Shown here: positions 1 to 64,000 of the stretch, one piece after another
Layout: each line of letters begins with the position of its first letter
Position numbering within the stretch: position 1 is the stretch's first letter
NCBI GenBank assembly: GCA_009829735.1
Contig: CM020620.1
Span: forward strand, 930,001 to 994,000
DNA: 64,000 nt
DNA from: Pyropia yezoensis
Taxonomy: Eukaryota; Rhodophyta; Bangiophyceae; Bangiales; Bangiaceae
Reading direction: 5' to 3'
Notes under the pieces: generated by a model
Databases searched by the model: none
Told to the model about the DNA's origin: nothing
What the model saw: only the letters and a program-made list of their open reading frames with translations
Position numbers and translations under genes: made by a program

Positions 1-492
1 GTAGTCGTCTGGGTCATCGTGAAACATGTACGTCGGCACCCGCTGCTGGTCATCTGGGAAGAGCCCGTAAATAAACGCGCGGGACGAGGCGAGCGTCCGG
101 TCGAGCGACGACGAGACGGCACGGAAGTCGGATGGCACCTTGTAAGCGGCCGTCGCGTTCGCCAGGGCAGGCCCCCCCACCACCTCCCCGACTACCAGTT
201 TGGACTCGTCCTCGAGGTACACCTTCCGCACCAGCTGGCCGAGGGTGTGGAGCTGCTCGACACCGTCGGCCAGGAGGGTGGCGCCGCTCTCGTAGCCAGC
301 CAGGGAGACGGCCGCGTCTTTGTACAGCGGCGTCCGCGCGCCATGCCGATGGATGACCTGAACCTGAAGGAGCTTGGCGGCCGTGGGGGAGGCCGTCGCC
401 GCAGCGGCCGCGAGCGCCGCCACAGCGGCCGCGGCCAAGGGGGGGAGGCCACCCCGCCGCCGGCGGGGCGGGGACCGATGGTCTGGCGCCAT
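1..492 (-). CDS. Secreted histidine acid phosphatase, N-terminal part
   Basis: The minus strand is open from an ATG at 492 to the window edge (164 codons, no stop), so the gene continues beyond base 1. Residues 1-14 are basic (an RRRR run), followed by an Ala-rich hydrophobic stretch to about residue 35, which reads as a signal peptide. Residues 48-55 are IHRHGARTP-like, the histidine acid phosphatase RHGxRxP signature, with His50 as the expected phosphohistidine nucleophile. Further on, a SSSLDRTLASSRAFIYGLFP block matches the conserved family segment after the first helix. The family (acid phosphatase, phytase, inositol polyphosphate phosphatase) removes phosphate from organic phosphates outside the cell or in vacuoles. 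The catalytic HD/HAE motif lies outside the window, so the subtype is unknown. Codon use is GC-rich, as in the other host gene at 58326. Confidence 0.85.
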   Translation of the reverse strand, partial: MAPDHRSPPRRRRGGLPPLAAAAVAALAAAAATASPTAAKLLQVQVIHRHGARTPLYKDAAVSLAGYESGATLLADGVEQLHTLGQLVRKVYLEDESKLVVGEVVGGPALANATAAYKVPSDFRAVSSSLDRTLASSRAFIYGLFPDDQQRVPTYMFHDDPDDY

Positions 493-1427
493 GACCGGGC
501 GCCTGTCGGGAGGAAGCGCGGCGGGGGGGGGGGGGGGGGGGGGAGACACAGAAGAGCCAAGGGCGGAGAGAGAGGGTGGCACGGGGGGGAGAAAGAGAGA
601 GGAAGAGAGGAAGGGTGAGAGAGGGAGGGAAGAGAGAGGGAGGATGAGACTTTGACGGGGGAGAAGGGGTGCCCGAGGGAGTACACACAACGCCGCGCGG
701 CCGCCAGACAGACAGCGCGACAGAAGCGGGATGCGATGGCAGGGGCGAGTTGATGTGAAGAGAGTTGTGGGTGGCGGCCTAACCGCGGCAGCCGCGTGCG
801 CCGCCAAGGTGGCAAGAGCAAGGCAAGCCGCGGCCGTGGCTGGCGCCGCTGCCAGTAGACCTCCACCCGCACAGCGCCTCAATGGACAGGGGGCCCCCAG
901 CCCAGTGAGGGTGGGAGCAGGCTGATCCCCACCACCCGGGGTACATACCCCGCGACGGCGACGCCACCCCCCGGGCACGCCGGGGGGGCCCGCGGCCTCA
1001 CCGCCAGCTCGGGTGGGGTGACAGTGGCGAGACGGATGGCGCGAGGGCGGGCTGTCGCCAAGCGACGTCGCCTCCTCGCCTCCCCCCTCCATTGTCATTG
1101 GACGTCGGCCGCACAGCCACAGCCGCTGGGGGGAGCGGGGCCATGCGGGGCCCGGCCGGGAAAGCAACGGCAACAATGTGAGAGTTATTGCCGATTGACT
1201 TACCTGCATGCAATTATCCGCTTGATACAAAGGACCACCGCCCGACGCCCGGGCACGGGAGGCAACCTTCTTCGTCATATTCACATGGTAGTATCATCAC
1301 GCTGGTACTGACGGTTCCACGCCAGACTCCGACGCCCAGTTCGCCTCCGACCCGACGACTCCGTCGGATCCAAGGCCCAACCACGCCTCGGTCCCCTCCT
1401 CGCCCCACTTCTCCCCTACACAACAAC
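493..1427. other. Intergenic region upstream of the phosphatase gene
   Basis: No gene is supported here. The first part is a likely 5' region of the phosphatase gene: a run of 21 G at 523-543, then a purine-rich tract to about 660 (CT-rich on the transcribed minus strand). From about 1200 the sequence probably already belongs to the retrotransposon fragment whose gag begins at 1428. I could not delimit its 5' LTR. Confidence 0.5.
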
Positions 1428-2487
1428 ATGGCTACCCCACTGGCGGCATTCATCGCCGCCAACCCCGTCGACCCCGTCGACTTCACGGCCCTGAACCCGA
1501 TTCGACGACGCCCACGATGCCGGCGCCCAGCAATGGGACGCCGAGGACACCTGCACCGCCGTTTGCTTTGCCGTCGGCGACTTCGACATCCTATCCCTCT
1601 CTAAGGCGCAACTGCTCCGCATCTCCTATCAAATCAACAGCATCTGGGCCCCGTACCCGATCCACCTCCCCCGTGACAACCCCGACGTGACCCGCGCCGC
1701 GGTTCTCTCCATGTACCTGGCTGGGCGCTTCCTCGAGGTGGCAGACCTACGGGGCCCCGACCCCGCGCTGCGACTGAACGCCACGGTCGACCACACCCTC
1801 CGGCCACACGGCGACGCCCGTTTGCACCACCCACCACACATTGAACCTGCCCAGGTCCCCAACTCTCCCTTGACGTCCGCCAGCGGCTCCCACGAGGCCC
1901 CACACTTCACATCACGCTCATTCTCTGCCCGAGCCGTGGCCGGCTACTACAGCGCGCCGCAGCGCCAGTATGGCGGCAAGGACGACGAGTCAGCCGTGCG
2001 CGCACGCCAGACGTACAACAAGGTGTGCGATGCTTTTGGCGCCCCTCACGATCAGCGGGCCTCTTGCGTGCGGTTTGCCGTGAAGCCAAGCGACCACAAC
2101 CTGCCGGAACTCATCAACGACACTGACGGCTACACCGCGGACGAGCTTTGGGACCTGACCGACCGCAGGGTCAACTCCACGTCGAGGGCTACCCGCATTG
2201 GCCTCGCGTGGAGTCAGACCACCCTCGCCAAGGATCCTGTGCGGCCCGGCGACACTGACGTCATGCGCTTTGAGCGCCTCGTCGGTCGCCTCTCCCTCCT
2301 GCAGTCGCAGATGCCAGCCGGCTACCACACGGCAAACATGCTGACGGACAAGATTATGGACGCCGTACACGGCGAGTGGTTTGAGGCCATGGTCACCCCC
2401 GACGCCGGCGGCGACCCCCACATCCTGGCCTCCCGCATCAAGCTCATGCTCACAACCGGCCCACCCACGGTGACACCCGCACGCTGA
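1428..2487 (+). pseudogene. gag-like protein of the retrotransposon fragment
   Basis: The start chosen is the ATG at 1428 (MATPLAAFIA). The frame then shifts by one near 1495-1500 and continues open to a TGA at 2485-2487. The body is helical and charged, with few low-complexity runs, consistent with a capsid domain. The same polypeptide appears to continue, after another frame change, into the zinc-knuckle segment that follows. I do not match it to a specific gag family; the assignment rests on position before zinc knuckle, protease and integrase. Confidence 0.5.
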
Positions 2488-2888
2488 CACGCACGCCCGA
2501 CACCACCACCCCGCCACCCGCAGCGCCGGCACCAACATCCGGAACCCCGGCGTACGTGGCGGAAAACACAGCCGACGGCGCCGCTGGCTCCTCCCCTGAC
2601 CTCGAGTCGGTTTCTGTCACCCTCACGGCGGACGACCCAGAGCGCCCCAACCCAGTCTTCTACGTCCTGCGGCGCTTCCGTGGCACCTCAACAACGCCCT
2701 ACCGCACCGAGCGGTCGGCAGCCCGTACGTCCATGTCACCCCGAGGGCCTGGACCTTCCAACCCATGCCAAATCTGCAAGGGCACAGACCACTTTGCTCG
2801 GACGTGCCAACAATTCCAAGACTCGATATCGACACACCCGGCGACATCGTTGGCGACGCCTGGCTGCGCAGCAACCCGCAGCACATGA
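2487..2888 (+). pseudogene. gag C-terminus with CCHC zinc knuckle
   Basis: This frame picks up where the gag frame stops: a Pro/Thr-rich linker, then a CX2CX4HX4C zinc knuckle at 2766-2807 (CQICKGTDHFARTC). Such knuckles bind the element's RNA in the nucleocapsid. It overlaps the protease frame that starts near 2765, as expected for a gag-pol frame change. Confidence 0.7.
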
Positions 2889-3250
2889 CGCCCGTCATGC
2901 CATCCTCGCGACGCTTCGCGCTGGGGCATGACGTGCCACCCACAGTCGGACGCACGAGCATACGCATTCACACTACGACGACGACAGGATGCCCACTGGA
3001 GCTCTACCTGCCGGAGGTAACCATCCTTCGCCACGACACCGTCCCCTTCCTGGTCGGATTGCCCTCACACGAGCGCATGCGCATCGTCATCGACACACCT
3101 GCCAAGGCCATCACCGTCGGGACGGCCAAGGCACCGGTACAATGCGCCATCCGGCGCAGTCACCTGGTACTTCCCGTCGGCACGCGGACAAGCCCCGCGC
3201 GACGCCCAACCTCTTCATACTACATTCGGACGGAGATGGCGCTTGTGGAA
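2765..3250 (+). pseudogene. Retropepsin-like protease segment
   Basis: The frame contains a DIDTPGDIVG stretch near 2825, where a retropepsin would have its D-T/S-G active site, and later VPFLVGLPSHERMRIVID, which resembles the C-terminal half of a retroviral aspartic protease (hydrophobic PFLxGL block). The active-site Gly is replaced by Pro, so it is either inactive or a divergent family. It would cleave the gag-pol polyprotein. Beyond about 3250 the frame loses recognisable content. Confidence 0.45.
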
Positions 3251-3671
3251 TATGTGTTACCCAGTAAAAGGATATGGGACCGACCGGCGCCCGGAAGGCA
3301 AAGAGGGAGCTATTACCGTAAAGGCAAAGAAGACAGACCTTTAGCTCCAGGACGTTCGATGGGGATCAAGCCGGCCAAACGGCAGCGGCGAGCCCCCACG
3401 TCGCCTATACCGGGCGAAACAATATGCCGGTCGAGCGACCGAGCGAAGGCCGGACGGCCGATCGCTACGAGCATAGCAAACAATATAAAAGATCCCTCCA
3501 AAGCAAGGACAGATAAACAATGCAAAACAAAAGTAGTCCCCCAAAGGGCGAGCCACAAGCGGACCCAGACCAACAAGGCTGGGACCACCAGTCAAGGGGG
3601 CTACTTGCCCATAAATACCGGAAATCGGTACGGTGGGCGGATATGCTACAGCGCTGGCTCACTGACAGTTT
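3251..3671 (+). other. Unrecognised stretch between protease and integrase
   Basis: One frame stays open and rich in Arg, Lys and Pro, but no domain is visible. It could be the spacer of a copia-type polyprotein or decayed sequence. Confidence 0.4.
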
Positions 3672-4353
3672 GGGCACGCCAGCGTCGACACTATCACGGC
3701 GGCGTTCCCGCCCAACACATTCAGCACCGCCGACGTGGCCCACCTCAAGGACGTGTCGGAAGTATGCGTACCCCGTCAGGCTTACTCGCACCTTCCCCGC
3801 CGCCCGCGCTTCTCCCTCCCCAACAGACCACACACGTGCAACCGTGTAGTGGCCGTGGACGTCTTTCAAATTGCTCCCGACCTCCCCAAGGTTCTTGACA
3901 TCACCTGCGTCGACACAGACTACGGAAAAGGACGGTTCGTGTCCTCCATGCACGGCCCCGCCGTCTTTGCTGTCCTATACGTCGCCTGGCTCGCCATCTG
4001 GGGTTGCATGGAAATCATCATCTTGGACCGCGGCACGGAGAACGAGAACGACGCGGTCATCAATGGCGTGACATCAATGGGCATCCACTGGCGGGCCGCT
4101 CCCACCGAAGCGCCGTGGGGGATCGGCCGCAATGAGCGGCACCACGGCCCCATCCGTGCCGCATTTCTCAAGATTCGGATGAAGACGCCCGGCCTGGCGC
4201 CGGACATCGCTCTCGCTATGGCCTACAAGGCCCGTATTGACGCACCCCGTGCGCACGGCACAAGTCTAACGGCTGTCGTCACCGGCGAGCTGCCACGATT
4301 GTTGATTGGCGACAACACCCAAGCTGACCGGGCCGTCGCCGCCCGCGCACATG
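3672..4353 (+). pseudogene. Integrase core, truncated
   Basis: The frame begins with GHASVDTI, like the His of a pre-integrase zinc finger, with a single Cys left further on (EVCVP). The DDE core follows: Asp in VVAVDVFQI, Asp in ILDRGTENEN and Glu in IGRNERHHGP, with retroviral-type spacing. The enzyme would insert element cDNA into host DNA. The frame runs directly into the LTR at 4354 and ends at a chance stop there, so the C-terminus is lost. A retroviral-type integrase is clear; the copia assignment rests on gene order. Confidence 0.65.
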
Positions 4354-4716
4354 TGTAGCACAATAGGGAACCGCTGCACGTCCACTCTCAGGGAACACTC
4401 ACCAAGGGGGATCGGCACCAACGTCACCGGGAGGCCATGGTTGCTGTCCCTGGAGCGCAAGGCACGGGACCAAGATGGGAGCCCAAATGGGAGGGGTTTG
4501 TTGTTCTACCATGGCCAGCGGTGAACTCGCCGCCGGCCCCCTCGTTATAAACCCTCGGAGACACCACTAACTACCCTCCACCCCAAGATCCAAGTCCCTC
4601 TGGTCAAACGTAACTTATAGATACCGTGACCAATACGGACTCCCAAATTGAAAGTTAAGAGTTAGAAGTAGTCCCCCCTATATTAGAGTCACAATACGGT
4701 CATCCATATTGCTACA
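4354..4716 (-). repeat. 3' LTR of the first chromovirus
   Basis: 363 bp, starting TGTAGC and ending GCTACA (6-bp terminal inverted repeat, TG...CA). It matches 17338-17699 along its length. It holds a TATA-like TTATAAA at 4545-4551 that could work in either direction; on plus it would point at the antisense ORF. Confidence 0.9.
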
Positions 4717-4730
4717 TATCCCCCCCTTAG
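4717..4730 (-). other. Polypurine tract of the first chromovirus
   Basis: On minus, CTAAGGGGGGGATA lies directly against the 3' LTR, the place and composition expected for the plus-strand primer of reverse transcription. Confidence 0.65.
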
Positions 4731-5299
4731 ATTCGGCCCGTCCTCGGGTCGAGTTGCATTCGGGTTTCCGAATGTAAGTGGGTCGCGCGACCGTTTACCA
4801 GTCGGGTGGGGCTTTGCGCCCTGTCGCGGCAGACATCCCTTTTCGGGGTTGTCTGAGGGGGGTGCCTCCCTTTGTGTGGTACACACACGATCCGTATTCC
4901 GGACCGTTGAATGCCCGATGCTGGTTTTCGTGTCACGACCCCCCTCTCCGGGGGGTGGTGCAAGCGGGTCCGCCACCAGGCGTCTGGTGGTAGGGGTGCT
5001 CTCGTGTGGACGAGTGAGTGGGGGCGGGGGCTGCCCACGTTGCGCGGGGGCGGTTGTGGGGTGACCCCCCTCGATTACCCCGTGCGGGGGCGTGGCTCTG
5101 ACCCAGGTGCCTGGGTGGAGCGACCTCGTAGCTCGGTTGGCGCGGGTCGTCCCGCGTCGCCGTATCGCTCGTGCTGAGCTGTGTGGTTACAAGCGCGGGT
5201 GCCCGCGCTTCCCTGGCTCGTCCCTGTGCACTCCCCGTACGTGGTCGAGCCGGCTGCGGCTTCTTGGCACGGGGAACCCCTGCTACCCCCGGATCCACC
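4731..5299. other. Leader between LTR and antisense ORF
   Basis: No gene seen. G-rich on plus from about 4950. It would be the 5' leader of a plus-strand transcript started in the LTR and the 3' untranslated part of the minus-strand genomic RNA. Confidence 0.4.
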
Positions 5300-7665
5300 A
5301 TGTCGGACCACCAGGTGCCCGGGGGCACGGACGACCTCCTGCTTGAGGAGGAGGAGGTGATGCAGGACGACGTTCCCGTCTCTGCCACCTCTGCCGAGGG
5401 ATTCCTCGCCAGCTCGTCTGAGGACGACGAGGATCGGGTGACCGTCCGCGTGTCGGCGGCGGGCCCGCCGGGCGGACTGTCGTCCGTCTGCAGCGGCACG
5501 ACGGCGCTGTCCGAGGGCGGTCAACCCCGTGTGGCGGTGCCTGTTCCTTTTCCTCCGGCGGCCCGGATGGCTCCTGTCGCCGGTGCCGGCGTGGCGCTAC
5601 CTCAAGAAGGTGCTGCCGCTGCTGCTGATGGCTGTGGCGGCGCCCCGGCCGGGACGGCGGGTCAAGATGGTGCGGGTACCCGCCCGGTTGGTGGTCCGTC
5701 TACAGGGGCGGTTGGGGGTCTACCCTATCCGTCCCCGTTGTGCCCTCGTCGGGCCGGGGTGGTCACGGCGCACTTCCCGCGGTGCCGCGGGCGACTGTCG
5801 GTCAAGAAGTATCTTCCCCGATGGCGGTGGACTCCGGGAGTTACTCCGGGCGGGCACCCGCCCTTCTTCTTCCTCCTCGCCCCCGTGCGCCTGCGGCGCC
5901 GGCCCATCTGCCAGTGGGGCTTCCCCTGGCGCCGCCGATTCTTCCTGAGACCGCCTGGGTTGCCCCGCTGGGTGGCGGCGTCGCCTTGGTGGCGGGCCAC
6001 CCCCCTATGTCGGTGTCCGACTTGGTGGCTCGGGTTCGAGGCCTTACTGTGCAAGAGCCCATGGACTCTGCTGGTCGGATGCGGGTGGACTTCCACCCGC
6101 CGAGCTACCGCGGAGAATTCTCCCGGCGCATTAAGTTGGACCCGAGTTGGGAGCGGGAGTTGGCGCGGCTGGTGAACCAGCCGAATGCGGTCTGTGTGGA
6201 GCATCATTGGATACTGAGTCAGCCGGACGACCTGCATGCCCAGCTCTGGCGCACCCGGGTCGGGCGGGGTGAGGTCTTCCTCAACCCCGCGTTCGGGGTA
6301 TGCGACTTGGTTGCTCCGGCGTTGCCGCGGGACGTTGACTATCCGGCTAGTGCTCGGGGGGTTGCGGCCGCTGTTACCCCTGTTGCGTTCGGGCACACCG
6401 TGCCCAATACCGGCCGGTATCCCGGGTTTCAGTAATTCCCGGGGGTATCCCTGTATCTGAAGTTGACGGCGCCGTACCCGCCCATGGCGGGGCTGAAGTC
6501 GGCGTCAAGCTGGCGACGCGACCATGGTGTCATGGCGGATGCGTTCCGCACCGATATAACGTGTTCGTTGCAGACCGGTAACGGTCGAGCGCCGGTGTAT
6601 ACTCCAGTGCGCCCGCCTCTATGGCAGGAGGGGTGGGAACCCGCCCCGGATTTCCGGGTTGACACCGGCTCGTGCCTCCGATACTTCAGAAGTGTGTTGG
6701 CCTCTCGGCCTGTCCACCCGTTGCAGGGGACCTTCACCCTCGAGGTTACCCTCGGGCAGGCTTCCTCCTTCCTGTTGTCCGTCCGTCGGCAGGGTCGGCT
6801 GTTTCATCTTCCGAAGGGTGTCCGTCGGCATACTGGGGAGTTAGGCGTTGACCTCATTGCTGCCAAGACGGGGCTGGACCGTGAGTTTGAGAACCTCTTG
6901 GCCGTTCACGATGCCGTGAACTGGGCGGAGGTGTTGAAACTACCCCCGTGTCGAGATCCGTAGGCTGGGGCTGCCCCCTTGCCCCGTCACTCGTTGCGCA
7001 TCCGGCGCACTCAGCCGGGTGAGCCCAATTACCGTGGGTGGGCGTCCACCGAGGCTGTTCCTGACCTGGGTATTCCCATGGTCATCCATGACCCTCTTCA
7101 GGTCATAGCCCCGTGGTTCGGTTACCCGATACCGGTGGGGGTTGGCCGTCGTCCCCGAGAGTGGGACTCTACGGGTGGGGAGCGTGAGGTGTCCCGTCTT
7201 CGGGCGGAGTCCCGCCGGGTTTACGGCGGAGCCCCTTCCGTGGGGTCCTACCGTGCCTCGTATCGGGCGGCACTGGCTCCGGTGGTAGCCGTATCGGCTC
7301 CTGTGGCTCCTCTGGCTGCGCCAGTGTCTCCTTCCGTGCCTGTCATGCCGGACGGGGGTCCCCGTCTACGAAATGAGGGCGTTGACGCCCTCATTACCCG
7401 CGAGCTGCGGGAGGGTCTCTCTGTTAGCTGGGGGGCTATCCCCCCAGGTGCTGCGCTGGTTGGTACCGCGCGCTGCTTCGGTGGGGTGCTGGACCGCCTC
7501 CAGCTAGCTCTGGAGGAAGTGGAGGCTGGTCGCAGCACCCTCATGGAGCTATGCACTGAGGTAACTCAGGCGATTAACCGTCATGAGATTGCCGACCGGT
7601 GGAGTATGGAGGTGTACGCGTCTACGCGTGAGTGGCCTCCTTCGGGCAGCGGGGGTACCCCCTGA
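5300..7665 (+). pseudogene. Antisense ORF of the first chromovirus
   Basis: About 788 codons on the strand opposite gag-pol. The start chosen is the ATG at 5300 (MSDHQVPGG), followed by an acidic N-terminus (LLLEEEE, SSSEDDEDR). The frame shifts once between about 5740 and 5790. It then stays in a single frame to the TGA at 7663-7665, broken only by TAA at 6433-6435 and TAG at 6961-6963. The middle is Pro/Ala-rich and the last 400 codons look globular. The C-terminus (LVGT, VLDRL, INRHEIADRWS) aligns in order with the antisense ORF of the second chromovirus (LVLGT, VVDRV, FTRHGLAQQWS). I recognise no domain, signal peptide or membrane segment, so the function is unknown. Extra antisense ORFs after pol are known from some plant Ty3/gypsy elements. 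Confidence 0.65.
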
Positions 7666-8114
7666 AGAGTGCTGTTGCTATGAGGGAGAGGCACCCGGTG
7701 ACCCTTATGGTGGCCGGTTAGTAGTGAGTATAAACTCATCCCCCGCTGGGGCGTTTGCATGATTCGTATGGCTGCCTTCGGGGAGTACCCCGTCTGCCTT
7801 AGCAGTGGCTTGCCTTGGTTTTTCTTGCGCCCCCCACCCATCCTGGTTGGGTAATACTCGTGAAGGTCAACCTTCCTCGGTCCGTCACTTGCCCCATGGC
7901 TGAAGGTTTCCCTTGGTGTAAGCCTCAGGTTACTTTGAAATTATCGGAGTTATTCATCCCCTTCAAGTAGAACTTGTTAAAGTCAGTAGCCCACTTAGTT
8001 TGCCTAAGTCTGCTCCGACTTAGTGAACCTAAGTCTTGCCGAATCCATGTGACACCCTACTTAGTAGGTATAAGCCTCACCCCCCAACAGCCGAAGTCGG
8101 TGTCGGTTGGGTTG
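7666..8114. other. Region between convergent antisense ORF and pol ends
   Basis: No gene. Both transcription units end here, and it contains the hairpin cluster at 7993-8068. Confidence 0.5.
7993..8068. repeat. Three successive small hairpins
   Basis: ACTTAG/CTAAGT with a 5-nt loop (7993-8009), GACTTAG/CTAAGTC with a 5-nt loop (8017-8035), and CCTACT/AGTAGG around a single T (8056-8068). Being symmetric, they would form in RNA from either strand, right where the two units meet. Confidence 0.6.
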
Positions 8115-8884
8115 TTACAGTAGGCGTCGTCGCCTCATATAAGGCATGAGCAGTTGGCGCGGTATATTCGCAGCTTGTTCCCACGTGGGTGAGTCGTATC
8201 CCACCCACATCACGTTGACGTACCAGGGTCCTGGTAGGTCCGGGTCGGTGTGTCCGACCACGCTCTCCACTTGGTACGGAATCCCATCCGGTCCTACCGG
8301 GTCATCTGACCGGTGGGTTGTAAGAGCTTCATGTAGCAACCCAGCCGGTACCGGCTGAGGCTGTTCCGGCTTCGGAGCAGGTGTCACATCACTGAGATTG
8401 ATGCGTTGTATATTCGTATCGGAGTGCAGGATTACACAGTGATCATCTCTGTGTAGGATCTGGTACGGTCCCTTGACCGGTTGCATAAGCTTGTTCCCTC
8501 GGATCTTCTGGTGTCTGATATATACCCAGTCACCTGTTACCAGGGTTGCGTTGCGTACCCGTAGTCGGGCGTCGAAGTTCTTCTTGTATCGAAGTTGTGT
8601 ACGGTCAAGGGCACCCTTGAGCTTAGGTATCATCCACGATAGCTTGGCCAACCAAGCTAAGTGGATCCGTTCGGCCGGTCGGCCCTTCGGTATGTCATAC
8701 CGAGTGCATCTACCCGGTGGCAACGTCAGGTTACCGACGCCCATTGGCATGACCCACTCCAATGGAGCAATGCTGGTGCTCCGGTGGGGCCTGGCATTAT
8801 ATGCCAGGGTCAATACGGACAGAAGCCTGTCCCACGTGTTCGTGTGTTCCGCCACATAGCAATGGAGCATTTTGACGATGGTGC
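8115..8884 (-). pseudogene. Integrase C-terminus plus chromodomain
   Basis: On minus this begins inside the integrase core (NTWDRLLSVLTLAYN, PHRSTSIAPLEW), goes through the linker and the GDWVYIRHQK box typical of the integrase C-terminal domain, and ends with a chromodomain (YQVESVVGH ... WYVNVMWVGY ... TWEQAANIP). Chromodomains steer integration to methylated-histone chromatin and define chromoviruses. The first 172 bp duplicate 9960-10131, so this part comes from a different copy, or was separated from the rest of integrase by the 8885-9959 block. Confidence 0.85.
8713..8884 (-). repeat. Direct repeat copy A inside integrase
   Basis: 172 bp matching 9960-10131 at about 92% identity (my count by eye). 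Both copies encode the same integrase segment (KHTNTWDRLLSVLTLAYN and its variant). Confidence 0.85.
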
Positions 8885-9959
8885 ATTCCGTGACGAGTCT
8901 GCTTCCTGCGACCCCCTTTCCCCCCCCCCCCCCCCCTCCCCTCCCCAATTCGTCCCCCCCCCTTCGTCCCCCCCCCCCTCGCACCCCACGCCTCGCATCC
9001 CCTCAATGTAGAGGCGGGACGAGCTGCAAGCGCCGCTGTCGCAAGCCACGTCGGTGGTGTTGGTCGGGGATGGTCGCAGGCTGCAGCGGTACGGGCTGGA
9101 GCACCGTCTGTCGCCGTTGCCAGCCACGGTTGCCCGGCAGCAGAGGAGGTGGGCAACAGCGGCAATGCCAGTGGCGGGAGGCACACGGTGGCAGAGGTGG
9201 TGGTAGGCACCGTGGACGATGCAGTGGCGTCCGCGGCTGCGGTGGGCGAGGCGGTCGCGGCCAGGGCGGAAGAGGCGGCGTCGGTGGCGGCCGCGGTGGC
9301 GGAGGTGGTCGCGGTCGCGGCTGCGGTGGTGGAGACGGCGGGCGTGTTGGTATCGACGACGGTGGTGGAGGCAGAGGGCAGCGGCGACCGCAGGTGGGGG
9401 GGTGCGGGGGCCGGCGGCTGTCGAGCTTGCCCATGTCTGGCGCTCACTAGGCGGAGACACTAGGCGCCGACACTGCGTCTGGGCCCTCTGTCTGGCGCAC
9501 GCCAGACACCGGCTCTTTGCCCTGGCACGGACACCGCATGTGGCCGTGTCGGTGTCGGTGTCAGTGCGCAGGATCTCGGCGATCGAGGTGGCCCGCCACG
9601 GTGCACTATTTGCACTCGCCGGCGTGAGACGTGCTCGCAACTACCATTTTGAATAAAACAATAGAAAGTGCACAAAAATCAAAAAACAATTCCACATGAA
9701 CCGGAAGAAAGCGGGCCGGCATCCGGTTGCTGCCGGATACCCATTGCGATGCCTATTCAATTCACTGCATGTTTTCTGTGCATTTCGCTCTGCATCGCGT
9801 TGTATGCGTGGATGCATAATCACTGTACCGCGTGACTTTCACGGCTCTTGAGTACTGCTGAAATGCAGACATTGCACTGCAATTGTTGCATTTCAAAAGG
9901 GGTTGAAATGCGTGAAAAATATGCAGCGAATTGCAGTGGTTCCGGTCGCCGACGATCTG
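8885..9959. other. Foreign block inside the integrase gene
   Basis: About 1.07 kb between the two integrase repeat copies. The left part has long C runs (about 8912-8990) and a GC-rich, Ala/Val-coding-like stretch. From about 9640 it becomes AT-rich, with a polyadenylation-like AATAAAA near 9652, many TGCA motifs and a GAAATGCA/TGCATTTC inverted pair near 9858-9896. No protein family is recognised. The composition differs sharply from the retroelement, so it is an insertion or the join of two rearranged copies. Confidence 0.6.
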
Positions 9960-10131
9960 CCCGGTGGCAGCGTCAGGTTACCGACGCCCATCGGCATGAC
10001 CCATTCCAGTGGAGCAATGTTGGTGCTTCGGTGGGGCCTGGCATTATATGCCAGGGTCAATACGGAGAGAAGCCTGTCCCACGTGTTCGTGTGTTTCGCC
10101 ACATTGCATTGGAGCATTTTGACGCTGGTGC
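9960..10131 (-). repeat. Direct repeat copy B inside integrase
   Basis: Partner of 8713-8884, same orientation and length. It continues smoothly on its right into the upstream part of the integrase core, while its left edge drops into unrelated DNA. Confidence 0.85.
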
Positions 10132-10918
10132 GGTTGAACCGCTCCACCTGCCCGTTGGATTGCGGGTGGTAGTCGGATGCCCGACAGGGTTCGATACCGA
10201 ACATGCCCTAGACTTTAGTGCAGACGTAATGTTTGCTCCGTTGTCGGAGAGGAGTTGCTTCATTACCCCGTAAGCACTGATCCAGTGGTCAACCACTGTT
10301 CATGACGGTGTAGGCCGTGTCATTCGGGATGGCTGCTGCTCGTGACAGCTGAGTAAAGCGGTCCGACATGACCAGGATGTACCTGTTCCCTTCTTCCGTT
10401 ACCGGAAGTGGCCCGAGTATGTCGATCGCGACTTGCTCGTTGGGCCCATCGGGTGCGAATAGTTTCATAGCGGATGCCCGCCTATGAATACTCATACGAT
10501 TCCGTGCACACGGGTGGCATCTCCGCACGTGGTGGACTACGTCGACGGCCATTGCTGGCCAGTAGAACAACCTCCGCATTGCTGCGAACATGCGCGAACC
10601 CCCCGGGTGACCAGCTGAAGGGTTCTCGTGTTCTCGTTCCATGACAGCTTGTCGTAAGGACACGGGAACCACGACTTGATGTCGTCCATCGGAGGGTGCC
10701 CGCCGGTATATGAGTCCGTCTTCAATCTCGGAGAAGATGCCGGCTGTGCCAGCCAGGAGGTTAGCGCGATGGCGTTTACAGTCATCGTCATTGGCCTGTG
10801 TCTCGCGGAAGTCCGCGAGGGTCAATGGGCACGCGAGGTGTGCCATGGTATGGTCAACCATACCTTGGGTGGCGTTACCTACCGTGCAAACCGGTACCAC
10901 CGGGATGTCCTCGTCCAC
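9960..10918 (-). pseudogene. Integrase, zinc finger and core
   Basis: On minus: an HHCC zinc finger (HENPSAGH ... RRCHPC), then the DDE core with Asp in VAIDILGPLP, Asp in LLSDNGANI and Glu in GQVERFNR. Frame changes occur near 10290 and 10200 and the coding sequence is cut at 9960, so no enzyme is made. The frame is continuous upstream with RNase H except for a TAA at 10919-10921 that replaces a sense codon between them. Confidence 0.85.
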
Positions 10919-11459
10919 TTATCGGGTATCCCTGCTCAGTGTATCGAGTCGCGACAGCGCGTCTCCCAGATGATGGGTAGCGCCGGCCTCATATATGGTC
11001 CGGTAGTCGTGCTCGGCCATTTTTTGCTTCCACCGGGTTAGCCGTCCATGGCTGTCGGAATCCTTGTCACCAAGGTTGAGGAGCCATCGTAAAGGTTCGT
11101 GGTCGGACCTCACGATGAACCTGGATCCTTCCAGGCATGGCCGGAGCAGTTGCACTGCCCATATGACTCCGAGGCACTCGCGCTCGGTGGCACTGTAGTT
11201 GCGCTCAGCCGGGATGAGCGTCCGGCTGAAGTAGCCCACCGGATGTAGGTCCGGGATAGCATTATCGGTACCGATGAGTGTCTCTCCCTCTAACAGGGTG
11301 CATCCCACTTGGGTATCGCAGGCGTCGACGTCGATGACGAAGGTTCCGCGTCTATGCTGCAACGCAAACACGGGTGGGGCTAGCAGGGCTTGCTTGAGCA
11401 GCTCGAATGCCTCTGCCTCGCTCGGCGAGGCAGGTTGGAGTACCTTTGGCAAGGCGCTG
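10919..11459 (-). pseudogene. RNase H domain of pol
   Basis: RT-linked RNase H: FVIDVDACDTQVGCTL at the start, YSATERECLGVIWAVQLLRP in the middle, FIVRSDHEPLRWLL, then GRLTRW and HHLGDALSRLD at the end. This domain degrades the RNA strand during reverse transcription. It lies one frame away from RT, which needs a shift near 11460, and ends at the in-frame TAA at 10919. Confidence 0.85.
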
Positions 11460-12092
11460 CTCGTCAGAAACCGTTAACGGTTTGGCTATACGAGTGAAGT
11501 CCTTGACGAACCGTCGGTATACGTTGAACATCCCTAAGAAGCTATTCAGCTGTGTCTGGGTGGTCGGTTATCGCGCATCCCGGAGTGCCCAGGTATTAGC
11601 TTTGAGCACTCCCAGTTTACCTGGTGTGATCTGGTGACCCAGATACTCGACGGTCTGTTGAAAGAAGGCGCACTTCTTGAGGCGCAGGGTTACCCCGGCG
11701 TTCCGCAAGAGGGTAAGTACCTCGTCGACATGTTGCACATGGTCATGCATGTTACGCGAGAAGACGATGACATCGTCCTGGTACACCAGGGCGTTACGCC
11801 ACTTCACTCCCGACGGTATAATGTCGATGGCCCGCTGGAATGTGGCGGGGGCGTTAGACAACCCGAAGGGCATCCTAAGGAACTCGTACACTCTACTGTG
11901 ACAGACGAACGCTGTCTTGGGGATATCCTCCTCAGCAACTGGGATCTGCCAGTACCCGGCATTGCAGTCGATGGTGGTAAACACTGTAGCTTCCGCCAGG
12001 GAGTCGGTACACTCGTCCATCCTTAGTAAAGGGTATGAGTCCTTCTTGGTGACCAAGTTGAGGCACCGATAATCGATGCAGTACCGAAGTTG
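11460..12092 (-). pseudogene. Reverse transcriptase, main part
   Basis: Palm and thumb of a Ty3/gypsy RT: LRYCIDYRCLN, the catalytic box as YQDDVIVFS, FGLSNAPATFQRAID and VEYLGHQITPGKL. A TAA at 11568-11570 sits exactly where the second chromovirus has Gln (ARQPKTQTEL against AR-stop-PTTQTQL), so it is a clear CAA-to-TAA type change. The fingers lie at 12567-12770, separated by a 0.47-kb insertion. Confidence 0.9.
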
Positions 12093-12566
12093 TGGCAGTA
12101 TTGACCCCCAGGTAGGGGGGCAACACGTGCCAGGCATGGGGCGGCAGGCCACTAGCCTGACCCATTCCTCCCCCTGCATTTGGATCCATATTTCCAAAGT
12201 TTGGGATAGTTAGCTCAGTAGTAAATCCTACTTGGATTTGAGGGTTTTCAGCATTTATCGTCTTGAATTTTCGTGTGGCCCGGTGGGCAGGTGCTGGGGT
12301 GGGAGATTCTGAGTGGCGAGATTCTGAGGGGACCCTGGGGGGATAAGGGGAGGGACAGCGGGGCTTGGCCTTGCTTCCCCGTCCCGACCAAGAAACTGTT
12401 GGCCCACACACCATCTTCTTGTTTGTCAGTGGGGGGATTGCCCCACAACAGGGATACAGTGTGTGCGACTTGCACTTCTTCCGGTTCCCCCGACACGGGA
12501 GGCAGCCCTTGCGCACTGCCCCAAGTTGGGTGTCGCGTATGCGAGTGGTTTTTGCCACAGAGGGGT
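12093..12566. other. Insertion inside the RT gene
   Basis: About 474 bp that splits RT between the KD motif of the fingers and LRYCIDYR. The ends carry TGTGGCA (12091-12097) and TGCCACA (12553-12559), and a TTG flanks both sides (12090-12092, 12567-12569), a possible 3-bp target copy. Removing it restores the RT frame. No ORF is recognised inside. It could be a small non-autonomous element. Confidence 0.55.
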
Positions 12567-12770
12567 TTGATCCTTCATTGGTACGAAAACGACTGGGGCG
12601 CCCCACTCTGACATCGAAGGTCGGATCACCTTAGCTTCGCTCATCCTCTTCACTTCTCCGTCAACGATCTTTCGTTGCATGGGTCCCACTCGGTGCGGTT
12701 GCGACCGCGCAGGTCGTGCACCTGGTACCAGGTCAATACGATGTTGGGTTGCCCCAATCGTACCCAGGGT
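12567..12770 (-). pseudogene. Reverse transcriptase, N-terminal fingers
   Basis: On minus: GATQHRIDLVPGARP, a run of Arg/Pro, then VKRMSEAKVIRPSMSEWGAP and VVFVPMKD, the standard start of gypsy RT. It is preceded by a 0.93-kb block and followed by the insertion in RT. Confidence 0.85.
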
Positions 12771-13700
12771 GTGAGGACCCACCCAAAACCGGGGAGCCCC
12801 CAACGTACTCGTGGGGGTGTCAGCGGGCCCTGCCAGCCAATAGGGCGGTGGGGCACGGGGAAGAGGACGGTGGTCTCGACGGGGGTGGGTCTAGGGAAGA
12901 AGATGGGCATGACGTCGGTGGGGATCGAGGGGACAAAAGGTAAACTGTGTCTTTGGTCCGTGTCTGTTGTTGCCCCTCTCGTCTCCCCCGGTGGCGCCGA
13001 CACCCACACACTATATACTCGCGTCGGGGCACCCGAGGTGCCCCAAAGCATGCGTTTCCCCATCGCACCGCCGGTAGGCACAGAACGGTCCAAAAACAAA
13101 CCATGTCTCTTAGAACAAAGCATGGGCGGGCGTGCGCACTAAAGGAGTGCAGCCCCAGTTTGCCCGAACCGAAGGGGGTCCCGTGAATGGCACCCAGCGC
13201 GCCCCACCAGCCGGCTCCACACGCCGGTCGGCCAGAAGGTCCGACCGGCTGTAAGGGCCAGCAAGGCCAAATTCAATCAATCTAAAAGCCGGCGAGCCAG
13301 TCATATCGCACTCAGCCGCCAGCGAGGATGTGTGGTGTCCTCAGTGTCGGTGAATCATGTGACTGGTCGTTGATGCCAGCTTTCAAGCGGCGCAGAGAAT
13401 AAAATTCAGGCAGCACAGACGGGGATGTCCGCCCGTGGTTGGTCGACGATGTCCCTCGTTCCTCGTTGTCGAGCTTCGACGTTCATGACAGGGTTCCGAC
13501 AGTGCGTTGACGGCGGCCTTCGTGCGGTCGGCCGACGTCCGCAAAATGTCAGGGATACAGCGTGGTGTCGCCCAGGGTAGTGGGGAATTGATGTGTCTTG
13601 GGGGGAGTTATCGGGTCCGGACATGTAAGGAGAGGTCCCAGTCCATATCCCTTGGGTTCCGGGTGGGGATTTAAGGGGCGCATCCTTACGCAAAGCCCCG
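12771..13700. other. Insertion between protease and RT
   Basis: The protease frame reads KHDVMWTG up to 13700 and the RT frame resumes with TLGTIGATQHR at 12770; in relatives these parts adjoin. The roughly 930 bp between hold no recognised protein. It contains a TATATA box on minus near 13010 and could be a solo LTR or another short element. I found no clean end repeats. Confidence 0.5.
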
Positions 13701-14780
13701 CCGGTCCACATGACGTCATGCTTTCTTAGCATCCGTCGTACCCCTTCAGTTAACGAAGGGGGAAGGTGGTCGAGGTCAGCCTCGGCCAGTGCCTTCAAGG
13801 CTTCTTGGTCCATCGGCGGCATGTCCGCCGGAGCTGGTGGTTGATTATGCCTCCCGGCGTCGGGTTCCTCCAGCTCGGTGGTCTCAGCGACCGCCAGTAC
13901 CTCAAGTGGTTCCACTTGAACTTCCCCGTCAGGGGTAAGGATGTCGTCTCCTTCGTAGAGCTCGGCGATCCGTAGGATAGTCCCTTTCGGAAAGGTGACT
14001 GCCTTACGGCGATAGTTGGCCATCACGAGCAGTGATGACCCCCCCGCTGGGAGGTCTACGATACCGTTGGCCATGGTCAACCCATGGCGCTTGTAGGTTC
14101 GTAGGTTGGACTGGATTCTGCAGATGCCTGCGAGGTCACAGCTAACCGGGAGGACTGTCTCCGATAACGGCTCAAAGCGAGTCCGCTTGGCCAGCCGGAG
14201 TGTCTTCGGCTCTACGCTTGCGTATACCTCAGGCACGTTAACGTGGCTCCCTTGTAGCGTCAGGTCCCTGACGATAGCTGTCTGTCCTCTCTTTGTCCCG
14301 TCGGCCTCTTGTAGCTCAGCAATCCTCCGGCCCGGCCGGATTGCATCCCCGTGAACGTTGATGAAGGTGCACCCCAGTATGCAGGGCACAGATAGAGTCT
14401 CACATACCAGGAAGTCCTCTTCCGTGGTGAGTTCCCCGATGGCGACCCGCAGCGACATCGCTGCGGTCGTACGAATGAGACGACCATTCGCATCCTTGAT
14501 CGTGGGTCCCCGACTCATTCTGACTCGCGGGAGCCACTTGTCCGGGAGGGTTTCCTTCCGGATAAGGTTCGGCCCAGCCCCTGTGTCCAGTACAGGGTAA
14601 TACGATCGGGTCGACTGGGGGTCACCCCCCAGTGTGGCTGATACCTTGAAGCTCTCCAAGGTGAGCAGTACGTGGCCTACACCGATATCCGGTGCAGCTC
14701 GGGCATCCTGGACAGGGCCCTTGTCTCGTTCAACGTGACGGGGCTTCCCGCCCTCGCCTCCCTTCCTTGGAGGTTGGTCA
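13701..14780 (-). pseudogene. Aspartic protease (retropepsin) of pol
   Basis: The active site is VLDTGAGPNLI (14576-14590), and the second conserved block is VPCILGCTFINVHG. The enzyme acts as a dimer to mature gag and pol. After the protease the frame runs through a linker to KHDVMWTG, the usual lead-in to RT. It lies one frame from gag, so gag-pol expression probably used frameshifting. The frame remains open to 13406, but the last part is inserted DNA. Confidence 0.85.
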
Positions 14781-17111
14781 TCATTCCCCTGACGCCGTGT
14801 CGTCGGGGCCGGAAGGTGTACCCGGGGACTAATGCGGCGTCGGCTCAACCGCGCTCTCCGTGGGGCTTTCCCCGCGGCAGTCCGGGGTGGCTTGCTAGGG
14901 TTGCCCCAGCGACCCCATGTCGTCCTTCCTCGCACTCGTTTCCCGTGCTCGGCCGGGACTACGGTCTTCCGGGATATCCGGGAGAGGAGGTGCCTCCTCG
15001 ACTGCCAGCACTGATCCTGGGGCTTGCTGCCTACCCGATGCCGGCGCTCTGGCGGGATACCCCCCAACGGATGCCTTGCGTTGCACCGCTGCCCGTCGAG
15101 ACTCCTCCGGGATGAGCGGGCATGAGGACACTCAGTGTTGGGGGTCTCTGCACAACATACATCCGGAACTGCCGGCCGTCCCGGGCGTCCGCGTCGGGTT
15201 GGCCCCATAGGTCCGGTTGCCTGCCTCGGGCACCCGAGTGCCCGCCCCTTGGTAGGCCTTGGGTCCCGGTGCCAAACGGAACATGGACTCCCCCAGCCGG
15301 TTGGCCCTACCCGCCATGTGCGGAGGTGCCTCCGTACGCACCGCACATGTCGGCAGGGGTTGGTGGGGGTTACCCGTAACCGGGGCATACCCCGTAGTCT
15401 GTATATACGGGACGCGACGTCCCACACCCTTGTTGACCTGGAACTGGGTCCCAGCCGGGGCGATTTACGCTACCGTGCAGTGCTCATCAATCACCGGAGT
15501 CGCCGGAAGCAACAGGTGGCCCTGTTGGTCGACCAGAGGTTCATCCCCACCCGTGAGGGCGTACTCGGTTGCCACAAGTACTGGTGCGGCCTTACGTTCC
15601 ACCTTCTCTTGCCTCGGTACCTGGGCATGATTGAGCTTGCTCCCCTCACCCTTGGGCTTCGGGGCCAAGGCACACTCCGGGTTGAGCACCCGGTAGGCGT
15701 CCCCCCGGGACTTGCACATGTGCATCAATGAACTGAAGTTCGTACAAGCCGTCTTGGCTCCCCGTGCGGATATCCGCACGTAGTTGGGTACTCCTGCGAA
15801 CAGGATGGCCCGTAGCTCCCCTTCTCCGAGGAGCTTCCCCAGCTCGTAATCGAGCTCTTGAATCCGGCGTCCGAACATCTCCTCATCCTCCCAGGACTGG
15901 GCGGTGGCAGTGCGAAGGGCCCGGTAGTGGTCTTCGCACTTGCCCTTACTGAGGTAGCTGCTCAGCAGCTCCTTCAGAGTACCACGGTAATCCATGGGGG
16001 TGGCTGCGACCCTTATTACCGGCATCGGGGAAGCCTTGCGTAGGACGCCTTGTACGCGTTCATCAACAAAAAACGGGAGGATCTACAGAGCTAGCCCCTC
16101 GTTAATGAGTGCCTTGTCTGCGGCTGCCTTGTAGCTAATCAGGAAGCCAACGACTGCCAACGGACGTCCGTTCGGGCCCCCGAACATAGGGACATCCTTC
16201 ATAAGGGATTGCATAGAGCGGATCGCTCGATGCGAGGTAGTACGCATCGATTCCGATACGGTAGTGGATCAGTCTTCCAAACGATAACGTTCAAGAGTCA
16301 GTACCGACCGGAAGACTTCGTTGACGATCTCCGCGTCGGCATCCTGGATAACCAGTCGCTTGGCCCGTTGATGAGTAAACTCATCGGAATCCATCCGCTT
16401 CAGTAGGCTCGCAGTAACCTGCGCGGTCATAGCTTGCACCAGTGACGCTGGAACTTCCGGCGTCGGCGACTCGGGTACCCGAGTTGCTTGGCTTCCGTCG
16501 TCGAGGGGGTAATGCGATAGGGTACCGCCCCCTCCCATAACCGACTCTGTTCCAGCGAAAGTATCCGCCGGACCATGCCCGCGGAGTCCGCTCTGGGTGC
16601 ACCGAGCGTAGCGCTCCGTGTGGCTACGTTCCAAATCGGCTGACGAGTCGGATCCATAACCCGCCGCATCCGGGGGTTGTCCAGGAGAAGCAACACCGGG
16701 GTCGACCCTGGTGGACTCCGAAAGAGGTTCGGCCGGTTCGAACCCTACCGGTGTGGTGGGAAAACGACGGGGCACCGTCGTGTGGCGTGTTGACATCACC
16801 ACAGCCATTGCGTTCTCCGTAAGCTCCTGACGGGCGTCCAGTACGGTGGACCGGGCCTTGATGCGAGCCAATGATGCCATCAGGGAGTCCCCTGGTGAAG
16901 GTGGCGGCGGATTGAAGTCGACAGAAGACTGTTGAGGCGGTCCGCCGCCCCCGGCCGTCCGCGCCGTACCAAACGTCGATCCGGCACCGGAGAGCATCTG
17001 CGTCTCAAAGTTGTCGATCGGGTTACCGATCCCGGTTCCCGGGTTCAGCTCCGAGGTCGGCGTCGACGCCGATCCGTCATCTTGAACGTTCCCCGCCTCT
17101 TGGGTAGACAT
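14781..17111 (-). pseudogene. gag of the first chromovirus
   Basis: 776 codons in one uninterrupted phase from ATG 17111 to TGA 14781-14783, with a Ser/Pro/Gly-rich N-terminus. The capsid region (about 16270-15700, RVQGVLRKA, ILFAGVPNYVRI) resembles a retrotransposon gag domain. A CCHC knuckle at 15161-15120 reads C-x2-C-x4-H-(TGA)-x3-C. Six in-frame stops break it: TGA 16269, TAG 16083, TAA 15465, TGA 15132, TAG 14895 and TAG 14829 (lowest base given). All six are one C-to-T step from CGA, CAG or CAA, and there is no frameshift. Confidence 0.8.
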
Positions 17112-17318
17112 AGTCACACTCAGTCAACCGACGTAGCGGTCACCACGAATAAGAGAGCGAAGGGGTAGGTTGGGGGAGCGTAACGGTAGATCGCATTCAA
17201 ACATAACCACTCAACACAATCAACCAGATCGCAACACCACGAGTACAATAAAAGGACCGGATCCCTATCCGTGTGCCAGGGCCGAAGACGGCGGCACCAC
17301 AAGGGTGACGGAATCCCG

Positions 17319-17336
17319 TCCCCTGCTGCTCCACCA
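17319..17336 (-). promoter_or_regulatory. Primer-binding site of the first chromovirus
   Basis: On minus TGGTGGAGCAGCAGGGGA lies one base inside the 5' LTR, starting TGG as complement of a tRNA CCA end. The second chromovirus has the same 18-mer with one change (51768-51785). I cannot name the tRNA from memory; it is not the common initiator-Met site TGGTATCAGAGC. Confidence 0.7.
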
Positions 17337-17337
17337 A

Positions 17338-17699
17338 TGTAGCACAATATTTATCCGCTGCACGTCCACTCTCAGGGAACACTCACCAAGGGGGATCGGC
17401 ACCAACTTCACCAGGAGGCCAAGGTTGCTGTCGTTGGAGCGCAAGCCACGGGACCAAGATGGGAGCTCAAATGGGAGGGGTTTGTTGTTCTACCATGGCC
17501 GGCGGTGGATTCGCTGCCGGCCCCCTCGTTATAAACCCTCGGAGACACCACTAACTACCCTCCACCCCAAGATGCAAGTCCCTCTGGTCACGCGTAACTT
17601 ATAGATACCGTGACCAATGCGGACTCCCAAATTGAAAGTTAAGGGTTAGAAGTAGTCCCCCTGAATTAGGGTCACAATACGGTCATCCATATTGCTACA
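17338..17699 (-). repeat. 5' LTR of the first chromovirus
   Basis: 362 bp, TGTAGC...GCTACA, matching 4354-4716. TTATAAA lies at 17529-17535. The right flank (gcagc) does not match the left flank of the other LTR. Confidence 0.9.
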
Positions 17700-18460
17700 G
17701 CAGCCGCTGGCCTCAAGCAATCCTCCCACTTTGCCCCCCCCCCCCTCACTGGGTATCGGAAGGCTGCACAAAAGAATCTCCCGCACCACCCGCGACGCAG
17801 TGGACGTCTGCTCCGAGGGCAGCAGTCCGGGGTGCCGCCCCTCTGCCACCCCTTCGTCTTGAAATATGAGTAGAACAACACGCCTCGCTATTCGCATCAA
17901 TCTTCGCGGAGCTATGTGGGCTTCCCAGGTCCTCTCTACCACCAGCGTGTGCAAAGTTCCCAACTCTGGCCACACGCGAGGCCACGTTGGAAGACTGCAT
18001 GAGTGAGACGGTGGCTACCCGGACGCGGCGTCGCGGCGATGTTGGGCCCCCACACCTGACGGGGTAGGTGGTTTATGGCTCAGGGCGCCTGTATCAGCGG
18101 TCCGCCGCTGGAGGCGCCGTAGCCGCCGACGATAGCTCCAGGCCAGAAGCGCACGCGGCCGTTCCCAGGACGCACCAACCCACCAGCAGTGGCGGTGGTG
18201 GCTGCCTGCGCACGCAACATGGTGGGGTGCGAAGGGCCAGTTCCAGAAATCGCGTCCCGCTACCGCGCAAGGCAAGCACGGTCGGGGGGGGTGCTGTGGC
18301 CATCGAAAAGTCTTTGGGGAGCACCCTCTTTGTGGAGGCCTATATCTCCCCCCGAGGGCACCCACTACCGAGGGAGAAATGCCTGCTGATTGGCTGGGAT
18401 GGTGATCTGCACAGCGCTCCCATGTGGCATCCGATCCTCCAGAGCGCCGCAGCCTGTGCG

Positions 18461-18480
18461 CGTGAATCACGTGATTCACG
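18461..18480. repeat. Perfect 20-bp palindrome with CACGTG centre
   Basis: CGTGAATCAC followed by its exact reverse complement. The centre is a G-box, a possible bZIP/bHLH-type site. Confidence 0.8.
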
Positions 18481-20576
18481 TGGTGCTTGCTCCAGAGGGT
18501 ACTCCCTCGATCAAATTGCTGATCACAAGCTGCCGTGCACGGCCTACTGACTCGTTCCTGACCCCAACCCCCGCTGCCTCGGGCAAGTCCGGCAAACAGC
18601 GCACCCACGCAGGTAGACGAGCGCCCCGCTGTCGCTATTCGACCCCCTCTCGGTCTCCAGAAATGTCAGCCACACACACCCGTATAGACAATCTGGGAGC
18701 GGTCAGGACTGCGGAGGCCTCTGTGCCCCCCTCTAGGCTGGCCACAAACAGAGCGGGGAGGTGTGCGTGCTCGACGCCTTCCGCACAGGGTAGGATTACG
18801 TTGCGCGTGGCACGGCAGCCCACAGCAGCCAACTTGCCAGGTGGTATTCTTCTCCCACTCCCCACCAACCGTGTGGCGCATGCTGCTCGCTGTCCACGAC
18901 GCATCTCACATTCGGTGTCTCGCCTGTTTGCGTCTGGAACAGAGTGCACCACGGCACAGGAAGAACCCCCGCTGCCGGGCGTGCCCCGTTCTGGCCCGCT
19001 GGACGCGGCTCCACGGAAGCATTCTCGGCCGAGGTGTGACGTGCCTGGTCGTGAATCAATCGCGCGCAACCGATGGGTCCTCCGTGTCCCGATATGCTTT
19101 TGGGAGCGTATTGTGTATCCCCCAAAAAGTAGACATGCAGCAGTCGTGAAGGTGCAATTCGTGTGCATGGCATGCCTGGAACGTGAAGGAGAGATGCAAT
19201 TTCAGAGGCAATTCTTGAGCAGTCATGTGCAAGGGATGCGTCTCATTGGCTGTTCAATCTTCATCGGAAGATCTTCACCTGTAAAAGTCTAGCCCACATA
19301 CAGGAACGGCGGAACATTGCAGAACACAGACAGAACAGACCCCAGCTTAGGGGCCTGCGGGAGGTGTCTCACAGCATGCAGGGGGCAGCATGCCGCAGTC
19401 GTGACCTGTCCGAGGCCAAAGGGTTATGCAGAAGCAGAAGCCGTGCAGAGGCACACCGGTTGGCTTTGTGTCGCTCTGCGCCGGCTTTGTGTGGCTCTGA
19501 GCCCCCCACGAGTCCACCAGGCACAAAGAATTGCTCTGCCTGCAGGCTCAGGGTGCCATAGGTCCTGTTGCAGTCGTGCACCCGCAAGTGAGCTGGTGCT
19601 GCGCTCCCGGAAGCGCATCGGTGCCCCATGCGAGGCCAGCAGGTGCAGAGATCTGTGCCAGGAGACCGGCTGGAAATCAGAAGCGCCTGAGATCGCGCGG
19701 CCCGATGCTGTTGCGCCTCAAGGCTGACTGTGGCAGCCCGTGAAGTACCGTGAAGGCCATGGGACGCCGGTGGCCCTTGAGGCCTTGCACGACGACGCCC
19801 AAGCTTGAGTGCATGAGCGAGTGAAGAACTCACTCTTTATTTTCTTGGAAATTCGACAAGTGCATTATTGTACATACGTACAATGAAAACATTGTTCAAT
19901 GACTCCTCTTGATTGGCTGTACGCCGGTGTAAGAATGAGCGAAGATCTCCAAGCCCTAAGTTTTGTCGCAAAAAGCCGACGACAGAGTGGCCCAACAGCT
20001 GTTCTTCGTCGCGTACTTCATCTCAGTCGAAGCGGGGCCGCCCGACTTCAACTCTGTCGAAGGCAAGGCACCTTCGGCATGGTGGTTGAGCGCCCCAGGG
20101 AAGCGACGGTTTGGAAAAACGAGCGGACTTCAATAAGGGAGGCTTGGGGGCGTGGCCAAAATCGAGGGGATGAACATCGCAGAGGTCTCTAACAACTAGG
20201 CAAGAAAGATCACAAGGAGGATGCAGGGCATGTAAGAGGATGGAGCGAGGCTAAGGGTACACAGAAGGGTAGTCGAAGACCTGAGCGTATACAAAAAGCA
20301 GAAAAAGATATGCAAAGAGGTACACCAACATGGGGACTGGGAAGCAAGAAAGGCAGGCTGTACAAAACGAGTGGAAACAACGACCAATGCAGGGGGGGAG
20401 AAAGACGAGGGCGTGAGGCGAGTAAGGTTGGCGGGGGGGTGACATCGACGACGGGGACGACGACGGGGGCGGCGATGTCGACGATGGGGGGATCGCCGAT
20501 GACGACAGATGGGCGACGACGGCAGCGGGGTGGGCGACGACGACGGCGCGGACGACAACGGGGGCGGCCACGCCGA

Positions 20577-20661
20577 CGGGGGCGGCGTCGCCGATGGGGG
20601 CGGCGTCGCCGACGGGGGCGGCGTCGCCGATGGGGGCGGCGTCGCCGACGGGGGCGGCATC
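20577..20661. repeat. 18-bp minisatellite
   Basis: About four to five copies of a unit GGGGGCGGCGTCGCCGAY, with C/T alternation at the last position. The surrounding 20440-20740 is a looser GC-rich triplet repeat. It reads as a Pro-Pro-Pro-Ser-Ala-Thr repeat on minus, but the open frame is explained by the repeat itself. Confidence 0.75.
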
Positions 20662-21413
20662 GAAGGCGGGGGGGGCGACGCCGACGAGGGCGGCATCGAC
20701 GACGGGGTCGGCGACGACGCCGACAGGGGGAGTGGCGGACGTGTTCGATCATGACCATCGGTGGGTGGTCTGGTTTTTCACATAGGGCGACGGCCGCATT
20801 TTCGTACGAAGCTTCATGTCGATCGCCCACCTGCCTACACTTCTGAACGAGTACAGTACATTTCTCGATTAGTCACATTTGTGACATGCCGCGGTCGTGC
20901 ACGACACATGTTGCATTGCATGTCACGCATGACAACATACATGAGCTACTTTTTGGGAGATGCACAATATCGGTCGCAAGCGGCAGCCAAGATTGCAGCC
21001 AATCAGGTGCCTACTGAGATTTGTCGCACTATTCTCTAATAGTCATTTAAGAGCACTAAAAGCGGCGATCGCTCCCACTTAACACTTGTTGTAAGCCCTG
21101 CTAGCATTCACGAGGCTAATGAAGGCTGACTTAATGCCTTTTAGCTCCAAACTTGGTGCCAAATCGCGGCATCGGCGGTCGCCAGGTCAAAAGTCTCGTC
21201 TGACGCCGCTCCCTCCTGGCAAGAGAACCAGCCGCCGCCGGCCCGGCACTCACCGACCAACGTCGTCTTTTCGAGACGAATCCGCGGTGATCTGAGTGCC
21301 GGCCCACAAGTCCACGTCACTCGCGCGGTGCCCGCATTGGAGAACCAATCAGAGCGCTTACATCTCACATCTCCACTAGCGTTGGGGAGTCCTCCGGTGG
21401 TTTGCTCTATAGA

Positions 21414-21524
21414 GCGTCCCGTAAAAAGTGGACGTGCTCGTGTCGTGATCATGGCAAATGTCGGCCACCGGACCAATCAAACCCACACTGCACGACCCGT
21501 GCACGTCCACTTGGTACGGGACGC
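21414..21524. repeat. Imperfect hairpin with 34-bp arms
   Basis: Arms 21414-21447 and 21491-21524 match at 30 of 34 positions (GCGTCCCGT ... GTGGACGTGC), with a 43-bp loop. It lies 220 bp outside the left inverted repeat of the giant element. It may be a small foldback element. Confidence 0.65.
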
Positions 21525-21743
21525 ACAATAAGAGTCCGCCAACGTCTCTTCCTCCGTAGCACGCCAGGGAACGTTTTTCACCACTGGGGCGCCCATGGCT
21601 GGATCTGCACGCAGGCAGGGGGGGGGGGGATCGGGCGCGCTCGGGAGGCCACCATGAGACGTCGCCCACGTCAGGCGCCTGCGCCTACGCCTCCAAAGTA
21701 GCATGTTGGCCGGCGGTCTTCCCCGTCGGGTCCAGGAAAAGTG

Positions 21744-21853
21744 ACCATTCGCCGGCACGAAACGACGAAGTGCCCATACGGCCTGGAATGGCGGCCAATC
21801 CAGGCCATAGAGGCCCTTCGGCACGCTAGGTCGGCACGATAGGTCCGTGCCGA
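21744..21853 (+). repeat. Left terminal inverted repeat
   Basis: 110 bp, inverted match to 56795-56902 with about five substitutions and a short indel. Weaker similarity continues outward to about 21712. It contains TTCGGCACG (21817), TCGGCACGA (21831) and GTGCCGA (21847). Confidence 0.85.
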
Positions 21854-21957
21854 CAATTCCAGCACACGCAGTCATGGCTCAACCAATAGGAAGCGAGAGA
21901 TTCCTTAAGTCTGGACAGCTGATTTCGGGCCGCCCCGGCGTCGATCACGTCGCCAGC

Positions 21958-22053
21958 CACGTGGGGCACGTGGCGTCCTTATTGCCGCATTACCGGGGGC
22001 ATGGCGTGCACGTGAGGCACGTGGCGGGGCGTTGCGTGCACGTGGCGCACGTG
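21958..22053. promoter_or_regulatory. Cluster of six CACGTG boxes
   Basis: CACGTG starts at 21958, 21967, 22009, 22018, 22039 and 22048: three pairs, each with a 9-bp interval, just inside the left inverted repeat and 1.3 kb upstream of the RING-like gene. A tandem GGCACGTGGC-type repeat explains the pairing. It would be a strong array for bZIP/bHLH factors. Confidence 0.7.
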
Positions 22054-23368
22054 GCTCGCCGGGCGTGCGAATCCATGGAACCGCCTCCGTGCTCAATGCT
22101 TGCTTTACAGTGCGTGCATCATGTGCATGTTCTCCGTGCGGTACGCAATATCGGGGTTGATCTGTGTGCGGACAGGGGGAGCTGGGGCGACTCGGTTTTT
22201 TCTTGCGGAAGGGGGCGGCCGGACGGGGCGGGCCAGGTGTGGGCGAGAAGGAGGGGCACGTCATTTTAGCTGGCCAGAAGCGAGCCACGGTGTATGCAAT
22301 GGCGACCGCAATGGCAAGCAGAGAGTGAGGCTCGAGGACTGTCTAGTGTAAGGGTGGCTGCAGCGGGACCTGGAGCGGTCGGCAGGGGCCGGACGTGCAA
22401 GAGGGAAAGGGGGTGGTGTCTCAGTACGGTTGGAACGGGTTCGCGTCGGCCAAATATGCATTCGCCTGCACGTCCGTCCGGCGAGCTGGGGGGTAGCCAC
22501 TGCAGGGCCATCCTCCGCGGTATCCCTGACGCTTGTCGGCACGAAGCACGAGGTCTGCACGATGCTGCCGACTGGGTTTGGGCACAATGGTGCCGAAGTG
22601 AGCACATGCACGGAGCATGTCCACCAGCACCACCCACCATTATCGGTCGTGGTGGACAGTGGAGAAAGAAGATATGAGAACAGCAAAGTTAATGTGCGCT
22701 GAAATTCAAATTCAGTTTCACTCGCATTTGTCGTGCTTGTTGATTGGAACAGATGTGCGTAGTCTGTTTGGTCGACATTTCGTTAGAATCCTGGTTGCGC
22801 GATACCGCATAGTGACGACACTGCCGACGACGTGGGCTGAACATGCTATTTCGGCGCGATACTACATCGTGACGATGTACGGCACGCCGCTGCCAAGACC
22901 AGCAGGCCGTGGCGGGCAGCATCTGATTTGCTCGCAAGGACCTCGGCCGATTTGCGCACGGATCTGCCTCGTGCGGGACTCGAACACGGCCCCACTCTGT
23001 TGTGGTGTTCCGCCCGTACGTTTCCCTGGAGCTCGTGAGTCATCTTCGGGCCGCTCTCGCAACACCACGGTCAACGGCTGCAGGCAACAAGCTAGCCAGG
23101 CAGTAGACCCCCACCCACCGGTCACTCAGGACCGGTTCATTTGTTGACACACCTGTTCACATGAAGCCCGCACGCTTTTTCCTCTGCAGTGCTGTAGGCA
23201 ATCTGCGCACACGGACGGTCCGCCGACCAGTTACCTCCACCTTCGCGGCACGTCCTCACCGTTGCACTCTCACCGCTGTGGCGCTCGCGCGGCTGTCCCC
23301 TCCAACTCCCCCATCCCTCTCACTCCGTCTTCATCTTCTCCCTTCACGAACCCCGCGGGCGCTTGAGA
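22054..23368. other. Leader region of the left gene set
   Basis: No gene supported. It holds TCGGCACGAAGCAC at 22535-22548 (shared dyad half-site) and a related TTCGGCGCGA near 22851. It probably contains the promoter of the RING-like gene. Confidence 0.45.
22535..22548. promoter_or_regulatory. Shared TCGGCACGAA motif, RING-like gene side
   Basis: A single half-site about 0.8 kb upstream of the ATG at 23369. Confidence 0.45.
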
Positions 23369-24226
23369 ATGCCTCCCCACCGACGGACGAGACGTAGCCG
23401 GCCTGACAGCGTCCGGGGGACGTCCGGACTCGTCCGACCCGCCCGACGCTCTCACCGGCTGCGCCGTCGGGAGAGCGATCAGATGGCCGCCGCGTCGTCT
23501 GCCCACGATACGGCAGTCGCTGCTGGGGGGGCCCCTGTGTCATCGCGTGCCACCCGGGCCTCGGGACGTGCGTCGTCGACCACACGGCGGGCTGTGCTGC
23601 GGACAACAGCCGAGACGCCTGCCGCCGGCTTGGCGGACACGGTGGGGACGCCCAGTGACATGGGGGACCCAGCGAATGCCAATCCTTCGGGGTCCGACGA
23701 GGGCGGAGTGGCAGCCCAGCGTCGCACGCGGTACGTGTGTGTTGACGCAGTTGTGCCGCCCTGGGCGAGGGATCTTGTCGCTGCCTCTGTCACTTCAGAT
23801 GTGGGCCCCATTTTACCGTCTGTCACTGCCGTCTTGGACGCGATGGATAGCTGGCGGTCGTCTCGGCGGGCGGGCTCAGGCGGGCCCGTCGCTCCTGCTC
23901 CACCATCCTCTACTCGCCTGCGTATTGAATACACTTACGAGGACACGGCGCTAGACTCCGCGTGGGCGGCCCCCGCGTCTGCTGGTGGTCTGGACGCCAA
24001 CCGTGACGGGGTGCCTCCGAGCGTGATGCTTCAGCTGCATCGTTTTTTCTTGAGCACGGGGGACTTGGCGGATGGAGTAGCTTGTTGTGCTATATGCTTT
24101 GACTCTTTGGGAGGGGCGAAGGAGCTGCTCCGCCTCCCATGTTGGTGCGCTTTTCACAGGGAGGAGATTGAATTGTGGCTGTCGAACCATGCGACATGCC
24201 CTGTGCATGTCACAAGGACCGTGTAG
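23369..24226 (+). CDS. RING-like zinc finger protein
   Basis: 285 residues from ATG 23369. The N-terminal 100 residues are basic and disordered. The C-terminal 45 residues read CCAICFDSLGG ... LPCWCAFHREEIELWLSNHA ... CPVH, the layout of a RING-H2 finger (C-x2-C, then C-x-C/H-x2-H, Trp-Leu, then CP). RING domains bind zinc and recruit ubiquitin-charged E2 enzymes. Two ligand positions are altered: the sixth (Cys) is Glu and the last (Cys) is His. It is therefore a variant or a finger losing function. First gene inside the left inverted repeat. A TCGGCAC-type motif lies upstream, and three more follow it at 24699-24750. Confidence 0.65.
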   Translation: MPPHRRTRRSRPDSVRGTSGLVRPARRSHRLRRRESDQMAAASSAHDTAVAAGGAPVSSRATRASGRASSTTRRAVLRTTAETPAAGLADTVGTPSDMGDPANANPSGSDEGGVAAQRRTRYVCVDAVVPPWARDLVAASVTSDVGPILPSVTAVLDAMDSWRSSRRAGSGGPVAPAPPSSTRLRIEYTYEDTALDSAWAAPASAGGLDANRDGVPPSVMLQLHRFFLSTGDLADGVACCAICFDSLGGAKELLRLPCWCAFHREEIELWLSNHATCPVHVTRTV

Positions 24227-25160
24227 GAGTACCTCAACGACAACGAGCGTTTTTCGTGTAGCCAGTAAAAGTGCCTCCATCGAGGCGCCATCGTTGCGCT
24301 TTTGCTTTACTTCAGCGCACATCTCCAGTGCTTTTTGCCTTGTCTCAAGCAGGGGCCTGTATACTTGTGCCGCCCCGGCAACACCGCTATGTATGCTGTG
24401 CATGCTGTCGGCATTTTGCCGCCTGCCTTGTATGTGGTAGCGTGCCGACCTAGAGGCAACCGCCATAAAATCCGCTTGTAGGAGAATGTGGGGCAGGGAC
24501 CATTTCAAAGTGAGCAGGTGCCGTTGTCTCAGGGTGGCAGCGGGCGAGGATGCCGTGGGCGAGGTGCTCAGGGGACGGCAGCGCGCTCGAGCCTTCGCTG
24601 GACGCGCCATTCGGCACGACTAGTTCCCAGAGGAACCCGCGTCTGTGGCTCATTCAAAAGGTCTCGAATTCAACGTCGTGAGTAGTGGTTTGACTGCGTC
24701 GGCACGAAACGGAAACGTTTGTGTCGGCACGAAACACGTGTCGGCACACAATTTCGACCAGATGCCTCGGCTGGTGGCTGCCCTGCAGCTTGCCTGCGCG
24801 CGGTGGCAGAATGGCGCGTGGGCCGTATGCCGGCCGTTCATCGACGTGCTTCGGCGCGTTTCTTGCGCCGAGGGCCCCAGACCGCGCGAAACCCGGACCG
24901 ATTTTTTATGTGCCGGTGCGTGAACGCTAGGCTCCCCCCCTCCTGCCTGCGTGCGGTGGCAGGCTGAGGCGTCGGCCGCTTGCCGGCCGACAATCGACGT
25001 GCTTCGGCTTGTTTCTTGCCCCGAGTGCCCCGGAGCAGCGGACCTCTTCGGCAAGCCAGGCGCATCTCTGCCGTGCGCGACCCGAACCACGTTTTCTGCC
25101 GGTGCGTCAACCCTGGGCTCCCTCCCCCTCCCGACTTCGAACGCGTTCGCAATCTTGACG
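24227..25160. other. Intergenic region with motif cluster
   Basis: No gene. It contains the TCGGCAC motif cluster and two diverged direct repeats of a block reading GTGCTTCGGC-GTTTCTTGC-CCGAG (near 24845 and 24997) in otherwise similar 150-bp contexts (a local tandem duplication). Confidence 0.5.
24699..24750. promoter_or_regulatory. Shared TCGGCACGAAAC motif cluster, three copies
   Basis: TCGGCACGAAAC at 24699, TCGGCACGAAACAC at 24724 and TCGGCACACA at 24741, about 0.4 kb upstream of the Ala/Lys-rich gene. Confidence 0.6.
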
Positions 25161-28100
25161 ATGGTGCGTCCATCGGCGCGTGCGTCCGCGCAGAGCGTGC
25201 GGCGCTCCCTCCTGTCGTCCGTCGGGGCGGAACGCGCATCCGACTTGCCGTCGCCGGAGCTGGAAGAGCTGATGGAGAACCTCGAGGTGCTCGCCCATTC
25301 GAGCAAGTCGCTCACGTGGCATGTGCATCTCTCGGGGTACGACAAGGCCGGCAACGTGTTTTGGCTTCCTGTGTGGGAAGATGCCGGCGTTCTCCAGAGC
25401 CCTGCCCGCCGCGTGCGGAGCATGGTGTATCGGTTCGTCAAGAGCGGCCCGAGCATGGTGGGGACTTCGCACGCCTTGCTCTCCCGTGCGAATGCGGGAA
25501 AAGGGAGAGACTGACCGCCTCGAAGTTCTGCCGGAGTTGGACGCCCCGGTGACAAAGCCTCTCACCGGGGGGGGGGGGCGTCGGCAGGTGACAAGGCAGC
25601 GGGTGCTGAAAAGCCATTGGGGCCTGGGGCGGCGGCGCTCGCCGCTGACGATGAGGCGGCAGCGGCTCACCCTCCCACGGACGATGCAGCAGAAGCTGTC
25701 GCAGCCGCTGCGAAGGCGTCGAGGAAGGGCGGCGCTGGAGCAACAGATGTACAACCTGCCGACGCAGCTGCAGCTGCAGCAATCGCTGGTGCGAAGGCGG
25801 CCCCTACGGCCACGGGTGCACCGGCGGCGGCAAACGCGACATCGGCGGCATTTTTGTCGGCTAAGAAGGGAGCTTCGTCAATCAAGGACGGAGACAAGGG
25901 GGCTGCATCAGCGCCTGCCAGTGCTGGTGAAGCTGCTGGTGGTGCTGCTGCTGCTGCTGCCGCTGCTGCCGCGGCCGCTGCAGGCAGCTCCTCATCTTCC
26001 TCATCGCCGTCGGTGCCCGCGCCGTATTTGAGTCGTGCTTCTGTTGGCAGTAAGGCTCCCCGGCGCCAGGCTAGCAAGGTAGGCACGCGGATTGTGCTCG
26101 TCTGTCCTGTTAGCGAGCACCCACCTGAAGCTGTCTCTCCCTCGCCTGAAACATCAAAGCGCAAGCGCTGTTCGAGAATTCAAAGTGTCCCCTTACGCAC
26201 TTGCGGGCTGCGTTAACTGTGGTGTCGAAAGAGATCGCTCAAGACCTGTCAACAAGGCGAGCGCGCCTATCGCTACCGTGGTGGCCTCGGCATCCGGACT
26301 CCCGCAATGTATGGCCACTTCAAGTGGTCGTCCCGAATGAGCTTGCTGCTCTCGCAGACGGCAAGCATCGCCCATTGACGGGTGAGCAATCTGTGGTGGT
26401 TCCCACTTTCCAGGCATCACGAGCGCGTGCAACGTCGGTCGCGGAGCGGGTTGGCGACCTTCTTTTGCAAATGACCAAGGAGCCGCGTGCGCTAGATAAC
26501 GTGAGCAGTTTTTTGGATGGTCTGGATCGTGCCCTGCTGCTCAAGTCCGGGTCCTCGCGAGTGCCTCTCGTGGCTGCTATATCTGGCTATGGCGAGAAAG
26601 CACGCGATGAAGGCGCAATTGCTGGCACATTGGCGGGCGGCACGGCGGGTGCGTCGGCTGCGGGCGCGGAGGCGGCTGCGGCGGCGGTGGCGACGGAGGA
26701 CACGCCGCTTGGTGAGCGCTCTGGCGTGCGGTCGGAAGGGCCGGCGGAATTGCTGGCGGTCGAGCCGACGGACGAGGCGGCAATGGAGTCGGCGGGGGAC
26801 GTGGCGGGAGAGGCGGCAGGTGAGATGGCTCGTGACTCGGCGGGTGACTCAGTAGCCATTTAGGAGAATCCGTCCACGCGTGGCTCGGTGGCCGCGGCGG
26901 TTGTCCCGACGACCGGCTACTAAAGGAGCGCGACGACGAAAAAGGCGTCGAAATTCGCATCTTCGACAGCACGCACTGCTTTGGCAGCTGCTGCGGCCAA
27001 GCGCCGCAAGCAAGAACGAGAGAAGAGAGAGAAGGCAGTTGCGGTGCGCTCAGTCAAGGCTGCGAAAGGACCCCGTGGAAAGGGCTCTCCCCAGTCATCC
27101 GGGGCAGGGGCACAAGTCGGCTCATCCTCGCGCTCTGCACCGTTGAGTGACGGTGATGCTGCGGCTGGGGCAAATACCTCGGCGAAAGAAGACGCGCGGC
27201 AGTCTGCCACGGCTGTTGCAGCTGCAAAACGAGCAGCGGCGGGTGTGCTTCAACTTGAGTTCAAAGTGCTCTCTCCGACGAAGACGGTCAAGAAGGGCAA
27301 GCAGCCGGCTAAATCCTCCCGGCTCGCGAGGGCGAAATTTGCGGCCAGGGGCCCTTCGAAGGCGCCCCCTCGTGCGAGAACGTCATCTCAAGCAGCTGAA
27401 CAGCCTGGTGGTGCCCGGCCGACCAGTGGAAAGAGTACTGCAACAGGACGAAAGCGCATACCGCCGCTGCGAAAGCCGCCTGGGCGACCAGCATGGCATC
27501 CTCCGCAAGCCGTCGTCCACCCATCGCTTAGGGTGTTGCCAACCGCGCCCGCTTCGGCCTCACACGCAGCCGCTGATCAGGGGCCCGAGGCTCCATCGAC
27601 TGCGGGCAAGCCTCCTTCAGGAGCGGCTTCGTCCGCCGAGGCCACTGGACTGGCAGCTGCAGCCTCCTCGGTGGAAGGATTCAAGGCAGCGGTGGCGACA
27701 TCTGAGAAGGAGCCTGCCCAGCCTCCCGCGTCAATCGAGATGGCGACAGCCGCTGGACAGAAGGCCGCGGCTTCCTCACCTCGGTCCGCAACTCCAGCGT
27801 TGAGCACCTCTTCAGATGCGGCGGTCGTCCTTGCTCCCACACCCCCCACGAGGTCTGGAACCGAAGCGATAGTCGCGAGTCCTCTTGCCCGGACTGCCGC
27901 GCCGGCGGTGGCGACAGCGGCACCAGCGGCGGCCGCGCCGGTCGTGAACGCTCTATCGGCGACAGCGGCCGCTAAGGCTCCCGATGGCTCTGTGGCACAC
28001 GCGAGGACTCGGACGGCGGCCACCGGCGCCTCTGGAGAATATGGCGGCCGAAACGATTCCGACAACAGATGTCACCGGGACGGCGGCTGCACGGTCTTCG

Positions 28101-29252
28101 CAGCAAGCTGCATCGCCCCAGCAGGCCCCCACGTCCCGGTTGGCGTCAGCATCCCGACAAGGCCCTGCAGCTCGTCCGGCTCAACTAGTTGCACCGGTGG
28201 CCAACATTTCCTTTTCCGCGAACGTCCCGAAGAACGACTGAAGGCAGTTGGCAACGGCCGGAATTCAGGCAGCTACCGCTCCACCATCAAAATCGTCCGT
28301 TGAAGAGTCGGCAGAGCCTGCAGGAGAGAGTACGGTGGCTCTCGAAGCGGCTCGTGGGCTACGTACGCTGGCCCGGGTAGCGGACGCAGCTGAAGCGCGG
28401 ACGGCACCTGGCGTGGCTGCACACTCTGGCGGGGAGGCAGGCGCTCAGGACGCGCTGGGGGGTAATTCTGGGGGGGCGGAAGCACCCTCGCATACGCTGG
28501 CGGGCAAGAATACGGTTATCACTGTCAAGAAGGCTGTGAAGGCCAGGGAGGAACCTGCGGGCGCGCAAGCAGGCCTCAAGGCCGTGCTTATGTCACCGCC
28601 TACTTTGCGCAGAGGGCGCACTGCAGCGTCTTCGACAACATTGGAGGACTCGTTTTTGGTTGCAGTTGCCGCCCCAGCGAGGCACGCTGTCGTCGAGACG
28701 ACATGTGGCACTGACACGGATATGCCGACTGTATCTTCTGCTGGCTTGAAGGACGCCGAGAGAACGGCGGGAAGTGATGCTTCCGTTGACAGAGGCGACA
28801 CAGACGGCGGCGATCGTCAACGCACTCAAGGACAACAGCTTCCCGGTGCTCTTGCGGCCCCTGAGACTGCCCGTACCCTGCGCAGTGGAACGTCGCAACA
28901 GCCGGGCGTGGGCAAGCATACGACATCCGGGGCTCGCTCCGTGCACTTTGACGCGAAACTTCCTGACAGCGCCATGGAGACCCGGTCAGGGAAGACTGGC
29001 AGTGCGTCCTCCGTTGCTGATCGACCTCAATCCCCGCGCTCCCCTCGGCCTGCAAAGAGGTCGGCGCCCACAAAGACGCAGACTGCACCGCCCAAGGGCA
29101 CTGGACGGGGCTTGACATCTGCCTCCGCACCTGTCGGCGGTGAGGTCAGCACCTCCGTCGCAGGGAGAACCCGTAAGCGGCAAAAGGACGCCGAGTGTGC
29201 CTCTGAGGGAGAGCCTTCCTCTCCAATGAAGACCCGCCGTACGAAGAAATAG
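25161..29252 (+). pseudogene. Ala/Lys-rich protein of the giant element, broken
   Basis: About 1360 codons starting at ATG 25161. The first 110 residues look globular (LTWHVHLSGYDKAGNVFWLP). Most of the rest is Ala, Ser, Thr and Lys-rich with basic KRR patches, ending MKTRRTKK. A second globular patch lies at about 26300-26590 (SFLDGLDRALLL). Breaks: TGA 25512 in phase, frame change near 26200, TAG 26861, TAA near 26921, frame change near 28030, TGA 28239. The composition resembles a DNA- or chromatin-binding protein such as a linker histone, but that is inference. I recognise no family. It lies between the RING-like gene and the transposase on the same strand. Confidence 0.5.
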
Positions 29253-29804
29253 CGCGAAGTGGCTCCTTGTTTGCTTTTCTTTTTGAGACGTTCTTAGGCC
29301 TCTTTCTTAAGTGATTTTCTGAAGGTCGTCCTTTTGTTAACGTGTGCACGTCAAGACGGCCACCGTCGCTGAGGTGGTCAAGTAACACTTCCGAGGCAAC
29401 AGGTCGGGAGGCAACAGGTCGGGCGCTGTCGGACGGCAGAGGTTGTTCTCTACGAGTAGCGGTGACGTGAAGACTCACTGGTGAGAAAGTAGTGCCAATG
29501 CTCTGCTTCGTGCCAGTTCGGCGTAATACGTTGTGCCGAACCGGCTTCTTTAGAACGACCAGTGTTGTGCCGAAAACACGTTAACAGGATAATTCGGCAC
29601 GAAATCAACACTCTACGCCACTTGGTATGGCACCGCCTCTCGCGCCTTGGTGTCGTGTCGGCAACACGTCACTCACGCTCCTGTGCAAGCAGTGTCCACC
29701 CTTGTCACCCGGCGCACCTCGAGCCGATTAGCGCTTGTCGTGATTTTCCTCCTCTTTCGACGACAAACTTCCAACGACTTTGGCGAGTTTTGCTTGTCAC
29801 CAGG
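29253..29804. other. Intergenic region before the transposase
   Basis: No gene. A short direct repeat GGCAACAGGTCGGG occurs twice near 29393-29421, followed by the dyad motif cluster. Confidence 0.5.
29532..29605. promoter_or_regulatory. Dyad motif upstream of the transposase
   Basis: GTGCCGAA at 29534, then GTGTTGTGCCGAA (from about 29561) and TTCGGCACGAAAT (29593-29605) followed by CAACAC. The outer parts are also inverted copies. It ends 200 bp before the transposase ATG. Confidence 0.65.
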
Positions 29805-31253
29805 ATGAGCTCGTCGGGACCCGGCTCATCGGGGCACTCTACGCCTGGTGCAGAAGAGCGAGCCGCAGCACCCGCTGCTCGACCCGCGCGCTTTCAGTGC
29901 TTGCCGTCGAACTTCTTTCCTCCTTCCGAAAACCCTGACGTCACGGCAGACCGATGGAGAAAAGTGCGCCTGTTCTTCTCGGCCATGCTGGCAGAGCCAG
30001 CCCTCAACGTCTTCGGCGACTGTGACCTCGTGGATGTGCGGCTTCTAGGACATGCGTTGGCCAATGGTGTTCCGAGCTCAGAGTGGCTGGGCCTGGCGCA
30101 GGGTGTCCGCAATGTCGTCTTCGTTTGGCACTTTCTTCTGCTGGTCAAGAGGCGCATGGACGAGGATCCGCTGTTGGCGCACGCCGTTGGAGAGCTCATT
30201 CTCTTTGCTGCTTCCCGGGGCCCTGCTGCGACGGACCTGTGGGAGGCCAAGGCGTCAGAAGCCGCAAAGGAGTATCGCGCTATGTGGCAGGACACATCGG
30301 CGGAGCAGTATCAAGAGTGGGCAGCGGCCCAAGGCGTGGAGCCAGCTGTGACCCACATTGTTGGCCACGCAGCAGTCCAAGCTCGCATTCTGGAGCAAGC
30401 CGAGGAAGAGCGGACGGGTCAAGCGTGGCCAGGCCGGAAGCTGGTAAGACCTTACCCTGAGGATGCGACAGCAGTGCGAGACCGACGGAGAGCTGCACGA
30501 CGACGCCGCCGGACTCCTCGGCCCGTACAGCGTCGCCGCCGTCGTCGCCCGAACAACAGGCTGCTTACCGGACAGCAGTGCACATGGGACGCTGATATCT
30601 GCCGGCACGGGTACCCCAAGTCGCTCATTCGCGGACCGGGGGTGTTAACGTTTATGTGTGGATGTGGCTACATCATCGGGTTTGAGCTGCTAAGGGAGAC
30701 GGAGAGTCCGGCCCACCTGGTCGCAGCGCTTGCTCAGCGCTTTGTGCGGATGCCGCGAGTGGTGTAGTGCAACACTGCCTGCCAAACACAGCGTAACGCG
30801 CTTCGCTGCGTACCCTGGCTCCTGACTGAAGAGGAGGTTTCTTTCTTCATCGACCGATTCCATCAATGCGGGCACGTGTGCTCACCTGTTTTTGAGGCCG
30901 ACGAGTATCCCGAGATTTCGCGGGGACATGACACGTCAAGCGCCGAGCGGCAACACTACATCAAGAAGAAGTCCAAGTCATCCCTGACCTACATGTCACA
31001 GCACCATTTCATTGTGCGCTCAAGATACATGGCGGCGTACAACAATATTCGCGTGTCACAGAAGCGGGGAGCCATGACTAAAAGCGTTGTTGCCCGCGCG
31101 GCCAACCAGGCGCTCGTGCCGCTGGAGATCCAGCACCAGGCGGTAGAGTCATACTACCACAAGGCCATGGTGGACCGCTGCGAGGTGACGGGCTGCAAAT
31201 GCCGGGAAGGCATCCCTGCAGGTCAGTCGCTTGGCCTCGAGAAGAAGCTTTGA
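29805..31253 (+). pseudogene. KDZ-family transposase, one stop codon
   Basis: 483 codons in a single frame from ATG 29805 to TGA 31253, with one TAG at 30765-30767. Features typical of the KDZ RNase-H-like core occur in order: CGCGYIIGFELLRETESP (the C-H-G-x-x-x-G-F and ESP block), MPRVV-stop-CNTAC where the family has a hydrophobic-Tyr-Asp-x-x-Cys block, IDRFHQCGHVC (the DRFH...H.C signature), then DTSSAERQ (NTE..EQ-like) and the final helix before a Cys-rich tail (CEVTGCKC). The TAG replaces the expected Tyr, and the catalytic Asp next to it is Cys, so this copy is probably inactive. The N-terminal half before about residue 230 is unfamiliar. Confidence 0.7.
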
Positions 31254-32982
31254 CTGGGTAGCGCGTAGGTGAGGCCGATGATAGTGGCCAGAGCTAAGGA
31301 CCATTTAAACCCGGCCTGTGCCGCTACCGCAGAATACATACTGTTGCAGCAGAAGAGCTCTCGACGAGAGGTGTGAGGATAGTTCCCAGCGCGTCCCCCA
31401 CAGTCACAACAACGTCTTCCAGAACGCCTACGCCTCTGCCACGCATGACACCGGCCGATCGGGTTCGATTGCACGCAAGATCACCGGCGTCGTAGGGCGC
31501 GCGTGGGGCACTGTCACTGCCCCCATCCCGGCGGCACTCATGACCATTCCCTGCCACCCCCCACCCCCGCTGGTCCGGGGGGGGAGCTGACTCACTGTCT
31601 TTGCTTCAGCCACAAGATGGGCTACAGCATTTCCGTTACGCACCCCCCCACGTGCATTCGCGAAGGACGTCCGACGCACGGTATGGCCGCCACTGCTCGA
31701 CTGTTGACGGACAGCTTGGCGACGTCGGGGGTACTCCACCCCCAGGTCTAGGCGGGGGGGACACAGCCGCGCTATGCCTATACCCATAGACACCTACAAC
31801 AATAGAGGTGCATCCCTACATGCCTCTCGCGCACAACGGCGCAACACCAGATTGTCGCCTCATCAATCTTGCCTTACGCGTCGCTTTTTCCGTTCTCCCG
31901 CTCACTTTCAGACCGCCACAGTCACAGCCTGCAGATCGGACGTCACGTTACATTCTTCCCAAGCCCATTGGGAGACAGCCCGCCACCCTCTCAGGGCCAG
32001 GTCGCACGAGGGGCTTCCTGCCGAACTGCCTTCAGCAGCAGTATGAGAAGCGTCAGAAGTGTACCTGGGGGCTGACCAACCCGCAGAAGGAACACTACGG
32101 CAGCACTCGCTGAAGGGCGACCGGTGCGACTGCCGGCCGCCAGCGCTTCAGACGGGCGTCAGAGCGATGACCAGGATGAGTTACACAGCAACTACAGGGC
32201 ATGTCATGCCGCTGACTGTGACTTACCTCACGAGATCCTAATTTTTTATCCCTGAGAACTCGCGTTTGCAAATCACGTGAGACGTGACCGCGACAGGCAG
32301 GCGGTCCCGCTGGGAGAGGACGGCTGCACGGGCAACACGCCCGAGCGGCAACGCCGTCCGCAAACAGGCCGAGGCGGCAAGGCGACCGGCGGCTGGCCCT
32401 GGGGCAGGACCACCGGGCAGCACGCCCGGGGATGCGCAAGGCCCACTGCGTTCTGGGCGGGCGCCTCCGAGAGGGTAGATAAGGACGGGCCTCGTGGGCT
32501 AGCCTCGGGCGTCCCAGCAAAACGAGGAACTTTGCTTGTGGACGACCGGTCTGTGTGCACCGGTGTCGGGGCGGGTGCGGGCGAGCCCGACGGCACGCCC
32601 GCATGTGGTCAGGGACCCTCTTCTCCCTTTGTCTACAACCGCGGCCAACGCAAAGGAGCTGTGGAAAGGACACCTTCCGATGCCGCTGTTTGCAGCCGCC
32701 ACGCCCTTCCAGTGGACGGGGTTGGGTATGCGCGGCGGAATCTAGGTCGCAAGTTGCTTGCTTGCGCATCCGACGACAAGCACCGAAGCGGGGCGACTTT
32801 GCGTTGACGACTTTGGGCTTCTGGTTGGGACGGGAGAGACGGACAGTAGAGGAGGGACGATGAGATTCCCAAGGAGAGACTTTTGTAGCACTGTGCGCCG
32901 TCTGGCGCACCAAGGCGCGAATCGACTCCAACGCTCACTCCCTCAAACACACAAAGCACCCCGCACAAACTATAAACGACTC
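31254..32982. other. Meeting point of the convergent gene sets
   Basis: No gene I can support. Short frames on minus near 31220-31800 include a hydrophobic FKWSLALATIIGLTYALP-like stretch but have no clear start or continuity. The region separates the plus-strand transposase from the minus-strand SET gene. Confidence 0.4.
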
Positions 32983-33780
32983 TCAAAGCGCAGGGTGCTT
33001 GTAAGCGTCCCCATTGTTCACAAGGATCTCCTCACCTGCGGCAATGGTCTGCGTCACATACACGTACGACAAGCCGGGAACGACTAGCTGCGACGACGCC
33101 GACACAGGGTCTTGAGTCTGGTAGAAGCGAGCGTTGCTCAGGTAGTGAGGGCGGTGGTCATTAACAAGTCCCGCAGCACAGAAGGTGGCGGGGACAACCC
33201 AACACGAGCGACTGCTAGGTGACCGCGTCGCAAACGACGTCTTTGTCGCGAGCTCCGCTGCAACGAAGTAGTGGTCAAAGCGCGCCCGCCGCTGCGACCA
33301 GAAGCAGCGATCCATCCGGAGCTCCAACGACGTCTTCTGGCACACAGTTGCAGTACAGCGCAGCGCCCGAGGGAGACTGCCGGGCCCAAAAATGACGCTG
33401 TCGGCGCTAGGGGAGCTCGCGGCCGCGTCGAGGTCCTTGTACATGAGCTGTCCGAAGAAAGGCAGGATACGCTCCGTCTCAAGCAGAGGCCGCGCCGCAA
33501 ACACCCCGCGACCATGAACAGTGAACGGTGCTATAAACGTGCCGAATGCGGCAGCGTCCGCCGCCAGCAAGTCGTCCTTGTTCGTAACGTGCAGGAGGAC
33601 TTCCAGCTCTGCCTGGGTCCAGTGGTGGACAGGAACACAGTCCAGCGGCCATCCACCGCTCGCCGCGACCATCTTCGGCAGCGTCATGAGCTCTGCGACA
33701 ACCGGGGCAGAAAGGCAAGTGTATGCCGGAAGCCTCCGTGGGGGAGCCCACCCGAGGCCCGCCCGCGCTGGGCGGAACAT
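32983..33780 (-). CDS. SET-domain protein
   Basis: 265 residues from ATG 33780, uninterrupted. SET landmarks in order: GRGVFAARPLLETERILPFFGQ (the GxG and YxG-type core), then VNDHRPHYLSNARFY (variant of the NHxCxPN knot) and TIAAGEEILVNNGDAYKH (variant of the E-x-L-x-x-x-YG-x-x-Y end). SET enzymes methylate lysines, commonly on histones, using S-adenosylmethionine. The second Asn of VNNG stands where the E-x-L-x-x-x-Y block usually has its Tyr, so activity is uncertain. Minus strand, convergent with the transposase. Transposon-borne or captured host gene are both possible; its position inside the inverted repeats favours cargo. Confidence 0.75.
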   Translation of the reverse strand: MFRPARAGLGWAPPRRLPAYTCLSAPVVAELMTLPKMVAASGGWPLDCVPVHHWTQAELEVLLHVTNKDDLLAADAAAFGTFIAPFTVHGRGVFAARPLLETERILPFFGQLMYKDLDAAASSPSADSVIFGPGSLPRALRCTATVCQKTSLELRMDRCFWSQRRARFDHYFVAAELATKTSFATRSPSSRSCWVVPATFCAAGLVNDHRPHYLSNARFYQTQDPVSASSQLVVPGLSYVYVTQTIAAGEEILVNNGDAYKHPAL

Positions 33781-35403
33781 GCTTGAGCGTCAGAGAATGG
33801 GGGAGGGGAACAGGGGAGACACGCTTACAACAGGTTGGAGTAGTGAGACGGGAGGGGGGAGCCAGGCGATGGTGAAGAACTGTGATGTGAAGCAGGTGTG
33901 CAGAAGATCGCTGTGGAGCGGGTGTGCAGAAAGTCGGGGGTCGCGGAAAGATCGAGAGGAGCCCAGCGTGACTACAATCGGGCGGAAGCCAAACTCCTGA
34001 CCACAATTGATGGATGCTGATACCTGGGTCATATGCTGTTCTGTCTCCCTGCCCCTTCTGCGTCGCTCTCCACGCCCTTCAGGGCACAGGCTGACTGCCG
34101 CGAATACAGCATTTGTATGGCGTTCTCACAACGTCGCAATGTTCTCCCCACCCCTTTCTGTCGTGTGTCACCTGCCACCCCTGTGCATCTGGAGGTTCCT
34201 CCAAGTGTGATGCTTTGTCAAAACCAAATGCTGCAGGATGTGCCCATGGTGACGGCGGAGGCAGTGGCGGCGACAGAGGCGGTGGTTGTGGCGGAGGCGG
34301 CGGCGGAGGCGGTCGCGGCCGCGGCAGCCGTCCCAGCGTGCTGCACCGCGCACACCCCCCAGTGCCGCTGGCGCCTCCGCCGCCCTCTGGATGCCGACGG
34401 CTTCCCTGGACAGCCTCAAATGCCCTGAGCTTGGCAAGAGGGGTCCACACCAATTCGGCGCCCAAAGAGGCACAGTGCCGCGGGTCCGCCTGACGCGGCA
34501 GTGGGTTGGGCGCCCGTATGGAAGAGCAGAATTGCCGCCTTGGGCATGCAGGCGCGGGAAGAAGGGGCGCGATGAGGGGGGGGCGGACTGCCATAGATCC
34601 ATTCGCCTCTGGAGTGGCGCACGCATGCCAATCTCGCGCCAGTATGAGTCTGTTGGGCTGAGGGGGGCGCGCCGGTCGCTGGCTCTACTGTGGAACGGAC
34701 GGCACTATTTACAGCACTATGGCAGTAAGCTTCGGATGGTGGCTGCGTGGCTGAGACAAGCTCGTGTGCATCAGATGCGTTCATATCTGACAAATTGAGG
34801 CACTCAGACATAGCCTACGTGTCGGAACGGTACGGCCGCCTGTCGATCCGTAAACGCCGTGGCGTGTCCGGCGAGGCTAGCTTCATGGGTGGCAGCTGAA
34901 ACGACGCTCCAGAAACGAGCTGCAAAGCCGGGCCACGCGCAGAAATCCAGCACCGACGCTGTCTGTCATTCGTCACGGTCCTTGAGCGTTGTTCGACGCA
35001 ACGTACCAGATCGCTCGAAGTTGCGTGCACTCTGCCGCTAGTCCCTTGCTGTTCACTTGCTCAGCATCCATTTTTTGGCGAACTCGCCTGTGCTGTGGCG
35101 CACCTGCGCGTGCTCGGGGAGGTCGCATGTCGCCTCCACCGAGGCCCGTCCGGAGCTCGTGACGGTCTTCTCTTGAAGATTAGGCAGCTCATCATGACCT
35201 GCCGAATGGTCAAGGGGGCTCATGATGAGCGCGTATCGCACTCTGGTGGTCGTTGCCGAAAAAAGCATTGTGCCTTGCATGCCACTCATCCTCCCGGAGA
35301 GTTCTTCTGGTCAACGGTCGCTGCGTACAGCGCCCGGGGCGGGTGGCAGAGTCTGACGGAGCCGGGGCGCCGCACAACTCCTTCACGCCGCAAGAAAGGC
35401 GAC
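33781..35403. other. Intergenic region upstream of the SET gene
   Basis: No strong gene. A diverged version of the dyad (TTCGGCGC at 34454, GTGCCGCG at 34475) lies 0.7 kb upstream of the SET start. A GCG/GGC triplet repeat lies at 34255-34335. A minus-strand frame at 35053-35289 (78 codons) may be the last exon of the next gene, after a possible GTAGGT donor near 35412. Confidence 0.4.
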
Positions 35404-35970
35404 CTACCTCTTGAGTGCCCGGAGCCCTCTCACGAGCTTCCCCCCAACGACCGCCTCAGCCACACCTCTCCAACGGGTCTCGACAGGTTTGACGACCGCC
35501 ACTGCCGCCGCCGCCGCCGGGATACCTGCCGTATGGACCCAGAACACGGGCGCACTGCCACCCGTTGTGACCGCCCCGGCGGTCTCGTAGCAGCGCCCAT
35601 CGGTACCCACTGTCCGAACCTCTTCTGCGTATGTAGCATCTTTACTGTACTCCAGCGCAGCTGCTACCACAGGCTTTCTCCCCGCAGCGCAGCGTGGCCT
35701 GCGCGCCGGCGGACGCCCACTGCGGGCGCGCCGCCGTGTCGCTCACTTCCTTACCATCTCTGTGCATATCCACCCGAATGGCGTAGCCCTTCTGTTGGAC
35801 AAGACTGGAGGACGGAGGGGAAGATGCAGGCGCCACAGGGCTATCACTGGTCTCCCCAGACGAGTGCGCCTGCCGCAGGGAGAAGTGCTGGGGAGGGTGC
35901 CGCCCGGCACACCCCGCATCTGTCCTCTGTGTAGCAGAAGTCACCTTGAAATCGCCGGAAAAATCGATGT
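35404..35970 (-). pseudogene. Unknown minus-strand ORF of the giant element
   Basis: A protein-like frame on minus, shifting once near 35670: an upstream part with LVQQKGYAIRVDMHRDGK, a downstream part with VVAAALEYSKDATYAEEVRT and a short Ala run, ending at 35404. It has no recognised domain. The upstream end runs into the tRNA-like sequence, so the true start is unclear and the gene may be spliced. The motif pair at 36154-36247 lies just upstream. Confidence 0.35.
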
Positions 35971-35976
35971 TGGATG

Positions 35977-36047
35977 CCCGGAATCGAACCCACGCCATGG
36001 AACATATGTTAACCAGGCGCTCGTGGACCACTGCGCCACGGGTTGAA
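35977..36047 (-). tRNA. tRNA-like sequence, degenerate
   Basis: On minus an A box (TGGCGCAGTGG) and a B box (GGTTCGAATCC) lie at tRNA-like spacing, giving an internal RNA polymerase III promoter. The acceptor and T stems do not pair well and the anticodon arm cannot be folded cleanly, so this is a tRNA pseudogene or the head of a SINE, not a working tRNA. Confidence 0.45.
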
Positions 36048-36768
36048 TCCTTGACATCTTGGGCCAGATATGGGGTTTTCACCCCAAATCCTTACAGCAT
36101 CGATCGCCAGGTCCGTAATACGTGACAGTCACAATACTGCCACATTCTGTGCCGTGTCGGCATGAAGTGCTTCACGCCGAATTGGTGCGATCGCGTGGAT
36201 AGACAATCCCGGTTGTTGACACTTCGGCACTGTATGTTCGTGCCGATTCGAACAGAACTCTGCAGGTTCTCGCGCTGCCATCCCAGGATGGAGTGGCCCA
36301 CTCCGGTGAAGACCGGAGTGTCGCACGCACCTCCGTCACAACCAGCTGCTCCGTACACATACCGCCGGAAATAACATGTGCTTCAACTCTTTACACGCCG
36401 GACGAGCGCAATGAGAGCAACAGTGTGGCTCGTACGCCCCACCCTGTGCGCTGAAGCCGGACGGCTGTGATAAACGTCGACGTCCAAGCGCTGCGAGGTC
36501 TCAGAAGAAGATTGATGGACAGAAGACAAGAAGGTCAGACTGCGAAGCCTTTCTAAAATCATATAGCGTACTAGCCAGAGGCACAAGAGATGAGCTCGCA
36601 ACGAGAAACGTATAAACATTATATCGCACTCGCCACAGACCAACACGCCATGGCATGAAGGAAGATGAGTTAAGCCCTGCATACGACCAATCTCATCAGA
36701 CCAACACACGGCGACACACAAGCACGGCCGAAGCCGTTGTGGCCACCAGCGCCGCAAGAGCTCTTCAA
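36048..36768. other. Intergenic region with dyad motif
   Basis: No gene. It contains the shared motif at 36154-36247. Confidence 0.45.
36154..36247. promoter_or_regulatory. Dyad motif pair
   Basis: GTGTCGGCATGAA (about 36154) and TTCACGCCGAA (36171), then TGACACTTCGGCAC and, after a 9-nt gap, GTGCCGATTCGA. The second block recurs almost unchanged at 38094-38125. Confidence 0.6.
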
Positions 36769-37269
36769 CTACTGCTGAAAACCATGAGCGGGAGCTTTGT
36801 CGTCATCAGGACGCGTCTGCGCATCGCCTGTGGCTTCGACAGCTGCCAGAGCATCAAAGGCTGGCATGTTCAGTCCGCTGTCACCGCCACCGCCGCTGGC
36901 GTCCGCGTCCGTGCCTCCGCTCTCGGGCATGTCCATGGCCATCGGAGCCCCAACAATCTGCTCCGTGTCGGACTCCTCCTCCAATGACACCCCTCGGGTA
37001 AAAGTCACCTGCATACGCAGTGCAAGCCGAGATGCTCTCTGGACCCGCACTCGACTGACCTTGAACGCGCGTACCACTCTTGACCGCCGGTCGCGCGCCC
37101 GAACACAGACAAGTACAGAACCCTCACGCAGAGTGCCCCTACGGCTCGCCATCATCGGCGTCTCCACTCGAGGGATGTACCCCGCTTTGAAGCCTCCGTT
37201 GCGGCGCCTCGCGCGGACGCATTCCCCCGGCAGGAAACGCCCGCTCCACCACTCATGCGTGACCGACAT
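36769..37269 (-). CDS. Unknown 166-residue protein of the giant element
   Basis: Start taken at ATG 37269 (MSVTHEWWSGRFLPGE). Residues 1-100 are compact and basic (FKAGYIPRVETPMM, SRVVRAFKVSRVRV), with alternating hydrophobics suggesting beta strands, perhaps a small SH3- or chromo-like fold (inference only). The C-terminal third is acidic and Gly-rich. The frame upstream of the ATG is also open but low in quality. I recognise no family. Same strand as the SET and Ulp1 genes. Confidence 0.45.
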   Translation of the reverse strand: MSVTHEWWSGRFLPGECVRARRRNGGFKAGYIPRVETPMMASRRGTLREGSVLVCVRARDRRSRVVRAFKVSRVRVQRASRLALRMQVTFTRGVSLEEESDTEQIVGAPMAMDMPESGGTDADASGGGGDSGLNMPAFDALAAVEATGDAQTRPDDDKAPAHGFQQ

Positions 37270-38472
37270 TGCACGGGGAGTTGTTCCAGGGGGAGGGGTA
37301 CGGGAAGGATGTCGCCCAAGCGGGGCGGAGCACGAAGGATGTGAGCGCGTCCGAGCGACAGGGAGCAGGTCGTTACCAAGGGGTGGGAGACGAAAGAGGA
37401 GGAACGGCGCCCAGCCTTGGAGGGGGCGGGCGACCAAGTAGCGCGGGAGCACGCGACCGACCCCGAACGAGGCGGGAGTCCCAGTGGAGGGGGAGCGCGC
37501 GACACAGCGGAGGGGGGCCGGGCGACAAGGGGCTCGCACGATGGACAAACGAAGGTTGCAGAGAGCAACGAAGCGCGTGGCCACATGCAGGTCCGTGGCG
37601 TCCTGGACACCCCAGTGAAGTGCTAGAGTCCGGAAAGAGCGAGGACCACTGCGTGCCCAGGTCTCGAACTACCCCCTACGGAAGTGGCGGGGGTGGCGTG
37701 GGAAGGACAAGACGTAGTCGCAGAGGCTCCGCTGTATGGGTTGCCGCCCGCAGTAGTGGCCACCCCAGGTGCGGCACCTGCACACCTCCCGTACCCCCTC
37801 GTATCTCTACGTGGTCGCGCGGCCGGATTACCGCCAGGGGTTGCGACGTATGGAGGGCGGATGCGACCCCTAAGGCGGGACGCCTGTCCAACTCCCGGCC
37901 GCTGCGGCTGCCCGCCTTTTTATGCCCCTCTGCGCGGGCCGCATTGGTGGGCAGCGGCAACGGCCTAGGTGCTGGCTAACCACAGCTTATTTCGGGACCC
38001 CTCGGCCGGTTTGGCATCTACGTCCTCGACAATTTCGGAACGATACGATTCCTGCCGATGTACTTTCTACCCCACAGCGGAAGTCGATTTGCTGACACTT
38101 CGGCATAATACAATCGTGCCGATTCAAGCACTAGTGTTCCACGTCAAGGATGCGACGTCACTCAAGTCACAAAGCACAGCTGGCGCCCACTCACGCGGCT
38201 TCCAGGACACTTCTGCGCTGAACGCCCAGAGAACGAGCTTTTAAAAGGGGTACACACGAGCGGATGTCGATGAAGTGTACGTGAAGAAGTACAACCGTAA
38301 TTGCCGTCTCAGGTGCTACGAGCACGCCGAAGCACTCTCTTCCTCCACAAGGGAAACCGCGTGACCCCCCCCCCCACACCCGGCGACATGAAGCGCTCGT
38401 GCCGGGAGAAGGGCGGGCATGCGAACCGGTGCAGTGTCGTGGGACCGCGCAACGCCGTGGTTTGCATGTCCT
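37270..38472. other. Intergenic region with dyad motif
   Basis: The only supported feature is the motif block at 38094-38125. A C run lies at 38365-38376. Confidence 0.4.
38094..38125. promoter_or_regulatory. Dyad motif, second copy of the pair
   Basis: TGACACTTCGGCAT, then TCGTGCCGATTCAA, matching 36219-36252 block for block. The upstream CCTGCCGATG at about 38052 is a further half-site. Confidence 0.6.
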
Positions 38473-39273
38473 TCAATAAAAAAAGAGGGAGGACGGCGAC
38501 CAGTCTGGGTAGCGCCGGTGCCGCCGAACAGGGGAGGCAGGACACCAAGAAGACACAAAAGTCAAAAACTGGCCGCCAGCGCGGCGCCAATTGCAGTCAG
38601 TCCGGCATCCACTGACCAGGAAGCGTCCAATATTAGTGAGTCGCGGCAGGGCTCGGACGCCTGCGGCGACGGCGCCGCCGCCGGGCTCTCCAACGGCGGC
38701 GGAAGGCGATAGGGTCAAACGGCGGATGCGGTACGCCTTCTTGCACCGGCCCCAGGGGATGGTCAGGTACCCCTTTTCCCGCACCGTGAGCGTGCCACAC
38801 GATAGGCACGCCACTACCACCGCCGCCGCCTCGCACGCGTCTTGCGCAGCGTCTACAGCGTCTCCAGCGGGGTGAAGAGCGATGCAGTACAGTCGCTGCA
38901 CCCGTGTGCGCCGCCTAGCTCCGGCGGCATGTACGCGCGTCACACAAGGGGCACGCCACGGAACGTCGCCGACGCCGCTTGTAGTCTCGTGCGCCACAAC
39001 CGCCGCCTCTGCCGACGCTGCCACCGCCACCGCCACGGCCGCCGCTTTCGCTGCCGCCACCGCCGGCCGGCCACCGCCGCGGCCGGCGCTGTCTCTGAGG
39101 CCGCCTCCTTGGACTGCCTTGGTGCGGCAGCCAGCACCACCGCGGCCCCTGCGGGCTCCCGGGCGGCGGTGGCTCCGAAAACCCGCGCGCGGTACGTCAG
39201 GGGGCCTGTGGTCCTCGTCCTGTACCATAAGCAGCACGCACTCGTATGTGCGGCCTGTCCGTCTCAACAACAC
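38473..39273 (-). CDS. Possible ORF or last exon after the Ulp1 gene
   Basis: Minus-strand frame of 266 codons, 52 bp past the Ulp1 stop. The middle is Ala-rich. The part near 38770-38860 looks coding (ACLSCGTLTVREKGYL, WGRCKKAYRIRRL) with a CxxC. The Ulp1 stop overlaps a GTGAGAGTGAGT sequence that resembles a 5' splice site, so splicing into this frame is conceivable. There is no recognised family, and part of the open frame may be due to GC-rich composition. Confidence 0.3.
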   Translation of the reverse strand: MLLRRTGRTYECVLLMVQDEDHRPPDVPRAGFRSHRRPGARRGRGGAGCRTKAVQGGGLRDSAGRGGGRPAVAAAKAAAVAVAVAASAEAAVVAHETTSGVGDVPWRAPCVTRVHAAGARRRTRVQRLYCIALHPAGDAVDAAQDACEAAAVVVACLSCGTLTVREKGYLTIPWGRCKKAYRIRRLTLSPSAAVGEPGGGAVAAGVRALPRLTNIGRFLVSGCRTDCNWRRAGGQFLTFVSSWCPASPVRRHRRYPDWSPSSLFFY

Positions 39274-39324
39274 GCTCTTGTATTCACTTCCAGAAGAAGC
39301 GCAGTAAAAGGAGAGGACTCACTC

Positions 39325-42300
39325 TCACCCGCCGAGCAGCTGCTTGCTGAGAATTTGAGCAGCGATGCGGCGCTGGTAGTACTTCCCCCTCAAGGGCGAT
39401 AAGTCGAGGACAGACATGTCCCTGGCAAGCAGCTCCATACACATACACACAAAGAAGCCGCAGTCGTCGTCGCCGTTCGGCTGCTGAATGCAGGTCCGCT
39501 CCTCCACTACGATCGTCTGGGCAGGGAGACCCTTCGTGCTCGCCTCGTCGGCGACCCACTTGGCAACGTTGTTTCCGACGGCGAGGCTGCTCCCAAGCGA
39601 GTTATACACTCCCACTTCACCTTTGCTCCATTCCACCACGCACAACACCCAGTGGTTGTTACCCACGTTGACAGGTATGAACACAGTCTCGCAGTCCAGC
39701 ACGTTCCGGTTCGAGGTCCACCGCCGTACCGCAGCGTACTGGTATCTCCCATGCTGGTTCATCAACGAGTAGAAGTACGAGTCAAAAAAGTAGAACCGCC
39801 CTGGAGCGCCAGCACCCCCAGTCCCCGCACCAGGTCCACAACGATGATAGCGTAGCAGCTCCACAAATGCGTTCATCACCTGGTCTGTCAACCACTCCGC
39901 CGGAAGGATACGTCGGAAGTCGCCACGCTTCAGAGGGACGCGACCAAATCTCAATATAAAGTCGTCCTCTCCAGCTGCTGAGGCACCTCGCGACCACGGG
40001 CGAAGGTTCCTGCGTCTTGCTTGCACAGAAGACCCAGCGACGACAGCACTCGTCGCTTCGACCGCCCTGAGCGTCAGTGCGGAGTGAAACTCCGCGGGGT
40101 CCACGAAAATGCAGGAGGCGCTTGACGCGGCACCGTCCGCGACGCTCTCAGTCATGCTGAGGGGAACGCTCCACTCATCGGCTGTCAGCGGACCAGCTGC
40201 CTTCGCCGCCTGCCTTTCCGCCTCTTGTGGAGTAGAGAGCAAAAACTGCAGGGGATCCTTTTCATCGCCAGTATCCGGGCTTGGCGGAGGCGTTCCGGCC
40301 GGGCTTGGTGTGCTCAAGAAGAGCGGGGGTGTACCTGCTTCAGCGCCGAGGACGCCGACAATGGGTGCAATAACAGCTTGGGCTCCAACGTCGGCGTCCG
40401 GCGCCTCGACGACGTCGGCGTGCGCAGTGTCCAACAAGCGCCACTCCTGCATGACGCCAAGATCGTCAGCGTCCACTGGCTCCTCGTCGGAGCTTGGGTC
40501 TCCACCAGAGTCCGCGGCATCGTCGTCCCCCGATGTTGTTCCAGCTTCCTCGGCGGCGTCACTCGCCACGCTGCCCGAGTTTGCCTCTCCACTCTCGTGT
40601 GCCAATTCCGCCGCATCGCGGACGACGAAGAACGTGGAGAAGAGATGAGAGGCCGCCCAAGGTAAAGCTGTTTCCGAATCCTCTCGGGTCCGACCACTCT
40701 CTTCCTCACCGTTGGGCAATGGGGGAGGCAGAGGCGGCCCGTTCTCGTTCGCGGCAGCAAACGTGCGGTACTGCTCCCGCTCTCGCGCCGACAGTGGCGT
40801 AGCGCCGCTGACTGCAGCCCGCACTCGACGTTGGATGACGGCCCGGACTACGGCGTTCCGCACGGCGCAAGCGAAGGTAATGGGAATGGGGGCACGCGGG
40901 CAGTTTTGCCCTGGCCGACGCATAGCCACAATGTGATCGGCTAGCACCGACAACACCTGCCCATCGCATAGCACGCAAGAGAACGACCCGCCCCCCGCCT
41001 CATCTTTACCGCAGCGCGTGCAGGTAGAAGTCAAGTCAGGGACAATCAGCGTGTCAGAGTACTCGCCGCACGCCCCTGACAGACCTTGTCGCGCTGGACC
41101 AAACTCACCTTCCTCGTACGCCGCAGAATTGTGCAGAGTGCTGGTCCACAACTCGGCCGCTGCAGACATTGTGGTCCGCCCGATGACGCACGTTTCCAGG
41201 ATAGCGTCCAGAAACACTCGGGTGTACACCGTCCGGGGCTCGTACACAAACAAGGCGTCCTCCGCACCATCGTAGCCAACAGGGTGGCCGTCACCGCAGA
41301 TCCAGTCTGCCACATTGATGAGCATTCTGCCGCGGACTGTGTGCAGTCCCGCCTGCCGCTGCGACAATGCCGCCTGACCACGCGCGGCGTTACAGGAGAA
41401 GCATATCTCCTCGACGAAGACGCGTTCCAGCATTCGTGGAAAAATCCCAGCCTCACGCTGGAGGTCACACTCCGTGTGGTACGTCGTGCACATAGCCACT
41501 TCTCCGCGGCAGGGAAACAAGTTCCGGGCTCTCCGGCGCGGCTTGAGTGCTCGGTACGCCATCATCGCCGCGTCTGCCGCGGCTACTTCTGCATCTTGCT
41601 CTGCCGCCGCATTCTCCCCTTCGCTCTCTTCGCTTGACTGCTTGTCGCTTCCACCACCAAGACTGGACGCAGCATGGCTGCCTTCCCCGCTGCCAAAGCC
41701 TTCTTCCTCGCGTCGAAGCCTGTTGATTGTCTTGGCGTGAATGCACGACCACGCGTGAGCCGCGCAAGACAGCTGGAAGCAAAATGCCAGCCTGTGACGC
41801 TTCCCTCTGGGCTTGGCGACGACTGGAGCCCATGCGCCCTCGTACCGCACAGCGTAGACAGGAAGGTCTGACTTGCGGCCGTAGTTCCCAACCTTGTAGG
41901 CACGAGGGTCGTCGTCGTCCTCATCGTCCGCCCAATCGTCGTCGTCGTCGGGGACCGCACGTCCGCTCAAGCTTGGGTATAGTTGAAACAAGGCCTCCAG
42001 ACTGCCAACGGTGGTGTCAGAAGAAACGTCACAGTACGCCTGCCGGAGAGCCGCCGCGTGTCGACAGGAGCTTTCCTTGCCCATGGCAAGAAGCAGCTCT
42101 GGATGCTCCACCTCAACCCCAGGCGCAGGTGCTCCGCGTCCAAGGACCCCACCGCACGAGCACAGCACGATAACGTGCCCATTGACGAGCGATCCCCACG
42201 TAACAATGTACTCACCTGCCTCAGTAGTGACGAAGGCCCCACCACAGCTGACACCTGCCCCTTGGATCCTGCTTTCCAACACGTTCCCAGCAATGCGAGC

Positions 42301-42713
42301 GTCAACTTCCAACAGTACGCGAAGCTCAAAGGCAAACCACTCCTTGAGCTCTTCCGGAGTGAATGGCGACCGCCGAGGTCGCTGAATGCGACGGAGGCGC
42401 CTCCGGCGCGGCGGCGCGTCCGGTCCGTCGCCGACTGCGTTCCCATCGTCAGACCCGCCCGCGCCACCTGGATCTTCTCCACCAGCTACTCCTTGACCTC
42501 CTACGCCTCCAACGTCGTCTTCACCACTCTCTGCTCCAAGTGTCCCGTCATCGTCGCCCGCATCGGATCCCCCGCTCGCGCCGTCGTCTCTACCGTCCTC
42601 TCCTTCCTGGCCGTCTGTTTCAGGCGCCCCAAAGACGCCGACCCCAGCTCCGTCCACACCGCCGGCGTTGGCATGGTCTTGAGAGTCTCCTCCTAAACCT
42701 CCTCCGGGCGCAG
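39325..42713 (-). pseudogene. SWIM-Ulp1 protein, C-terminal part (interrupted)
   Basis: 1127 open codons from the insertion point to TGA 39325. An acidic Gly-rich start is followed by a SWIM-type zinc finger at 42162-42058 (CSCGG ... SCRHAA, CxC-n-CxH). Then come a second Cys/His patch (CAAHAWSCIHAK), a Cys-rich middle (CTRCGKDEAGGG ... CVLCDG) like KDZ-associated zinc ribbons, an acidic linker, and a C-terminal Ulp1/C48 protease. The protease has catalytic His in NNHWVLCVV (39652-39654), Cys in DDDCGFF (39470-39472) and the Gln in QQPNG. Ulp1 enzymes remove SUMO from proteins. The usual Asp of the triad appears as Asn (VYNSLG). Fish Zisupton elements, as I recall, also carry SWIM and Ulp1 domains. 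The gene is split by the chromovirus at 42714-52360. Confidence 0.85.
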
Positions 42714-43284
42714 TGTGGTATAGAACTCGATCCTCTCAGACACGTGTTAATATCCCTGGGGGGAAAGGGACAGGTAACACAGAAAGGGGAACTACGAGAG
42801 TGGTATGCCTGTTGCCTCACGTGCCTGCTCGCAGAGCAAACAGATACGCACGGTAGTGCACACGGGGAAGAGGAAAGCAAACGCGCAGTTGTCTTTTTCC
42901 TGAGGGCGCGGGCCAAGGGCGCCTCGCTGTCCCTCTTAACGTGCATCTGGGGGAGCCTCGGCACGTTGGCCAGGTAGCCCCCCCATAACCCCGAGTGGCC
43001 CCGACCCGAGTCTAACCTCGTCAGGTCGGGGGCCACTATCACTACTAATTCTATTCCCACTCACTAATCTCACACTCAATTTCTCTCAAATCAAGTCCCT
43101 CACAAGTATGCAAAAACCCATCAGAAATCCCTCTCTCACGTGTGGATAGCGTAGTCCACCGCATCCCAGTGCCGGGCACGGGCCACGGCCGCCAACCATT
43201 ACCTCACGGCGGGCGTGTTCTGGCACCTGGTGCCCTCTGGTTGTAGTCCCGGGTCGGCGCCAAGTCGGGGCCAGGGATGCTACA
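42714..43284 (-). repeat. 3' LTR of the second chromovirus
   Basis: 571 bp, TGTGGTAT...GCTACA. Nearly identical to 51790-52360; TATAGAA here corresponds to TATAAAA there. Confidence 0.95.
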
Positions 43285-43302
43285 TAGCTCCCTCCCTAGT
43301 CC
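43285..43302 (-). other. Polypurine tract of the second chromovirus
   Basis: On minus GGACTAGGGAGGGAGCTA lies against the 3' LTR. Purine-rich with one CT interruption. Confidence 0.6.
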
Positions 43303-43469
43303 GGCACGTCCTCGGGCCAAACCAGGTGCCACCGTGCACAGCCTCGAGCACGTCCACACCGGTGCTGAGGTCGAGCGTCTTCACCCCGGTCACGATCACC
43401 TGCTCCGATTCTGTCCCCCCCCCTTCCCCTTCACCTTGGCCCTCTCGTTCCCCCCGGATTCTGGACGTC

Positions 43470-45440
43470 ATGTCCAGTTCCGAGATCCGAGCTGGGCCCG
43501 TGGTTCCGGCGGCGAGTGTTGCGGAAGAGAACTCGGGTAGTCGCGCCCCTCTCCTGCCTCCGGTTCCTCGAGTGTCGGTGCCGGCGCCGGTCGCCACGGC
43601 GGGGACGGATCGGGTTCCCCCGGCTTCTGCGTTGCACCCGGTCGAGACCCCCCCGGTGGGTCTCCCGGAGATGCTTCTTGAGCAGGATCCTCTGGCGGGC
43701 CGGCGCTACTCCACGGTGGTCGGCAACGCCAGCTCGGCCCAGTGCCAACAGGATTGCTTGGAAATCTGGCGCAAGGAACTCCAGCGCGGGGTCTTGACCG
43801 AGATGGACAAGACTCGTCTTCAGACGGCGGAGCAGATGCGCCTGGCACAAGACCGCTCCCAGAGCTTCTCGGGCTCCTCTTGGGTTGCTCGTCTGGAGGA
43901 TCTCCCCTTCGCGCTGGTGCTGGATCTACCCTTGACCGAGCGTCGCGTGTCCGCGTCCGTTCTCCGGTGGCCAGAGGAGGAAGGGTACGTCCACCGGGCG
44001 CTTAAGGTCTGGGACGAGCCGCTCAAGGGGTCGGGGAGCCTGAACTGCGATCCCCGTCGGAGCATGGTCGCTCTGGAGCCGCCTTTCCTGACCCGGAAAT
44101 ACTCCAAGTTGTCGCCGGCACGGGAGCAAGGTGAGCGACGCGGGCGTCAACGTGACTTCCTCGTGAGCTGCAACCATCAGGAGTTCTGGAAGCTGGACAA
44201 GGCTAACCGGGCGGCGTACTACCCCAAGGTCATCCCGCAGCAGCAGGAAGTCGAGACCCCGGTCGGGTTTGCTCCATCCAGCATCCCCTTCACCTGGTAC
44301 TTCTTGGACGCCTTGACCCAGGCGTCGATCAAGGGCTTCTTCCACTCGATCCCGTACATGATGTACACCTCCGAGATGACGGTCTTGGCGGCCAACCACT
44401 GGCTCCACGAGGTCTTGGTGTCCAACCGGCTTCGGTTTCTCCCCGACCTCCTGATGGTCTGGATCGTCGACAAGTTGACCGTCGACTTCCTGTGCAGCCA
44501 GGACGAGGAGTACAAGGAGCTCTTCCTGGCGATGATTGACTTCCGGCGTCGGATGCCGGTGCATGAATGGGGCTTCTTGAACGCGATCGCCGAGCAGAAC
44601 AGCCCGCGTCGGGATGGCTCCGGTTGGGTGCAGGTGGTCTACCAGTCTTCTCCGGCCAAGGTGCAGCTGGAGACACCGCTTCCGGGGTGGCCGCAGCTAG
44701 GCAGCTTTCCTGTTCCGGTCGCCCTCGACCTTCTGCCAACTGGGCCGCCGGTGCAAGAGTCGGGGTGGGCCGCGGCGGTCGGTCGGGCGTCTGCGGCGAT
44801 TCCGCTTGCTCCTGTTGCACTTGTCGTCCCGGTGGCTTCGCCTGGAGCGTCGCCGGCGTGTTTGCGGTCTGCTCCGTCTGTGCCGGTGCGTTAAGCTCCC
44901 CCGGCACCGCGCTTGTATGCAGCGAGTCTGGGCGTGGCCGTGCGGTCGCCGACTACTCCGGCCGTTCTGCCTCGGGCGCCTTCTTCCAACGTCGGCGGCC
45001 CTGTGCCTCCGCTGGAGTTGGTGACTCCGGTTTCTGGAGCTGTTGTGGACCGTCCGGTAGTGGCATCCTCGGGGCGGTTCGAGATCCCGGCGCCGACTCT
45101 GCGCCTTACCCGCTTCCGGGTGCCTGACTGGTACCTGAACCAAGGTGGCCCGACATGCGACCAGTCCGACGTCGGTATGATTGAAGACCAGATGGGTCGT
45201 CTTCCGGTGCAGGTTGAAGGCGTCGGGTCTTCCCTGGTGCTGGGTACTTACGCCAGCGTCTTGAACGACGTGGTTGACCGGGTGTTTGCTTGCGCGGACA
45301 GCGGCCAGATGTCGGACAGCCCGGTGGTTGGCGAACTTCTGGCGACTTTCACGCGGCATGGCTTGGCCCAGCAGTGGTCAGAGACCTTCACTGGCTTCCG
45401 GGTGCGCCGACAGGCATACCTGGATGAGCGGGAGCGCTAG
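43470..45440 (+). pseudogene. Antisense ORF of the second chromovirus
   Basis: 657 codons in one frame from ATG 43470 (MSSSEIRAGP) to TAG 45440, with a single in-frame TAA at 44892-44894. The N-terminus is Pro/Ala/Val-rich; residues about 80-400 are globular with conserved-looking helices (WRKELQRGVLTEMDKTRLQ, NHWLHEVLVSNRLRFLPDLL, EYKELFLAMIDFRRRMPVHEW). A linker follows, then a C-terminal domain (LVLGTYASVLNDVVDRV, FTRHGLAQQWSETF). It begins 186 bp after the LTR on plus and stops 61 bp from the end of pol, which runs the other way. It shares order and C-terminal motifs with the antisense ORF of the first chromovirus. Function unknown; no signal peptide or membrane segment seen. Confidence 0.75.
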
Positions 45441-45501
45441 GCAACTACCGGTACTACTCCGATGGCGTCCTACCTGGATGCGCCGCGCCCACCGCATTAG
45501 G

Positions 45502-47740
45502 TCATCCCGCCTTCCTCCGGTTCCCGTCGTGCCGCGGATGCAGGGCTGGAGGACGCTCCCGCGGCACAGCCTCCGCGCCGGGAGTAGTACTTGGAGGCAA
45601 GGAGGGTGAGAGTCTTGGGAAAAGGGAGGAGGGAAGAGGCGGAGAGAAGGGTTGCTCGGGCGGGTGCTTGTTTTCCTTGATTGTTCCATGCTTGCATTGC
45701 GTGTTTTCCTTGATATACCCGTTCCCTTCTTCGCAATCCTCTTGTTCCGCATCCGTTGCGGGTGAGCTCGGCTCGTCCTGAGGGCCTTGATCGGTCCCGT
45801 CCTCCTGGTCCTCCTCCGAGTCTGATTCCAGGATCTTGCCGGCTCTGGCCACCGGAGTGCCCTCAATCCCGTTCCGTCGCGTATAGGCGCAGACGTCCGC
45901 GATGGGTAACCGGTTTGGGGGTTCCCAGGTATCATCTGCATGGTTAAAACCGAACCAGCGTACTCGCAGGTACAAGCGCCCGTCTCTCGAGGCATGGTCG
46001 ACAAATTTGACGTAGACGTATTCCCGGCCTTCTTTTTGGGATAGCCAGGGTACTGCGGCCCGCTTGCGCCGGGTCAAGTCCCGTTTGCTTGGCGGTGGAG
46101 CTCGGGTGACATGGTCGCTGCTCACCCGGTACGGGGAGCCATCCACGTCTAGAAGGAAGGTCCAGCCATCCGTATTCAGGATCTCATGAGGTCCATCCGT
46201 CTTAGAGTCCAGCTTCCCCCGGGTCTTGCTATGGTTGTCCACAAAAACCCAGTCGCCACCACCCAGTTCCTTGTTCTTTTCCCGGACTCCCTTGTCATAA
46301 TCCCGCTTGTATCGCTCCTGGGTCTTTGAGATTGACTCCTTGACTCTGGGAAGCAGGAGCTTCAGTTGTTCCAGGAACTCATCCTTGGCCTTGGGACCTG
46401 ACTTCAATGCAGGCTGGAGACCGTCTGGTATTCTTTCCAGGGAGAAGTTGGTCAGCCGCCTTGGGGTGACAAAGTCGAGTGGAGCGACCCCCGTTGTCCG
46501 GTGAACTCGGGAGTTGTAGGCTAGAGTGAGGACAGCCAGGAGCTCATCCCAGTCTTCTTGGTGCTCCTTCACGTAGTGCCGTAGCATATCGACTAGGGTC
46601 CGGTTGAATCGTTCCACCTGGTCGTTCGCTTGCGGGTGGTACGTCGTGGTGAACAAGTTCTTGATGCCCATCAGGTCACAGACTCCTTGGAAGAACAGGG
46701 ATGCAAACTGGGGGCCATTGTCTGTTAAGACGGAGTCTAGAGGGCCGTAGGCAGCTATCCAGTACTCGCAGAAGGCTGACGTGACATCCAGAGCCGTAAT
46801 GGTCCTCAGCGGGATTGCTCGAGTGAACTTGGAGAATCGGTCACAAATGATGATCAGGTATATCTTGCCGCTGGATGTTTCAGGTAGGGGCCCCAGGATG
46901 TCCATGCTTAAGCTTGCAAAGGGCTCCGCCGCCGGGAATAGGCGTAGCTTAGAAGTCTTCTTCCTCTGGGACAACCAGTTCCTTGCACAAGAAACACAAG
47001 CCTCCAGGTGCTTATGGACGTCGCTGGCCATGGTTTCCCAGTAGTAATGTCGTCGCATTGAAGCATACATCCGATTGATGCCAGGATGTCCGGCCTGGGG
47101 AGACGAGTGCTCCAGACGTAGGATGTCAGCTCGCAGACTTCGGGGTACGTAGACTTGAGTTGCCCCATCGAAGGGTGACACCCGTACCAGGAGTCCATCT
47201 GTAGACTCGGAGAAACGACTGTTTCGGTTCAGGTCCATTTGGTGGCGAAGCTCCAAGCATTGAGGATCCGTCAGTTGTGCCTCCAGCATCCGGTGAATGG
47301 TCACCGGTTGATGAGCTTCAGGTGTCTCATACAGGGGAGCATGCCAGCCACGTCCAACATTCGGGAGGATGAAGCAAGGTATTTCCTCCGGAATAGGACC
47401 GGTGTCGGCTGCAGGAGTCTCCAGCCGGGACATGGTGTCGGCGCAGTGGTGCTCCCTCCCTGCTCTGGTGCACACCTTGTACTTGAACTCCGAAAGGCGT
47501 AAGCGCCACCGGGCGACCCTTCCTTGGCTGCTGTCCATACATAGCAGCCACCTTAGGCTGGCGTGGTCCGTCCGGATGAGGAACTTCTGTCCTTCAAGAT
47601 ATGGACGTAACAGGAAGCAAGCCCACACGACCGCCAAGCACTCGCGCTCCGTCGTGGAATAATTCTTCTCGGCTGGAGTCAGGACGCGACTGTAGTAGCC
47701 TATCGGGAGGAAGTGCCCATCAGGTTGCTGCTGGAGTAGC
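45502..47740 (-). CDS. pol: RNase H end, integrase and chromodomain
   Basis: Long uninterrupted frame. The RNase H end comes first (LIRTDHASLRWLLCM, HHCADTMSRLE). The integrase zinc finger is HSSPQAGH ... ACVSCA. The DDE core has Asp in SMDILGPLPE, Asp in LTDNGPQFA and Glu in DQVERFNR. The GDWVFVDN C-terminal box follows, then a chromodomain (YVYVKFVDH ... LYLRVRWFGF ... DDTWEPPNRLP) and a charged tail. Integrase inserts the cDNA and the chromodomain selects the chromatin target. All catalytic residues are present. A one-base shift near 47740 separates it from RT, which is in another frame. Confidence 0.9.
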
Positions 47741-48893
47741 GAGCCCCCACCTGGACGCCACAGGCATCAGTCTCCAGAACAAACTGGCCCTCCCGTTTGG
47801 GTAACGCCAGTACTGGAGTGGTGGTCAGGCGCTTCTTGAGCTCTTCGAAGGCCGCGGTCTGCTTCTCGTCGAGCACCGGGAGTTGTGCGGGAAGCTTCTT
47901 GCTGGTGAGCTTGTTCAATGGCCGGGCAATCAGAGCATAGTCCCGTACGAACCGGCGGTAGACGTTGCACATACCCAGGAAGCTCTTGAGTTCCGTCTGG
48001 GTTTTAGGTTGCCGTGCATGCCGGACGGCCTTGATGTTCTTCTCATTGACTCGGAGCTCCCCCGGACTCAGCACGTGCCCCAGGTACTCCACCTCAGTCT
48101 CAAACAGGTGGCACTTCTCGGCCTTGAGGGTAGCTCCAGCCTTGGACAGGAGGGCCAGGACCTCTCGAAGGTGCTCCAGGTGTTCCGCTGGGGTCTTGGA
48201 GAAAACGATAATGTCATCCAGGTAGACCAAACATGTTCTCCACCTTAGCCCCGACAGGATGATGTCGATGGCTCTTTGGAAGGTGGCCGGAGCATTGTTG
48301 AGACCAAAATAAAGACGCTTGCACCGGAATAGTCCCAGGTGGCACGTGAAGTTGGTCTTGTCCTTGTCCTCGTCAGCCAGAGGGATCTGCCAGTAACCGG
48401 CATTACAATCCAGCGTCGAGAAGAGGGTGGCATCACCAAGAAAGTCGATGCAATCATCCATCCGGGGTATCGGGTATACATCCTTGACGGTCATCTTGTT
48501 CAGGCGCCTGTAGTCAACGCAGAAACGGAAGTGACCGCCAGGTTTCGGGACGACTACCACCAGGAAGGCCCACTCGCCATCAGACGGCTCGATAACATCC
48601 ATCTTGAGCATCTTGTTAACCTGCTTCTCAATCTCATCCCGGCGATGAGGTCCAGCCCGGTATGGTTGCAGGTGTACTGGCTTAGCTTCCGGCTTGAGTT
48701 GAATCCAGTGTAGAGTGGCGTCCATCTTGCCCAGCTCTCCCGACCACAGGTGCCGATATTCCTGGAGAAGCTTCTCCAGTGCCTCCTTCAAGTCGGGAGG
48801 GACATTTTCTTGTTTGACCTTCGGCATCCCGGGTGGTGCTTGTTCGGGCTTCGGAGTAGCGCTACCAGCCTGCTCTTGTTTCGGAGATACGTC
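47741..48893 (-). CDS. pol: reverse transcriptase
   Basis: Complete RT: fingers (LHWIQLKPEAKPVH, VIEPSDGEWAF), FRFCVDYRRLN, Asp in STLDCNAGYWQ, the catalytic YLDDIIVFSK and the thumb VEYLGHVLSPGEL, then the connection and start of RNase H (VLETDACGVQVG), where a frameshift follows. It copies element RNA into DNA. It is in the same frame as the protease, from which it is separated only by TAG 48894-48896. Confidence 0.9.
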
Positions 48894-49691
48894 CTAGGCC
48901 GTCAAGTTGGATGCCAGCTCTTGTTCCAGGTTCAAGAGATCTTCCTTGCTCATAGCACGGGCGGACCCCCGGTAAGGCTCTGCTGTGCCAACTCGGGCGC
49001 CCTTGGCGAGGGTTATTGGCTTCCGGCTCACGTTGACGATCAGCACCGAGAACGGGGTGTGCCATTCTACCTTCTTGTGATGTCCGTGGGCCAAATATAA
49101 CCGGTGTTTCGCCAGAAATTCCTTACGTCCGCAAATCAGGCATTGACCTGCAATCCGGGTCTTTACTTGAACCTTGGTCTCCGAGCGAGGAGGTAGGAGC
49201 ACCGGTTTGAAGAGAGTCAAGGTAGAGGGTGGGATGCGTTCCCTCTTGTTCTTGGCTACACGAACCTTGGCGTCCAGATGCTCCAATACCGGTGACACAA
49301 ACCCATGGTTGAACTGCACCTTCCCTTCTCCGGGTAGGATGCTCTTGACATGCTGCTTCTGGAAGTCCCAGCCTAGGATAAGGAGGACTGATAGGGTCTT
49401 GACTACTAGAAAGGGAAAAAGCATTGGTTCATTGTTGACATAGATGGCGACGGGAAGGCGGCCCAGCGGTCGTAGGGTTTGACCTGATGCGTCGACAATG
49501 TGGGTTTTGGTAGGCGCTCTCCAGGCATGTCGACGCCAGCCCGGAGGTAACAGGCTCTCAGTGATGACGCTTGGTCCGGCTCCCGTGTCAACCACCGGCA
49601 TAACAGCTTGGGGGAGGCTATCCCCCACACGCATACGAGCATTAATCTTGAGGTTTTCCTTACGCAGGACGAGCAAGGTCCCCTTGAACAA
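48894..49691 (-). CDS. pol: aspartic protease
   Basis: Retropepsin with active site VVDTGAGPSVI and second block LLILGWDF; 265 codons ending at TAG 48894. Removing that stop (CAG in the presumed ancestor) would join it to RT as one polyprotein. It lies in a different frame from gag, which ends at 49820. Confidence 0.85.
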   Translation of the reverse strand: MFKGTLLVLRKENLKINARMRVGDSLPQAVMPVVDTGAGPSVITESLLPPGWRRHAWRAPTKTHIVDASGQTLRPLGRLPVAIYVNNEPMLFPFLVVKTLSVLLILGWDFQKQHVKSILPGEGKVQFNHGFVSPVLEHLDAKVRVAKNKRERIPPSTLTLFKPVLLPPRSETKVQVKTRIAGQCLICGRKEFLAKHRLYLAHGHHKKVEWHTPFSVLIVNVSRKPITLAKGARVGTAEPYRGSARAMSKEDLLNLEQELASNLTA

Positions 49692-49819
49692 ACAGGGTGT
49701 CCGGGCGGCTACCAGTTGAGCAGGTAACTGCCGTCCTTTCTCCCGGCACGCAAGGGGAGAACGGGTAGAAGTACCCTGGCGTTGGAGGTTCGGGAAGACA
49801 CTTGGGGACAGCGCCTGCC

Positions 49820-51580
49820 CTACTCGTTTCCCGGGTCCGAGGAGTCCTTAGAGGTTTCGGTCTCCAGGTCAAAGTCCGTAGGAGCTTCCCTTGCCAGAGC
49901 CTCCGTGATGCTCTGTAAGGTTGCCACTCGGATTGCGTGTACCTGTGCCTTGTCCATCTTGGAGGGTGCTCGCCGGTCAGCCCAGTTGACCGCCTTTGCA
50001 AACACCAGTCCTTGACGCTTGAGTTTCTCCTGGAGGTCCTTGGGAATGGTCGGGCATTGGTAGAACATGTGGTCCTCCTTCTGGCACAGCCAGCAAGACC
50101 GGAACCGCTGGTTCTTGACCTGCTTGAGGGCGACCCGGGAAGGTTGCTCCTTAGAAACGAAGCCGCCCCACTTGTCCCCTGACCCCACGGGTGAGGCCTC
50201 GCCAACTGCAAGTACCGGTACAGGGCTATCACCTCCCTTGTACTTGTCGGGTCCGGGACGAACTCGCGACAACGGCTTGGGAGTTGATACCATGGGAGCT
50301 TGGAGGGCCTTGGCTTGCCGGTACTTGACCTGGGTGTAGGGCATCAACTGGTGGAAGGTATGTTCTTGATGTTCCTGGTTGTAGTTCTCCGCCTCCACTT
50401 GAAGATATTCAGGAAGGCCTTCCGAGAAGATCATCTTGAGCCTGTCCTCAGGGTAAACGTTGCCACAAGCCTCGCTCATCTCCCGGACACGACGGGCGAA
50501 GGCCTCTGGAGTCTCTTGTCTCTCCATGGTTGCCCGGTTCAGTCTGCCGACTGCTTTACGCAGGGAGTCCGCGTCAGCATAGTTGGACAGGAGCCAGTTG
50601 ACCGCCTCCGGATAACTCCCAACGGTACGCCCGACAATGTGTCCGGCAGAGTCTGGTAGAGCCTGTGCAAACCGCTCTTCCGCTTCTCCGGTCATGAAGT
50701 TAACCAGGAGGTAGAGAGCCTTGCCCTCGGACACATCGTTGTCATTGCATGCCTTGACAAACCGGCGCAGGAAGGCAAAGATAAGCGCCGGTCTCTTCCC
50801 GGAAAACTTAGGATGTCCCCCGAAGCTCGGCTGCATTCGCCGGTTCAGGGATGCCATCTTATTGGCCATCTTCCGGGTGTAACCTTGGTCTTGGATCTCC
50901 AGCCGGTAGTTACCCCAATACGTGACCTTGTTCAGGGTGGCATCTCCCACTTGGTGGGCAGGGAAGTCAAACTCGACTAGCCTGCGTCGGGTGGGACCGG
51001 GAGATGCATCCCAGTCATATCCCTCCTCAGAGCTGGAGGAACTGGTCTCGCTGGTGCTAGAGCGACGGCGACGACGCCGACGCCTCCGGCTACTCCGGTT
51101 CCCGGTCTTAGAGCTCCCCGCCCCATAGGATGCAAGGGGAGGAAAAGCTTGGCCGGTTCCAGGAGTCGAGATCTCAGGGAGACCCGTAGAACCAGTCACA
51201 GCGGTGCCTCTGGCACTGCTAGTGCCCACAGGAAGAGGTGTATACACCCAGCTGCCATGTGTGGGTCCAGGAGTAAACACACCAGGGGCTATCCCTGGAG
51301 GTTAAGGAGTAGAACGGACAGGAGGGAGACGTCTGCTGCGAGCGGACTCAAACGCCGTTGACCCCGGGGTGGCTCCCATAGGAGGAACAGCCGGAGGAAC
51401 GGGAGCAGGAGGTGCTTGGCCGCCTGTTGACTCCAGTCCGCTACCGGATGTCACACTCAGGTCTGCTTCACCCGTAGGGAGAACGCCGGGTTGGGCACCG
51501 TCCCCCGCGGTGACCAGGGATGCGTCAAGGGACGCGGGGTCTACCCCTTCGGGCACCGTCGTGCCAGGGAGGGTAGCCAT
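49820..51580 (-). pseudogene. gag of the second chromovirus
   Basis: Start taken at ATG 51580 (MATLPGTTVPEG). The frame is continuous to 49820 except for one TAA at 51302-51304, one C-to-T step from CAA. A disordered, Arg-rich N-terminal region precedes a classic gag domain (FSGKRPALIFAFLRRFVKAC, LYLLVNFMTGEAEERF, SEGLPEYLQVEAENY) and a CCHC knuckle, CWLCQKEDHMFYQC (CX2CX4HX4C). It forms the particle and packages RNA. Confidence 0.85.
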
Positions 51581-51767
51581 GTTGGTCTCTTGACAGCCAC
51601 AGTCCAGTTGCCTGGGTGTCCAAGGATCGCAAGACCACAAGAGAGGGGTTGGAGAGCCAGGAATGGGAATCCCGTGACCGGGTGCAAATAATTCCCAAAC
51701 CACAGAAAATGACAGAACAGGAACAACCCAACCGCTGCTCCCAAATGTCTCTTCTCAAACACTCCTA

Positions 51768-51785
51768 TCCCCTGCTGCTTCACCA
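51768..51785 (-). promoter_or_regulatory. Primer-binding site of the second chromovirus
   Basis: TGGTGAAGCAGCAGGGGA on minus, four bases inside the 5' LTR; 17 of 18 bases equal the first chromovirus site. Confidence 0.7.
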
Positions 51786-51789
51786 AATA

Positions 51790-52360
51790 TGTGGTATAAA
51801 ACTCGATCCTCTCAGACACGTGTTAATATCCCTGGGGGGAAAGGGACAGGTAACACAGAAAGGGGAACTACGAGAGTGGTATGCCTGTTGCCTCACGTGC
51901 CTGCTCGCAGAGCAAACAGATACGCACGGTAGTGCACACGGGGAAGAGGAAAGCAAACGCGCAGTTGTCTTTTTCCTGAGGGCGCGGGCCAAGGGCGCCT
52001 CGCTGTCCCTCTTAACGTGCATCTGGGGGAGCCTCGGCACGTTGGCCAGGTAGCCCCCCCATAACCCCGAGTGGCCCCGACCCGAGTCTAACCTCGTCAG
52101 GTCGGGGGCCACTATCACTACTAATTCTATTCCCACTCACTAATCTCACACTCAATTTCTCTCAAATCAAGTCCCTCACAAGTATGCAAAAACCCATCAG
52201 AAATCCCTCTCTCACGTGTGGATAGCGTAGTCCACCGCATCCCAGTGCCGGGCACGGGCCACGGCCGCCAACCATCACCACACGGCGGGCGTGTTCTGGC
52301 ACCTGGTGCCCTCTGGTTGTAGGCCCGGGTCGGCGCCAAGTCGGGGCCAGGGATGCTACA
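51790..52360 (-). repeat. 5' LTR of the second chromovirus
   Basis: 571 bp matching 42714-43284. It is followed by the target copy tgcag at 52361-52365. Confidence 0.95.
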
Positions 52361-52735
52361 TGCAGCCCCGCCCTGTTCATCGGCTTCATCGCCAGCGGCT
52401 CCGTTTGCACCATCCTCGACTACTTGGTCAATTGCACCATCTGCCGCCTCGTCGGGCGCGGGACCAGCGGCTTCGTGTGCCGCATCACCGCACGCAGGTC
52501 CAGCAGCTCCTTCTGCTCCATCACCACGCTCACCGCCTTCCCCGCGTCCTCCACCCAAATGATCAGCTCCGTCCTCGGACGCCTCGGAAAATGACTGATT
52601 CACGTCAGCGTCCACAAAAGTGTCCAACCGCCCGGCTGCCGAAACGAAGATGTCGTCCGGGTCCTCAGAGATAACGGGCGCGTCGTGAAGGAAAGAAGAG
52701 CGAGAAGGCCGCCCTCTCCGCGGTTCATCAGCCAT
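52361..52735 (-). pseudogene. SWIM-Ulp1 protein, N-terminal part (interrupted)
   Basis: 125 codons from ATG 52735 (MADEPRRGRPSRSS), acidic and Ala/Gly-rich, up to the chromovirus insertion. The frame continues in phase at 42708 once the element and one target copy are removed, so the original protein was about 1250 residues. Motif copies of the GTGCCGAA family lie 340-400 bp upstream. Confidence 0.8.
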
Positions 52736-53301
52736 GCGAAATGTGCGGGGTCGACGCGCGCACCACGCAGCACAGTACAGGGGCTTCGTCGTTCAAGCCG
52801 CGGAAAAGACCGTCGTCAGGCACGGCGCTCCCGTGCTTGCAGGTGGCCCACGCGGCAAGCTGAAGATGAAGAGATGACTGGACAAAGCCGGCGTCACGGC
52901 GCACGCCAAACGACCTCTGCGCCAAACGCAAAGGGCGCACCAGGAGTGCACGCGTGGAGACGGTCGTTACCACACCGCGGCAATCCACGCACCGCGCAAC
53001 GGAAGCCTTCGCGTTGAGGTTTCGTATTACGCCGAAGACGTGCTTTCGGCGCTTTCCCGAGAGTCGCATTTTGTGCCGAAATATTGTGTTGTGCCGCGAG
53101 GCTGGTTCCTGCCGAGCTGTTTTGTGCCGAACCTCTCCCTGATGCCTGATGCCTCACAAAAGACCCAGCGCCAAGTCCTCTCTCACATGACAAACTCCCG
53201 CACCTGAACACTCAGGCATGGAGCTCATCTCGGGCAAGTCGCTTCCCGAAACATTCTCGGATGCCACCCAAAGTGATGCAGGTAAGGTTGCACTGTGCGT
53301 T
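52736..53301. other. Upstream region of the SWIM-Ulp1 gene
   Basis: No gene; probable promoter. Contains the motif cluster at 53071-53134. Confidence 0.5.
53071..53134. promoter_or_regulatory. GTGCCGAA motif cluster
   Basis: TTGTGCCGAAAT (53071), GTGCCGCG (53091), CTGCCGAG (about 53109) and TTTTGTGCCGAACC (53120), all in the same orientation, upstream of the minus-strand SWIM-Ulp1 start. Confidence 0.6.
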
Positions 53302-54904
53302 TCAGCATAGGCTGGGATGGTCATCGGAAGTGAGTCTGTTCAAGAAGAATGGAGGGACCTGTGATATTTCCAGTGAGGAGGATGAAGAAGAAAGAAGACC
53401 AGTGTAACCTTCGGAAGGCGCACTTTGATACGAAGCGCCGACCAGACCATCGCCAGCATGGACATCTTCATACAAAACATACAAAACAACGAGGTAATCA
53501 ATGCAACGAAGACAATAAAAAATGGGTAAATTGCCGCTGGACACCACCGCCGCCATCATGGCGATGATTGCTGCGGCCCTGTGAAGTCTTGCACAGGAGT
53601 GGGCAGTGGAGATGCAGCCCAGGATATCGGCACCAGAAGTCACAGGGTGGATGGAGGGGGGGAAGAGCTGTTGAGAGCCAGTCGCCACCACACCATCCCC
53701 AGGAACTGTTAGCCCCCAATAGCGTTGGCACCGTTCTGTCTGATCACGGCGTAAGATGGGGAGAAGACAGCTTGGAGAACATCAACAGCTGCAGTCCACC
53801 CGGCGGAAGGCAAATAAGATCGCTGATAAGAAGCTGCGGACTGGTCCAGGAACGGACCGGCCTTGCTGTTGGAAATGTAGCGGCAGTGGTGCGTGGTGAG
53901 CATGAGCTGCCGTCGCTCGTGGCTCTCTTGTGTGAAGTTGAAAGGACGAACACTTTTGCACCACCCGGCAATGCTGGGTCGGGCGCCTCCGCCGGATATT
54001 GCGGCCATAGTGACCGCCGACTTGGCCGCGGGCGTGCCAATCGTGCGGATGCCGCGGCCGTTGCCGCCGCTGCCGTGCGTATGCACCGCAGTTACCGATG
54101 CCACCACCGCAAAGGAGGCCACCTCACAGGTGTAGGCGCGCATCGCCTCGGGCCAGACCGCACGGCGCGACCCGCCGCCTCCGCGAAGCGATGCTACGCG
54201 GTCAACCGGGGCCTGCTCAATGGGAACCTGCTGCACAGCCACGCCGCCTTCTTCCACGAACGGGTGATAGCCGCCGCGTCGATACCGCGGCTCAAGCTGC
54301 CGTCGCCGCCGCCGCGGTGAGCGGGTCCGCATGCAGCTGCCGCCAACGAGGCTGTCCCAGTAGCGTAGCGCGCATCGCTTCTGATAACTGCAACAAGGAT
54401 CTTCCCGTCGCCGCGTCACCCGAGGCTCAGCTGGCCTCCGGGCCGCCGTCTGCTGTAGTCGTGGTGCCGCTCCTGTGCCAGCGGCGAGGGCTGGGGCGAA
54501 TATGGCGCCGGCCAGGACAGTGGTTGAGGTCCCGATCGCCACCGCGACGGCTGTGCCATGCCTGACACGCCTCTATCTCTCATCGGTGGCCGACCGCAGC
54601 GGGCTTCCTGCTACGAAGTACCCCTGCAGCGATGCTGGGCGCAACCACCAGAAGATCTGTCCGTAGTCCATGACGCGGCGGCGGCGGTGGCCGCAGCGAC
54701 AGCGACAGCCGCGGAGACCACCGAGGTAGCCGCTGCCGAGGTGGCGGTGCCACGCAAAGGCGCCGCCGTTGCCGGCGCGCCACCGGTCGACACTCCGAAA
54801 TTTGGCGACGCTGCGGTAAAGCCCGCTGGCGTAACAACGTACGTCGCACCGCCTGCCAGGCTCGTTTCTTGAGTGTTGCGACTTCGCCCGCGCCGTGGAG
54901 ACAC
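53302..54904 (-). pseudogene. Possible membrane protein of the giant element
   Basis: Successive minus-strand frames look like one broken gene. It begins at 54904 (MSPRRGRSRNTQETS) with an Ala/Val-rich hydrophobic segment, then a QIFWWLRPASLQGYF piece, another hydrophobic segment (STTVLAGAIFAPALAAGTG), a compact middle, and a C-terminal hydrophobic stretch (AAIIAMMAAVVSS, DYLVVLYVLYEDVHAG). At least three frame changes are needed. Plus-strand frames also exist here but show no hydropathy pattern. No family recognised. It would be the outermost gene at the right end. Confidence 0.3.
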
Positions 54905-56794
54905 GCTGCGTGAGGTGCCTTTTGGGCCATCCGTGGAACAGTGCGAGTGTTGGCAAGGCCTGCCGGTTGCTTGCGAGTTGCGTGTTATCGTGCCGAAATG
55001 AGGGATGACACCAACATCACATCGCGCCGACGCGAATCACGCTCTTGCGCAAAAACGCGAATGCCCATAAAGTTCAGGGAAATGCTAAGCACAAGATCTC
55101 TGGATGAGCGTTAAAACTTCACACAGGGTTCGGGGATATGGGTACTGCATGAGCAAGAATCGGCTCGGCGAGTCTGTCCAGAAGGACTCCCTCCGGTGCC
55201 TTACGCAGCATCGTGCCGACGCCAAGGTTTGTGCCGACGGCCTGGTTTAAGGCGGTACGTGATCGCACCGCGCGCCCGACGGCGAGGCCGACAACACTGG
55301 GCCCTGTCGGCATTTCAGGGGGGGGGGGGGTCTGAGGATCCTGAGCTTCCCTGCCTGTGGACACTATGACCTCTCCCCGACGCCTTCCGCCCCTCCCCCA
55401 ATCCCCGACATGCTCCCTGCGCCGCTGCTTCCTCCGACTCCACGTCCCCCCCCGCCAACCGGCGCGGCCTCCCCCTCCGCCTCACGCACATGCGCGCCCC
55501 CCCCGCCGCGCCCACCAGCCCCCCCCCAAACCCTTTGCCGCGGCCTCCTCCGCCCCGCCCACTTACCCGCCACCAACCCCGTCGGACCTCTGTCGCCTGT
55601 TGCTGCAATCGCCGCACAACACGCACTCGACTTTTTTCTCGTCGCGGTCGGCCCCGGTCACCGGCAGAAGGGTCGCTGCCCGCGCCGCCCGCCGAGCTGC
55701 GCCAACTCCTTGCGCCGGCGGTACTCGCAGGCGCCCCTCGAAGGCGCTGCTGGCGCCGGGAAGAACGTGGCGCGCTGCCGCCGTGGCTTCTTGAGAGTAT
55801 TTTAAGCAGAGACCAGGGGTTGGAGCCCGCCCGCCGGGGCTCTGCCCCCCCCGGCCCTCCGCCTGACGAGGGGGACCTGTTGACGGTCGTGCCGGCCGTC
55901 AGAGCCATCATAGCGCGGGAGTGCGTTTTGGGAGGCGACGCAAGTGGTCGTGGCGTGCAGGAGGTACTGCAGGACGCCGGGAAGAGGCGATAGAGGAGGC
56001 ATCCACCCCGACGCTGCTGCTTCCAGCTCATCACCGGCGCAGTCCCTGCCGCCGCACCCGCAGGCCCGGAAAGTCGCTGTCGCAGCACTTCCCTTCTTTC
56101 ACGCCAGCACCCCCCAGGGACCACCCCAGCGCCTGCAAGCAGCCCCCGCGAAGCTCACCCGGACGCACGTAGTCCCCGCACCACACTTCAGACTCCAACC
56201 CGCTCCTTGTTCGCGCCCTATGCTAGCGCTCTTTCCTGTCTGGGGCCGGGCGGCGTCTTTCCTGTCTGGGGCAGGGCGGCGTCGCCAGCCCCCCCCCTCT
56301 TTCACAGTACTGATTTGATTCCGATGGCGTTTTGGCGAGCGGCGCCCGCAGCGGGCGCCGCCCCCCCTGCCCGTTGCGACAGTTGATCAGTGGCGGAAGC
56401 CGTCCGGCGGCAGCAGCCCGGCGGCAGCGCGGTACTGGCGCCCCACGCCCCCCCACCCCGTCCGACGGCGGCAACCCGGCGGCGGCGTCGTACTGGCGCC
56501 CCACGCCCCCCCACCCACATGGCAGCTCCGGGCCCCCCCCAGGGGTGCCTTGCTCACATGTGCAAAATGCACGCGGCTTCGTATAAAATACGGCGTGCAT
56601 AACCCGAGCAGTCTTAGTGGTCGCAAAAGCCACCTTACATAGAGAATGGGCCAATAGACTGGCTCGCACACAGCGCCCGTATCCATCTCTCGCCACACAA
56701 CGCGGTCAATCGGCGTGAGAAAAGCCCCGCGACCAGGTCTCGCTTGGCGAGGTCAGATCCCCCCCCCCCCTCTGGAGAGGCCGTACGGGGGCCT
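54905..56794. other. Right subterminal region
   Basis: Contains GTGCCGAAATG at 54991, GTGCCGAC at 55213 and 55231, a G run (55318-55330) and a very Pro/Arg-rich GC stretch with frames open on both strands. One plus frame (55490-55993) ends in an ordered-looking helix but is not supported enough to call. Tandem duplications lie at 56233-56284 (25-bp unit with CCTGTCTGGGG) and about 56403-56518 (about 60-bp unit with TACTGGCGCCCCACGCC). Confidence 0.4.
54988..54999. promoter_or_regulatory. GTGCCGAA motif near the right-end gene
   Basis: ATCGTGCCGAAATG-type half-site 85 bp upstream of 54904. Confidence 0.45.
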
Positions 56795-56902
56795 TCGGCA
56801 CGGATTCCGTGCCGATCTAGCGTGCCGAAGGGCCTCTATGGCCTGGATTGGCCGCCGTTCCAGGCCGTATGGGCACTTCATGGTTACGTGCCGGCGAATG
56901 GT
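56795..56902 (-). repeat. Right terminal inverted repeat
   Basis: 108 bp, inverted match to 21744-21853. Carries TCGGCACGG, GTGCCGATC and GTGCCGAAG. Weaker similarity to the left end continues to about 56944. Confidence 0.85.
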
Positions 56903-58325
56903 GACGGTTCCTTTACGCCCGTCGGGTGGTGGGTCGAAGACCGCTGTCCAGCACCGAAGTCGGAATCGAGCTCGAATGGCAGATTCCACTCGTAAATTAG
57001 GTGTGTACTTAGACTGTCTTGAACTACTTGTGAAAACTTGATAGCTGGTCCTCCGTGCAATCAAGTTTCAAAAAAGATCTGAAATCAAGCCATCCACCAC
57101 GACCGCCCGGGAGCGACAGCCGCAGCTCCACCCCAGCCGCCCGCTCCAGCCGTTTGGTAGCCATTCGGCACGAAAACTCCCTTTACCGGCTCGACGACCA
57201 CAGCATCGGCCGTGCGGTGACCGGGCGGCAACCTGCTCCACACGCGGCAGTCTCCACCGACCTCCATCATCCCTGGGTGAGGCCACCGTGGGGGTGCCAC
57301 AGAGGCTGCCTGCCGTGGTGGCCGCCACTGTCAACGGCCGAACTCGTCACCTGTCTGCCCCGCACGACTTCGGGCCGCCGCCGCCTCCCCGCGAGCGCGA
57401 GCGCGAGCGCGCGATGCCGTCGCGGATGCCGCGCGCGTCACGGTCGCCGCGTCCGCCGTGGTTGCGTCCCGGGCAGAATTCCCCAGGACCCGGAAAGCCG
57501 CCACGCGGGCGCCACCCGCCTACCGCGTCCGCCTCCGGCCGGCCTTCCGTCCGCCCGCGCACCGCAGCCGCACGCGGCGCGCGCCGACCAGCGTTGCCCC
57601 GCACCACCCCCCCCCGCCCGTACGGGCCGTACAACCCGTCGCGGGGCGAGCCACGACGACCGCCGCTGCTCCTCTCCGTGCTGCTCCTCTGCCGCCCTCC
57701 CCCCCCTCCCCCCCACATCGTCCCCTCCCCCCCCCTCTCCTCGTACCCTTCTTTCTCTTCCACCACCCTCCCTCTCTCTTCCACGACCCCCCCTCTCAAC
57801 CGCCCTTCTCTCTGCCAGCCGCTACCATCTCCCCCTCCGCCCCTCACCGCCACGACCGCGGCGCGTCGCGTGGTGGATGGGCTGGCCGTTGCCGCGCGTC
57901 GTTGCGAGCCGCCACGCCCCTGCCCCTGCCCCTGCTCCCGCCCCCGCCCCCGCCCCCGCCCCCTCCCCCGCCCCCGTCCCCGTCACCGCCCCCACCCCCG
58001 CCCCTGCCCGCCACGGTGCCGGCGCCACCCCCCCCCCCATCGAGGTCCCTCGCGCCCCTTGACCACGTCGCCGTGGTGGTGTGCGGCGCGCCCCCGTGGC
58101 GCCGCTCACGTTTGTCTTGTCGCTGGGGGGCCGCGCCGGCTGCGGGCGCCACGCCGCGCCGCGCCCCCCCGCCCCCCCCGGTCGTGCATGACCGCTCTCT
58201 TGCGGGGCCCCGCGCACCGCCTCCCCACTGTGGTGGAGCGCCCACCGCATCGCCTGCCCGAGTGAGGGGCGCCCTGCTGTGTGTTCCCGACCTCGCTCGC
58301 CCACCCTCGGCCCTACGCCCCCGAT
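56903..58325. other. Upstream region of the ApbE gene
   Basis: No gene supported. Very C-rich on plus. TTCGGCACGAAAAC at 57174 is one more copy of the giant-element motif, outside the inverted repeat. A CCCCNG-type hexamer repeat lies at about 57918-58010. Open frames on both strands here are composition effects. Confidence 0.45.
57918..58010. repeat. C-rich hexamer microsatellite
   Basis: Runs of GCCCCC/TGCCCC units, about 15 copies with variation. Confidence 0.7.
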
Positions 58326-61109
58326 ATGGGGTGCGCCTCCTCTTCCCCGGCAGGCGACACGGACGCCGGTGGCGCCCCCCCGGCGGATGTTCGCGCACCC
58401 GGCTCCGCGGCAGCGCGGGCGGCCGGGGCCAAGCCCGCCACTGCCAAAGCGGGTGGCGGCGGCGGCGGGGCGACGAAGGCCAAGGCCAAACCCGTCTACG
58501 ACACGCCCTCGACGGCGTCCTACTCGGCCAAGCCCGGCGCCGGCCGCAACGCGTACTTTGCACTCCTTGCCCGGGATGAGGACGCGGTGGCGGTCAACCT
58601 GGACGTGCACCACGAGAGCCGCTCGCGGGTCGTACCGGCGGTGGCGCCCGCCGATGACTCGTGTGTGGTAGGCCGGGCGGGGGAGGCGGGGAAGGGCGGG
58701 GGAGACGTCGTGGAGGGCGCCGCCACCGACGGCGGCGGCGGTGGGGGGGGCAAGCCGTCGGCGGCGGCTCCGTTGTTATCGCTGGATGGGGTGGCCATGA
58801 CCCTCCGCTACGTGGTGCTGGTGGGCGGCGCGACCGAGGCGGACCGCCCGGCGGTGGCGGCGCTTGTGAACCGCGTTTTTGAACGCGTCAACGGGTCGTT
58901 TAACAACTGGAACAAGGCCTCGGAGATTACCCGCCTGTGCGCGTCGCCAGCCAACAAGTCGGTGGAGCTGTCAGAGGACCTGGTCGACCTGTTTGACCTG
59001 GTCGACGAGGTCCATGAGCTGTCCGACGGCCGCTTTGACCCGACGCTCGCACCGGTGGCTAGCGTGTGGCGAACCTTCCTGGCCAAGCATGGCCGCCCTC
59101 CCGTGGCGGCCGAGGTGTCGCACCTCAAGTTTGCTGTTGGGTGGAAGGACAAGGTAGCGCGGACAACCAAAAAGGGCGGCAAGACCGACGCCGCCGCCGC
59201 CATCCCCGTTGCCGCCCGCCGGAATGGCAACACGGGCATTGACCTGGGGGGTATTGCCAAGGGCCACGCCGTTGACCTCCTCGTCGCTGCCTTGACTGCC
59301 GCCGGCTGGTCTGATGTGTACGTCGACTGGGGCGCCGACATCCGTGCTGCAGGCTCGCACCCATCGGGCCGCCCTTGGCGCACGGCGGTTATGGGCCCGC
59401 CCCAGCTGGGGCGCCTGTTTGCCCTCTGGGCGCGCGACCGCCTGGCGGAGGCGCTCACCGCCGACGACGCGGCCTACCTGCTGGACGTGGCCGCCCCGCC
59501 AGCGGCGCTGTCGGTGGGCGTGGGCGTCCGCGGGGTGGCGGTGGCCACGTCGGGGGATTACGCGCAAATCCAAAAGTTTGGCTACCACCACGTCATCAAC
59601 CGGGAAGCGATGGCGCCCATGAAGGCGGCCGCCACGTCGGTGGGCTCGGTGTCGATTGTGGCGACCAGCTGCGCGGTTGCCGACGGCCTCGCCACCGCCG
59701 CCATGACCTACCCCTCCGCCGCCGCCGCGGCAGCGTGGCTGGATGGACTGATTGCGCGGCGGCCCGAGCTGGTCCTCGGCTACGCCATCCTCCCGCGTGG
59801 TGCGGAGGCGCCCGCCGCCACCGCCCTCTTTACCCCTGTCTCGGACGACCTGGCGGTGGCGGGGCGTGGGGTGGGGGGTGCCCCCCCGGCGGTAACCGAC
59901 GCGGAGCTCTCCCCCGCCCTCGCGTCGGCGCTTGACGCGGCGAGCGATACGGGCAGCGGCGGGGGCGCCGACGCGGCCGCCATCCGGTCTGTCACTGCGT
60001 CGCCGCCACGGTCCCTGGCGGTCCTCATCTTTGACGATGGCAGCGGCAGCGGCCGGGCGGCGGTGCTGCTCGACACGCTGGCGAGTGCCGCACTCGAGCC
60101 CATCCCAATGGTGTCGATGCTCCTCCCCGCGGGCCACGGCGGCTACGCGTGGGCCAAGACGGCCGTCAATGAGGAGGCGTCGATCACGCTCCTCACCGCC
60201 GCCGACGCAGACCTGGCGACGCGGACCGCCTCGCCCGGCGGGCTCGTCGACGCTGCCGACGGGGCCGACGCGCGGCTGTGGGCGCGCCTCGCCCGCCTGT
60301 CCACCCTCCGGGTGACGGTGGTGTCGGCGACGCAGATGCCGCCGTCAGGGCTGTCCCCGCCAGCGGCGGCGGTGCTGCTCACCGCCACGGTGGGTACGGT
60401 GACGCCGTCTGCGTCCGACGCGCCCCTCCTCCTCCGCGTCGGGACGGTGCTGACGTCCCTGGCACCCGCGGCGTCGCGGGCCGCCAAGGCGGGCGCCGCC
60501 GCTGCCGCCGCTGCCGCCGCCGCCTCCACCCTCTCCACCACCGCCGCGTCGTTGCGGTCGGTGCTGCGGTCGGCCACGTCGGCGGTGACGCTGGTGACGA
60601 CCACCGCCATGGGCGGGGAGCCCCACGCGCTGACCGCCACGTCGGTGCGGGTACCCGCCGGCGCGTCGTCGCTGATCGTCTTCAACGTGTCGCGGGATTC
60701 GCTGTTTGGGGCCGCCCTTGGCGACGCGGGCAGCCTCGTTGGCGTGTGCCCCCTGCGCACCCGCCACGCACCGTTGGCCGCCACCTTTGCCGCGTCGGCG
60801 GCGGTGACGCCCGCGGCGGCGGCCGCCCACTTTGTGCTGCCCGCCGAGCAGCTGGCCGCGGCGGGCGCCGCGGCGCCGGCAGGTGACTCGGTTGAAGCAG
60901 AGGTGGCGCGGTCGGCGCTGCCGCCGCTCCTCCGCGACGCCGCGGCGGCTGTGGCGACGGTGGTGATGGTCATGCCCGCGGGGGATCACGTGGTGGTGGT
61001 TGCCCAGGCGGGGCGGGCGGTGGTGCCAAACGGGCCCCCCGACCGGGAGGGCCACCTGGTGTGGCTGGCGCGACAGTACCAGAGCGTGTCGGTGGCGCTC
61101 GTCGAGTAG
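58326..61109 (+). CDS. ApbE-type flavin transferase fused to flavin-reductase-like domain
   Basis: 927 residues. Start chosen at ATG 58326 because it gives MGCASSSP, a plausible N-myristoylation and palmitoylation signal; the frame is open further up without an ATG. Residues about 150-480 are an ApbE domain (FAD:protein FMN transferase, which attaches FMN to a Thr of a partner flavoprotein): the GRFDPTLAP block, GIDLGGIAKGHAVD (near 304-317), VDWGADIRAAG, the HHVINREAMAPM block and ADGLATA (near 452) with the metal-binding Asp. Residues about 740-880 resemble the flavin-reductase/FMN-binding fold (AVTLVTTTAMGGEPHALTATSV). A region at 560-720 looks like a diverged copy. Linkers are Ala-rich. 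Apparently intact host gene. The partner is unknown. Confidence 0.85.
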   Translation: MGCASSSPAGDTDAGGAPPADVRAPGSAAARAAGAKPATAKAGGGGGGATKAKAKPVYDTPSTASYSAKPGAGRNAYFALLARDEDAVAVNLDVHHESRSRVVPAVAPADDSCVVGRAGEAGKGGGDVVEGAATDGGGGGGGKPSAAAPLLSLDGVAMTLRYVVLVGGATEADRPAVAALVNRVFERVNGSFNNWNKASEITRLCASPANKSVELSEDLVDLFDLVDEVHELSDGRFDPTLAPVASVWRTFLAKHGRPPVAAEVSHLKFAVGWKDKVARTTKKGGKTDAAAAIPVAARRNGNTGIDLGGIAKGHAVDLLVAALTAAGWSDVYVDWGADIRAAGSHPSGRPWRTAVMGPPQLGRLFALWARDRLAEALTADDAAYLLDVAAPPAALSVGVGVRGVAVATSGDYAQIQKFGYHHVINREAMAPMKAAATSVGSVSIVATSCAVADGLATAAMTYPSAAAAAAWLDGLIARRPELVLGYAILPRGAEAPAATALFTPVSDDLAVAGRGVGGAPPAVTDAELSPALASALDAASDTGSGGGADAAAIRSVTASPPRSLAVLIFDDGSGSGRAAVLLDTLASAALEPIPMVSMLLPAGHGGYAWAKTAVNEEASITLLTAADADLATRTASPGGLVDAADGADARLWARLARLSTLRVTVVSATQMPPSGLSPPAAAVLLTATVGTVTPSASDAPLLLRVGTVLTSLAPAASRAAKAGAAAAAAAAAASTLSTTAASLRSVLRSATSAVTLVTTTAMGGEPHALTATSVRVPAGASSLIVFNVSRDSLFGAALGDAGSLVGVCPLRTRHAPLAATFAASAAVTPAAAAAHFVLPAEQLAAAGAAAPAGDSVEAEVARSALPPLLRDAAAAVATVVMVMPAGDHVVVVAQAGRAVVPNGPPDREGHLVWLARQYQSVSVALVE

Positions 61110-61719
61110 GGGTGTGAAGGAGGCGGGTGGCGCTTCTTCTTGCCTGCGTCTTTTTTTTTTTTTGGTGGACCCCCGGACCTGGTCTCCTCGTTTTGGTGGC
61201 GAAAAGGTACCAATCTAATTTTGAATTGAGTTTCAATTACTGCGGTGGCGCCGAACTGTGGTGGCGCCCAACATTGCACATTTTTAAAGTTTGACTGGTG
61301 CTTGTCGTCTTCCACGTGGCCGCGACTTGGTGGACCGCGCCAAGCAGTCTCCCTCCCAAAGAGACGGGCACCCGCGCGGCGCACGACCCCACCTTCGCAA
61401 CCACGTCGGCCGGCTGCGGCCGGGCCGCCCGTCCGCGTCCACTCCCCCCCCCCCCCCCCGCTGCAGAGGCTCCCGCTGGCGCGTTGTTACATTCCCCCAT
61501 TATTGGACTCTTCGCGCTGCCCCTCTTCTCTTCGTCATCGCCTGTCTCTCCATTCATTGCCCAGCCCCTGTTGGGCTATCCCTTCCGCCCCCCCCCACCC
61601 CTGCCTGCGCCCTCTGGCTGTCGGCCGTGCTGCCCCTGCCCGTTGCGTCGCCAAGCGACACCCGGCGGAGAGTCCCCAATCGCCCCCCTGTCCTCCTTCC
61701 TGTCCGCCCCCCGCTGGTC
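61110..61719. other. Region between the two right-hand host genes
   Basis: Downstream of ApbE: a T run at 61149-61161, a short AT-richer patch near 61210-61300 and a C run at 61443-61459. The frame of the next ORF is open from 61288, but the first ATG is at 61720. Confidence 0.45.
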
Positions 61720-63138
61720 ATGCACCAGCCGCACGGTGGACCGGCAGCCCCCCGCACTCCCCCCCCCCCCGACGCCCCCCCTTCGCTGCCGGATGCCGGC
61801 GTGGCCCTCACTCAGGCCCTCCCCGAGACTGAATATGACCGCGCCTTTCTCCAGAGCGCCCCGCGAAGTCGTGGCGGCGCGCCCCCGCCGCCGCCTGTGG
61901 AGCCGCCGCCTGACGAGCCGCTGGGTCTGCCGCGGCTGCAGCCGTGGTGGGCGGCCACCGAGGCGCCGCCGCCGCCGCCGCTGCCGCCACCGCCGCCGCC
62001 GCAGCCGCTGCCGTCGCAGCCTCTGTCCCTTTCGACGCAGCCCCCGCCCGAGGTGGTGCGCCCAACGGCATCTGCCGAGGCGGCAGCGTCGGCTGGTGTG
62101 GGGGACGAGGACGCTGACGGCGGCGGCGCGGCTAGCGGCCATGGCGGCCGGCCCAGACGCCGCCGCCGGCCTCGGTCGGCGGCCAAGCGCGCGCGTGCCG
62201 CAGCGGCGGCAGCGGCGGCGGCGGCCGTGGCAACGGACGGTGTCGTCGACGGCGCTGGGGGTGAAGGCGACGGCGACGGCGACGGCGAATGCGACGGCGA
62301 CGGCTACGGTGACGGCGGTTGCGGGCCGGAAGACCGGGACTGGGGGGCTGGCGGCGGCGGCAGCGGCGGTGACGGCGACGACGGCGATAGTGCCAGGGGC
62401 GCCACCAGCGACGGCGGCTCGACCGACGAGGCGGACGTGGCTGCGCGGATGATGGCCCACACGCAGGCGTACGCGTTTGATGCCGACGGGCCGCCCGGCC
62501 TGACCCAGTGGTGCTCCCCCACGGGGGAGGCGGAGAGGGAGGCCGCCGCGGCCGCCGCTGTTGCCGTCGACGCTGGTGGGGAAGAGGAGGGGGAGGCCGC
62601 CGCCGTCGACGCGGCCGCCGCCGTCGACGCTGAGGGGGAGGAGGAGGGAGCGGCCGCCGCTGCTGACGCGGAGGGGGAGGAGGTCCTCGCGGCCGCCGCC
62701 GCCACGGACACCGTCGGGGAGGGGGAGCGTCCCGCCGCCGCCGCGGACACCGTAGGGGAGGGGGAGCGTCCCGACGCCGCGGCCGCGGGCGACGGCGCGT
62801 GGGGCGCGGGGCGTCCTGCCGCGACAGTGGCCGGTGGGGGGTGGCCCGCCTCGCCGCTGTGGACTTCCCACCGGGACATGCCCGCTGACAGCAACGGTGA
62901 CGGCGGGGACGGCGGCAGCGGGGACGGCGGCGGCGGGGACGGCGGCGGCGGGGACGGCGGCGGCGGGGACGGCGGCAGCGGCGGCGGCGGCAACGCGGAC
63001 GAGTGGCACGACGCGGCGGCGCAGGATGCGGCCATGGCGGGCGCCTTCGCGGCGGCGTCGACGTCGAGTACCGACCGGTCGACCGCTGCTGCCACCACTA
63101 CCGCCGCCGACAACGGCTCGGCGGCGGCCACCGCCTCT

Positions 63139-63185
<47 letters not shown>

Positions 63186-64000
63186 CGGCACGTCGGCCGC
63201 TGCCGCTGCATCGGTGGCCGGCCAGGCGGCGCTGGCGCTGACGCCAATGCTTTCGCAGCCGTGGACGCAGGTCAGGCAGCCACCGCACACGCCGTCGCCG
63301 TCGCCGTCGCCGTCAAAGTCGCCTTTGCCGGCGCCGTCGCCGTCTCCGTCGCCGAGCGCCGGACGCCGGCGGTCTGCCACGCCCCCCACCGAAGATTACG
63401 GCCGCGACGGGGCGGCCTACCCGCCTGCCGCCGACCCAGACGTGGTCGCCGCCGCCGCCGCCGTCGACGACGCTGCCGGCGGCAACACCCCACCCCGACC
63501 GCCCAATGGGGCCGCCATGCTGGTGGTGCCCCCCTGCGATGACACGCCCGAATTCCTCACCGCCGACGGCAGCGCCACCGACACCACCGAGACAGACGGG
63601 GACGGCGACAGCGGCGGCGGCGGCAGCGGCGGCGGCACGCCCGACGCGGCGGGCAGCGACGCTCCAGGTGGGGCGGGCGGTCGCGCCAGAGGGGGCGGGG
63701 AGGAGGAGGCTACCGCCGCTGCCACCGCGGCGCCGCCACCCGCGGCGGGCCTCTCTCCGCCATTGCCGTCACCGTCACCGTCGCCGTCGCCGTCTCCAGC
63801 GATGCCGCCGTCCTTCCCGCGGGCATCCCCCCCAGGAAGGTCGCCGACGGGGGCCGCGGCGCCTCCACCCGTCCCCCCGCCCCCCCGGCGCGGTGGCGGC
63901 GGCGACAGCCTCTCTCCCGCCACGGCAGCGGAGCTGGCCGAGCACCTCCGCGCGTTGGAAGTGGAGGAGCGCCTCGGCGGCTTGCCCCCCGCCGCCGTCG
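61720..64000 (+). CDS. Low-complexity acidic/Pro/Ala-rich protein, partial
   Basis: Frame open for 760 codons from ATG 61720 to the window end. It starts with a Pro-rich segment, then VALTQALPETEYDRAFLQSA, a basic RRRPRSAAKRAR patch (possible nuclear signal), Asp/Gly repeats, an ordered-looking block (ADVAARMMAHTQAYAFD), Glu/Ala repeats, a poly-Ala run near 63140-63185, Ser-Pro repeats and, last, an amphipathic helix (SPATAAELAEHLRALEVEER). Third codon positions are almost all G or C. Two minus-strand frames are also open across much of this, so strand choice rests on the ordered blocks and charge pattern. Function unknown. Confidence 0.5.

Follow-up and report, generated by a model that had tools for sequence, protein, structure and literature searches.

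Analysis of a 64,000 bp stretch of the Pyropia yezoensis (nori) genome (contig CM020620.1, positions 930,001 to 994,000; the window) reveals that positions 21729–56917 are one copy of a giant transposon belonging to the KDZ (Kyakuja-Dileera-Zisupton) superfamily of DNA elements. Its transposase is encoded as two halves by convergent genes on opposite strands and, judging from sequence comparisons, the split enzyme probably assembles into an active form by completing one active site in trans.

Boundaries and genomic copies of the element

The window copy is 35,189 bp long (21729–56917), with limits set by the tips common to the copies, the exact ends and the flanking duplication. Its terminal sequences are 5′-GGTCCAGG...CCTTTACG-3′ (i.e. 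GGTCC..TTTACG termini), and it lies between exact 7 bp target-site duplications of CCCGTCG (21722–21728 on the left and 56918–56924 on the right). The terminal inverted repeats occupy 21729–21853 (plus strand) and 56795–56917 (minus strand), as defined by the tips of other copies and by a 105 nt ungapped core (21734–21838 and 56808–56912) that is 92% complementary, with 34,969 nt between its arms; an earlier note, made from the window sequence alone, had put these repeats at about 110 bp and 94% identity.

There are several informative features of these ends. First, they are matched repeatedly in the P. yezoensis genome (33 matches to the left-end query and 29 to the right-end query, in lists that overlap), and all five copies having both tips are flanked by an exact 7 bp duplication, which together argue that the ends are not fortuitous. 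Second, 10 strong right ends lack a left end in a fitting place and direction, but each is collinear with the element inward for 0.66–1.85 kb (two weaker right-end loci, L025 and L026, stand apart from these ten). The ten are therefore not stray short repeats, and the possibility raised in the earlier note that the ends are separate short repeats is rejected. Third, the order and relative strands of the RING-like, KDZ (C-half) and SET-like genes are identical in all six end-bounded copies (one of which has an incomplete left end), and the gene for the N-half fused to Ulp1 is at the expected place in five of the six. The constancy of this gene set counts against a second possibility raised there, that the genes occur elsewhere without the ends, although this was partly borne out: distant relatives of the RING-like and SET-like proteins are present at many other genome places, and for close gene copies at C1:12.13, C1:0.31, C2:30.76, C3:7.85 and C2:11.86 Mb no fitting end pair is listed. 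A search for an empty site using the joined flanks of copy E3 matched only the two flanks themselves.

The length of the window copy is not its native size. A Ty3/gypsy LTR retrotransposon (42714–52362, minus strand), in which a chromodomain is weakly matched, interrupts the SWIM-Ulp1 gene, with LTRs from 42714 to about 43284 and from 51790 to about 52360 that are 98.6% alike over 586 aligned positions, and it is absent from copy E3. A native size of 35 kb is thus ruled out, and removal of this later insertion of about 9.65 kb gives a native element of about 25.5 kb; the single 35 kb mobile unit of the earlier note holds as a mobile, bounded element with 7 bp duplications, but not in its length. 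Both transposase genes are damaged in the window copy, the KDZ C-half gene by a TAG stop at 30765–30767 and by an AAC (Asn) codon replacing that of the second catalytic Asp at 30771–30773. This copy should have no working transposase pair now, and would rely on other copies. The earlier reading had missed the nested Ty3/gypsy element, along with the stop codon and the Asp-to-Asn change.

Accessory genes

The genes are arranged as first described, with the RING-like and KDZ genes on the plus strand and the SET-like and SWIM-Ulp1 genes on the minus strand. The C48/Ulp1 match is strong (E 3e-23), and the RING and SET matches fall just below Pfam cut-offs. The RING-like gene (23198–24226, plus strand) is an open frame with RING-like cysteines from 24083 and a match to PF13639 (E 7.8e-6; 26.5 bits, cut-off 27.3); it is present in all six end-bounded copies, and the matches in other copies contain at least one stop within their span. 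The SET-like gene (32986–33789, minus strand) is a 268 aa frame, also in all six end-bounded copies, that matches PF00856 (E 0.0018; 19.1 bits, cut-off 22.4) and has a single match among solved structures, a KMT2A chain at E 0.3. Both are regarded as accessory genes, with possible roles at chromatin or in the turnover of proteins. Two further frames are present. A low-complexity gene (25365–29249, plus strand) is broken up in the window and is one 1321 aa open frame in E3, with no Pfam match over the 1056 aa searched. An open frame of doubtful coding status (36772–37668, minus strand; 345 aa in E3) likewise has no Pfam match, and gives a dN/dS of 1.7 between E1 and E3.

A transposase encoded as two halves by convergent genes

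The plus-strand gene (29805–31250), recognized by comparison with relatives, encodes the C-terminal half of a KDZ transposase, with the second catalytic Asp in the motif VVYCDTACQ and the Glu in SSAERQHS; L041, L042 and L047 have it as an open frame, 569 or 586 aa long. The minus-strand gene (39325–52735, interrupted by the retrotransposon) encodes a KDZ N-terminal half fused to Ulp1, a protein of 1251 aa in P0001. Its N-half has a SWIM-like motif, a CxC-like cysteine cluster and the first catalytic Asp in CDGQVL (codon 40963–40965, minus strand). The SWIM assignment of the earlier note corresponds to the motif CxC..CxH, which is typical of SWIM domains, and has no Pfam match. Copy E4 has open frames for the C-half (569 aa) and for the portion of its N-half-Ulp1 gene covered by the analysis (1189 aa, P0001 residues 63–1251).

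The Ulp1 domain of the minus-strand protein is of the C48 fold and a predicted SUMO-type protease: P0001 matches PF02902 (E 1.5e-26) and yeast Ulp1 (1euv; E 8.5e-18), with the His, Asp and Cys residues aligned. In the window the His, Asp and Cys motifs lie on the minus strand at 39649–39660, 39592–39609 and 39457–39471, respectively, and the Asp motif is mutated (VYNSLG), with Asn in place of the Ulp1 Asp; P0006 stops short of the Cys motif.

Several lines of evidence identify the two genes as parts of one transposase. First, in hhalign comparisons the N-half profile aligns with residues 20–241 (99.05%, E 2e-18) and the C-half profile with residues 307–709 (99.9%, E 3.6e-34) of L049, a single-chain relative in the same genome. 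These are adjacent, non-overlapping parts of L049. In each comparison the catalytic residues fall at matching positions, and BLASTP against the single-chain relatives agrees. Second, such single-chain relatives are found in Pyropia, Porphyra and metagenomes, and a motif search of 31 presumed single-chain proteins (P0007–P0037) found both Asp motifs in 29, all but P0012 and P0037. Third, phylogenies separate split from single-chain sequences both for the C-half (42 stand-alone and 31 single-chain rows; branch 100/100) and for the N-half (7 and 32 rows; 99/99). Two scans for relatives on viral contigs gave 73 and 9 pattern matches, none of which was confirmed, and comparison of a predicted structure for a single-chain relative (a model too weak to bear on the question) with solved structures gave no clear RNase-H protein.

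The KDZ core PF18758 (cut-off 26.6 bits) is found above cut-off in the single-chain proteins L049 (30.9 bits) and L050 but not in L048; among stand-alone C-halves P0065 falls just short (25.7 bits, E 1.1e-5), and there is no match in the window C-half, L041, P0040 or any of 10 further ones. The KDZ core claimed for the window gene thus finds its Pfam match in relatives and not in the gene itself. The CxC4 domain PF18717 (cut-off 26.9 bits) is matched below cut-off by P0001 (E 0.012) and, among single-chain proteins, by P0017 (E 3.7e-5, 24.0 bits) and P0036 (E 0.031), with no match in P0005.

It is hardly credible that the division reflects misassembly or a rearrangement confined to a single copy. 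Nothing favors this beyond the damage to the window copy itself, while the convergent two-gene layout recurs in five copies on three chromosomes, which rules out a one-copy artefact, and N-half-Ulp1 proteins with 35–57% identity are present in other data sets. We also consider it very improbable that the SWIM-Ulp1 protein is ordinary cargo with a resemblance to transposases, and that the plus-strand gene encodes a complete transposase by itself. Ulp1 domains occur in other transposons (reportedly in Ginger, and in Mutator-like elements), and the C-half is the more recognizable KDZ part; but in profile comparison the N-half lines up with the N-terminal region of single-chain KDZ proteins, first Asp included, and C-half alignments to those proteins begin beyond the first-Asp region, on which ground a complete plus-strand transposase is rejected. 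The SWIM-Ulp1 gene, previously viewed as separate cargo, instead carries the N-terminal transposase half with its catalytic Asp, and the suspicion in the same note that a core and a SWIM-Ulp1 on separate genes are unusual fits the split found here.

Putative assembly in trans and relation to known elements

Asp, Asp and Glu are at aligned places in the family, the window copy being without the second Asp. The first Asp is present in all six N-half-Ulp1 proteins, and among 49 C-half hits the second Asp is conserved at 45 of 47 sites found and the Glu at all 44. It is unlikely, though deserving of attention, that the halves are no longer an enzyme, with the family moved in trans by single-chain KDZ transposases encoded elsewhere in the genome and the halves serving in end binding or regulation or persisting as relics. 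The same genome does contain single-chain relatives (L044 and L048–L050), dN/dS between copies does not fall far below 1, and several copies have stops in one or other half; however, the catalytic residues are kept across divergent sequences, and the single-chain relatives are distant (24–37% in the C-half), so that their recognition of the element ends is not expected. Joining of the two genes post-transcriptionally, by trans-splicing or protein splicing, into a one-chain working enzyme is quite improbable. It is compatible with the DNA sequence, and since the break falls in the variable linker of the single-chain relatives joining would be tolerated there, but the N-half gene continues past the break into an Ulp1 domain with catalytic motifs, and Met-Ser-Ser-Ser, a possible start, is common to the P. 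yezoensis C-half frames and P0040.

We lean slightly towards a fuller account, that of a naturally split DDE/RNase-H transposase to which a SUMO-protease-tethered protein would contribute the first Asp and the convergent gene the second Asp and Glu, with mobility needing both and deSUMOylation coupled to cutting. It would have a single origin from a single-chain KDZ ancestor, possibly Ulp1-ended, whose middle moved into its own gene. On the main reading, which we regard as probable, the N-half-Ulp1 and C-half proteins would come together and jointly form a single RNase-H active site in trans; the completed enzyme would then cut at the 105–120 bp inverted ends, leading to insertion with a 7 bp duplication. 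Mobility would be gated by the requirement for the two proteins, and the Ulp1 domain would bring deSUMOylation to the cutting complex.

The element resembles the KDZ superfamily in the PF18758 core of its relatives, in their candidate PF18717 CxC4 cluster and in the aligned Asp, Asp and Glu, and differs in that two convergent genes divide its transposase between them, the N-half bearing Ulp1. As described in one report, two Kyakuja families of Laccaria have 7 bp duplications and CA..TG ends without inverted repeats, and Zisupton and one Dileera family have 8 bp duplications (PMC12730594). The 7 bp duplication here (in 5 of 5 two-tipped copies) is thus like that of these Kyakuja families and unlike the 8 bp of Zisupton and that Dileera family, whereas inverted repeats of at least 105 nt and GGTCC..TTTACG ends set it apart from the two Kyakuja families. 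Giant KDZ elements reach 30.3 kb in Ectocarpus and 31.7 kb in Chlamydomonas, and the Ectocarpus giant families have nested insertions, extra genes and often pseudogenised transposase genes; the element here shares their giant size, and a split transposase is not mentioned in the sections of that paper dealing with them (PMC12477816). Giant EnSpm/CACTA elements with several genes, large and multigenic like this one but of a different transposase superfamily, are described for red algae in the corresponding sections of two papers (PMC12477816, PMC6431247). Within the same genome, a single-chain KDZ-Ulp1 protein at C2:13.78 Mb (L048 with L053) has all three parts in one 1137 aa frame, with C lying between N and Ulp1; the giant element lacks the C part at that place and has it as a separate gene.

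Mutator-like transposons can carry an Ulp1 protease, and Ginger, a cut-and-paste transposon, reportedly has one; these belong to other transposase families and share with the present element the Ulp1 domain, which in them is not known to be fused with one part of a divided catalytic domain. In P element and hAT transposases a long segment interrupts the RNase-H fold, but within one protein, whereas here the parts are separate proteins. A search of open-licence literature, by titles and the starts of abstracts, found no natural split DDE transposase described among the matches listed.

Known cut-and-paste transposases have their catalytic triad within the fold of a single protein chain. If the present reading is true, such a fold has been divided between two convergent genes with its residues kept, and can be completed in trans; should the halves cooperate, the enzyme would be assembled and controlled in an unusual manner. 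The element also extends the red algal repertoire by a giant KDZ family with well-defined ends; for this group, the relevant sections of two papers mention giant EnSpm elements alone (PMC12477816, PMC6431247). Because one half is fused to a SUMO protease, a link between SUMO and transposition is directly testable, and the arrangement would, if true, be a two-key control of mobility that occurs in nature, and could serve as a model for enzymes used in conditional genome engineering.

Element ends, copy number and native size

The window, scanned for repeats over its full length, contains a pair of 105-nt inverted repeats at 21734-21838 and 56808-56912 that are 92% identical. Searching the P. 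yezoensis genome (107,475,971 bases in 11 contigs) with each repeat returns 33 matches for the left end and 29 for the right, the two lists overlapping. Read across copies, the left tips start GGTCCAGGAAAAGTG and the right tips, reading inward, CGTAAAGGAACCGTG; some copies depart from these by single bases. The window copy (E1) spans 21729-56917 and is flanked on both sides by CCCGTCG; indeed, both tips are present in five copies, namely E1, E2 (contig C1:12.69 Mb), E3 (C2:31.11 Mb), E4 (C1:41.49 Mb) and E5 (C1:11.58 Mb), and every one of them is flanked by an exact 7-bp duplication (CCCGTCG, GCGACGA, CCAGACT, GAACCGG and GCTTTAC), bearing out the proposal in the earlier note of a transposon bounded by inverted repeats. 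A sixth copy, E7 (C2:6.03 Mb), has the right tip, and its left end begins inside the repeat. For ten more strong right ends, no left end lies at a fitting place and direction. Each is collinear with the window for 0.66-1.85 kb inward and so seems to terminate a damaged or divergent copy; that they are separate short repeats, the circumstance that the earlier note had set against its own reading, is not borne out. Giant KDZ elements are already known, including giant Ectocarpus families with extra genes (PMC12477816), and 7-bp duplications have been reported for Kyakuja (PMC12730594).

Own-genome searches using the frames of the RING-like, KDZ and SET-like genes show that all six end-bounded copies carry all three, with order and relative strand unchanged. 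Direct reading of its expected position shows the SWIM-Ulp1 gene in E1, E2, E3, E4 and E7; in E5, 5.5 kb of sequence at that position gave no sign of it. Close copies of some of the genes are also present at five loci with no fitting end pair listed: all three genes at C1:12.13 Mb, the KDZ and SET-like genes at C1:0.31, C2:30.76 and C3:7.85 Mb, and the SWIM-Ulp1 region at C2:11.86 Mb. Within E2 the SET-like gene is present twice, 4.5 kb apart (C1:12708514-12713852). The SET-like protein belongs to a large family, with at least 84 matches genome-wide, and for the RING-like protein the count is at least 40; most (about 30-50% and 30-63% identical, respectively) lie outside end-bounded copies.

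All of E3 was read (26,900 nt including flanks, 452 of them N); it matches the window in five collinear blocks at 93.7-96.5%. Window positions 42714-52362 are missing from it, as is about 0.2 kb near 36 kb, and near 32.3 kb it is longer by about 0.8 kb. The 42714-52362 segment is a nested Ty3/gypsy LTR retrotransposon (LTRs 98.6% alike, with a weak chromodomain match) that breaks the SWIM-Ulp1 gene, whose start is at 52735. Subtracting it leaves a native element of about 25.5 kb, and the 35-kb unit described previously stands as the end-bounded span but not as the native length. A 579-aa open frame antisense to the nested element (43155-44891, plus strand) has no Pfam match. Outside the transposon, direct repeats 93-94% alike and about 13 kb apart (4354-17699) enclose integrase zinc-binding and weakly protease-like frames, and are probably another LTR retrotransposon; about 1.3 kb past the element, an open frame at 58266-61106 combines ApbE (E 5e-48) with a flavin-reductase-like domain (E 2.4e-9).

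A transposase divided over two genes

The plus-strand KDZ gene carries the second Asp and the Glu (the C-half), and the minus-strand SWIM-Ulp1 gene the first Asp together with an Ulp1 protease (the N-half-Ulp1). At the sequence level, profile comparison settles that these are two halves of one single-chain KDZ transposase. The reference alignment comprises three single-chain proteins of the P. yezoensis genome, L049, L048 and L050, which score 30.9, 21.7 and 29.6 bits against KDZ model PF18758 (cut-off 26.6). First, a profile of stand-alone C-halves, built from 20 of 49 listed matches, aligns to L049 residues 307-709 (99.9%, E 3.6e-34), pairing second Asp with second Asp and Glu with Glu. Second, a profile of six N-half-Ulp1 proteins aligns to residues 20-241 (99.05%, E 2e-18), pairing the first Asps. 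Third, the two stretches are adjacent without overlap, and the gap corresponds to a variable linker in single-chain relatives. The earlier view of a SWIM-Ulp1 gene separate from the KDZ core holds for the gene count, but SWIM-Ulp1 aligns as the N-terminal half of the transposase itself. KDZ-linked Pfam matches point the same way, though weakly: P0065 (C-half) reaches 25.7 bits against PF18758 (cut-off 26.6), P0001 (N-half) matches PF18717 CxC4 at E 0.012, and single-chain P0036 matches both models under their cut-offs. On the other side, no KDZ match was obtained for the window C-half, the genomic C-half L041, P0040 or any of 10 further C-halves scanned.

Protein searches with the SWIM-Ulp1 frame return P0001 (1251 aa, 96%) and five more divergent proteins, P0002-P0006, that share its build, P0006 stopping within the Ulp1 domain. 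They also return P0007 and P0008, both long and lacking Ulp1. In P0008, from Porphyra umbilicalis, the part like the SWIM-Ulp1 N-terminus runs on into a part resembling the plus-strand KDZ gene. Length-bounded searches give at least 31 matches for the P0008 region and at least 49 for the plus-strand half, numbers that are lower bounds and no census. Both Asp motifs occur together in 29 of the 31 listed proteins P0007-P0037 (P0012 ends ahead of the second-Asp motif and P0037 has no first-Asp motif). Among the 49 listed stand-alone C-halves (P0038-P0086), the second-Asp site was located in 47, of which 45 have Asp (the exceptions are P0074 and P0083), while the Glu site was located in 44 and is Glu in all; the first-Asp pattern, with three mismatches allowed, matches only P0054 and P0065, both within low-complexity tails. 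The first Asp is kept in all six N-half-Ulp1 proteins by motif search. Listed C-half matches are 42-98% identical to L041, and N-half-Ulp1 proteins 35-96% identical to the window frame. Searches of open-licence papers gave, among the matches listed, no report of a DDE transposase naturally divided over two genes.

Origin of the split and condition of the copies

A single branch (100/100) of the C-half tree, which leaves out rows insufficiently covered around the second Asp, divides 42 stand-alone rows from 31 single-chain ones. A reduced tree of 36 rows, including three KDZ outgroup rows, again places the stand-alone group on one side (100/100), adjoining single-chain L044 (90/78), a placement for which the program warns that long-branch joining may be false. 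The N-half tree, from which the motif picker left out P0037 and L049, separates 7 from 32 rows (99/99). Since the outgroup and neighbors are single-chain, the split is most simply a derived state that arose once. A single-chain KDZ transposase of 1137 aa (L048 with L053, C2:13.78 Mb) ends in an Ulp1 domain that has His and Cys motifs and is 28% identical to its P0001 counterpart. This suggests that the ancestor may already have ended in Ulp1 and that the middle then moved out. The single-chain KDZ frame L044 (C3:19.44 Mb) has an approximately 60-aa first-Asp segment twice in tandem. L043 with L054 (C1:27.32 Mb) forms a 1105-aa frame that covers the N part and most of the C part and ends immediately ahead of where the second Asp is expected.

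In the window C-half, a stop occupies 30765-30767 and Asn replaces the second Asp at 30771-30773; the N-half-Ulp1 gene of the window is interrupted, with VYNSLG as the Ulp1 Asp motif. C-half frames are open in L041, L042 (E4) and L047 and have stops in E3, E5, E7, C1:0.31 Mb and C2:30.76 Mb; N-half-Ulp1 frames are open in E4 over the parts read and in E7 over 1251 aa, with stops in E2, E3 and C2:11.86 Mb. Ratios of dN/dS, all from small counts and shifted towards 1 by decay in dead copies, are 0.39-0.69 for the C-half in 20 of 21 copy pairs (the remaining pair is identical), 0.51-0.80 for the N-half over six pairs, and, between E1 and E3, 0.33 (RING), 0.52 (low-complexity gene), 1.08 (SET) and, in three uncharacterized minus-strand frames, 1.70, 1.05 and 0.63. 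The C-halves of L045 (C2:30759000-30761000) and E3 (C2:31.12 Mb) are identical over 481 codons, about 0.37 Mb apart; E3's flanks occur once in the genome, and recent transposition, duplication and assembly are alternative explanations of the identity.

A predicted two-protein complex

In an AlphaFold model of single-chain P0010, the leading one of three strands (362-382) ends in the first Asp, the second Asp lies just past strand 831-834, and the Glu is in helix 892-908, with low confidence (about 40-60 in these blocks, mean pLDDT 65.6, pTM 0.43). When this weak model was compared with solved structures, no clear RNase-H protein was among the matches. The order in the model, strand and Asp, strand and Asp, helix and Glu, is that expected of an RNase-H fold. 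Because catalytic residues are conserved on both sides and the split persists over deep divergence, the C-half and N-half-Ulp1 proteins most likely bind each other and the transposon ends, and the joined halves would then complete one RNase-H active site. Ulp1 domains reportedly also occur within Ginger transposons. The Ulp1 domain here matches yeast Ulp1 (E 8.5e-18) and is convincing as a SUMO-protease relative, and deSUMOylation near the transposase complex is therefore plausible.
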